A DNA stretch of 64,000 bases from Argopecten irradians. Taxonomy: Eukaryota; Mollusca; Bivalvia; Pectinida; Pectinidae. Below, in pieces: positions 1 through 64,000 of the stretch (positions within the stretch are counted from its first letter, which is position 1; each line of letters begins with the position of its first letter). The stretch spans positions 28,423,751 through 28,487,750 of the forward strand of contig NC_091141.1 of the NCBI RefSeq assembly GCF_041381155.1. The letters run 5' to 3'. The translations under genes were made by a program, and so were the position numbers. The notes under the pieces are model-generated. The model was not told where the DNA came from, did not search any database, and saw nothing but the letters and a program-made list of their open reading frames with translations.

Positions 1-62
1 AAAATTGCATCACTACTGGTGATACTAGTCCCGCACAAACATTATCTGATATCACGTGGTAC

Positions 63-547
63 ATGAATTAGTCCCATTGTCTAGCTAGTGCGTGTAAGCT
101 GTCCAATTTTGGTTGAACCAATTTCTTTTCTTTTTATTTTTATTTTTTATTTTCCAAACAATGTTTTAACAAAGACTACATTTGCCACATATACATGCAC
201 ATTACTCAAATTTCCTTCCATTCTGGCATTTTCCTCTCATACACTAGAAATTATATTGTATTTTATTATTATTTATGAAAAGGGGCCAGGGGGTAAGAAA
301 GGAAAAAGAAAGACGGATGAGAAAGGGGGGAAGGAGGTAAAGGGGATAAGGGTACGAATAGGGATGGTATATAAACTAATAAATAAACGATTAATATAAG
401 GGGAAAGAGAGAAAAGGAAAGAAAAAATAATGACAGAAAATGGATATCGGTTCACAGATATACACAAATGTATACATAGAGTATGAATTAGTCCCATTGT
501 CTATAGCTAGTGTGTGTAAGCTGTCTAATACTGGTTGAACCAATTTC
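63..547. repeat. Direct repeat pair of about 64 bp (63-126 and 483-547)
   Basis: The stretch beginning ATGAATTAGTCCCATTGTCT and ending GGTTGAACCAATTTC occurs at 63-126 and again at 483-547 with a few differences. The DNA between is AT-rich with a purine-rich run at about 280-430. No coding exon is recognisable from 1 to 804. The pair could be a local duplication or the two ends of an unrecognised element. Confidence 0.6.
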
Positions 548-804
548 ATTGAATAATTAAATAGAATTTATTATTATATAGATATGGAACTAAACATTTT
601 GCTAATTGGTGCGAATTACAATTAGTTTAATTAGATAATGAAATTTTGAATGGTTATCATATTATTGATTGATAATTTATATATTTCTGACGCGCCGCGA
701 AAAATGACGCGTGCAATGCTACCGCTTTTGAGTAAAAATCTACCTCTTTTTGTTCACCAAAGGTTAACATGTCTGGCTATAATTTACTGTTGCTCTGTTT
801 CTAG

Positions 805-3800
805 AGTAATGATGCAGAGTCATGTGACTTCACCATCCATGAAATATTCCGTTTCGGGGAGCTCCTGATGTCTGGAGATCATAGATGTGTGGAAACATTA
901 TTTATCGCAGATGAAACTCTGGTCCATACAAGTCCTGCATTTAAACATCTCCAGCAAAACAGGAGTCTCTTTGTCAACAGGTAACTTAATATAGTTATGC
1001 ATCATTTAGCTCCAGATTTATAAATTATATTTGATTAACTTTAAGGGGACTTAACAATCAAACTACAGTAAAGCAATGTTTTTTCACGGCTACTAAATTT
1101 CACAATTTCTTTTTCAAAACTAGTTCAAAAGGATGAAAGGTGAAAAACCTTTATGATGTCTCAAGTTGGCAGAAACTGCTTGGAGAAATGCCATTGTTGT
1201 AATGCCTGTTTTTTTATAGGAACTGCCTGGAGAAATACCTTTGTGATGTCTGTTGTTTATTTGTTGGTAGAAACTGCTTTGAGAAATACTTTTGTGATGT
1301 CTGTTGTTTATTTGTTGGTAGAAACTGCTTTGAGAAATACATTTGTGATGTCTGTTGTTTATTTTTGGTGGTAGAACCGGCCTACAGAAATACCTTCATG
1401 ATGCCTGTTGTTTATTTGGTGGTAGAAACTGCTTTGAGAAATACCTTTGTGATGTCTGTTGTTTTATTTGGTGGTAGAACTGGCCTACAGAAATACCTTC
1501 ATGATGCCTGTTGTTATCCCCCGCCCAACGAAGTTGGCGGGGGATATACAATTGGGTTCCGTCCGTCCGTCCGTCCGTCCGTCGGTACGAATGGTTTCCG
1601 GAGCATAACTCTAAAACCAGTAGAGATATTTCCACGAAACTTCATACACACATTGGTCTTATGGTCTAGTAGTGCCTTTTGCTATTTTTAGGTTTTCATT
1701 TTTTGCATTTTTCCGTAACCATGGAAACATTGCTGAAAATATCATATTTTTGTACCAGGTTCGTTTCCGGAGCATAACTCTAAAACCAGAAGAGATATTT
1801 CCACGAAACTTCATAGACACATTGGTCTTATGGTCTAGTAGTGCCTTTTGCTATTTTAAGGTTTTCACTTTTTGTACTTTTTTCTGTAACCATGGAAACA
1901 TTGCTGAAAATGGCAGATTTTTGTGTAAGAATCGTTTCCGGAGCACAACTCTAAAACCAGCAGAGATATTTCCATGAAACTTCATAGACACATTGTTCTT
2001 ATGGTCTAGTAGTGCCTTTTGCTATTTTTAGGTTTTCATTTTTTGCATTTTTTCCGTAACCATGGAAACATTGCTGAAAATATCATATTTTTGTAGCAGG
2101 TTCATTTCCGGAGCATAACTCTAAAACCAGCAGAGATATTTCCACGAAACTTCATAGACACATTCTTTTTATGGTCTAGTAGTACCTTTTGCTATTTTTA
2201 GGTTTTCATTTTTTGCACTTTTTCCGTTACCATGGAAACATTGCTGAAAATATCATGGTAAATGGTAAATGTTACTTTGCAAAACTCCACCCATCTTTGT
2301 GTATATAGTCTAATATAAATGTCAAGGCTGTATACCTGATTCAACAATTGCAGCCCCGCTCTACTTGAATTATACTCCATCTTTCTTTAGCTCAACTTCC
2401 TTTTTCCTGTTTTTTTTTCATACACATAAGTCTCCACAATCAAACTTACTTCAGCTTTGATATCTCCATTGGCGGGGGATCTGAATGACTATGTCCTTGT
2501 TTTTTATGGTATGAAATACTGACAATATGAAGAAATACCGTTGTGATGTTTGTTGTTTATTTGTTGGTAGAAACTGCCTGGAGAAATACCTTTATGATGT
2601 CTGTTGTTTATTTGTTGGTAGAAAACTGCCTAGAGAAATACCTTCGTGATGTCTGTTGTTTATTTGTTGGTAGAAACTGCCTGGAGAAATACCGTTGTGA
2701 TGTTTGTTGTTTATTTGTTGGTAGAAACTGCGTGGAGAAATAACTTCATGATGTCTGTTGTTTATTTGTTGGTAGAAACTGCCTGGAGAAATACCGTTGT
2801 GATGTCTGTTGTTTATTTTTTGGTAGAAACTGTCTGGAGAAATACCTTTATGATGTCTGTTGTTTATTTGTTGGTAGAAACTGCCTGGAGAAATACCGTT
2901 GTGATGTTTGTTGTTTATTTGTTGGTAGAAACTGCGTGAAGAAATACCTTTATGATGTCTGTTGTTTATTTGTTGGTAGAAACGGCCTAGAGAAATACCT
3001 TTGTGATGTCTGTTGTTTATTTGTTGTGGTAGAAACTGCCTGGAGAAATACCGTTGTGATGTTTGTTGTTTATTTGTTGGTAGAAACTGTTTGCAGATAT
3101 ATCTTTGTGATGTCTGTTGTTTATTGTTGGTAGAAACTGCTTAGAGAAATACCTTTGTGATGTCTGTTGTTTATTTGTTGGTAGGAACTGTCTGGAGAAA
3201 TACCTTCGTGATGCCTGTGGAAGCAAAGGAACTAAGCAACTATATCGCTGGACAGATGGACATTCTCCAACAGAAGTTCTCACTGACCGCATGTCTAAAC
3301 TCGCTTATATCATCATCCGTCTTCTTCAAAATGCAGTGTAGGTGTTATACCAAGTAAATTGTTGTTAATTATAATTTTCAAATGATTACACTATTTGTAC
3401 AGAGGACATTGTTTAAATTTCACCCATCATAATCAGATGGTGCACTATACAAATTGCCTATGATCATGGACAATTCTTGTTTGCGCTAGTTCTCAGAAGG
3501 TACTGAAGATTTTTTTCTCAAATTTCATATATAGGCTTCCCATATGGACCCTAGTTAACGTTGTGCATGTTGTACTTGAGAGTGATTAAACAACAACATG
3601 GCCATCAGGCAGCCATCTTGAATTTTATTAAGTTGAAGATCTTTACCGTAATATCGCAGAAAGTCATGAAGGGATTATTCTTAACTTTCTGATGCAAGCT
3701 TCCCTTGTGCCCTGGTTATACATATTGCATTTTTGACTGTCATGATCTGAAGAGGCAACCGACAGACAGTCATCTTGGATTTGGATTGTTGAAGTTTGTT

Positions 3801-4907
3801 ATCGCTATTTATCAATATCATGATTGATTGAACAAAAGATGGAACGATATGAGGTTTGATAGATTAGTTTACTTCTACTATTTTTCAGATACTAAGTAGT
3901 ACTGATTAATTTGTTCTTAAACTCTATGCTGGTTCCCATTGATACCACTACATTTTGAAACTTGTCAGCCAACAAGATGGACAATAGGTTTAATTCGGAT
4001 AGCTTATTCATAACAATTGTTACCATACTTGATTACCAAACTATATTTCCTCATGCTCACAGGAAAGGGGGAAAGGGGCAAAGAGAGAAAGGTTAATATT
4101 TTATTTCACTGATAAATAATGTTTAATGGCCATGATAGACACTATAAAGATCGTTCTCGGATATCTGGTTTTCTATGCATTGCACAAATTAAGACTGCTG
4201 CATTTGGTTTCAGGGACATCATTAAAGGAGGGCCAATCATTGTATATAGGCTAGATGAATCAACAGAAAAGGAAATGCTGATGAAGATTAGACACGGCGC
4301 ATTAACCATTGGAGAAACGTTGGACGAAATCAACAGGTAAGAGGCTGTATTTCTTATAAAGATAATACATTGTAAATTAATCATTGGACGTAGGACAAAA
4401 GTAGCAAATAAGAAGTTATATTTCTTGTAAAGCTTCAATGAGGCATATCAAACATTTTGCAAACTTAGGACAAAATTAAAATGGTAAAGGTTTGTATTCA
4501 GTATATTAATATATAGATTTGATGAGACACATTAAATGTTGGGGAAATATGGGACGAAATCAACAGATATGATATAGTTCTCATTGTGAGTTCATCAAGG
4601 CACAACCATTTGTGAAACATGGAATGAAACTGACTAGTAAGAACGGAAACATAGAAAAAGTATATAAAAATGCATTTCGACTTTATTATTCAATGTGCAT
4701 GCAATTACTTGCCTTTTCGCCAGGGTGGCTACATCATTACTGGTTTTGCAAATTTCAATTTATGTCTTTGTCTTGAATTTGTTTTATGCTTGTTGCAGGC
4801 TCCTGTCAATTATAAATGACAATAAAGCAGATGTACCAGACAATACTAAGGATGTGACCGCTTTCCTAGAAAACTGGCTTATTCAACTCAGAAGGGAACA
4901 ATTCTGA
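805..4907 (+). CDS. RlaP-like predicted nucleotidyltransferase, C-terminal four exons (5' end outside window)
   Basis: Coding exons are 805-980, 3185-3337, 4214-4336 and 4799-4907 (TGA followed by a second TGA), all with GT..AG introns and compatible phases. Together they give 186 residues. The order of conserved blocks is that of the RlaP / predicted nucleotidyltransferase family (Pfam PF10127, DNA polymerase beta superfamily): HEIFRFGELLMSGDHRCVET, then SPAFKHLQQNRSLFVNR, then the helical MSKLAYIIIRLLQ, then a KIRHGALTIGETLDEI block. Family members are predicted to transfer nucleotides to RNA or small molecules; the animal role is unknown to me. The N-terminal catalytic GS..D.D region must lie in exons left of the window. 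The acceptor at 804 is CTGTTTCTAG. The exon 2 donor is placed at 3338 because that phase joins exon 3 in frame. Introns 1 and 3 hold tandem copies of the adjacent exon boundaries. A likely poly(A) signal is at 4992. Confidence 0.75.
1146..1516 (+). repeat. 51-bp minisatellite made of a splice acceptor plus exon start, left block
   Basis: About seven units, each holding a TTGTTGGTAG-type acceptor followed by AACTGCCTGGAGAAATACC and a TGTGATGTCTGTTGTTTAT tail. The downstream exon at 3185 begins with the same bases after the same acceptor. The unit is 51 bp, a multiple of three, and in the exon frame encodes NCLEKYLCDVCCLFVGR. One unit (acceptor AG at 1218-1219) has a better polypyrimidine tract, CTGTTTTTTTATAG, than the real exon. 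Later units are diverged (GGCCTACAGAAATACC). Confidence 0.9.
1517..2480. mobile_element. Non-autonomous DNA element with ATCCCCCGCC terminal inverted repeats and a 172-bp tandem core
   Basis: The left end ATCCCCCGCC is immediately followed by the inverse GTTGGCGGGGGAT, and the right end is ATTGGCGGGGGAT, so the termini are inverted repeats. Inside are a CCGTCCGTCCGTCCGTCCG run (about 1560-1582) and about four head-to-tail units of roughly 172 bp starting TTTCCGGAGCATAACTCTAA (at about 1588, 1768, 1936 and 2106). It carries no coding capacity. It sits inside the 51-bp minisatellite and splits it into two blocks, so it probably inserted after the array expanded. No clear target-site duplication was found. 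Confidence 0.7.
2524..3184 (+). repeat. 51-bp minisatellite made of a splice acceptor plus exon start, right block
   Basis: About thirteen 51-bp units lead directly into the authentic exon at 3185. Each contains GTTGGTAG then AACTGCCTGGAGAAATACC. The exon itself differs after the GATGCCTGT point (GGAAGCAAAGG), showing where exon sequence continues beyond the duplicated segment. Most units keep the exon reading frame open; a few have small indels, for example TTTGTTGTGGTAG at about 3020. Confidence 0.93.
3341..4213. other. Intron 2 of the nucleotidyltransferase gene, with decayed repeat DNA
   Basis: No exon is seen. From about 3590 to 3980 there are loosely repeated pieces of the kind CAGCCATCTTGAATTT / CAGTCATCTTGGATTT, each followed by TTGAAG. 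They resemble decayed monomers of the dispersed CCATCTTGGATTT repeat seen in cleaner form at 37.7-39.1 kb. Confidence 0.4.
4337..4645 (+). repeat. Decayed tandem copies of exon end plus splice donor in intron 3
   Basis: Exon 3 ends GGACGAAATCAACAG followed by GTAAGAGG. Degenerate copies follow at spacings of about 70-85 bp. The clearest, at about 4511-4570, has GATGAGACACATTAAATGTT, then GGGACGAAATCAACAG, then ATATG where the donor should be. Others are around 4375-4412 (ATTAATCATTGGACGTAGGA), 4430-4490 and 4590-4640 (AACATGGAATGAAACTGACT). The similarity is imperfect but the order of blocks is kept. This looks like an old version of the splice-junction arrays elsewhere in the window. Confidence 0.65.
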
Positions 4908-4991
4908 TGATATAAAACGTTCTTGTTCTTTATACATGTTACCAAATGGTTTTAGAGTCAAAATTTAGTGTATATCATTCATTTTTGTTAG

Positions 4992-4997
4992 AATAAA
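4992..4997 (+). promoter_or_regulatory. Probable poly(A) signal, nucleotidyltransferase gene
   Basis: AATAAA lies 85 bp after the tandem stop codons. Confidence 0.6.
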
Positions 4998-6477
4998 TAA
5001 CGTTTTACATTGTAATGAAGTTGTATTTATATTCTCCCAAAAGAATATGGAAAGCCTTAAATGGATGTGGAACAAGGATAAAGTGCTAACAATTGTTCAA
5101 GTAAGCAATTTAGCCAATCAACGCCTGTCTGCTATCAACATTCTAAATAATATAAACTAGAGTTAAGCAAACCGGGCATTGGCATTATAATGTTTTTCAA
5201 GATACATTTGACTGTAAGAAATTTAAGGCTTCGTTTTAAAGGCCGACCTTATTTCGTCCTAAAACTCAAATGCACTTGTACATTATCGACATGACATACT
5301 GAAATTAGCTAGTGATTGCGATGAGTATATGATTCTATAATGAATATATTATTTAGGATTACAGTAATAATTTGTGGAAACATTAACTACCGTAACCTGT
5401 CTTTTGTTGACAAGTATCGATGCTAATTATCATTAAAATGTTGAAACTTCAAAGATATACATTTTATTGTTTCTGTCATGAAGTCATAATCAATTTCTTG
5501 CCCGACATAACTGATAAAATTCGCTCCATGTTGTATTATGCAGAAGCATATGCAACAATGCTACATCGGCGAAATAACTTGATATAGGGCGGATCATTTT
5601 CGTTTTAGTATCAGTTTCACATTACTTAAATGGGAATCAAACAAAGTATACACGTCTGAGTGATAAAAGGTGTCCATCGATAGCAAGGATTGACAAACGA
5701 ATTACAGGAGACGGATGGAAAAAGATCATTTTGTCAACACAAACATATTCGATGAGAGTGTACCACAATATGAAGTATTTCAGTAATTTATTTTCAAAAA
5801 CATCAAAATCAACTTGCGGGAGTGGGCCATGTGCCGTATTTATTTGTTCATATTAATCAATCAAGAAAAAAGTTTTACATTACTATGAAAATTTACCAAC
5901 ATTTTGAAAGAATTTCAAAGATTTACAATGCTTAGACCTATGTTTTAATGATACCGATACAATGTATGATATCAAAATGAATTTGGGCAAAAATATTATA
6001 TTTACATCTGCACTAAGTACGTCCTACTATGGAGTAAGTAAACCCAGCGGTGATCTACGTTTTCATTTCACATCTTTACAGTTTTATAAGTATTGTAAAA
6101 CAACTTCTTAGATATGTTTTTATCTAATCGTACAGAACACATAAAAACTATGTTTCACAGTGCAAATTCTGTGTTGTAAATAATGTTTATAATTAAAACA
6201 TCATACATGTCTGTCTTGTGTATTTGAATGATTTAATTTCACAACTAAATACCCCAAAATCCTGCGATTTTTCGACCAACTTCTTTGAGAAAAAATAAGT
6301 AGCAAGTTAAACCTTTGCCTAATTAAAACGTTTTAGGATGCTCTCCTGTCAGTGGTGAAGTCTGTGTGCTTAGTGATGTAGCAATATTGGCAGACGATTC
6401 TGATCCCGGTTACATCTACAAAAATTTTAGCATGTTAATCTTTCTTCATTAATCTATTGAAATCCAAAAGTTTTTTT

Positions 6478-6552
6478 TATGAATTAAGCCTTATGTATGT
6501 TAATAACGCTGTAAAATGAATTAAGCCTTATGTATGTTAATAACGCTGTAAA
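6478..6552. repeat. Two-unit tandem duplication, 37-bp unit
   Basis: Two essentially perfect head-to-tail copies beginning ATGAATTAAGCCTTATGTAT and ending ACGCTGTAAA. Confidence 0.85.
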
Positions 6553-6770
6553 ATGAGAAATGAAATTGTAAACCACAATTTGGCTTCATGGTCTGACAGT
6601 AGATTCTCATTTCGCTTATCTATAGATGTACATGTATATATAATGAATTTTGGCAGTACTGCTAAACATCATTTTCTGCTCTAATTTGTATTTGTAAAAT
6701 TAAAACCAATGCATTGAAAGTACTGGAGTTTTCAAAATGTTAGTAACTTTTGTTGATGAATAACATATTA
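6545..6770. repeat. Dispersed repeat family R1, copy 1
   Basis: Blocks ATGAAATTGTAAACCACAAT, CTTCATGGTCTGAC, TTTTGGCAGTACTGCTAAA, TTTGTATTTGTAAAATTAAA and CAAAATGTTAGTAA occur in the same order in copies at about 13340-13510, 19790-20040 and 62700-63150. It has no coding potential; it is probably a non-autonomous transposon family. Confidence 0.6.
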
Positions 6771-8212
6771 AAAGCTTATATTGATTCGTGTGTATAAAAC
6801 ATACGGCACATATAACTCAAAACGCATAAACGTTTCATCCTGTATATGTTTTGAAGTTTGTACACATTTAGAAATAATGTTTGCTTTATGTTCATTTTTG
6901 ATATATAATCCAAATACGTGTGATATGTTTCCAGTTCTAAAAACATCAGATCAGAAAATCTATCAGAATCATGTGAGAAAGGATAGTATATGAAGGAGAT
7001 TGTAGAATGAAATAAAAAATCATTAATATCAAACGACGACCTAAAATCCCATAACAGACCCTGGAATCATTTCGAAATTTACAGCCTCAGACTCAAAATA
7101 TTTTTTGTTGCTTTATTAAAAGGAATCATTATCGATAAACAAAATTATATCAAAATTGGATTGACTGTATACAATTTTGTCAATGTAGTTATTAGATAAA
7201 AAACTAAATCAGTGTGTAGAAAGAAAAGAACTTTATTTTAGCGTTATTATGTTATCAACAAGCTGTGTACACAAATACTCATACTTGCATACACCTTGAC
7301 CTGCTGACGTTACCTTACAGTAGACTTACGGATGTACCTGTAAATATATTGTCCCATGAGTTTCTTCGTAATATTTGATAATTAACAGAATCCAAACTCA
7401 GCGGTCCACTCCTATAAGCATTTCAAAGATGTGATGAACACATCAAATGATGTTTATTTACAAAATGTATTATGAAAAGCAATTTTTCGACAGTGACGAT
7501 ACACGAAAATCATGATGTTTTTCTTCTCCAAAAATTTTTAGACTCTGTAAGAATGTTAATTAATTTTAAAGTAAATTTTAATTTATTTCTGTGTACATTA
7601 TACATAAGCTGTAACCACCAGAATTAAGGTAAAAATAATGTGTCGAATTTGTCGTCAAATTTAGTTATTTTGGTAATTATAAGTAAATATTAATTATGAT
7701 TTCTTTAAAATTATTAATCAAATTTGTACATGCTAAGCAATGTTAACAAATCATCAAGCATTTTGTAACGCATTTCCGTGATACGCGTTAAGTAACACTT
7801 GAAATAAGTGAACATGTGCACATTCATGAATGTTTACATACCCCCAATAAAACCAAATAGAAGGCTCCGCCCTTGCGCCACATTATCAATGTTCGCGATT
7901 TTAACTAGAAACGATAAGATTAAGTTATTTTACAATTTGGCTATAAAAAAGTGAAAAACTCTGAGAAAAGAGATACCGGATACCGTTAAACATAGTATAT
8001 AATAGCGAACTATACAATTCTTATCATGTTTATCAAGGATACGTCCATTTATATTTTTTTTATTAATTAACGCAAATATAGATATTGGATTCATAATGTG
8101 AGTAATCATATTGACGACAACACAGAACATGGAAAGTTTCTCTATGGAGTTTACATTAATATTTACTAGCTAATTATAGAAAATTCCCCACATGAACCTC
8201 TGTGTAGCTGAA

Positions 8213-8488
8213 GTACATTCGGAATTCTAGAGCTACGCATATTTTACAAGCTAGTTATAAATTTGTAGTACATTCGGAACTCTACACATATTGATGTTTT
8301 CGTTGCTCGACCAGAAACATGAATGGACCGAGGACATGTTCAGTCTCGTTTCCGACGAGTCAGCTATTCGTGTTCGTTCTGATGTGACGTCACCAGGCCG
8401 GGCTGTATATATATGAGCCGGCCAATACACAGCTTCACACAACAACTGTTGAACACAGAAGCACTTCGATATCAACCATCATTTAAAG
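8213..8488 (+). promoter_or_regulatory. Promoter and 5'UTR exon of vWA gene copy A (CRE + TATA)
   Basis: A palindromic CRE/ATF site TGACGTCA is at 8385-8392 and a TATA box TATATATAT at 8406-8414, so transcription should begin near 8437. A non-coding first exon then runs to 8488, where TTTAAAG is followed by GTAAGG. About 100 bp upstream are two copies of a motif starting GTACATTCGGAA (8213 and 8268). The 150-bp block from the second motif to the TATA box is almost unchanged in copies B and C, while flanking DNA is not, which points to function. Confidence 0.75.
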
Positions 8489-9115
8489 GTAAGGATCGAT
8501 TGCTTTAGTATAGCATTATATATAAAGTATAAAAAAAGTCTTAAGTATGAAGAAGAAGTATACTATACATGTATGCAATAAGTTAGCTAGATCTGAAATA
8601 TTCTCTCTCTCTCTCTCTGTCTATATGATAGTATTACATTTTTTCATTATTGAACGATTCTTTGTTTACTTTTTATGTTCTGAAATTAATATTATTTATT
8701 TATTTATTTATAAATGAAACTTATAGTACCTACAACAGAGTTCCGTTGAATGTAATTTAAAGAATGAAACTAAATATTCATATGCCGCATCTCGGCGTAT
8801 TGCATTTAGAAATCCACGGGTTTAGCTGTTCCATTTGAAACTCTGAAGAGCATCATAGTTTCTTGAGATTTTTGGGTCGTCGTTTACTATTATTAATAAA
8901 GCTTCATATTACCATTCGTTAACATATTTTCTGATAGATTTTTCATCTGATTTTTTTATAACTGGAAACATATCAAAAGTACTTGGATTATATGTCAAAT
9001 ATAAACTTAAAACAATTATTCCTAAATATGTACATACATGAACTTCATTACATATACAGGGTGAAACGTTGATGCAAATTTGAGTAAAATATCTTTGTTT
9101 ATTTTAGAAACAAAA

Positions 9116-11083
9116 ATGGCAGTACCACCTGGCGGATTACAGGAAATATGCTTTTCCTTCGACACAACTGGATCCATGTACAGCTGTCTGGACGAGGTAA
9201 GGGGACGGATCCAGGATATGATCCAACGTCTTCAAGCGGACATTCCCGGAATCAGGATCGCTGTCTTCGCTCATGGCGATTACTGTGACAAATCTAACTA
9301 CATCACAAAACATATCGACTTTTCCACCGACGTTGGGACGCTGTGTAAGTGGGTAAACGACGTCGGGAGGACAGGTGGCGGCGACGCAGACGAATGTTAC
9401 GAGCTGGTTCTGCACGAGGTCCAAAGTCTGGACTGGACGCCAGGATCACAAAGGGCGCTGGTCATGATTGGGGACAACAACCCACATGAACCTGGATATC
9501 CCCAAAACAAGAAAAAATTAAATTGGAGAACGGAAGCAGACAACCTATCGAAAATGGTACGATGCAGCTAGCAATGTTGCCCGACGTTTTACGGACATGT
9601 AATGAATTGGCTTGCTATGATACCAATATTACTAGTTTGTATTTACAAATATACGCATGAGAAAACATGCAAAGGATTAAAAATACATCATCAAGTATTC
9701 ATTTTTGTATAGTTTTTGAATGATTATAAGAAATGACTTTCATAGAAGTTATCACTCGATTTCAGGGTGTCCGGATTTATTCTGTCCAGTGCAAGAACTA
9801 TTCAGGAGCAGACCATTTCTACGAAACCATAGCCGAGAAAACTGATGGCCAATACCTTAAACTCGCCCAGTTCACCAATTTATTTGATTTCATCATGTCG
9901 ATCTGCTACAGAGAAAAGGGAGCAGAATTTCTACAGGTAAAACAAACCTAATATAACAATTTACTTGGTAGTTGTATACACTACGACATCAATAGGTCAG
10001 CTCGTTTTATTTACCATCTTGTATTTGTATTTTTGAATTCGCCATTTTGTATCGTATAAAGAAAGCAGAACTTTCATGGGAAATTGTGTAATCGAAAATA
10101 TATATGTTTTTCATCTGGTACATTTCAGGATTACGAAAAGGAGGTGAGAGCTCGAGAGGCTACAGGTGGTATTCACAAAGATTTGGACAATCTGTTTGGG
10201 GTTCTCCGGCGGGCTGATAGTAGTCATGACGACACAAAAATGGACACAACTGCGGTACCAAAGCCTGTACCCCTGATCAAGCCGCCATCCCTCACCAAAG
10301 TACCATCATTGACGGCCATGAAGAAAAAACTAGGCAGAACTTCTTCGGCGTCTAAGCGTGCACGAACAGGAATGAAAAATCGCAAGGTGACCAAGGTAAA
10401 CAGATTTCGACATTTAGATTTCATTTGAAGGTCACATGACAAGCAATTTGACATTATAGTGAGTTTATAAAATGAAGCATATTTGTATTTGGTAGACTCA
10501 AAAAATATTCATCATTCAAAGATTTTTTCAATATGGTGACAGTATTTCCTTGTTTTTGCAGAAAGAATTGCCACCGAAACCGAGAAGAGAAAATGTACCT
10601 GAATCAAGCTTCTCTCTATCCGGCAGAAGGTGGAGTAATTGGCAAACGTGCTTGTCATGTGATAAAACTGATAGTGAATTATGGGAGAAAAGAAATGGTG
10701 GCCATCTTGGTTACAGAAGGAAACATATCTTTGATGGGAGGCTGACAAGACCAACCCTTTACGAATTCTCAGTACAAACAGCTGCCGGTCACAAACGGCA
10801 TATCATGTACTCAAAACTTTGTCACGGATTGACAAACGATGGCAAATGGGAACATCGTCTACTTGGACAAAAAGACATTCGTAGCCAAATTGAGGACATT
10901 CTCTCTAAAGGTTGTTCGGTCGCTGTGCGACGTTTAAAACTTATCAACAGAAAAAACAGCAAAGCTAAGGCAATCAATTCATTACGTTGCTATGACTACG
11001 CATGGCGTCGCCAAAGCAGTCTGCGCACAACACATAGATCTGTTGTCAAAGGTTCTGTCCAAATCTCTAACGATGTCTTCTAA
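9116..11083 (+). CDS. von Willebrand factor A domain protein, tandem copy A
   Basis: Coding exons are 9116-9556, 9766-9936, 10129-10395 and 10562-11083 (TAA), all with GT..AG introns in phase 0; they encode 466 residues. The start is the first ATG after the acceptor at 9107 and is the same in all three paralogues. Residues 8-190 form a vWA fold: MIDAS motif DTTGS at 16-20 after a hydrophobic strand, a TGGGD loop at 86-90, and ALVMIGD at 114-120. No signal peptide or membrane segment is seen, so it is probably intracellular. Residues 205-293 form a proline-, serine- and lysine-rich linker with a basic KKKLGRTSSASKRAR stretch that could be a nuclear signal. Residues 294-466 are a basic C-terminal region with WQTCLSC and many Trp, Arg and Lys residues, which I do not recognise. 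Differences from B and C include RSQIED and RRQSSL. Function unknown. Confidence 0.85.
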
Positions 11084-11113
11084 GTTTGTAATAAGACAGT
11101 TATCATTTCATAC

Positions 11114-11119
11114 AATAAA
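11114..11119 (+). promoter_or_regulatory. Probable poly(A) signal, vWA copy A
   Basis: AATAAA lies 30 bp after the stop codon; the equivalent site exists in copies B and C. Confidence 0.65.
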
Positions 11120-11379
11120 GAAACATTTTGAGTTGTACACCTACGGTTCTAATTGGCACATTATTGTTAATACTGAGTTTGTTTTGTTTTACTGAAGTCG
11201 TTTTATTGAATGGTGCAATGTAAATACAAGGATAGCTTATATTTATTATTTTAATATTGATATACAAAATAATAGTACATGTTATTGATTATTGTTACAA
11301 ATGTATTGTATTTGATAAAATAAAACTGATAAAAGTAGCAATTTTCCATTATTATTATTTAATATATGTATAATAGCTT

Positions 11380-12985
11380 TATATTGAATAGCAGGATTAT
11401 TTGATAAACTCGCCAGATTTTGGGACGAGTATGCTACCATGGCAACATTCTGATAAATGAAGGGTAAATATATACATTTTATGCATACATGTAACTTGAC
11501 TTCAGACTATGTGACCCGATGATGTACTCCGATTAGATCAATGATCAATACTATAAGGTGGACAATCTCAAAAGGAGACGTAATACAAATATAGAATACA
11601 TATTATAAAATTTTAAATTCATCAATTGGATGAACGCTAACAATACACTACTGAAAAGTACATGTCAAATGGTAGCTCCAACAATAAAAGAACATACTTT
11701 TGAAGTCAACATATTAGCTACCCCCATAAGACTTTTTTCCGGTGAAATAATCAAAAGATTTACACATGTGATGGCTGAATATGACATTTCTAACAATGAG
11801 TTTATAACCATAAATTCAGTTTTAGTAGAAACCGAAATCTAAATTTGTATGATGGAGTTTTTCTCGGTATTACAAAAAAGTGTTACTCGTAAATGAAATA
11901 CCCTGTCATGCGAAAACTCCATTGGGGTGTTAAGACACCTTATACGGTGCATGGGTTACTCTGATAAGCAATGTTAACATTTTAAGAAATGTGTAAATGC
12001 TATATCTGTGTATCATATAAAAAAAACAATTCTTCAGAAATAAACACAAGTTAATAATATTTCATTAATAAACATAAGCAAACAAAATTGCATAAATAAA
12101 CCCAAAGAAACAATACATGTACTGCATAAAAACAAAATTAAACAATATTTCGTCAATAAACAATATTTCGTAAATAAACTATTCTTCGCGAATAAAATAA
12201 ACAATACATGTGTACTTCATAAAAAACACCATATAAACATAAATAAACAATACTTCGCAAATAGAATAAACAATACTTCACAAACACTCTAAAAAACAAA
12301 CAATAAATTAATACTTCATAAATAAGCACACGAATGGATTATTTTTGAAACAGGAAAATGGTAGGAATTCATTTTCATATTTAGTTATGACGTATTTTGT
12401 GTGCGTACGACTAGCTTAATAAAGACTTGGAGCGTTATCGTAATAAATACATGTATGTTATTCCCTTTTATTTCTGTTATTGACAGGGTATGATATGTTA
12501 CTTTGGTGTATTGTCTGGGATAGGATGTTACAAATAGCACAAATTAGGCAAAAAGAGAAAACTGACTTTCATACGAACATAGCTGTTAGCTAACTCTTTA
12601 TAATCAGTTAAACAAAGTTTAGATCAATGAAAAAAACAACAACAAACAAAAAAAATACACGTCATGTATATATGTATTTGTATAAAAAAGCAAATTAACA
12701 AAATTGGCTATGAAAAACAACAAGAAAGTTTTGAGACCGACATTGACGAATGTTGAGGAACAACTTTAAGATAACACAAAACATCCTATCACCATTTCAC
12801 ACATTCTGTATGTCCTTCTCTGCGGAGCAAGAAAATTAATTAAAATTATCTATTGACAATATTAAATTGCAATTAACTTTTTTACTATTACTGGTGCTTC
12901 CATTTCTGTCGATCATTCCGAAGATGGGAGATATTCACGAAATTACAAATAAAAATGTCACCAGTAATGCTTTATTCGTCGATGA
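11380..12985. repeat. 3' flank of vWA copy A, near-identical to the flank of copy B
   Basis: About 1.6 kb of non-coding DNA is matched almost base for base at about 17870-19495; I noticed only a handful of single-base and small indel differences. It includes an A-rich stretch (about 12020-12330) of loosely repeated AATAAACAATACTTC-like pieces. After 12985 similarity to B continues at much lower identity. Confidence 0.85.
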
Positions 12986-13149
12986 CGCTGGCCGAAAGAG
13001 ATGAAGGTGTTTAAAATCTGCATGTAATTGGCTACCAGAGACTTAATTTATTTGCCTACTACTTAACGTTATGTTAGAACCCGTAGAAAAAAAATCGTAA
13101 TTATTTGGATTAACTGGTATGACCCATAACTGGGCGAACATTGTGACAT

Positions 13150-13560
13150 GAAAACCATCCGATGTTTGATTAAATTAAGCTGTGACTATTATTCAAATGG
13201 AACAGACATAGCATGTATGATGCCTTATAAACATTAGTTACAAAACAAAAATACTATGCAAGTGTAAAATTTTGTTTATATGCTTTATGTACGTTGAAGA
13301 TGGGAACATACCTGCAGAAATCACTTTACAATTACTGAACAATAAACACTGTAAAAATGTTGAAATAAAATAGTAGACCACAACCTGATTTCATGGTCTA
13401 ACCTATATACTCAATTCACTGCACTATAGATGCAAACATCTTATTTGTAAGTATTGTAATTCTCAAAATATTCGTAATATTTGGTGACGATTAAATATTA
13501 AAAGCTTTTTCTTCAGTCGTATGAAAATTACGGCACATATAATGTAAAGGACTCTTCCTG
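13150..13560. repeat. Dispersed repeat family R1, longer copy 2
   Basis: Begins near TTAAATTAAGCTGTGACTAT, includes ATGATGCCTTATAAACATTA, AAATCACTTTACAATTACTG, ACCACAACCTGATTTCATGG and ends AAAATTACGGCACATATAAT. The matching copy B region is 19600-20080 and a diverged one starts at 61915. Confidence 0.6.
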
Positions 13561-13617
13561 ATTTTTTGTCATGTATTTGTTTTTGTTTTTATTTGTGTGT
13601 GTGTTAGGGTGTGTAAG

Positions 13618-13627
13618 TATGTGTGTG

Positions 13628-13675
<48 letters not shown>

Positions 13676-13676
13676 G
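13618..13676. repeat. (GT)n microsatellite
   Basis: A run of GT dinucleotides with one GAG interruption near its start. Confidence 0.95.
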
Positions 13677-13759
13677 TTTTTCGTGCTTTATTTTGATAAT
13701 AGAGTGAAATATTAATGGATCAAAATGTTTAATTATTAATTTATTTACTTGTGGATCCA

Positions 13760-14790
13760 TTTACGGAGAATTCATGAATGCGAAGAGATTACAAATGGAA
13801 AATTAAAGTATACCGTAACGTTAGTTTGTCTTTGACTTAAAAAGCATGATTAAATATTATATCAGAAAAAAAATCTTTTTTATATTTTCGTTGTGTTTCG
13901 TGTTTGTGTGGTGAAAAGGAAATATAATGCAGTTGGTTCATGATGATGAAGATTACTGTTTTTAATTTGTTTATTATATATTGTTTTAAATAGTACTTGT
14001 CTGCTTCTGTAGTTCCTTTGACGATTAATAGGAGGAGTGCGAGCCAGGACTTTCAAACTGCATACACCAGGTCAAACTGACAGAAGAACCCCTTATTCTA
14101 GTCGCGTTTATTTCGCATGTTCATCCTAGGAAAGGTAAATATGTAGGACTGTGATTGCACGTGTCATTTGTTATCTTGAACTGCCTTCCAGTTTTTTCTT
14201 TGTCATATATCCAGAGAGGGGTTAATTCGACAATGAAAGTTAATCCATTGGAGTTTATCGAGGTATGATTTAGAGCTATGAATCTTATACATCTATCTTT
14301 TGGTATTGATTTATACGCTTTGCTAGATGCTAGAATATTGTATACTTGTATATATTATAAGACTGTCTCTTTACATTGTAGATAATGAGGGACTGGGTCT
14401 ATAATCTCAAAAAGTCTGTTGTATAACACTGTGGATTGTCTATTGGGTTTGAAATGACTTGGTGTGTTCCCGAGGGTAGAATTTCTCTTCTACTTCATAT
14501 TCACGTGATGAAGATAGAGAGTAGTTTTTTTTCTCTAATGTAATTAGACGTTTTGTATTGCTTTTTATACTAATATGTTTTTATGCCATTTTTGTATGAA
14601 ATAATAAAAGTGTCTATTTCCTCTAAATCATGATAATTGTAATTTGTTTGTTTTGGTTTGTTATCCTCTGGGGTTTTAGTAAATCCAAGGATTGTTTCCT
14701 GTAAAAATAGTTTACCCCATGACGCAGGTAGCCATGAACCTCTTCTAGGTATGAGAGAAAAAACAGTCAGACATGCTTCTTCTTATAATA
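13760..14790. other. Intergenic region between vWA copies A and B
   Basis: No gene is seen. At about 14000-14270 there is a decayed copy of the R2 element (AATTCGACAATGAAAGTTAA ... GGAGTTTATCGAGG). Confidence 0.5.
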
Positions 14791-14796
14791 TTTGTA

Positions 14797-15026
14797 GTAC
14801 ATTCGGAACCCTACGCATATTGGTGTTTTCGTTGCTCGACCTGATACAGAATTTATGAATGAACCGAGGACATGTTCAGTCTCGTTCCCGACGAGTCAGC
14901 TATTCGTGTTCGTTCTGATGTGACGTCACCAGGCCGGGCTGTATATATATGAGCCGTCCAATACACAGTTTCACACACAACTGTTGATCACAGACGCACT
15001 ACAATATTATCAACTATCATTTAAAG
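14797..15026 (+). promoter_or_regulatory. Promoter and 5'UTR exon of vWA gene copy B (CRE + TATA)
   Basis: The GTACATTCGGAA motif is at 14797, TGACGTCA at 14921-14928 and TATATATAT at 14942-14950, in the same spacing as copy A. The non-coding exon ends at 15026 before GTAAGG. Confidence 0.75.
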
Positions 15027-15619
15027 GTAAGGATTTTTATTTGTATCGATATTCATATAAGAATCAAAATATGAAAAAAATATAAATATATCTGATATCT
15101 GAAAAATAGGTGTATACATGCAGCAAGTTTCTTTCTATTTGATTGTGTGCATTATTAATAATTATCAAACTATTTTTTTTTAATAATTTCCATATTCTTT
15201 TATTATGATAATTATTAGGCCTATATATTTATTTATTTAATATAACAGAGATCTGTAAGAAATAATTCAAATTACTGTTTGTAAATAAAAAAAATTATAT
15301 GTGCCTTAGCTCAGCTTATTGCGTTTAGATATCCACGGGTTCTGTTTTTCCATTTGAAATCATGAAGAGCAAAATCAATAGTTTCTTCAGCTTTTCAAAT
15401 TAAGGTGATCGTTTGCTATTGATAATTATTTTTATAAAAATAACCATTGCTTCATGTAACCATCCGTTCTCATATAATTATAGAAGATATTTATCTGATT
15501 TGTTGTGTTGAGATATGAACTTTCAAAATATTCTTAAATATGTACATACTTTATAACTATAATATATACAACGTTTAATGCAAATTTGTGCAATATTTTT
15601 TTTTATTTCAGAATTCAAA

Positions 15620-17606
15620 ATGGCAGTACCACCTGGCGGATTACAGGAAATATGTTTTTCCTTCGACACAACTGGATCCATGTACAGCTGTCTGGACGAG
15701 GTACGGGGACGGATCCAGGATATGATCCAACGTCTTCAAGCGGACATTCCCGGAATCAGGATCGCTGTCTTCGCTCATGGCGATTACTGTGACAAATCTA
15801 ACTACATCACAAAACATATCGACTTTTCCACCGACGTTGCGACGCTGTGTAAGTGGGTAAACGACGTCGGGAGGACAGGTGGCGGCGACGCAGACGAATG
15901 TTACGAGCTGGTTCTGCACGAGGTCCAAAGTCTGGACTGGACGCCAGGATCACAAAGGGCGCTGGTCATGATTGGGGACAACAACCCACATGAACCTGGA
16001 TATCCCCAAAACAAGAAAAAATTAAATTGGAGAACGGAAGCAGACAACCTATCGAAAATGGTACGATGCAGCTAGCAATGTTGCCCAATGTTTTACGGAC
16101 ATGTAATGAATTGGCTTGCTATTACGAATAAAACTGTGTAATAAAACCATTCCAATATTACTAATTTGTATTTGCAAATATACGCATGAGAAAACATGCA
16201 TTGGATTACAAATACATCATCAAGTATTCATTTTTGTATAGTTTTTGAATGATTATAAGAAATGACTTTCATAGAAGTTATCACTCGATTTCAGGGTGTC
16301 CGTATTTATTCTGTCCAGTGCAAGAACTATTCAGGAGCAGACCATTTCTACGAAACCATAGCCGAGAAAACTGATGGCCAATACCTTAAACTCGCCCAGT
16401 TCACCAATTTATTTGATTTCATCATGTCGATCTGCTACAGAGAAAAGGGAGCAGAATTTCTACAGGTAAAACAAACCTAATATAACAATTTACTTGGTAG
16501 TTTTATACACTACGACATCGAGGTCAGCTGGTTTTATTAACCATCTTGTATTTGTATTTTTGAATTCGCAATTTTGTATCGTATAAAGAAAGCAGAACAT
16601 TAATGGGAACTTGTGTAATCGGAAATGTATATTTTTCATCTGGTACATTTCAGGATTACGAAAAGGAGGTGAGAGCTCGAGAGGCTACAGGTGGTATTCA
16701 CAAAGATTTGGACAATCTGTTTGGGGTTCTCCGGCGGGCTGATAGTAGTCATGACGACACAAAAATGGACACAACTGCGGTACCAAAACCTGTGCCCCTG
16801 ATCAAGCCACCGTCCCTCACCAAAGTACCATCATTGACGGCCATGAAGAAAAAACTAGGCAGAACTTCTTCGGCGTCTAAGCGTACACGAACAGGAGTGA
16901 AAAATCGCAAAGTGACCAAGGTAAACAGATTTCGACATTTAGATTTCATTTGAAGGCCACATGGCAAGTAATTTTACATTATAGTGAGTTTATTTCTGAG
17001 CATATTTGTATTTGGTAGACTCAAAAAATATTCATCATTCAAAGATTTTTTCAATATGGTGGCAGTATTTCCTTGTTATTGCAGAAAGAATTGCCACCGA
17101 AACCGAGAAGAGAAAATGTACCTGAATCAAGCTTCTCTCTATCCGGCAGAAGGTGGAGTAATTGGCAAACGTGCCTGTCATGTGATAAAACTGATAGTGA
17201 ATTATGGGAGAAAAGAAATGGTGGTCATCTTGGTTACAGAAGGAAACATATCTTTGATGGGAGGCTGACAAGACCGACCCTTTACGAATTCTCAGTTCAA
17301 ACAGCTGCCGGTCACAAACGGCATATCATGTACTCAAAACTTTGTCACGGATTGACAAACGATGGCAAATGGGAACATCGTCTACTTGGACAAAAAGACA
17401 TTCGTGGCCAAATTGAGGACATTCTCTCTAAAGGTTGTTCGGTCGCTGTGCGACGTTTAAAACTTATCAACAGAAAAAACAGCAAAGCTAAGGCAATCAA
17501 TTCATTACGTTGCTATGACTACGCATGGCGTCGCCAAGGCAGTCTGCGCACAACACATAGATCTGTTATCAAAGGTTCTGTCCATATCTCTAACGATGTT
17601 TTCTAA
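15620..17606 (+). CDS. von Willebrand factor A domain protein, tandem copy B
   Basis: Coding exons are 15620-16060, 16295-16465, 16654-16920 and 17085-17606, each exactly as long as in copy A (441, 171, 267 and 522 nt); they encode 466 residues. The MIDAS DTTGS, TGGGD and MIGDNNPH motifs are intact. It carries G74A (STDVATL), a change not seen in A or C. In the linker and C-terminal part it shares RTRTGV, RGQIED and RRQGSL with copy C, but TAVPKPVPLIK, SELW, KHIFD and CHGLT with copy A, a mosaic pattern. Introns 1 and 2 match copy C and the 3' flank matches copy A. There are no frame breaks. Function unknown; expression is probably co-regulated with A and C. Confidence 0.85.
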
Positions 17607-17636
17607 GTTTGTGACAAGACAGTTATTATTTCATAC

Positions 17637-17646
17637 AATAAATAAA
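17637..17646 (+). promoter_or_regulatory. Probable poly(A) signal, vWA copy B
   Basis: Two overlapping AATAAA hexamers (17637 and 17641) lie about 30 bp after the stop. Confidence 0.65.
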
Positions 17647-17869
17647 CATGCTGAGTCGTACACCTACTGTTCTAATTGGCACATTATTGTTAAAACTGAG
17701 TTTTTTGTTTTACTGAAGTCGTTTTATTGAATAGTGCAATGTAAATACAAGGATAGCTTATATTTATTATTTTAATATTGATATACAATTTCATAGTACA
17801 TGTTATTGATTATTGTTATATTGTATTTGATAAAATAAAACTGATAAAAGTAGCAATTTTCCATTATTA

Positions 17870-19495
17870 TTATTTAATATATGTATAATAGCTTTGTATT
17901 GAATAGCAGGATTATTTGATAAACTCGCCAGATTTTGGGACGAGTATGCTACCATGGCAACATTCTGATAAATGAAGGGTAAATATATACATTTTATGCA
18001 TACATGTAACTTGACTTCAGACTATGTGACCCGATGATGTACTCCGATTAGATCAATGATCAATACTATAAGGTGGACAATCTCAAAAGGAGACGTAATA
18101 CAAATATAGAATACATATTATAAAATTTTAAATTCATCAATTGGATGAACGCTAACAATACACTACTGAAAAGTACATGTCAAATGGTAGCTCCAACAAT
18201 AAAAGAACATACTTTTGAAGTCAACATATTAGCTACCCCCATAAGACTTTTTTCCGGTGAAATAATCAAAAGATTTACACATGTGATGGCTGAATATGAC
18301 ATTTCTAACAATGAGTTTATAACCATAAATTCAGTTTTAGTAGAAACCGAAATCTAAATTTGTATGGAGTTTTTCTCGGTATTACAAAAAAGTGTTACTC
18401 GTAAATGAAATACCCTGTCATGCGAAAACTCCATTGGGGTGTTAAGACACCTTATACGGTGCATGGGTTACTCTGATAAGCAATGTTAACATTTTAAGAA
18501 ATGTGTAAATGCTATATCTGTGTATCATATAAAAAAACAATTCTTCAGAAATAAACACAAGTTAATAATATTTCATTAATAAACATAAGCAAACAAAATT
18601 GCATAAATAAACCCAAAGAAACAATACATGTACTGCATAAAAACAAAATTAAACAATATTTCGTCAATAAACAATATTTCGTAAATAAACTATTCTTCGC
18701 GAATAAAATAAACAATACATGTGTACTTCATAAAAAAACCATATAAACATAAATAAACAATACTTCGCAAATAGAATAAACAATACTTCACAAACACTCT
18801 AAAAAACAAACAATAAATTAATACTTCATAAATAAGCACACGAATGGATTATTTTTGAAACAGGAAAATGGTAGGAATTCATTTTCATATTTAGTTATGA
18901 CGTATTTTGTGTGCGTACGACTAGCTTAATAAAGACTTGGAGCGTTATCGTAATAAATACATGTATGTTATTCCCTTTTATTTCTGTTATTGACAGGGTA
19001 TGATATGTTACTTTGGTGTATTGTCTGGATAGGATGTTACAAATAGCACAAACTAGGCAAAAAGAGAAAACTGACTTTCATACGAACATAGCTGTTAGCT
19101 AACTCTTTATAATCAGTTAAACAAAGTTTAGATCAATGAAAAAAACAACAACAAACAAAAAATACACGTCATGTATATATGTATTTGTATGAAAAAGCAA
19201 ATTAACAAAATTGGCTATGAAAAACAACAAGAAAGTTTTGAGACCGACATTGACGAATGTTGAGGAACAACTTTAAGATAACACAAAACATCCTATCACC
19301 ATTTCACACATTCTGTATGTCCTTCTCTGCGGAGCAAGAAAATTAATTAAAATTATCTATTGACAATATTAAATTGCAATTAACTTTTTTACTATTCACT
19401 GGTGCTTCCATTTCTGTCGATCATTCCGAAGATGGGAGATATTCATGAAATTACAAATAAAAATGTCACCAGTAATGCTTTATTCGTCGATGACG
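17870..19495. repeat. 3' flank of vWA copy B, near-identical to the flank of copy A
   Basis: Counterpart of 11380-12985. The identity exceeds that of introns and of several exon stretches between the same two copies, so it reflects a recent exchange or duplication rather than coding constraint. It includes the same A-rich degenerate repeat (about 18535-18840). Confidence 0.85.
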
Positions 19496-19599
19496 TTGGC
19501 CGAACTATTGGTCACCAGAGACTTAATCTATGCCTACCATACTGTTATTTCAGAACCTGCAGAAAAAAGGTCATACTATTCTTTAAAGTTGTATGACCC

Positions 19600-20080
19600 A
19601 TAACTGAGTGAACATTCTGACATGCATATGAATGAAGTCGTGACTATCATTTAACTGAACAGACAGACATGTATGATGCCTTATAAACAAAATTTACAAA
19701 ACAAAATTCATGCACTGTAAAAATGTTGTTATAACCTTACATGTATGTATGTTTATATCGAAATGTACCTTGAGAAATCACTTTACAATTACATGTAACA
19801 ATAACACTGTATAAATGTGAAATAAAATAGTAGGCCACAACCTGGCTTCATGGTCTGATCGTATGTACTCAATTTATTTAATTGTAGATGCAAATATAAT
19901 GATTTTTACAGTAGTGCGAAACTGGATTTTCAGTTTTATTTGTACTTGTAAAGTTGAAGCCTATGCAATGTAAGTACAAAAATGAATTGTAATTATCAAA
20001 ATGTGGGTAATGTTTGGTGGCGAATAAAATATTAAAAGCTCTTCTTGAATATTATAAAAAATACGGCATATATAATGTAA
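19600..20080. repeat. Dispersed repeat family R1, copy 3
   Basis: Same block order as at 13150-13560 (GATGCCTTATAAAC, AAATCACTTTACAATTACAT, GCCACAACCTGGCTTCATGG), but clearly diverged from it. Confidence 0.6.
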
Positions 20081-20116
20081 AGGATTTGTATTAAATGAAT
20101 TGCTAAATTACTAGTG

Positions 20117-20255
20117 TTGATGTACGATGTACTTTTGCCGTTCGTCCTACCAACAAAACTCTTCCACTCTTCTGATTTTCGCGATATGTACGATGTACTT
20201 TTGCCATTTGTCCTTTCAACAACCACTCTCCAATTCTTCCTGATTTTCGCGATGT
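20117..20255. repeat. Two-unit tandem duplication of about 67 bp
   Basis: GATGTACTTTTGCCGTTCGT ... CTTCTGATTTTCGCGATATG is followed head-to-tail by GATGTACTTTTGCCATTTGT ... CTTCCTGATTTTCGCGATGTG. An 85-codon open frame across it has no recognisable product. Confidence 0.75.
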
Positions 20256-21099
20256 GGCATCCATGCATTTCTACGTGTGCTTTCGAAAACAAGACGATTC
20301 GTTCAAAACCAGTAACTATCGCTATGTCAACATTGAAGATGTTGGCGGGATTTTCGCTCTGTTGTCTATGATAAATAATGACATTTTATTCATAATTATT
20401 CTAGAAACTTCACTAAATTAGCGAACAAGTTATGAATTATAATGGTACGCATTAATGAAGCCTGAATGCCGTTGTAGAGTACCAGCGATTGTTTTGTGTG
20501 TTTAAGTGTTATTTTGATTATAGACTGAAACATTAATGTTTCAAAATGTTTAGTTATGTATTGATTCAGTTTTTTATCCATTTGCGCAGATTTTGTGAAT
20601 GTGAACATAACAAAAAAACCCACACTGCAAAGAAATTAAAGCTTGCAATATACAGATAATATGGTATATACATGTACATTATATATTAGTTGTGTTGACT
20701 AAAAAGCAAAAATTCAAAATCTCTCAGAAAAGTTCATTAACTTCTTCTTTTTTTGTATGAGAAAGTAGTAGTTTGAGTTATTTTATTTTCAAAAATGGGC
20801 GAATACAAGGTATTTTTAGTCGGGATATGTTTGACTCATCATGTCTTCTCCCGTACAACTGATAACTTTCACGGGTGCAAAAATTTCGCGATATTTGTTT
20901 TTAAACAAATACTAAAATACCCAAAATCTGACTAAAGAGTACTTTACACGGTCATATTTCATTGTTTCACCGATAAAAAAGTTTTACGATCATCAAAATG
21001 CTCAGCGGTGTCATGAAAATAATCGGTCATACGGTACTATAGAATATTGGTTTTATAAAATAGATCACCATCACATTTCCCTATGGGTCCACGTGTAGC

Positions 21100-21455
21100 T
21101 CATAATCGATACTCCAAGGGTTACTTTCGCTGTCGGTTAATTCTCCCCTGTATGATGTAGTAAAATTGAAGACAGTTCAGGAGAAAAAAAACTGGCTAAT
21201 CATAGGCCTGGAACTATTTCCTTAAAAGGGTACAAGGTGAGCGACGCCCAATTTAAAAAAAAAATCACATGTACAGTCAACCACATTGTAACATTATTCT
21301 ATTTGGTTCTTTTGATGTACATCAATGTAAATCACTGCAGGCCTGAGATTAGTGTCAGTTTTTTTTCTCCTAGCACGCCTTCAGTTTTACTATGAGGTAG
21401 CTCAAGGGTGGATAAAACGGCAATGAAAGTAGCCCCTGGAGTATATCGAGGGTGC
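21100..21455. mobile_element. Small inverted-repeat element R2, copy 1
   Basis: The left end ACTCCAAGGGTTACTTTCGC and the right end GAAAGTAGCCCCTGGAGTAT are imperfect inverted repeats, and the subterminal TAGTAAAATTGAAG and CTTCAGTTTTACTATGAGGT are also inverted. Related copies lie at about 25405-25705 and 36690-36975. It is non-coding, like a MITE. Confidence 0.55.
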
Positions 21456-21554
21456 ATGTAACTAACCATCTAATGTAAATAAATTAAGTAATCAAATATA
21501 CCATTTCTACTCTAGAATCTAGAATAATTAATCTTAATTTGTTTTCTTACTAAA

Positions 21555-21960
21555 TTCAACTCTCTGATTGGCACATTCTTTTCGTCATATACTATGAAGA
21601 AAAATCCAAAAATGGCGCGAAAATCCGAATAATTATGACGTCACAATAGAGACTTCGACTTTGCGTATTGATTTAGACAAAATAATCCATTGAAAAATAA
21701 AAAAAATCGAACGTTTAAACGCACTTTATGTTATCAAGTAGTCTGAAAAATTAATTATAAGCATCGATGTAACTATTTTTTAACTTCATATAGGGTTATG
21801 AAATAAATTTTGTTTGCAAACATTTGTGTGAATCCGCGTAGCAGATTCTAACAAAAGTTTGCAAACAAAATGGTTATTTCATAAAAGTTTGCAAGTCAAA
21901 ATTTATTTCATACATACCCTATAAAGTAAAAACAATAGTCAGACATCAATGCTTAAATAT
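21555..21960. mobile_element. MITE-like element R3, copy 1, with terminal hairpin and an internal CRE
   Basis: Shares blocks CTGATTGG, ATGGCGCG, ATGACGTCACAATAGA, TTGCGTATTGATTT and GAAATAAATTTTGTTTGCAA with a second copy at 31930-32320. The right half is an inverted repeat around AATCCGCG. It contains TGACGTCA at about 21640. Confidence 0.6.
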
Positions 21961-22112
21961 ACATGCATTAAAATATATTTGTGTGTTTAAACAAAATAAT
22001 CAAAATTTGTAACAAATAAATCTCATTGAAATACAATGTAAATATGTCATTTTCAATATCTACAAATGAGTAATGGTTAATCCTTATGAACCTATATATA
22101 TTAAATGACATT

Positions 22113-22415
22113 GTACATTCGGAAATCTACGCACATTGATTTTAATAGTTTACCCCATATGAACCTCTTCTTTATAGTAGTTGTAGTACATTCGGAACTC
22201 TACGCATATTGGTGTTTTCGTTGCTCGACCTGATACAGAATTATGAATGAACCGAGGACATGTTCAGTCTCGTTCCCGACAAGTCAGCTATTCGTGTTCG
22301 TTCTGATGTGACGTCACCAGGCCGGGCTGTATATATATGAGCCGTCCAATACACAGCTTCACACAACAACAGTTGATCACAGACGCACTACAATATTATC
22401 AACTATCATTTAAAG
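22113..22415 (+). promoter_or_regulatory. Promoter and 5'UTR exon of vWA gene copy C (CRE + TATA)
   Basis: Two GTACATTCGGAA motifs (22113 and 22186), TGACGTCA at 22309-22316 and TATATATAT at 22330-22338. The non-coding exon ends at 22415 before GTAATT. The CRE-to-TATA block is identical to copy B. Confidence 0.75.
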
Positions 22416-23055
22416 GTAATTATATAAGGTTCTTTATTTATATCGATACCACATATTAGAATCAAAATTTGAAATGCATATATATATCTGAAATCTGAAA
22501 TAGGTGTATACATGCAGCATGTTTCTTTCTCTTTCTTTCTATTTGATTATGATAGATTTAGTTTTGGTGAGTTTTGACATTATTAATAATTATTGAACTA
22601 CATGTATTTGTTCTTGCTTAATTTCCATATTTTATCATGATTATTAATATTTATTGATTTATTCAATAATATAACAGAGTTCCGTTAGACATAATTCAAA
22701 TTACTGTTTGTAAATAAAAAATGTATATGTGCCTTAGCTCAGCTTATTGCGTTTAGATATCCACGGGTTCTGTTTTTCCATTTGAAATCATGAAGAGCAA
22801 AATCAATAGTTTCTTCAGCTTTTCAAATTAAGGTGATCGTTTGCTATTGATAATTATTTTTATAAAAATAACCATTGCTTCATGTAACCATCCGTTCTCA
22901 TATAATTATAGAAGATATTTATCTGATTTGTTGTGTTGAGATATGAACTTTCAAAATATTCTTAAATATGTACATACTTTATAACTATAATATATACAAG
23001 GCGATAAGTTCATGCAAAATTTTGTAATTGTTTTTTGTTTATTTCAGAAACAAAA

Positions 23056-25056
23056 ATGGCAGTACCACCTGGCGGATTACAGGAAATATGTTTTTCCTTC
23101 GACACAACTGGATCCATGTACAGCTGTCTGGATGAGGTACGGGGACGGATCCAGGATATGATCCAACGTCTTCAAGCCGATATTCCCGGAATCAGAATCG
23201 CTGTCTTCGCTCATGGCGATTACTGTGACAAATCTAACTACATCACAAAACACATCGACTTTTCCACCGACGTTGGGACGCTGTGTAAGTGGGTAAACGA
23301 CGTCGGGAGGACAGGTGGCGGCGACGCAGACGAATGTTACGAGCTGGTTCTGCACGAGGTCCAAAGTCTGGACTGGACGCCAGGATCACAAAGGGCGCTG
23401 GTCATGATTGGGGACAACAACCCACATGAACCTGGATATCCCCAAAACAAGAAAAAATTAAATTGGAGAACGGAAGCAGACAACCTATCGAAAATGGTAC
23501 GATGCAGCTAGCAATGTTGCCCAATGTTTTACGGACATGTTATGAATTGGCTCACTATTACGAATAAAACTGTGTAATAAAACCATTCCAATATTACTAA
23601 TTTGTATTTGCAAATATACGCATGAGAAAGCATGCATTGGATTACAAATACATCACCAAGTATTCATTTTTTGTATTATTATTTTTTTAATGATTATAAG
23701 ACATGACTTTCACCGAAGTTATCACATTCGATTTCAGGGTGTCCGTATTTATTCTGTCCAGTGCAAGAACTTCTCAGGAGCAGACCATTTCTACGAAACC
23801 ATAGCCGAGAAAACTGATGGCCAATACCTTAAACTCGCCCAGTTCACCAATTTATTTGATTTCATCATGTCGATCTGCTACAGAGAAAAGGGAACAGAAT
23901 TTCTACAGGTAAAACAAACCTAATATAACAATTAACTTGGTAGTTGTATACACTACGACATCAATAGGTCAACTCCTTTTTATTTACCATCTGACATTTT
24001 TCTTTATTTTCCATTCGACATTTTGTACATGTATCGTATAAAGAAAGCAGAACATTTATGGAAACTTATCGAAAATGCATATTTTTCATCTGGTACATTT
24101 CAGGATTACGAAAAGGAGGTGAGAGCTCGAGAGGCTACAGGTGGTATTCACAAAGATTTGGACAATCTGTTTGGGGTTCTCCGGCGGGCTGATAGTAGTC
24201 ATGACGACACAAAAATGGACACAACCGCGGCACCAAAGCCTTTACCCCTGGTCAAGCCACCGTCCCTCACCAAAGTACCATCATTGACGGCCATGAAGAA
24301 AAACCTAGGCAGAACTTCTTCGGCGTCTAAGCGTACACGAACAGGAGTGAAAAATCGCAAAGTGACCAAGGTAAACAGATTTCGACATTTAGATTTCATT
24401 TGAAGGCCACATGGCAAGTAATTTTACATTATAGTGAGTTTATACAATGAAGCATATTTGTTTTTGTAGACTCATGAATATTCATCATTCAAAGATTTTT
24501 CATTTTTTTTAACATTATTTCCTTGTCATTGCAGAAAGAATTGCCACCGAAACCGAGAAGAGAAAATGTACCTGAATCAAGCTTCTCTCTATCCGGCAGA
24601 AGGTGGAGTAATTGGCAAACGTGCCTGTCATGTGATAAAACTGATAGTGCATTATGGGAGAAAAGAAATGGTGGCCATCTTGGTTACAGAAGGAAACAAA
24701 TCTTTGATGGGAGGCTGACGAGACCAACCCTTTACGAATTCTCAGTTCAAACAGCTGCCGGTCACAAACGGCATATCATGTACTCAAAACTTTGTCGCGG
24801 AATGACAAACGACGGCAAATGGGAACATCGTCTGCTTGGACAAAAAGACATTCGTGGTCAAATTGAGGACATTCTCTCTAAAGGTTGTTCGGTCGCTGTG
24901 CGACGTTTAAAACTTATCAACAGAAAAAACAGCAAAGCTAAGGCAATCAATTCACTACGTTGCTATGACTACGCATGGCGTCGCCAAGGCAGTCTGCGGA
25001 CAACACATAGATCTGTTGTCAAAGGTTCTGTCCAGATCTCTAACGATGTCTTTTAA
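23056..25056 (+). CDS. von Willebrand factor A domain protein, tandem copy C
   Basis: Coding exons are 23056-23496, 23738-23908, 24104-24370 and 24535-25056, the same lengths as A and B; they encode 466 residues. The vWA motifs (DTTGS, TGGGD, MIGDNNPH) are intact. It is the most diverged copy: NFSG for NYSG, KGTEF for KGAEF, AAPKPLPLVK for AVPKPVPLIK, KKNLG for KKKLG, SALW for SELW, KQIFD for KHIFD, CRGMT for CHGLT. All are substitutions; there are no frame breaks. Its 3' flank lacks the near-identical 1.6-kb block shared by A and B. The conserved frame in three copies argues for selection on the protein. Confidence 0.85.
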
Positions 25057-25086
25057 CTTTACGATAAGATGTTTATCATTTCATAC

Positions 25087-25092
25087 AATAAA
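25087..25092 (+). promoter_or_regulatory. Probable poly(A) signal, vWA copy C
   Basis: AATAAA lies 30 bp after the stop. Confidence 0.65.
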
Positions 25093-25404
25093 GAAACATG
25101 TTAAATCATAAACCTCGTGTTCTAACTCACATATTATTGTAAATATTGTTTTATTGAAGTTGTATTATGAAATATTTTGCAAATTATCAATTGTAAATAC
25201 CTTGATATCTAACAGATATACATATGTACTATTTGTATATAATTTATTATTGTTATACCGGTATTGTATTGAATAAACAAAATTGATAAAAATGCAATTT
25301 GTGTATATTATTATTATATACATGTATCAACCATTAGCTTTTTATAAGATGACCATGCAGATTTGCTGATATCACTCGCAAGGAATAAGGCGGGTATAGG
25401 GCCT

Positions 25405-25705
25405 TGCATCCTGGATACTTAACTGGTTCAGGTCCTTTACACCCCCTGGACTATCTCATAGTAAAACTGAAGGCAATACAGAGGAAAAATCTGAACCAAT
25501 CACTAGCAAAGACTTCGTTTGGAGACTACACTGAGAGCGACGCTCAAATTCAAAGCCACAAGTTAACCACAATGTACCGTTATACTGTTCTTTTGATGTA
25601 CATCAAAGAACTATAAATTACCTGTTCTGTTGTCACCAGATATACTATGAGATAGTCCAGCGGTGTAGAGATAGTAAGTGATCGGAATCCCTGAAGTATC
25701 GAAGA
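25405..25705. mobile_element. Small inverted-repeat element R2, copy 2
   Basis: CCCTGGACTATCTCATAGTA near the left and TACTATGAGATAGTCCAG near the right are inverted repeats, with GGATACTT / GAAGTATC at the outer ends. The 70-codon open frame inside is not a recognisable gene. Confidence 0.55.
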
Positions 25706-25829
25706 TGAGGGCCTTGGCATTAAAATCTGTTAAAAAAATTAGTTGGCGTCAGAATAAAGTGGACAATACTCTTATCACAAGGAGACACAACACACATCAT
25801 TCGATTCCGGTATCCTAGATATATGGATA

Positions 25830-26160
25830 TGTTCAATAACACAAAATATATATTCAAAAAAGTAATAATATATTCAAAAAAGTAAACATATTATAAATTA
25901 ATTTCATGTTCATAAAAAATAAATGTTTATTCCTGAAAATAAATATATGGTCAATAAATATGTGTTCATAAAAAATAGATACATGTCCATTAAAAATTAA
26001 ATACATGTATATATTTAAAAAAATAAATATATGGTCAAATATGGTTATTTGCTCATATAAAATATACAGTATGTTAAAAAAAATGAATATATGGTCATAA
26101 AATAAAAATAGTTGTTAAATCTATATTTAGGATTATTGAATATAAATAAGATATATATGG
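25830..26160. repeat. A/T-rich degenerate tandem repeat
   Basis: Loosely repeated AAATAAATATATGGTCA-like pieces of about 30-40 bp. Confidence 0.6.
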
Positions 26161-26481
26161 TAATATAAATATTTATTATTTTTCTGGATTTTTTGTCACT
26201 TTTCATTGGTCAAAAACACGCCACGTGCTCACCGATAAAAAACTATATTGCACGATTTTTCCGGAAGTAGTTTATAGAAAAAGTATATTGCACGGTTATT
26301 TTTAGATAGACTGGTTCCCTTCCTTAGTTCTACTCTCCGCCAGGCTGCGCTACGCTCACTAAATTAAACATGTTACAAAATCATAAGATTGTAACTGTCA
26401 TAGCAAAGCAGAATTTACAATGCGATGTTTATTTAGATTTGCACTCATTTCAAAATGTAAAAAAATCCAGAAAAATAATAA

Positions 26482-26625
26482 AACAAATATAGCATTTTGA
26501 TTTCGGTAAACATGGTTATATCGACTACAGAAAAAATATCGACCTCGGACTACGTCCTCGGTCAATATTTTTCTTTGGTCGATATAACCATGTATCGACC
26601 TCATCAAAATGCTATATTTGTATAT
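26482..26625. mobile_element. Foldback element (about 144 bp)
   Basis: AAATATAGCATTTTGAT ... ACATGGTTATATCGAC is followed by its reverse complement ending ATCAAAATGCTATATTT, around an ACTACGTCCTCGG centre. It can form an almost complete hairpin; it is probably a MITE. Confidence 0.75.
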
Positions 26626-26639
26626 TATTTTACACATTG

Positions 26640-28000
26640 AATGTATAAATGTATTGTGTTATTGAACAAATATGTATCTATTTTTAAAGAACAAATATGT
26701 ATTTTTAGCGCAAAAATATAAATTTTATGAATATGTCATATGGATAGCTGAAATCAGTGAAGTAATCATGAGTTTCTGCTCCTGTTAATAGTTCTCAGCA
26801 TAAAGGGAGTCGATATTCCAGGGCCGGGTTAACGTTACTATTACTGTCGTAGCATCGATTGATATAACGACAGTGAAAGGACTAGGTATGGTAAGGGTCT
26901 TTTGTGGCCCCCAAATCCGCTATTTTTCAAAGTCTGTTATTTTAAAATGTTAATCTTGCATTTCAAATATTAACTACATACCTGACATATTTGATAGTGC
27001 TATTGGCAGTTCTAGTTGCCCATGGCAACCATTTTTACTATACATAAATTATGCAAAATGTGAAAATTTCATCAAAATTGGCCTTTTTATGCAGTTTTTC
27101 ATCTAGTTCTCAAAATTATGTATGTCTGGTAATTCCCTTAAAATATAAAGTTTGTTCTAGGTTGTGCTCTATTGCTTAAAAAAAACTATAAAAAATAATG
27201 CCAAAATTGGGGTCTAATGTTAGTGGTATAATAAAGGGACCTTATGAAGATTTTTTTTCTAAAGATCACACTGATTATTAATGATATTTGAAGCTCAAAA
27301 TCTGTGTCATAATTTCACATTCATATATCAAAATTTTTAAAACTGAAAGTATAAGACATTTCTGATCTGTATTTGTTTTGTTTTGGTTTTTTTTGGTCCC
27401 AAGAATGCATATAGGACCATATAATAATTGATTTTCAATTATGATTTTCATTGTATTTCATGTTTAAACAGATTTGTTGATAGTAAAGTTTATAATTAGC
27501 TTTGAAGTTTATAAACTGAAAATATTAGTTTTTCAAGAAAAAAATAGTGGCGTCATATCTACGTTGTAGCTATGAAGCGGATTTGGATGTAACATGAAAA
27601 TGATCAGACACTCAAAACCGGAAGTGCATTATAAGTTCAGACATATGTCCTTTTTTTTCTTACCAAAATCGTGCTAAATAACAACTAAAAGCTGTATAAT
27701 TTTTGTGCCATATCAAAGTTATAAGCATGTTTTTAACTTTTTATATATCTAAAAAAAGCTCAGACTGCATGTGAAAATATTGCTATAGCTCATGTTTTCT
27801 GGCTGCATATTTCAAATAGTGTCAAATCGCTTTTATAATTATTGTACCAGAATATAAACGCTGTATATTATTCCTGTATATTTTCTATCTTTTTTAAAAT
27901 GAAATATATAATATTTTATTTACCTCGTAGGCCCAACATTCGTTACTAATAAATTCCGGATTTAATCCATTCCGGTTTTCCGTCCATTTTATTATTTATT
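26640..28000. other. Intergenic region upstream of POLR2D
   Basis: No exon recognised. CCAAATCCGCTA (about 26910) and AGCGGATTTGGA (about 27577) are inverted with respect to each other and may be the ends of an element of about 680 bp; this is tentative. Confidence 0.35.
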
Positions 28001-28021
28001 TCGTCCTTATTTCAAAACAAC

Positions 28022-33718
<5,697 letters not shown>

Positions 33719-33739
33719 AGATAAATGTGTATCACTCTG

Positions 33740-34680
33740 GTTAACATTGAGGCAAAGTAAAGCTGATCCATCCATGTGATCAGACAGTGTGTCTACTTCG
33801 CAGTCAAAACAATTAGCTGCAATCCCAGCTCAATGGATGAGGACACATGGAAACCATTGCAGGCAGCAGTTATTCCATCTTGTTTAACAAGGGATTTAGT
33901 TCCAAAAAGAATTTTTTTGTGACACTGGACATCATTAGATAGTCTGGTATACTGGTTACTGGTATAATCAGATGTTAATTAAGCTTCAGTTCAAATTCAT
34001 GTCAAAAAGATTTATCTTTAAGTTTGTTATTGCAATAAATGTGTTCATGATTAAGAAAACTGAATCAAAGATACCTTTAAGACATTTTATGAATGTTTTA
34101 AGTTCATTATCTGTATTTAAACCTTACACATTAAAAGATATGATTGTTTCAGACAATTCAACCCATCTCCACAATACATGTACATCATCAGTTGACAATG
34201 TTTTCACATCAGATGTATACAATGTACATCATCAGGTATTTTGTAACCATTTTAACTACATTGAAATATTAAATTATGTTGTGAGCGCTATGTTTGTGTT
34301 TTTTCGGGATTAAGTCTTAAAAGTCTTCTCTTTTTTGCAGAGTTGTCTGCACTACTACCCTCTGCAACAAATTAAAGTACTACCCTCTGCAACAAATTAA
34401 AGTTTGGGGGTATACCATGGAAACAAAAAGGAGGCTTTGTCTTCTGATTGATGACAAAAACAATGGTTGTACTAGTTTTTAAAACATGTCATTTGAATTG
34501 GTTGCCATGTGGTTATAATTACTAAATTAAATGTCAAAGTGAACTATTTTAGTGATTGTCTGCTGTCAGGACAACTTCTCCTAAACTACTGGATCAATTC
34601 CAATGAAACTTGACATTAATGATGCATTATTCATAATTTTGTCTCAAAAAATGCTTTATATATAAATATATGTAGTGAAT
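33740..34680. other. POLR2D 3'UTR and intergenic DNA
   Basis: The POLR2D 3'UTR probably ends after AATAAA at 34034. A 113-codon open frame at 33972-34313 has no recognisable product. At 34350-34400 a tract CACTACCCTCTGCAACAAAT is duplicated. Confidence 0.45.
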
Positions 34681-35285
34681 TTAAAAGATGGCATTTATAT
34701 AATGGCTAATTCTTTTTACATAACCAAGAAGAAAAATATGGCATAAATGTATCGTTCTACATTTCTTATGAAACATTTAACTCAATATATTGACAAATTC
34801 CACGTTATTTTTACGTATTTTAATTGATACCGTTGTAACTACAAATCGTTGATCAATACGAATAAACAGGTACGGTATGTACTCTGTACCCATTCCCGAG
34901 CCAAAGTCACGCATGTTAAACAAATGAACTACATAACCACTGAGGAGGTAATAAAATGACTCTTAGGCAAGGCAATTCATCTAATAAGGTAAACCACCAC
35001 TGTCAGAGCGATTTGAGCAGTTCTAGACAAAAGTTGCATTACTCTACGAGCAAGGGACAGGGTTCGGCATACAATTTAAGTTGTTCGACCACAATGTGTA
35101 ATGGCGGACAGCGAGCGAGTTTGAAAGTTTCACACACATTTCACCACCATGGGCTTTTCGAGCATATCACAGTAAAACCGACTGATCTAATTTCCATTAG
35201 AACCGGGTTTTTCCCGATATATGTACAAATTTTAATGTTGTCTTAGACTGAATTGTCCCTTTAAAAGATGGCATTTATACAATGG
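34679..35285 (+). mobile_element. MITE family R4, copy 2, flanked by a 26-bp direct repeat
   Basis: The element body runs from GGCTAATTCTTTTT (about 34703) to GAATTGTCCCTTTAA (about 35265), inverted relative to the copy in POLR2D intron 1. TTTAAAAGATGGCATTTATA then (T or C)AATGG is present on both sides (about 34679 and 35260). That is much longer than a usual target duplication. Confidence 0.65.
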
Positions 35286-35437
35286 TTATAGTTTTGGAGA
35301 CTTCGGGTATCATTTGGTTGCCATGGTAACTAATTGAAACATACCAGTTAAATGAAATTTATTTATGGTTCATTGGTAAACATATTTGGTCCATTTGATT
35401 GGTATGGTCTTAAAATCAACATATTTTTGTTAAACAT

Positions 35438-35843
35438 TTAGAGGGCCACTACCTTCCTGAAACGGCTTTTAATTTTTGAAATGGAATTATACAACAAAAT
35501 TGATAATTTTATAAGTGACAAAAGTTATTAACTTACCATTAATAATACATTTACCATCACCTTCTTAAAAATTTAATTAATATAAATAAAATGCTTATTT
35601 TCATAACGCGGTTCGTTTTATGTTTGCCGTCGTCATCTTAATTACCGCGCATCTGTTGATCATCACTGCGCCAGACGGCATAGCAGTGAAATGAATCTTC
35701 ACTGTTAACATAGTTTACGTAGGGAATCCTGCATTTGGTTGGTGTTATAACATCATCTCAGGCCATTAATATACATTTTCGTACATTATTATTGTTTTTT
35801 AGAAACTTTTAATTTTTGTTTTGCAATGGTAGTGGGCCTTTAA
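35438..35843. mobile_element. MITE family R5, copy 1
   Basis: The left end GAGGGCCACTACCTTCCTGA and the right end GGTAGTGGGCCTTTAA are inverted repeats. A second copy is at 44112-44432. Confidence 0.7.
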
Positions 35844-35849
35844 TCTACA

Positions 35850-36690
35850 TTACAAAGTGGCAAAAACTTCAATTATCAAATCCAAGACGATCAATTGCTG
35901 ACAAGGTTCTATTAAAATAAGTTTTAATAAACTTCAATTGTCAATGTCCAAAATGGCTGCCTGTCGTTGATATCGATTTTCGAATCAGTCCCAAAATCAA
36001 ATAGGCACTATGGGAAACCTAGATTTGGAATTGGAGACTGATCCCTAAATAATTACATATTAGATAGTATTAACAAGAATTATTGTTAATGGGGAAACAG
36101 ACCATCGGCGAAAGGCAACAATATAATCTGATGATAACGGGCTGAAAATTGGAAGATTAACAGTGGGGTAAAACAATGTGAATACTGCAGGTTCATTTCC
36201 AATTACAGTGCAACAATAAGGATGATGCTTAGAAGGAAACATCAAACAAAATTTTAAGAACTAATATGCAAACTGAATGAAACCTAAGTCTTAGACACAT
36301 TTTACTTACAAGATGTAGATAATACAAGAAAACAATAGACTTGTTTCAAAAGTTTAATCTTAACGCAACTTTACTGAAATATACATGCAATTTAACAATT
36401 AATACCTTTTCATGCAACGGACATGTATATTAAGTTTCCGTGCAATTTAAATAACATCAACGATTGAAAACAATTTTGACAACTCTGCAGTCTTGACCTT
36501 TACATAAAGGAATACATCTTGCAGACAGTACTAACCTTGCACACTTAAGAATTTTTCTCTTCGTTCTCCTTAATGTTGATGCATAGACACTCGATGACAC
36601 GTACATTTAGCCACAATAGCTAACTACACATATACACCATATACAAATGTACTGTGGCATCATTTATACTCTAGATGTTATTCTCAGTTG
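35850..36690. other. Intergenic DNA
   Basis: AT-rich; nothing coding seen. Confidence 0.4.
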
Positions 36691-36975
36691 TTATAATCAC
36701 CCCTGGACAATGTTATGGCAGAACTGAAGGCTCTGTGTGCACCAATAGATAGACAGGTAGTTTGGTCCTTTAAATCAAAAGAATGGAATAATGGTACACT
36801 GTTTGGCTTTGAAGGAGTGCATCACACTCTTAATCTTCAAGGGAAATCTCTTAGTCATGTGATCAGTCAGATTTACTTGCTGAACTGCATGTCATCAGGT
36901 TTGATATGAGATAGTCCAGGGGCGGATATATGACAATAGTGATAGTAACCCCTAGGGTATTGAGGATGGTATATG
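36690..36975. mobile_element. Small inverted-repeat element R2, copy 3
   Basis: The left end ATCACCCCTGGACAATGTTA and the right end ATAGTCCAGGGGCGGAT / AACCCCTAGGGTATTGAGGA match the ends of the copies at 21100 and 25405. Confidence 0.55.
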
Positions 36976-37511
36976 TATGAATTGTTATGCGAAATGAAGT
37001 TATGAAGCTATACAGGCATCATGCACTTTTATATGATTAAGTCTGTCTCATTGATTCAGAACACACACAACTGGCCTTGCACATGTTACATTATGATAGT
37101 GAAAAACAATGTACAAATTGGATCAATTTAAGATACCGTTAGCAATAAGATTTATTCAATCTTTTCATTACTTAGTAAAGTAATTCCACTTAAATACATA
37201 CATGATCATCAATATTACTTTTATATAACAAAAACATGTTTTCTTAAATCAGGAACTGGTTCGTAAGTGTGAATACATTTGATTTGACCCGGGTATTATA
37301 TTGTGAAAACCAGCTACATGTGCGAGGTAGTAAATATTACTACAGTGTATCAAAAAGGAATATTATGCTTATAACTGAAAACATTTTTAAACTAAATATT
37401 GACAATATGTTTATGGCAAAAAACATCATTTGCTATTATATATCATTCATCAGAAGACCAGTAATTCATAACCACCACAATAAAATTATATCGTAATTAC
37501 ATGTAATAGAC

Positions 37512-39226
37512 AAGAGGCCCAAAGGGCCTTAACGGTCATCTGACTACCTTGACAATAGTAAAATTAATTATATATAGTGTCACTTTGTCAGGATCATGTC
37601 AGGATAATTTTAAATTTCTTTCAACAAATTTTATTTCAAACAAGAGGCCCATGGGCCTTAACATATAGGAAATTAATTAGATATAGTGTCATGGTAGTCA
37701 TCTTCGATTTGGGATCAACCAGAGATGTAACAATACTTTGTCGGGACCATGTCAGGATCATTTCATGCAAGTTTCAGCCAAATCGCACCAGTAGAACTTG
37801 AGAAGAAGTTCAAAAATGTGTTTTCAATATGGCGGCTGTGGCGGCCATCTTGGATTTCGGATCGACCCGAAAAATAACAACACTTTGTCGGGACCATGTC
37901 AGGATCATTTCATGCAAGTTTTCAGCCAAATCCCACTTGTAAGAACTTGAGAAGAAGTTCAAAATGTGTTTTCAAGATGGCGGCTGTGGCGGCCATCTTG
38001 GATTTCGGATCGACCCGAAAAATAACAACACTTTGTCGGGACCATGTCAGGATCATTTCCTGCAAGTTTCAGCCAAATCGCACTGGTAGAACTTGAGAAG
38101 AAGTTCAAAATGTGTTTTCAAGATGGCGGCTGTGGCGGCCATCTTGGATTTCGGATCGACCCGAAAAAGAACAACACTTTGTCGGGACCGTGTCAGGATC
38201 ATTTCATGCAAGTTTCAGCCAAATCCCACTGGTAGAACTTGAGAAGAAGTTCAAAATGTGTTTTCAAGATGGCGGCTGTGGCGGCCATCTTGGATTTCGA
38301 ATCGACCCGAAAAAATAACAACACTTTGTCGGGACTGTGTCAGGATCATTTCATGCAAGTTTCAGCCAAATCCCACTGGTAGAACTTGAGAAGAAGTTCA
38401 AAATGTGTTTTCAAGATGGCGGCTTTGGCGGCCATCTTGGATTTCGGATCGACCGGAAAAATAACAACACTTTGTCGGGACTGTGTCAGGATCATTTCAT
38501 GCAAGTTTCAGCCAAATCCCACTGGTAGAACTTGAGAAGAAGTTCAAAATGTGTTTTCAAGATGGCGGTTGTGGCGGCCATCTTGGATTTCGGATCGACC
38601 CGAAAAATAACAACACTTTGTCGGGACCGTGTCAGGATCATTTCATGCAAGTTTCAGCCAAATCCCACTGGTAGAACTTGAGAAGAAGTTCAAAATGTGT
38701 TTTCAAGATGGCGGCTGTGGCGGCCATCTTGGATTTCGGATCGACCCGAAAAATAACAACACTTTGTCGGGACCGTGTCAGGATCATTTCATGCAAGTTT
38801 CAGCCAAATCCTACTGGTAGAACTTGAGAAGAAGTTCAAAATGTGTTTTCAAGATGGCGGCTGTGGCGGCCATCTTGGATTTCGGATCGACCCGAAAAAT
38901 AACAACACTTTGTCGGGACCATGTCAGGATCATTTCATGCAAGTTTCAGCCAAATCCCACTGGTAGAACTTGAGAAGAAGTTCAAAATGTGTTTTCAAGA
39001 TGGCGGCTGTGACGGCCATCTTGGATTTCAGATCGACCCGAAAAATAACAACACTTTGTCGGGACCATGTCAGGATCATTTCCTGCAAGTTTCAGCCAAA
39101 TCCCACCGGTAGAACTTGAGAAGAAGTTCAAAATGTGAAAAGTTAACGCATGGCGCACGGCGGACGACGACGGACGAAACATGATGACTATAGGTCATCC
39201 TGACCCTTCGGGTCAGATGACCTAAC
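37512..39226 (+). mobile_element. CAAGAGGCCC-family element with a 146-bp tandem core
   Basis: The left end is CAAGAGGCCCAAAGGGCCTT then AACGGTCATCTGAC; the right end is GGTCAGATGACCTAAC after a GACGGACGAAAC stretch, so GTCATCTGAC / GTCAGATGAC are inverted. A second internal CAAGAGGCCCATGGGCC start at 37641 suggests a nested or duplicated end. The core (about 37740-39136) is nine to ten head-to-tail units of 146 bp, each with CCATCTTGGATTTCGGATCG, AACAACACTTTGTCGGGAC and GCAAGTTTCAGCCAAATC. The 63-codon open frames recurring every 146 bp are by-products. No transposase is present. Confidence 0.85.
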
Positions 39227-40192
39227 AAGTGATGGGCTCATGGATGCACAACCAGGTCTTATATATACCAGGCAGCATAACTAAATTCCCTTTCAATGAT
39301 AAACATGCGGTTATTCAATAATATATGAACACATGCCATCAAAATTTGTTTACTCAAATAGTAATACCTGGTATGTCAATATATTAATTATTGCTGAACA
39401 CATTGAAGAAACTACTTTCATAATCAAATTATATTCTGTTTGAAATATAATATATAACATCCAAATAATTTACGACTCAAATCAATAGTCTTTAGCTTAT
39501 ATAGCTTTGAAATTTTAACCCATTCATCCCCGGAGATAAATTTGCTCTCTTCTAAATCAAAGACTAGGGTCATTCTATTGTGAACTGGAGGGGTGAATGA
39601 GTTAAATCAGCTTCGATGCAAATACATACATTAAGTTCTTAACAGGTACTTGAACAACATATGAAGTAACTGACATGTAGGTAACTTTCTGGGATGGTTA
39701 AAGCCTGGTATTAAGTTCAATTATTATATATTATTACAGTAAAAATTGATCTTTTAATTTAATATTTGATCAATCACTCTCTTTTGTTAATTAGGAAAAC
39801 TTAATACTGTATTGTATAAATGCAAAGTAGTTTAGAGTTTAACATTTTTAACTGACAAACATCATTTCTGAGATTGAGTTAAACGAAAAAGACCAATTCA
39901 TATATAAATACAACCTGTTTGCTAGTACATGATAATTATGTATTTATTAAAACAAGTAATTTGTAAGTGTAATATCTATCTCCTTGACCAGATTGTAAAC
40001 TCTGAGTAGTATACATATACGTACTGATAGTGATAGCTCTATCGTGTGACAGTCTATGCTGACTGTCATCAGTTTCATGGGTTGACTATAAATAGCAATT
40101 ATAGTTAAAATTATCAGGTTGATGAACAGCTGGTTAGATGATCAGTGTTGGAGTTGTCCAGATGAACAATTATTATGCTTGACTGATTTTGA
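39227..40192. other. Intergenic DNA downstream of UMPS, with a short MITE
   Basis: Contains a 91-bp inverted-repeat element at 39515-39605 (TTAACCCATTCATCCCC ... GGGGTGAATGAGTTAA). On the minus strand AATAAA (TTTATT at 39943-39948) lies about 245 bp beyond the UMPS stop and may be its poly(A) signal. Confidence 0.5.
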
Positions 40193-43100
40193 TCAGTGAC
40201 CGAGACTGTTTAGGTAGGCAGAGTATCCAGCTTGCTTGTACTCCAAAGCTGCCCCAAGAGGATCCGCTGCCCCAGTAATACCACGACCCACAATGACTAC
40301 ATCTGCACCCTTCTCCGAGACCGCTATCTGTGGGGTCACATACTGCTGTCCAAGGGAGTCTCCTCCCATTTGGATCTTGACACCTGAGTTAAACAAAGTA
40401 ATAAACATTAAATGATGATACCTGGTTAATGAAATTCAATGTTCTTTCATTATAAGAAATAAATCTATAAAGATTGGAATAGACTACATCTGAGGATGGT
40501 CAGCTAAAAAGGCAAAGAGACACAACACGTGCACAAATACTGAAATCTACTTTCTATTTCTATGCAATTTACAATCCATGTAAGTTCAAGAAAGTTCACA
40601 TCATTTATATTCCAAGGAATTTCAATTCAATTTTCAATTTATTCGTGGAAGTTGATTTTGTGAACTTGTTTTGCTAAATTTGATAGCAATAAAAGAAAGT
40701 TGGTTTACCCTATACCACAGCCTCCAAAAACACACAGATGTTCACACAACACTTCGCTTACATTTTACCTCGGTGGCTGTCGTTCAATATTATGTTCTTG
40801 GTTAATTGTTAAAATAACATTAAGCTTAATCAACTAACTAACAAAGGTCAGTACTAATGTTTTCCTAAATTTCATTTGATTCCTTGCTGGAAATGTTTGA
40901 ATACAGTTTGATGAAATGAACAATTATCTTCCATCTTTTTGTAATTCCACAAAAACTTCTGATGCATACCTGGAGTCATGTGAACAAGGTCATGGTCAGC
41001 TGACAGGCGAGACTGAGAAATATAGCCAATCACAAAGTCCTTATTGGCTTCGGCCATCTTTACTGCACCTGTAACAAAATGTAATTCTACATCAACATGT
41101 GGATAACAATGGCTTACTTTGTTTGATGTTTCATCAACTTCAATGATGAATGGCCTCACCTTACCTTTTAAGTATTCTCGTTACCTCTAAAAGAAGCTGC
41201 ATAAGTTTGGAGTAACATGTTGGTAGGTTGGTAGAGACAAATTTTCGAGTACCCTATTCTAATCGCCTTTAGTGCATGTTAGGCATTGACCTTCATCAGT
41301 TTTGCGTATACGAAAACAATATGTATTCTATTTTTGAATTCTACCAAATCACTGAACAAAATTCACCAAAATTTTGCAGAAACCTTCTAATCAAAACTGT
41401 AGTGTTACTAATGTTATACATGTATACTGGTATGTGGTCCCTAATATGGTAGAATCACGTACTGACTTAAAAGACAGAAGTCAAGGTCAATTGCAAAAAT
41501 TGTGAATTTTGTGAATCATGATCTTGTTGTCTTTGGGTTTTCCTCAGAAAAACAGTTAACTTCACAATCACTGACTGACTGACAGGCGGTATATATATAT
41601 ATAGAGCCAAGTCTCATGCTCACAAGCGCATGTGTACTTGTTCAATGTTGGAGCAAACATGGTTATTGTAGCATACACAATACAAAATGCATGTGCACTT
41701 CTTTTTTGATTGACAGCTGATCTGTCAATAAAAGCTTATGAAGAAAAACGATATTTTGTACATTACTTGTTCATTCCTAGAAAATAACTCAAACTTGTTT
41801 GAACTAAAGAGTATTAAACAGTGTAAGCAGATTGTATTGGACATCATTATTGACAAATGAGTCCTGACTGAACTCCAGGATTCTATCATATGATTGAAGC
41901 TAAAATGTTCTTTCGGATATCAGCTGTCCATTCATTGGTGATTTTTTTCCCAAAACAAACTGACAATAATTAAGCAGATTTTCTTGTATATAATCAGGAA
42001 ATTGAGAGGGAGTTCAATATTACTGAACATAAACAAGGAATTGATGAATAACAGAGCACTTGGCTTGGACAAGTATATCTTAGATAAGTATAAAGTTATT
42101 AAATATCTTTTAAGGGAGTACCACTGTGGTAGCAATTCTGTAGTAATAATTACTGATACCCACCTTTAGTATAGTCGCCAGTAGCTAGATTCCCTGACGA
42201 GCTCATTTCTGCAACTATCAAACATCCACGACCCAGGGGCTTGCCAACCTGTAGCAAATACATAATTAAAATCAAATACTGCAACAGGAGAGGAGAAAAT
42301 GTAACAGCTAGACTGAGGTCAAGGTTCGAGACCCAAGAAAACTAGCTAGCCGGATGTTCTATAGGTTGTTTTACCCTGTCATCAATGAATGACCTAGATC
42401 AACTCACTGTTGTCTTTGACCTCCCCCCCATATATACCTCCATTGCTATGCTGAGTTATTAAAAGGATCTTAATGTTCTAATGGGAAAACCTAACCCCTG
42501 TCAGATAACTGTTGATTCTTGAAAGAACAAGACAGTTTGCATGATCATAAAAGTATCATTGGGAAAACCTACCTCTGCCAGAGCACTGTTACATGTAATT
42601 CTTGCATGAACATGATAGTTTACATGATCATGAAAATTCCATTGGGAAGACCTACTTCTGTCAGAGCACTGGTAATTCTTGAAAGGACATGAAAGTTCCA
42701 TTTGGGAAACCTACCTCTGCCAGAGCACTAACGATGCCTGAGCCAGGAACAGGGTGAGCATTTGTGATGTGAGCCCAACTGGATATCTTGTACATGCCTC
42801 CCTCATATTGTGTATGTACAGTCTTTCCAATGTCACCAAACTTCCTGAAAATACCAAAAACGACCTCAATTCATTACAGTCTCATAAATATAGAATCTTG
42901 TAATTATTAATTAAATGAATCAGTTTTCATTTCATATGAGATGTGAGTAATTTTATGAGTCTAAGAAGATTTATTGGTGAGCAAAAATTAAAACTTAGAT
43001 TTTCTGCCTTATATTGCTTATGCCAGGTATTGGTATATGTTGGTACTCAAAACTGATTTTTCATGATATCAACTCGCATAGTTCGAACTCACGTTTTTTT

Positions 43101-46100
43101 CCTAAACAAATTTTATTTCGGATAATTCAAACTGGTCCATCAATATTTATTTAATTTTGTTTGAACTTACCAAAGGTATACCGTATGCACCAACTTCGCT
43201 AGCCAAGGGTATAAGCCAATACTCTACTTTTACCCTTGGCATATCTGACTTCAGAACGGGTAGTCCCGCACTGCGCCACCTGCTGGATCACCGCAGTTGC
43301 GCCCCTTCCATTTACGTAACAAGCAACCAATTAAAAAGCTTGTATCATTGTTGTATGGTTGAAAAAATGGCAGTGCCCTATGAAACACGCGTCTTGTTTG
43401 CGACAGATTCAAAATACCACAGATGAACATGTGTGTGAGTCATTTGTTTATTAGTGAGTTCGGACACCAGTTTTTGCGTTTCATGCAGAAGTTCTGCAGT
43501 GTCCAATTTTGTAACGAGATCGTAGTATATCTTTTAATTGTTTAATTTGTGAAACATAAACCATGCACGTACTTTCCAATCTGTTTGGAGAGCAACGTCT
43601 CCAAGACGTTCATTTAGCTGGTATAAAACATCTAATTGATTAAATAGATAGTAATATAACTTCGCTAGGAGTTGATGTTGACAGACATGCCTGATGCCTC
43701 ATTATACAAATGTAGGTCACTATACTACCGCTTCAGTTCAGTTTTGTTGACAAATCAAAGCTGCGTTTTCATTGGTCGCCTGAACCTAGCCGCATCCAAT
43801 CAGAATTTGAAAGCAAAAACACTTGTTCTGAAGTGAGATATGCCAAGGGTAGTAGGAAGAGAATCAGACTTAATACCCTTGGCTAGCGAAGTTGCGTATG
43901 CACATACATATTCTTGGTGAAAGCACTTTCAGCTGACACTTTTAATTACCTATCTTCAAATATGAGGAAATTATGTTTGTCTGCAAGTCTCTGTAACTCT
44001 TTTGTGACATCTGAAGTGAAGTCTTCCAGCATGTCTATATGGGTCTTCACTATACACACATGGGGTCCAATTTTATCTGCCATCTAAAAATAACAAATAC
44101 AATACAAGAACTTTAAAGGCCCACTACCTTTCTGAAACAAAAAGAAATTAATGTTTCTTAAAACTAAAAGTAGCCCATTCCCATGTACTCTATGTTAACA
44201 ATGAGGTTTTGTCATATGGCGTTAACACATGTTAATTAGGATGACAGTAGGAAACCTTCAGTACAATATCATGACATAATTTATTTTCATAGAATTGTTC
44301 AGAAGGTGATGATCAGTGTAGTATTAACGATAAGCAAATAACTTTTGCGACTCTACAACATTATCAATCTTGTTTAATTTACATTAATTGCCATTTTAAA
44401 AAGACATTTAGGAAAAGTGGTGGGCCTTTAAATAAAAATAAATAGTAATTAAAATTGATTTACGGTATAACCTGAATACTTACTTGTAACAGCTCACTAC
44501 TACTTGCACAGTCTATAGAAACACAAAGGTTGCTCTCTTTGTCAGCCATTATGGTGTAGAGAGATCGTACTAATGGATGGCTACACTTCACCGCTCTTTC
44601 CTTGTGACTCATAACCTGGTCAGCAGAAATATCATTAAGTAGCTATAGGTTACAGAGAAATGGAGACTTCTGATTATTTCTTACTGAAACTGTCAGAACT
44701 ACAACTGTCGTCCAGGAGTTATAATTATACCCCCTCCATTAGATTTTTAACAAAGGGGCATAACTCTGAAAAAGGTTGAGGTATCTTATTCTGATCGGAT
44801 AGATTACTGTTTGATTATAAAGGATAAATGCTTCAAAGTTTCACTGAAATCCCTCCAGTAGTTAAAGAGATGTTACTGTAGCTATTTAATTGTTTTATAA
44901 CAAAGAGCATATAATAATAATCAAATATATTTTATTCACGTATATACTTTTTCTGGATTACAAAGAAAAAAGTTAATGTTTAAATTAACAAAATCAAGAA
45001 TGAGGTTTTGTTGTTTAGATTTTAGCATGTCGTGCATATATTTTACATACTTTTTTTTTTTAAATTTGGTTGATTTTAAAGCAACAACAGGAAAAAGCAC
45101 ACTAATTAATAGAATGGCATTCAGTAGTCACTGTAGTAATATACTATTATTAAATATTTACTATCATAATAAAAAAAAGTTTAACAATTTGGTGAGAAAT
45201 TAATCGAAAATAATTAGTTGATGACCAAGATGTCACTGACAGATTTCTACCTTTGTTGTAGATGAGCTGTTGCTTTTGTTGTTGACAGCTACATGCCCAT
45301 CAAACCTGTTGTCTTGTATAAAGCGGTTGGTTCTGTCCACAATATCACTGTCTAGTTTGTTTAGCCTTTGCAACGTTGATAAGACTTGTGATAAAGTTAT
45401 TACACTAAAAATAAACGAGGAAGCAAACATCACGACAACAAACATCAATGACATCGTAAATATCTTTCAAATTTAATTTCTAGTAGATCATAATCTCACT
45501 TCAAATATACTTTCATTTATAAACATATAGTTCAAACAACAACTTAATAGTTAAAAAAAAACGAGATTTCACCAGAAATTCTAGGTGGTGTTTCTGCAGA
45601 TGTCAATGATAATTCATGAAGAAAGTTAAGTTTGGAAAGAAATAACTCATTCACAAAATTTAAACATTTTCCTGAATTTATTACTTCAACATTTTCTTAA
45701 AATAAAAGTGAAACAGGTAGTCATGGTGAAGTGAACAGATGTTGAAAAAACATGGTGTCAATGACATGATGAATCCACAAATATTGACAGGTAATTCTGG
45801 CAAAATTGGAAATGAACCTCGCTATAAGACTAATCCACAAGGGTATTAGACTAATGCATGCAATATATCGCTGTGATCCCATTCAGTCAAATCCTTATCG
45901 GAGTTCTAAACAACTTTGTTTCAAAATGCTATCACAAACATTAGCTACAGAACTTTCAATTTTTTTGCTATTGTTAGAATCCAAGATATCCACTGAATCC
46001 ATTTATCCCCAAAAGTTACCCAACTCATGATCTAGATGGCATGGGGAATCATCCTAGCAAATTTGAGATCAATACTCTACTTTGAATTCCCTCCACAATA

Positions 46101-49100
46101 ATTGTTCAAAAGATAACAAGAGGCCCATGGGCCTTAATGGTCATCTGACTAATGGCACAAAACAACACATTCTCAGTATACAATAGTGGCCAACAATTTA
46201 GGCAATACAACAGACCCCTTATTTGAAGCTGCAAGTTTCCAAAATATTTCATGACTTTGACCATAAAAGTACATAAAGGTCATTCACTTGAACAAACTAG
46301 GTAGATCTTTATCCTAGTATGCTACGGGCCCAATATCACTACTCAAGGCCTATTAGTTATTCACAAGTTGTTTAAAGATTTTAGCCTGTTTGACCCCTGT
46401 GACCTTGAATGAAGGTCAAGGTCGTTTATTTAAACAAACTTGGTAGCCCTGCATGCCACAGGCCCAATATGAGTACCCTGGGACTTTTGGTTTTTGAGAA
46501 GAAGTCGTTTAAAGATTTTAGCCTATTTGACTCCTGTGACCTTGAATGAAGGTCAAGATCCTTTATTTGAACAAGTTTGATAGCCCTTCATCCAAGCATG
46601 CCGCAGGCCAAATATGAGTAGCCTGGGCCTTTTGTCCCAGCATGCCACAGGACCATTATCAGGTCTCTAGGCCTCTTAGTTATACACAAGAAGTCGATTA
46701 AAGAATTTAGCCTATTTGACCCCTGTGACCTTGAATAAAAGTCAAGGTCTTTCATTTTAACAAACTTGGTAACTCTTCATCTCATAATGCCACAGGCACA
46801 ATCTCAAGTCTCTAGACTTTTTAACTATTCACAAGAAGTTGTTTAAAGATTTTAGCCTATTTGACCCCTGTGACCTTGGATGAAGGTCAAGGTCATTCAC
46901 TTGAACAGACTTGGTACTCATTCATTCCAGCATGCTGCAGGCCCAATATGAGTTCCCTGGGCATTTGGGTTCTTTGAAGAAGTCGTTCAAAGATTTTAGC
47001 CTATTTGACCCCTTTGACCTTGAATGAAGGAGGTCCTTCATTTTAATAAATTTGATAGCCCTTCATCCAGCATGCTACAGGCCAAATATCAGTACCCTGG
47101 GCCTTTCGGTTATTGGAAAGTGTTTGAATGAGAATTTAGCACAGCGCACACGACGGACGACGCATGTTGACAATAGGTCAGATGACCTAAAAATGGACAG
47201 ACAGATGGATGGGTGGAAGGATGCACAGATTGACGACCTGATTACTATTAGAGCACCTGCATCTCGCGTATGGGGCTGTACATATCAATATACCTTGACA
47301 GTGTGTTGTTATACTGTCCCCACTCCATTGACAATTTATACCTGTACAGTTTAATCCCCTTCCTCTCTAGAGCAGCTTTCCCTCCTTGTTCACGGTCCAA
47401 AAGTACTATGGCATTTGTTACTTGAATCTTCTCATTTTGCAATGACTGCAAAAAGAAATGATACTTTCTTCAATTTGAAATCTTAACAATTCTTCTGTAA
47501 GATTGTAATAGATTGATAGTATTAATTTTGGTATTTTATAACAATTTGAAATTTTGGATTTGAAGATTTCAGAAAATAACAAAATGCACATTCAAAATTA
47601 TCTCGGTGAAAACAGTAAATTCTGTAATTCTCTAACAGTATACAGCTGTTGACTGGGGTTGAGGGCAACAGATGATTTGTTGAACCCGAAGACAAACTGT
47701 TGCCCGAGGCCGTATAGGAGTATAACAATAAATTTTGTTACCCCTATAAAATAGTTCCTATATAAACTCTATTGCCAAAAATGCCAATAAATGAACTATT
47801 CCGTCGAGCGGTCCAAAGAACTGTTAAAATTGACTGTTAAAATGTGCTGTTGGACCGGAGTGACATCACACCTACAATTCGTGACGTCAATGCATTGTTT
47901 TGAGTCAATGGGTATAACAAAACATCGACTGGGTTTTCGGGCAACAGATGATTTGTTGGACCCTCAAACAAACTGTTTGTCCCTCGGCCTTCGGCCTTGG
48001 GCAACAGTCTGTTTCGGGTTCAAGAATATCATCTGTTGCCCCTCAACCCAGTCAACAAACTGTATACTGTAATTGGTATATAGATTTGCAACAACGAAGC
48101 ACAATCATCAAGTAGCTGTCACGAAAATGCTAGAGAAAATATAAGATTACCATATATGTTATTACAGGTAAATAGATTTTTGTACATAGGACTTACGGGT
48201 TACATTGCAAATTATGTTTTACATTACACTAAATTACTATTGAATATTAAATGATCATAACAATGCCCAGAACATTGTTTTACACAATATAGTGGCAGGT
48301 AAATACATTGCTTGTCTCACAGACAGAACTATCGTACCATTGGTGACCACATCCTACACTACATGTATCATGTTACATACCTCAGCTGTCTCACATACAG
48401 AACTAATATATACATACCTCAGCTGTCTCACAGACAGAACTATCATGCTACATACCTCAGCTGTCTCACAGACAGAACTATCATGTTACATACCTCAGCT
48501 GTTCTCACAGACAGAACTATCATGTTACATAGCTCAGCTGTCTCACAGACAAAACTATCATGATATATACTTCAGCTGTCACACAGACAGAACTATCATG
48601 TTACATACCTCAGCTGTCTCGCAGACAGAACTATCATGTTATATACCTCAGCTGTCTCACAGACAAAACTATCATGTTTATATACCTCAGCTGTCTCACA
48701 GACAGAACTATCATGTTATATACCTCAGCTGTCTCACAGACAAAACTATCATGTTATATACCTCAGCTGTCTCACAGACAGAACTATCATGTTATATACC
48801 TCAGCTGTCTCACAGACAGAACTATCATGTTATATACCTCAGCTGTCACACAGACAGAACTATCATGTTATATACCTCAGCTGTCTCACAGACAGATACT
48901 ACCTCATATATACATACCTCAGCTGTCTCACAGACAGAACTAATATATACATACCTCAGCTGTCTCACAGACAGAACTATCATGTTATATACCTCAGCTG
49001 TCTCACAGACAGAACTATCATGTTATATACCTCAGCTGTCTCACAGACAGAACTATCATGTTATATACCTCAGCTGTCACAGACAGACACTCAGTGAACG

Positions 49101-52100
49101 AAAATCATGTTATATACCTCAGCTGTCTCACAGACAGAACTATCATGTTATAAACCTCAGCTGTCACACAGACTAAACTATCATGTTATATACCTCAGCT
49201 GTCACACAGACAGAACTATCATGTTATAAACCTCAGCTGTCACACAGACTAAACTATCATGTAACATACCTCAGCTGTCTCACAGACAGAACTATGGTGT
49301 CTACATCATGTTACATACCTCAGCTGTCTCACAGACAGAACTACCACTGGTGACTACATCATGTTACATACCTCAGCTGTCTCATAGACAAAACTATCAT
49401 GTTATATACTTCAGCTGTCACACAGACAGAACTATCATGTTATAATTACATACCTCAGCTGTCTCGCAGACAGAACTATCATGTTATATACCTCAGCTGT
49501 CTCACAGACAAAACTATCATGTTTATATACCTCAGCTGTCTCACAGACAGAACTATCATGTTATATACCTCAGCTGTCTCACAGACAAAACTATCATGTT
49601 ACATACCTCAGCTGTCTCACGGACAGAACTATCATGTTATATACCTCAGCTGTCTCACAGACAGAACTATCATGTTATATACCTCAGCTGTCTCACAGAC
49701 AGAACTATCATGTTATATACCTCACTGTCACACAGACAGAACTATCTGTACTCACTCGACAGAACTAATATTTACATACCTCAGCTGTCTCACAGACAGA
49801 ACTAATATATACATACCTCAGCTGTCTCACAGACAGAACTATCATGTTATATACCTCAGCTGTCTCACAGACAGAACTATCATGTTATATACCTCAGCTG
49901 TCTCACAGACAGAACTATCATGTTATATACCTCAGCTGTCACACAGACAGAACTATCATGTTATATACCTCAGCTGTCTCACAGACTAAACTATCATGTT
50001 ATATACCTCAGCTGTCACACAGACAGAACTATCATGTTACATACCTCAGCTGTCTCACAGACAGAACTATCATGTTATAAACCTCAGCTGTCATACAGAC
50101 AAAACTATCATGTTATATACTTCAGCTGTCTCACAGACAGAACTATCATGTTATATACCTCAGCTGTCATACAGACAGAACTATCATGTTATAAACCTCA
50201 GCTGTCATACAGACAGAACTATCATGTTATATACCTCAGCTGTCATACAGACAGAACTATCATGTTATAAACCTCAGCTGTCATACAGACAGAACTATCA
50301 TGTTATATACCTCAGCTGTCTCACAGACAGAACTATCATGTTATAAACCTCAGCTGTCATACAGACAGAACTATCATGTTATATACCTCAGCTGTCATAC
50401 AGACAGAACTATCATGTTATAATACCTCAGCTGTCATACAGACAGAACTATCATGTTATAAACCTCAGCTGTCATACAGACAGAACTATCATGTTATATA
50501 CTTCAGCTGTCTCACAGACAGAACTATCATGTTATATACCTCAGCTGTCACACAGACTAAACTTACATCATGTTACATACCTCAGCTGTCTCACAGACAG
50601 AACTATCATGTTATAAACCTCAGCTGTCATACAGACAGAACTATCATGTTATAAACCTCAGCTGTCATACAGACAGAACTATCATGTTATATACCTCAGC
50701 TGTCATACGGACAGAACTATCATGTTATATACCTCAGCTGTCTCACAGACAGAACTATCATGTTATATACCTCAGCTGTCTCACAGACAGAACTACCACT
50801 GGTGACTACATCCTACATCATGTTACATACCTCAGCTGTCTCACAGACAGAACTACCACTGGTGTCTACATCATGTTACATACCTCAGCTGTCTCACAGA
50901 CAGAACTACCACTGGTGACTACATCATGTTACATACCTCAGCTGTCTCACAGACAGAACTACCACTGGTGACTACATCATGTTACATACCTCAGCTGTCT
51001 CACAGACAGAACTACCACTGGTGACTACATCATGTTACATACCTCAGCTGTCTCACAGACAGAACTACCACTGGTGACTACATCACGTTACATACCTCAG
51101 CTGTCTCACAGACAGAACTACCACTGGTGACTACATCATGTTACATACCTCAGCTGTCTCACAGACAGAACTACCACTGGTGACTACATCCTCCACTATC
51201 ATGTTACATACCTCAGTTGTCTCACAGACAGAACTACCACTGGTGACTACATCCTCCACTATCATGTTACATACCTCAGTTGTCTCACAGACAGAACTAC
51301 CACTGGTGACTACATCATGTTACATACCTCAGCTGTCTCACAGACAGAACTACCACTGGTGACTACATCCTCCACTATCATGTTACATACCTCAGTTGTC
51401 TCACAGACAGAACTACCACTGGTGACTACATCATGTTACATACCTCAGCTGTCTCACAGACAGAACTACCACTGGTGACTACATCACGTTACATACCTCA
51501 GCTGTCTCACAGACAGAACTACCACTGGTGACTACATCATGTTACATACCTCAGCTGTCTCACAGACAGAACTACCACTGGTGACTACATCCTCCACTAT
51601 CATGTTACATACCTCAGTTGTCTCACAGACAGAACTACCACTGGTGTCTACATCATGTTACATACCTCAGCTGTCTCACAGACAGAACTACCACTGGTGA
51701 CTACATCCTCCACTATCATGTTACATACCTCAGTTGTCTCACAGACAGAACTACCACTGGTGACTACATCCTCCACTATCATGTTACATACCTCAGTTGT
51801 CTCACAGACAGAACTACCACTGGTGACTACATCCTCCACTATCATGTTACATACCTCAGCTGTCTCACAGACAGAACTACCACTGGTGACTACATCCTCC
51901 ACTATCATGTTACATACCTCAGCTGTCTCACAGACAGAACTACCACTGGTGACTACATCATGTTACATACCTCAGCTGTCTCACAGACAGAACTACCACT
52001 GGTGACTACATCCTCCACTATCATGTTACATACCTCAGCTGTCTCACAGACAGAACTACCACTGGTGTCTACATCATGTTACATACCTCAGCTGTCTCAC

Positions 52101-55100
52101 AGACAGAACTACCACTGGTGACTACATCATGTTACATACCTCAGCTGTCTCACAGACAGAACTACCACTGGTGACTACATCCTCCACTATCATGTTACAT
52201 ACCTCAGCTGTCTCACAGACAGAACTACCACTGGTGTCTACATCATGTTACATACCTCAGCTGTCTCACAGACAGAACTACCACTGGTGACTACATCATG
52301 TTACATACCTTAGTTGTCTCACAGACAGAACTACCACTGGTGACTACATCATGTTACATACCTCAGTTGTCTCACAGACAGAACTACCACTGGTGACTAC
52401 ATCATGTTACATACCTCAGTTGTCTCACAGACAGAACTACCACTGGTGACTACATCATGTTACATACCTCAGTTGTCTCACAGACAGAACTACCACTGGT
52501 GACTACATCACGTTACATACCTCAGCTGTCTCACAGACAGAACTACCACTGGTGACTACATCCTGTACTATCATGTTACATATATCAGCTGTCACACATA
52601 CAGAACTACCACTGGTGTCTACATCATGTTACATACCTCAGCTGTCTCACAGACAGAACTACCACTGGTGACTACATCCTCCACTATCATGTTACATACC
52701 TCAGCTGTCTCACAGACAGAACTACCACTGGTGTCTACATCATGTTACATACCTCAGCTGTCTCACAGACAGAACTACCACTGGTGTCTACATCATGTTA
52801 CATACCTCAGCTGTCTCACAGACAGAACTACCACTGGTGACTACATCCTCTACTATCATGTTACATACCTCAGCTGTCTCGTGGACAGAACTACCACTGG
52901 TGACCACATCTTCTACTATCAGGCAGACGTCACCCTCCTCATAACGACCCTCTATCATTCGTCGTGTTCCATAGTCTTTAGCTTCTTTTCGGCGAATCAA
53001 CATTGGATAATTGTGTTGAACACATATGCACTGCAAAATCAACCAGTTGGTGTGATTATTAAACTTAAAATATGATTTACAGAAAGAAAAAAAAATTGTT
53101 GTAAAAAACGTTCAAAGCAATGTATTTAAAAGTATAAAATTTGTTCAATCAGAACAGGTCAATTTCAAAATATTTCATTCAATCAATAATCAGAAAATGA
53201 TTTTACCTGCAAAAGAGTGAATTTTGTAATATGTTGGTTTGCAAAAAATAAAAAAAAAAAAAAATACAAGAATGCATTAGTAATTCAATTGATTTCAGTT
53301 AATTTCTATAATCAATTCAAACCAGAGAAAGACATTTTTTGTAATAAACACAATAATTTTGTGTCAGTTAATTTTGCTGATAATTGATAATGAAGATTAA
53401 TATCAAATCAATTTTAAGCTGGCTGGTGGAACTATTTGTGCTGGAACGGTTAGTAGAAATGCCAACCAGTTAACCGGATCGGACTAACCGAACCGTAACC
53501 AGATAACCGCCGCTGCTTAAGTAACATTACAGTCATACATTGATGCTATAAATCTGTCATACTTCGTCTGGATTCCATAACAATCACTCACATCTTTCAG
53601 GAAACAATCACTTGGAACAAAAAATTGCTTGAAATTAGATTTATTTTGTTTGTTTTTAATAAAACCATGACAGGGAACACTTAGTGTAGCTATAGGTAAA
53701 GCTGTGTAGGACACATGAACACTTACTGTAGCTATAGGTAAAGCTGTGTAGGGTACACATGAACACTTACTGTAGCTATAGGTAAAGCTGTGTAGGACAC
53801 ATGAACACTTACTGTAGCTATAGGTAAAGCTGTGTAGGGTACACATGAACACTTACTGTAGCTATAGGTAAAGCTGTGTAGGACACATGAACACTTACTG
53901 TAGCTATAGGTAAAGCTATGTAGGGTACACATGAACACTTACTGTAGCTATAGGTAAAGCTGTGTAGGACACATGAACACTTACTGTAGCTATAGGTAAA
54001 GCTATGTAGGGTACAGTAACACATGAACACTTACTGTAGCTATAGGTAAAGCTGTGTAGGACACATGAACACTTACTGCAGCTATAGGTAAAGCTGTGTA
54101 GGACACACATGAACACTTACTGTAGCTATAGGTAAAGCTGTGTAGGACACATGAACACTTACTGTAGCTATAGGTAAAGCTATGTAGGACACATGAACAC
54201 TTACTGTAGCTATAGGTAAAGCTATGTAGGGTACACATGAACACTTACTGTAGCTATAGGTAAAGCTGTGTAGGACACATGAACACTTACTGTAGCTATA
54301 GGTAAAGCTGTGTAGGGTACACATGAACACTTACTGTAGCTATAGGTAAAGCTGTGTAGGACACATGAACACTTACTGTAGCTATAGGTAAAGCTGTGTA
54401 GGACACACATGAACACTTACTGTAGCTATAGGTAAAGCTGTGTAGGGTACACATGAACACTTACTGTAGCTATAGGTAAAGCTGTGTATGGCAACATGAA
54501 CACTTACTGTAGCTATAGGTAAAGCTGTGTAGGGTACACATGAACACTTACTGTAGCTATAGGTAAAGCTGTGTAGGGCACACATGAACACTTACTGTAG
54601 CTATAGGTAAAGCTGTGTAGGACACACATGAACACTTACTGTAGCTATAGGTAAAGCTGTGTAGGACACACATGAACACTTACTGTAGCTATAGGTAAAG
54701 CTGTGTAGGGTACACATGAACACTTACTGTAGCTATAGGTAAAGCTGTGTAGGGTACACATTAACACTTACTGTAACTATAGGTAAAGCTGTATAGGACA
54801 CATGAACATTTACTGTAGCTATAGGTAAAGCTGTGTAGGACACATGAACACTTACTGTAGCTATAGGTAAAGCTATGTAGGGACACATGAACACTTACTG
54901 TAGCTATAGGTAAAGCTATGTAGGGTACACATGCACACTTACTGTAGCTATAGGTAAAGCTGTGTAGGACACACATGAACACTTACTGTAGCTATAGGTA
55001 AAGCTGTGTAGGGTACACATGAACACTTACTGTAGCTATAGGTAAAGCTGTGTAGGGTACACATGAACACTTACTGTAGCTATAGGTAAAGCTGTGTAGG

Positions 55101-58100
55101 ACACACATGAACACTTACTGTAGCTATAGGTAAAGCTGTGTAGGACACATGAACACTTACTGTAGCTATAGGTAAAGCTGTGTAGGACACACATGCACAC
55201 TTACTGTAGCTATAGGTAAAGCTGTATAGGACACACATGAACACTTACTGTAGCTATAGGTAAAGCTGTGTAGGACACACATGAACACTTACTGTAGCTA
55301 TAGGTAAAGCTGTGTAGGACACATGAACACTTACTGTAGCTATAGGTAAAGCTGTGTAGGACACACATGAACACTTACTGTAGCTATAGGTAAAGCTGTG
55401 TAGGACACATGGACACTTACTGTAGCTATAGGTAAAGCTGTGTAGGACACATGAACACTTACTGTAGCTATAGGTAAAGCTGTGTAGGGTACACATGAAC
55501 ACTTACTGTAGCTATAGGTAAAGCTGTGTAGGACACACATGAACACTTACTGTAGCTATAGGTAAAGCTGTGTAGGACACACATGAACACTTACTGTAGC
55601 TATAGGTAAAGCTGTGTAGGACACATGAACACTTACTGTAGCTATAGGTAAAGCTGTGTAGGACACACATGAACACTTACTGTAGCTATAGGTAAAGCTG
55701 TATAGGACACACATGAACACTTACTGTAGCTATAGGTAAAGCTGTGTAGGACACATGAACACTTACTGTAGCTATAGGTAAAGCTGTGTAGGACACACAT
55801 GAACACTTACTGTAGCTATAGGTAAAGCTGTGTAGGGTACACATGAACACTTACTGTAGCTATAGGTAAAGCTGTGTAGGGTACACATGAACACTTACTG
55901 TAGCTATAGGTAAAGCTGTGTAGGACACACATGAACACTTACTGTAGCTATAGGTAAAGCTATGTAGGGACACATGAACACTTACTGTAGCTATAGGTAA
56001 AGCTGTGTAGGGCACACATGAACACTTACTGTAGCTATAGGTAAAGCTGTGTAGGACACACATGAACACTTACTGTAGCTATAGGTAAAGCTGTGTAGGG
56101 TACCTTGAACACTTACTGTAGCTATAGGTAAAGCTGTGTAGGACACACATGAACACTTACTGTAGCTATAGGTAAAGCTGTGTAGGGTACACATGAACAC
56201 TTACTGTAGCTATAGGTAAAGCTATGTAGGGTACATGAACACTTACTGTAGCTATAGGTAAAGCTGTGTAGGGCACACATGAACACTTACTGTAGCTATA
56301 GGTAAAGCTGTGAAGGACACATGAACACTTACTGTAGCTATAGGTAAAGCTATGTAGGACACACATGGACACTTACTGTAGCTATAGGTAAAGCTGTGTA
56401 GGACACATGAACACTTACTGTAGCTATAGGTAAAGCTGTGTAGGGCACATGAACACTTACGGTAGCTATAGCTAAAGCTGTGTAGGACACACATGAACAC
56501 TTACTGTAGCTATAGGTAAAGCTATGTAGGGTACATGAACACTTACTGTAGCTATAGGTAAAGCTGTGTAGGACACATGGACACTTACTGTAGCTATAGG
56601 TAAAGCTGTGAAGGACACATGAACACTTACTGTAGCTATGAACACTTACTGTAGCTATAGGTAAAGCTGTGTAGGGTACATGAACACTTACTGTAGCTAT
56701 AGGTAAAGCTGTGTAGGACACATGAACACTTACTGTAGCTATAGGTAAAGCTGTGTAGGGTACACATGAATACTTACTGTAGCTATAGGTAAAGCTATGT
56801 AGGGTACACATGCACACTTACTGTAGCTATAGGTAAAGCTGTGTAGGACACACATGAACACTTACTGTAGCTATAGGTAAAGCTTTGTAGGGTACATGAA
56901 CACTTACTGTAGCTATAGGTAAAGCTGTGTAGGGTACATGAACACTTGCTGTAGCTATAGGTAAAGCTGTGTAGGACACACATGAACACTTGCTGTAGCT
57001 ATAGGTAAAGCTGTGTAGGGTACACATTAGTAACACTTACTGTAGCTATAGGTAAAGCTGTGTAGGACACATGAACACTTACTGTAGCTATAGGTAAAGC
57101 TGTGTAGGGTACACATGAACACTTACAGTAGCTATAGGTAAAGCTGTGTAGGGTACATGCACACTTACTGTAGCTATAGGTAAAGCTGTATAGGACACAC
57201 ATGAACACTTACTGTAGCTATAGGTAAAGCTGTGTAGGGTACACATGAACACTTACTGTAGCTATAGGTAAAGCTGTGTAGGGTACATGAACACTTACAG
57301 TAGCTATAGGTAAAGCTGTGTAGGGTACATGAACACTTACTGTAGCTATAGGTAAAGCTGTGTAGGACACACATGAACACTTGCTGTAGCTATAGGTAAA
57401 GCTGTGTAGGACACACATGAACAGTTACTGTAGCTATAGGTAAAGCTGTGTAGGGTACACATGAACACTTACAGTAGCTATAGGTAAAGCTGTGTAGGGT
57501 ATATGAACACTTGCTGTAGCTATAGGTAAAGCTGTGTAGGGTACACATGAACACTTGCTGTAGCTATAGGTAAAGCTGTGTAGGACACACATGAACACTT
57601 ACTGTAGCTATAGGTAAAGCTGTGTAGGGTACACATGAATATTTACTGTAGCAATAAATAGGTAAAGCTGTGTAGGGTACACATGAACACTTACTGTAGC
57701 TACAGGTAAAGCTGTGTAGGGTACACATGGACATGAACACTTACAGTAGCTATAGGTAAAGCTGTGTAGGACACACATGAACACTTACTGTAGCTATAGG
57801 TAAAGCTGTGTAGGACACACATGAACACTTACAGTAGCTATAGGTAAAGCTGTGTAGGGTACATGAACACTTACTGTAGCTATAGGTAAAGCTGTGTAGG
57901 ACACACATGAACACTTGCTGTAGCTATAGGTAAAGCTGTGTAGGACACACATGAACACTTACAGTAGCTATAGGTAAAGCTGTGTAGGGTACATGAACAC
58001 TTACTGTAGCTATAGGTAAAGCTGTGTAGGACACACATGAACACTTGCTGTAACTATAGGTAAAGCTGTGTAGGACACACATGAACACTTACTGTAGCTA

Positions 58101-61100
58101 TAGGTAAAGCTGTGTAGGGTACACATGAACACTTACAGTAGCTATAGGTAAAGCTGTGTAGGGTACATGAACACTTACTGTAGCTATAGGTAAAGCTGTG
58201 TAGGACACACATGAACACTTGCTGTAGCTATAGGTAAAGCTGTGTAGGGTACATGAACACTTGCTGTAGCTATAGGTAAAGCTGTGTAGGACACATGAAC
58301 ACTTACTGTAACTATAGGTAAAGCTGTATAGGACACACATGAACACTTACTGTAGCTACAGGTAAAGCTGTGTAGGACACACATGAACACTTACTGTAGC
58401 TATAGGTAAAGCTGTGTAGGACACATGTACACTTACTGTAGCTATAGGTAAAGCTGTGTAGGGTACATGAACACTTGCTGTAGCTATAGGTAAAGCTGTG
58501 TAGGGTACACATGAACACTTGCTGTAGCTATAGGTAAAGCTGTGTAGGACACATGTACACTTACTGTAGCTATAGGTAAAGCTGTGTAGGGTACATGAAC
58601 ACTTACTGTAGCTATAGGTAAAGCTGTGTAGGGTACATGAACGCTTACTGTAGCTACAGGTAAAGCTGTGTAGGGTACATGAACACTTACTGTAGCTATA
58701 GGTAAAGCTGTGTAGGACACACATGAACACTTACTGTAGCTATAGGTAAAGCTGTGTAGGGTACACATGAACACTTGCTGTAGCTATAGGTAAAGCTGTG
58801 TAGGGTACACATGAACACTTGCTGTAGCTATAGGTAAAGCTGTGTAGGGTACACATGAACAATTACTGTAGCTATAGGTAAAGCTATATAGGGTACACAT
58901 GAACACTTACTTTAGCTATAGGTAAAGCTGTGTAGGGTACATGAACACTTACAGTAGCTATAGGTAAAGCTGTGTAGGGTACATGAACACTTGCTGTAGC
59001 TATAGGTAAAGCTGTGTAGGGTACATGAACACTTACTGTAGCTATAGGTAAAGCTGTGTAGGGTACACATGAACACTTACTGTAGCTATAGGTAAAGCTG
59101 TGTAGGGACACATGAACACTTACTGTAGCTATAGGTAAAGCTGTGTAGGGTACACATGAACACTTACTGTAGCTATAGGTAAAGCTGTGTAGGACACATG
59201 TACACTTACTGTAGCTATAGGTAAAGCGGTGTAGGGTACACATGAACACTTACTGTAGCTATAGGTAAAGCTGTGTAGGGTACCTTGAACACTTACTGTA
59301 GCTATAGGTAAAGCTGTGTAGGACACACATGAACACTTACTGTAGCTATAGGTAAAGCTGTGTAGGGTACACATGAACACTTACTGTAGCTATAGGTAAA
59401 GCTGTGTAGGACACACATGAACACTTACTGTAGCTATAGGTAAAGCTGTGTAGGACACACATGAACACTTACTGTAGCTATAGGTAAAGCTGTGTAGGGT
59501 ACACATGAACACTTACTGTAGCTATAGGTAAAGCTGTGTAGGACACACATGAACACTTACTGTAGCTATAGGTAAAGCTGTGTAGGACACACATGAACAC
59601 TTACTGTAGCTATAGGTAAAGCTGTGAAGGACACATGAACACTTACTGTAGCTATAGGTAAAGCTGTGTAGGGTACACATGAACACTTACTGTAGCTATA
59701 GGTAAAGCTATGTAGGGTACATGAACACTTACTGTAGCTATAGGTAAAGCTGTGTAGGACACACATGAACACTTACTGTAGCTATAGGTAAAGCTGTGTA
59801 AGGCACACATGAACACGTACTGTAGCTATAGGTAAAGCTGTGTAGGGTACACATGAACACTTACTGTAGCTATAGGTAAAGCTGTGTAGGGCACACATGT
59901 ACATGAACACTTACTGTAGCTATAGGTAAAGCTATGTAGGACACACATGAACACTTACTGTAGCTATAGGTAAAGCTGTGTAGGGTACATGAACACTTAC
60001 TGTAGCTATAGGTAAAGCTGTGTAGGGTACACATGAACACTTACTGTAGCTATAGGTAAAGCTGTGTAGGGTACACATGAACACTTACTGTAGCTATAGG
60101 TAAAGCTGTGTAGGACACACATGAACACTTACTGTAGCTATAGGTAAAGCTGTGTAGGGTACACATGAACACTTACTGTAGCTATAGGTAAAGCTGTGTA
60201 GGACACACATGAACACTTACTGTAGCTATAGGTAAAGCTGTGTATGGCAACATGAACACTTACTGTAGCTATAGGTAAAGCTGTGTAGGGTACACATGAA
60301 CACTTACTGTAACTATAGGTAAAGCTGTGTAGGACACATGAACACTTACTGTAGCTATAGGTAAAGCTGTGTAGGGTACATGAACACTTACTGTAGCTAT
60401 AGGTAAAGCTGTGTAGGGTACACATGAACACTTAATGTAGCTATAGGTAAAGCTGTGTAGGACACATGGACACTTACTGTAGCTATAGGTAAAGCTGTGA
60501 AGGACACATGGACACTTACTGTAACTATAGGTAAAGCTGTGTAGGACACACATGAACACTTACTGTAGCTATAGGTAAAGCTGTGTAGGGTACATGAACA
60601 CTTACTGTAGCTATAGGTTAAGCTGTGTAGGACACATGAACACTTACTGTAGCTATAGGTAAAGCTGTGTAGGACACATGAACACTTACTGTAGCTATAG
60701 GTAAAGCTGTGTAGGGTACACATGAACACTTACTGTAGCTATAGGTAAAGCTGTGTAGGGTACACATGAACACTTACTGTAGCTATAGGTAAAGCTGTGT
60801 AGGCAACATGAACACTTACTGTAGCTATAGGTAAAGCTGTGTAGGGTACATGAACACTTACTGTAGCTATAGGTAAAGCTGTGTAGGACACATGAACACT
60901 TACTGTAGCTATAGGTAAAGCTGTGTAGGGTACACATGAACACTTACTGTAGCTATAGGTAAAGCTGTGTAGGACACACATGAACACTTACTGTAGCTAT
61001 AGGTAAAGCTGTGTAGGGTACACATGAACACTTACTGTAGCTATAGGTAAAGCTGTGTAGGACACATGAACACTTACTGTAGCTATAGGTAAAGCTATGT

Positions 61101-61703
61101 AGGGTACACATGAATACTTACTGTAGCTATAGGTAAAGCTGTGTAGGGTACACATGGACACTTACTGTAGCTATAGGTAAAGCTGTGTATGGCAACATGA
61201 ACACTTAATGTAGCTATAGGTAAAGCTGTGTAGGACACACATGAACACTTACTGTAGCTATAGGTAAAGCTGTGTAGGGTACATGAACACTTACTGTAGC
61301 TATAGGTAAAGTTGTGTAGGGTAAATGAACACTTACTGTAGCTATAGGTAAAGCTGTGTAGGGTACACATGAACACTTACTGTAGCTATAGGTAAAGCTG
61401 TGTAGGACACACATGAACACTTACTGTAGCTATAGGTAAAGCCTGTGTAGGACACATGAACACTTACTGTAGCTATAGGTAAAGCTGTGCAGGGCACATG
61501 AATACTAACTGTAGCTATAGGTAAAGCTGTGTAGGGTACACATTAGTAACACTTACTGTACACATAGCTATAGGTAAAGCTGTGTAGCACACATGAACAC
61601 TTACTGTAGCTATAGGTAAAGCTGTGTAGGGTACACCACATATTGACTTAAACTTGCAACCAGTTCTTTCGATAGTATTCCACATGAGGGCCGCCACCTG
61701 GTT
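40193..61703 (-). CDS. UMPS: Uridine 5'-monophosphate synthase (OPRT + OMP decarboxylase), 5' end outside window
   Basis: UMPS is the bifunctional cytosolic enzyme for the last two steps of de novo pyrimidine synthesis (orotate + PRPP to OMP, then OMP to UMP). Exons in transcript order are 61703-61605, 53030-52869, 47445-47342, 45404-45251, 44615-44484, 44083-43950, 42844-42715, 42248-42164, 41068-40970 and 40383-40193 (TGA). All are GT..AG and phase-compatible, giving 429 residues; about 50 N-terminal residues must lie to the right of the window. The OPRT part shows [26 protein letters not shown] and the PRPP loop [10 protein letters not shown]. The linker contains [12 protein letters not shown]. 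The decarboxylase shows KTHIDML, FEDRKFGDIG (catalytic Lys and Asp), [19 protein letters not shown] and [10 protein letters not shown]. Introns 1 and 2 of the visible part (8.6 and 5.4 kb) are mostly arrays of the preceding exon end plus its donor. Confidence 0.97.
42481..42714 (-). repeat. Decayed tandem copies of UMPS exon end plus splice donor (60-83 bp units)
   Basis: The exon 42844-42715 ends GTGCTCTGGCAGAG followed by GTAGGTTTCCC (minus strand). The plus-strand form AACCTACCTCTGCCAGAGCA recurs at about 42568, AGACCTACTTCTGTCAGAGC at about 42647, and a poorer AACCTAACCCCTGTCAGATA at about 42488. These are separated by similar GAATTCTTGAAAGAACATGA-like stretches. About three copies, two with a usable-looking donor. 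Confidence 0.8.
43191..43894. mobile_element. Mutator-like MITE with 70-bp inverted repeats and 9-bp target duplication (UMPS intron)
   Basis: Both ends begin CAACTTCGCTAGCCAAGGGT (the right one inverted), and the similarity runs about 70 bp to CTTCAGAAC. CGTATGCAC flanks it directly at 43182-43190 and 43895-43903. A 9-bp duplication with long terminal repeats fits the Mutator (MULE) superfamily. It is about 704 bp with no transposase. Confidence 0.85.
44112..44432. mobile_element. MITE family R5, copy 2 (UMPS intron)
   Basis: The left end TTTAAAGGCCCACTACCTTT and the right end AGTGGTGGGCCTTTAAA are inverted repeats; it matches the copy at 35438-35843. Confidence 0.75.
46118..47192 (+). mobile_element. 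CAAGAGGCCC-family element with an approximately 145-bp tandem core (UMPS intron)
   Basis: The left end is CAAGAGGCCCATGGGCCTTA then ATGGTCATCTGAC; the right end is CACGACGGACGACGCATG then AGGTCAGATGACCTAAA. The core has about five monomers carrying TTTAGCCTATTTGACCCCTG, TGACCTTGAATGAAGGTCAA and CATGCCACAGGCCCAATATG. The core sequence is unrelated to that of the 37.5-kb element, although the ends match. Confidence 0.8.
47635..48070. mobile_element. Foldback/MITE element with ACAGTATACAG termini (UMPS intron)
   Basis: The left end ACAGTATACAGCTGTTGACT plus GGGCAACAGATGAT is matched in inverse at the right end by ATCATCTGTTGCCCC ... GTCAACAAACTGTATACTGT. It is about 436 bp, non-coding. Confidence 0.75.
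48300..50760 (-). repeat. UMPS splice-donor minisatellite, distal part (38-bp units)
   Basis: About 60 units of 38 bp. On the minus strand each reads TAGTTCTGTCTGTGAGACAG, then CTGAG, then GTATATAACATGA, that is the last eight codons of the UMPS PRPP-loop exon followed by a GTATAT or GTATGT donor. Unit variants (CACACAG, CATACAG, AAAACTA) occur in runs. A run from about 48571 recurs in the same variant order from about 49410, a higher-order repeat of about 840 bp. Confidence 0.95.
50760..52868 (-). repeat. UMPS splice-donor minisatellite, exon-proximal part (53-64-bp units)
   Basis: About 38 units. These include more exon sequence than the distal units: minus strand GAGGATGTAGTCACCAGTGG, TAGTTCTGTCTGTGAGACAG, CTGAG, then GTATGTAACATGATA. 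The 63-bp form is in frame and encodes the 21-residue unit [20 protein letters not shown] plus M, repeating the PRPP-binding loop. The authentic exon (52869-53030) differs by several substitutions (VHETAE, GTGGTCACC), while array units are homogeneous among themselves. Confidence 0.95.
53040..53680. other. UMPS intron DNA between the two large arrays
   Basis: AT-rich, with a polyA run at about 53249-53264 and an ACCGGATCGGACTAACCGAA stretch near 53475. No exon seen apart from 52869-53030 to its left. Confidence 0.5.
53680..61604 (-). repeat. UMPS splice-donor minisatellite, 42-44-bp units, about 180 copies
   Basis: Nearly 8 kb of head-to-tail units. On the minus strand each reads TACACAGCTTTACCTATAGC, then TACA, then GTAAGTGTTCATGTG and a short variable ACCC or TCC joint. 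The first part is the exact end of the UMPS exon 61703-61605 (YTALPIAT) and the GTAAGT is its donor. Lengths alternate mainly between 42 and 44 bp, so frames shift from unit to unit. Reading on from the exon meets a stop within about three units. Rare units are broken, for example 57650 and 61555. Confidence 0.96.
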
Positions 61704-61914
61704 CTGAAACAGAAATAACAAAATATTTTTAATTTTGTCTTCTAGATCTTTTTAGATTTTCAGCTCATCTGAAAATAATTGGCTATGCTAAAAATAGCCT
61801 AAACTAAAAATATGTAATAAAAGGAATGATTAGAAATCTGTAAAGCAAGCTACATGAAAAGAGTCATTATTTCAGCATTTTAAAATTATATGTGTTGCTT
61901 TAATGCTATACATG

Positions 61915-62110
61915 TTATGTTGAATTAAGCTGTGAAAATCATTCAAAAGGCTTCAGATGCCTTATAAATTTAGTTACATTTACAACACAGAAATTATATA
62001 CTGTAAAATAGTTTTTTATGCCGTAATTATGTTTAGATGGAAATTTGCAATTAATATCACTTTACAATTACTATACATTGCCACTGCACAGTACTTATAT
62101 GTTGCTACTA
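61915..62110. repeat. Dispersed repeat family R1, left part of copy 4
   Basis: TTGAATTAAGCTGTGAAAAT, CAGATGCCTTATAAATTTAG and ATATCACTTTACAATTACTA match the left part of the copy at 13150. The right part resumes at about 62700, so the copy appears split by DNA at 62110-62700. Confidence 0.5.
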
Positions 62111-62540
62111 AGCCCAATGTATATTATTTTCCATTGTTAATATTGTCAGTTACTTTAGGCTCTGGCATATTAATACCATAATCAGAGTTCAAGAGGTCAT
62201 TTTAGTCAGCGTGAGAATTCACTGAAAAATGTTAAAATATTCTTAAAATTGATTGATATGAAAAATTATTCTAATTAAAATATTTGAAATGGATCAAAGT
62301 GCTGTATTTATCTTTATATATTTGGTTTATCGATAGGACTTTTTCATCTACTGCTATCGTTTAGCCGGTTGTTCAGGACAACACATCGGAAGCCAGTGCC
62401 ACCCAGTATATCCCGCCAAATCATAGGATGTTCCATCGACTGATATTTTTCTCTATATAGACGTAACAGTTTTACTTTCACACTTTATTTTTCATCTATT
62501 TTCTTTTTTAAGCGATAATGATTACTATAAATGTAAATAT

Positions 62541-62699
62541 AAGCATTGGTTGTCATATTTTTGACATGTATTGGTGTGTAACATACATTAGGTGTTCTAG
62601 CATAGCCAATGGTGTGCTAATGCACACCACTGGATATGCTAGAACACCCAATGTATGTTACACACCAAAGCATGTCAAAAATGTGACAACCAATGCTTA
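62541..62699. mobile_element. Long palindrome (159 bp), foldback inserted in an R1 repeat
   Basis: AAGCATTGGTTGTCATATTT ... GTGTTCTAGCATA is followed by its near-perfect reverse complement ending AATGTGACAACCAATGCTT, with arms of about 77 bp and almost no spacer. Confidence 0.85.
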
Positions 62700-63150
62700 A
62701 ATAACACTGTAAAATATGAGATGAAATTGTAGACCATAATTGGTATGCATGGTTAGACCATACTCATTCCACTGCACTGTAGATGTAATGATTTATGGCC
62801 TACTTCATAGCGTAATTTTATGAAAGGCTAGTTCAAATTTGTTCTATTAAGCTCCCCCTTAATTGCTTCAATCTCTTAAGCGCACTAGGCGGTGGTCGCT
62901 TACAATATTAGGTTAAATCACAGGGCCTTGTTCCTAAGGGCGATATAAATAAGATAGGTCACATCTAATGTAAATAGGCGTGAGCTATCTTATACAATGT
63001 ATATATTATCATTAGGAACAAGACCCTGTGGTTGAATACGGTAGAATGATTTTTGGCAGTACTGCTCAAAATCATTTTTAACTCTTATTTGTACTTGTAA
63101 AATTAAAACTTTTACATGGAAGTATTGTGATTCTCAAAATATTGGTATTT
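62700..63150. repeat. Dispersed repeat family R1, right part of copy 4, with an internal foldback
   Basis: GATGAAATTGTAGACCATAA, TTTTGGCAGTACTGCTCAAA and TTGTACTTGTAAAATTAAAA match the copy at 6545. A 112-bp inverted repeat at 62919-63030 (CACAGGGCCTTGTTCCTAA / TTAGGAACAAGACCCTGTG) interrupts it. Confidence 0.6.
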
Positions 63151-63167
63151 TGTGGTATTAAATAATA

Positions 63168-63737
63168 CAAGAGGCCCATGGGCCTTAACCATCATCTGAC
63201 TAATGGCATAAAAAAATACATAAAGGTCATTCACTTGAACAAGTAGTCAAGTAGCTTTTTATCCTTGTATGCTACAGACCCAATATCAGTACTCAAGGCC
63301 TCTTAGTTATTCACAAGAATATGTTTAAAGATTTTAGCCACTTTGACACCTGTGACCTTGAATGAAGGTCAAAGTCCTTCATTTGAACAAACTTGGTAGC
63401 CCTTCATCCCAGCATTTATATACCACAGGCCCTATGTGAGTACCCTAGGTCTTTTGGGTCTTGAGAAGAAGTCGTTTAAAAATTTTAGCCTATTTGACCC
63501 CTGTGACCTTGAATGAAGGTCATCCAAAGCCCTTCCTTTTAATAAACTTGGTAGCCCTTCATCCCAGCATGCTACAGGCCAAATATTAGTGCCCTGGGCC
63601 TTTAGGTTATTGAGAAGAAGTCGTTTGAATGAAAAGTTTACGAACGGCTGACAATGTACGACGGACGGCGTACGGCGGTGGACGGTGCATGATGACACTA
63701 TAAGGTCATCCTGACCCTTCAGGTCAGATGACCTAAA
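63168..63737 (+). mobile_element. CAAGAGGCCC-family element, short copy with two core monomers
   Basis: Left end CAAGAGGCCCATGGGCCTTA then ACCATCATCTGAC; right end GGTCATCCTGACCCTTCAGG then TCAGATGACC. Two core monomers of about 151 bp match the core of the 46.1-kb copy (TGTGACCTTGAATGAAGGTC). An 88-codon reverse frame here is not a gene. Confidence 0.8.
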
Positions 63738-64000
63738 AATTGAATGAGGAATCTTACAAATCAGCAGAAAGAAATATTTTTGTCATCAAAGATAATTTCC
63801 GGTGATTTTTTAAAAATCCAGCATTGCATTTTTTGGTACTCGCATCCATTCATCCTCATGTTCTGATGAAAAAGATATAAAATTCTAATTTTCCATTTGA
63901 AATATGCCACATGTCTTGTTGTTTATGAGATCACTGAGCACTTTTTCTACATGACAATTTTGCACAAGATCTGCATGCTCCAAGCGCACCTGTGGCACGA
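63738..64000. other. Right edge of window, upstream of UMPS
   Basis: No UMPS N-terminal exon is recognisable here or elsewhere between 61704 and 64000, so the missing part (about 50 residues) should lie further right. Confidence 0.4.

Follow-up and report, generated by a model that had tools for sequence, protein, structure and literature searches.

The question raised by this locus is why five tandem arrays in two unrelated genes should all be built of units running across an exon-intron boundary, and whether such a location marks splice junctions as preferred sites of duplication or follows from the general density of tandem arrays. The window analysed (64,000 nucleotides of the scallop Argopecten irradians, contig NC_091141.1; positions are counted from its first letter) contains UMPS on the minus strand, where a single open frame spans exons 2-11 and its translation matches NCBI Argopecten irradians UMPS-like isoform X2 with 100% identity over 99%. 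The largest array (53675..61636, minus strand; TRF and core count) has a 44/42-bp unit originating from exon 2 (61605..61703, minus strand; open frame and homology) with its donor GTAAGT. Counting the true one, 184 junction copies are present, GT being intact in 167, GTAAGT in at least 159 and an identical nine-base donor site in 149, and identity between copies stays level however far apart they lie (0.93 at lag 1 and 0.94 at lag 100). The second array (about 48313-52910, minus strand; TRF and core count) originates from exon 3 (52869..53030, minus strand; open frame and homology; donor GTATGT) and comprises 97 junction copies, 95 of them with GT, the true one included in both counts; its units are mainly 63, 53 and 38 bp long, and copies distant from the exon are shorter and more diverged from the consensus. 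A short donor array (42515..42714, minus strand) adjoins exon 8 (42715-42844) and consists, by core match, of three copies including the true one, all with GT; a possible fourth was noticed by eye at about 42481.

The other two arrays belong to a nucleotidyltransferase gene on the plus strand. Its exon 3185..3337, supported by an open frame and homology to Mytilus P0121 and PF10127, has a start matching an acceptor array of about 1146-3218, which TRF and core counting resolve into a distal part (1146..1515) and a proximal part with a 51-bp unit (2531..3218), split by unrelated sequence (about 1516..2530) that holds a 170-bp tandem element of its own (1594-2256; TRF). AG is intact at 18/18 sites over both parts, the true one included. 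The donor array of exon 4214-4336 (4337..4645, plus strand) is decayed: it retains about five sites together with the true one, and GT is found at 2/5.

The preliminary description had placed five arrays in these two genes, four carrying donors and one an acceptor, each adjoining the exon whose boundary its units cross, and on all these points it is borne out by TRF, core counts and junction ranking. A 60-bp comparison of junctions with controls was performed within the window, using 1937 control 60-mers taken outside the known arrays with target length matched. The named five occupy ranks 1-5 (empirical p 0.0018, 0.0018, 0.0018, 0.0044 and 0.0146) in a set of 46 splice junctions drawn from five gene models, and the junction ranked sixth (p 0.045) is no more than expected by chance in a set of this size; the scores of the two weakest arrays were equalled in 0/1000 shuffles (p 0.001 each). 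A search of Rfam gave zero matches within the window. Membership in a tandem repeat is by itself not rare here, because 15-20% of random positions over a 164-kb stretch also score as tandem, and the distinctive feature is that the unit includes the border of that very exon together with its splice site, the latter being kept in most copies of the large arrays. The same observation bears on the notion that these are ordinary intronic minisatellites merely adjoining an exon. Such repeats are common, since arrays of at least 80 bp make up 6.4% of the flanking 100 kb and about ten arrays start 3-60 bp into the intron at junctions of kinesin exons, but the units considered here hold the last or first bases of the exon itself along with its splice site, and this simple reading can hardly be credited.

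Whether the arrangement is a habit of the species or of one locus, which a single window had left undecided, was addressed in samples from elsewhere in the assembly, where loci beyond the five were recognised by eye. Altogether about 19 boundary-array loci, several with only 2-5 copies, are present on seven contigs of the A. irradians genome; thus, the process is beyond a local quirk, and its recurrence as many events at unrelated exons, anticipated in the preliminary description, holds. Four lie to the left of the window, at a distance of 30-34 kb, in an acyl-CoA-synthetase-like (ACSS-like) gene: a donor duplication at exon E (18 bp exact match, 32 bp apart), about five copies at the donor of exon F, a donor duplication at exon H (23 bp exact match, 33 bp apart), which is uncertain because the reading frame beside it has a stop, and an acceptor array at exon I with an 89-bp unit, for which 0/1000 shuffles were as good. 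Kinesin exons contributed nine arrays, two at acceptors (L028, L033) and seven at donors (L030, L038, L039, L040, L045, L048 and L056), and a myosin exon one, at an acceptor (L057). Since the boundary repeats occur on seven contigs of one genome, they can be counted and compared. The spread of loci also bears on the possibility that the assembly inflated a simple duplication into repeats. The copy numbers do rest on one assembly, yet the units differ from one another at many places and in length classes, and several of the roughly 19 loci have so few copies as to fall within the span of one long read; an artefact of this kind is accordingly very hard to believe.

The occurrence of arrays at junctions does not in itself mean that junctions attract them. 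Compared with random positions of a 164-kb stretch, junctions showed no enrichment (8/72 junctions versus 20% of positions at a score of at least 18), a null that arises because long arrays dominate by length, and tests based on arrays were used instead; 90 kb sampled at random on C1, C3 and C13 gave few exons by coding score and was left out of the counts. In the kinesin sample, picked without regard to arrays, spanning loci were found at 8/152 junctions (seven without the shift of junction L040, which was placed by eye) against 5.1-5.7 expected from array density inside introns, which is not significant (P 0.15-0.21). Pooling all samples, with the stretch C8 that prompted the finding included and with ACSS edges partly corrected but some maybe still off by a few bases, raised the figure to 14/224 versus 6.7-7.4 expected (P 0.010-0.020). 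The idea of the preliminary description that junctions act as special seeds is thus not supported, the kinesin sample coming close to the state that would refute it, in which intronic arrays begin away from junctions at much the same rate as on them; what is left of it is the weak pooled excess and a lean towards donors.

It can still be argued that junctions, donors above all, are favoured sites at which tandem duplications arise or are kept, in addition to chance. In the pooled set, with the same reservation about ACSS edges, spanning loci comprise 11 donors versus three acceptors (p 0.057), that is 11/112 donors against 5.0 expected (P 0.014) and 3/112 acceptors against 2.6; moreover, 6/16 intronic loci span a junction versus 2.7 expected (P 0.033), several ACSS intron edges in this test being off by a few bases. 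On the other hand, stretch C8 was chosen owing to the finding, the kinesin sample gives 6/76 donors against 3.4 expected (P 0.13) and 2/76 acceptors against 2.1, and Fisher's test of donors versus acceptors yields p 0.19. Support for junction targeting is therefore weak, and we regard an added preference as unlikely. Nevertheless, pooled spanning loci are about twice the prediction of uniform placement, so that chance plus tolerance may be incomplete as an account. In this minisatellite-rich genome the survival of arrays at junctions seems roughly equal to that of intronic ones, meaning that junctions need not be special targets, and perhaps arrays at donor junctions survive better. A broader extrapolation, tentative and rather doubtful as it is, would make this a donor-leaning feature of bivalves in general, with about 1/16 of splice junctions carrying boundary minisatellites at genome scale and the spliceosome selecting, out of as many as 184 near-identical donors, the one next to the exon. 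If true, donors could multiply freely but acceptors could not, an asymmetry that would govern the places open to minisatellites.

The behaviour of individual copies gives further insight into the history of the arrays. One might suppose that they are functional, for instance by offering closely packed U1 binding sites that guard or regulate a long intron, and the abundance of GTAAGT in the exon 2 array, inside one intron of a housekeeping gene, is in line with this. However, variation in the nine columns of the donor is comparable to that elsewhere in the unit for the arrays of exon 2 (p 0.65) and exon 3 (p 0.28), several arrays are decayed, and the pattern appears in unrelated genes, each with its own units; we find a function of this sort highly improbable. 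In the acceptor array, likewise, the intron part is as variable as the exon part (p 0.44), with no sign of constraint on the extra sites, and the candidate notion of such constraint was dropped, column variation having given no signal. By eye, the 63-, 53- and 38-bp units of the exon 3 array resemble internal losses from the longest one, and its most distal copy retains the exon piece GATGTGGTCACC that adjacent 38-bp units do without; at ACSS-like exon F, too, the most distal copy shares more exon sequence than inner copies do, so that in both arrays the distal edge copy is unlike its neighbours. At one codon of the exon 3 array the 96 copies comprise two with CGT (Arg), 90 with TGT and none encoding His, the residue now present in the exon, where three other scallops have Arg. 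Since no copy encodes His and two keep Arg, copying of this array is likely older than the change of the exon to His. Judged from the sequence, use of the closest extra site would preserve an open reading frame for exon 2 (48 nt) and exon 3 (63 nt), as well as for the acceptor array (51 nt), and use of the second would meet a stop in all three. A general rule that the closest extra copy always preserves the open frame was considered and rejected, failing at UMPS exon 8 (59 nt away) and at ACSS-like exon F, where the stop is met already at the nearest extra copy.

Taken as a whole, the scallop arrays are probably mirage minisatellites, named after the lancelet structures compared below: chance duplications across junctions that were likely tolerated and likely expanded. 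Each unit joins the end of a particular exon to the start of its intron, mirrored for acceptors, and unrelated exons behave alike. The founding event would likely be a chance tandem duplication straddling a splice junction; it would be tolerated if, as predicted, the exon-adjacent site is used as before, the duplication leaving one working junction; and growth would likely proceed by slippage or unequal crossing-over. This reason for tolerance, suggested in the preliminary description, is still the best available. The A. irradians UMPS protein annotated at NCBI runs straight from exon 2 into 3 and from 3 into 4, free of inserted copies, and on this annotation splicing is predicted to continue at the original site. 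The location of arrays on junctions can be largely accounted for by a genome with short introns and many minisatellites, and a preference for junctions therefore needs to be tested against array density rather than assumed. With 184 junction copies in one natural intron, 149 of which share a single nine-base donor, the exon 2 array offers a ready test of how the spliceosome chooses among identical sites.

Partial analogues are known from other organisms. A minisatellite supplying multiple splice donor sites is reportedly, by its title, the subject of a work by Turri from 1995. In human IFI6 (6-16/G1P3) a minisatellite furnishes multiple splice donor sites (PMC4526556), and, in the available parts of that source, two downstream repeat units of this single gene serve as donors, whereas the scallop arrays occur in several genes. 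In potato RdRp one tandem genomic duplication crosses an intron-exon boundary (PMC4974935), comparable to the two-copy stage of a scallop-like array; as far as the accessible text goes, it created a new intron and an array is not described. The annotated UMPS protein of the scallop is unchanged at exons 2-4. Human genes in segmental duplications contain internal tandem repeats at exon-intron boundaries, with 27 intron modifications (PMC2812944), and share with the scallop arrays minisatellite units at such boundaries; in the portions consulted they were found by comparing recent paralogues and alter splicing. Repeats in earthworm metallothionein introns, Lucina globins, seabream myostatin and intronic minisatellites of C. 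elegans were set aside, as the available excerpts do not describe them as a copied splice boundary, and no mollusc case of boundary repeats was recognised among the matches listed in the exon-junction, bivalve and scallop literature. The closest counterparts come from lancelets, and the statement of the preliminary description that no named class of such repeats is known has to be withdrawn: structures of this kind, as presented in the accessible parts of two reports, are called mirages, minisatellite-like tandem duplications over the exon-intron boundary at 5′ and 3′ sides, known in Adh3 and globins BflGb6 and BflGb9 and cited for TnC and PGBD5 too (PMC3087553, PMC3902484). The same excerpts note that AG/GT is kept in many, not all, copies, that copies at cluster edges deviate, and that clusters undergo concerted evolution, leave regular splicing undisturbed and vary in length between alleles or cells (PMC3087553, PMC3902484). 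RT-PCR and length instability are reported for lancelets, while the scallop arrays are known from the sequence of one assembly; copy number reaches 184 in the scallop and, in the BflGb6 haplotypes described there, 6 and 3; and the hosts are a mollusc and a cephalochordate, respectively. With a tandem minisatellite organisation, a boundary-spanning unit, donors and acceptors both involved and AG/GT retained in many of the copies, the scallop arrays resemble the mirages so described and extend this little-known class of repeats from lancelets to a mollusc.

Mirages, tandem minisatellite-like copies of a gene's own exon-intron boundary named in lancelets, were followed here in two genes of the window (C8:28423751-28487750 of an 846-Mb assembly). 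A single open frame runs through UMPS exons 2-11, which match the NCBI Argopecten irradians UMPS-like isoform X2, exon 1 lying outside in stretch L009, and the nucleotidyltransferase (PF10127) gave one relative in the search, from Mytilus. For 46 junctions, the 60 bases around the boundary were aligned with the adjoining intron. Ranks 1-5 went to the five junctions at which the preliminary description had placed arrays, and the sixth-ranked reached p 0.045. None of the 22 tested junctions in three tandem VWA-like paralogues (window 8255-13439, 14783-19897, and 22181-25345) carries a clear mirage (best p 0.045); these paralogues are alike at 84-90% over 3-5 kb and have a GIY-YIG-domain match close to the C-terminus.

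The largest array repeats the edge of UMPS exon 2 (..CTATAGCTACA|GTAAGTGTTC) 184 times including the true copy, mostly at a spacing of 42-44 bp, and its 7962 bp (window 53675-61636) fill almost the entire 8574-bp intron, with an identical nine-base donor in 149 and GT in 167 of the copies. TRF additionally gives an 86-bp dimer of 44- and 42-bp units there, and neighbouring copies (lag 1) are no more alike than copies at lag 100, with identities of 0.93 and 0.94. The exon 3 donor array comprises 97 copies with units chiefly of 63, 53, and 38 bp, the shorter resembling by eye internal losses from the longer, and its distal copies are more diverged from consensus. The nucleotidyltransferase acceptor array (51-bp unit, 18 intact AG sites including the true one) is interrupted by unrelated sequence; UMPS exon 8 bears a short boundary array, and a decayed array is present at a donor of the nucleotidyltransferase gene.

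Array units derive from the exon edge they adjoin, and the extra donor positions are as variable as the remainder of the unit. At one codon of the exon 3 array CGT is found in 2 and TGT in 90 of 96 copies, the exon itself now having a His codon and three other scallops Arg, and the copying was probably earlier than the change to His. The founder was probably a tandem duplication, presumably tolerated since splicing could continue at the site beside the exon, and the arrays probably grew via slippage or unequal crossing-over; choice of the exon-adjacent donor is predicted from the NCBI annotated protein.

Whether this habit extends past the locus had been left open, and sampling reveals it beyond, with about 19 mirages across seven contigs, the window's five included. 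Repeat-finding over 100 kb of flank pointed to an ACSS-like gene 30-34 kb left of the window, identified by AMP-binding Pfam matches on exons other than the array-bearing one, for which the PDB relative is 5gxd (the query's five leading residues being wrong); by eye it has four boundary duplications, three at donors (exons E, F, and H) and one at an acceptor (exon I). At exon H (L017 9518-9622, C8:28393268-28393372) the reading frame meets a stop at a 33-bp boundary duplication, it being uncertain whether exon end, frame, or assembly is responsible. Kinesin exons served as a sampling device for other chromosomes: 29 stretches holding 76 of the 130 genomic matches, picked for close-lying exons and not for arrays, yielded nine mirages by eye, at acceptors in L028 (C2) and L033 (C8) and at donors in L030 (C11), L038 (C1), L039 and L040 (C7), L045 (C3), L048 (C6), and L056 (C8), with L034 borderline. 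Several arrays in L028, L034, L050, and L054 start within the intron, at 3-25 bp from the junction as called, and show no clear exon sequence; they may be former mirages whose exon portion has disappeared. In the myosin sample (4 of 82 matches), one of 8 junctions shows a decayed acceptor mirage.

Since tandem sequence also occurs at 15-20% of random positions in the larger 164 kb, it is fair to ask whether arrays span junctions more often than intronic density predicts. One automated rule with two distance limits (junction L040 shifted by eye) found a spanning locus at 14 of 224 pooled junctions versus 6.7 or 7.4 expected (P 0.010 or 0.020). For the C8 stretch, selected because of the finding, the count is 6/72 versus 1.6 or 1.8 (P 0.005 or 0.010), and for kinesin, whose junctions were called with a simple score and are partly misplaced, 8/152 versus 5.1 or 5.7 (P 0.15 or 0.21); an earlier locus-based count gave 6/16 versus 2.7 (P 0.033). 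The rule overlooks L030, UMPS exon 8, the decayed nucleotidyltransferase donor, and ACSS exon I, by-eye cases kept out of the count because introns were not read by eye likewise. A spanning locus is present at 11/112 donors (5.0 expected) and at 3/112 acceptors (2.6 expected); the split has binomial p 0.057, and Fisher p 0.19 against intronic arrays. The proposal of junctions as special seeds is not supported: the kinesin sample is not significantly enriched, and the pooled excess is weak and includes the C8 stretch. We read junction-spanning arrays as common, mildly enriched at most, and perhaps donor-leaning.

Other repeats were noticed as well. A 146-bp tandem unit (window 37699-39137) is likely a dispersed element: L016 3999-4846 holds a 146-bp array of similar sequence, and L020 (about 8969-9463, different contig) has open frames resembling those of the window array. 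Another dispersed element (window 62074-62702) measures about 630 bp and contains an inverted repeat of 166 bp. Of 6985 first-look candidates 40 were scored, which showed many copies, 75-87% identical and spread over many contigs.

The arrays had been thought to lack a named class of repeat; mirages are, however, already known, and PMC3902484 adds PGBD5 to them and cites TnC. In accessible literature pairing "mirage" and "minisatellite", subscription papers being mostly outside the search, no title concerns a mollusc. To this known class are added here a mollusc, array sizes, and the spread over its genome.
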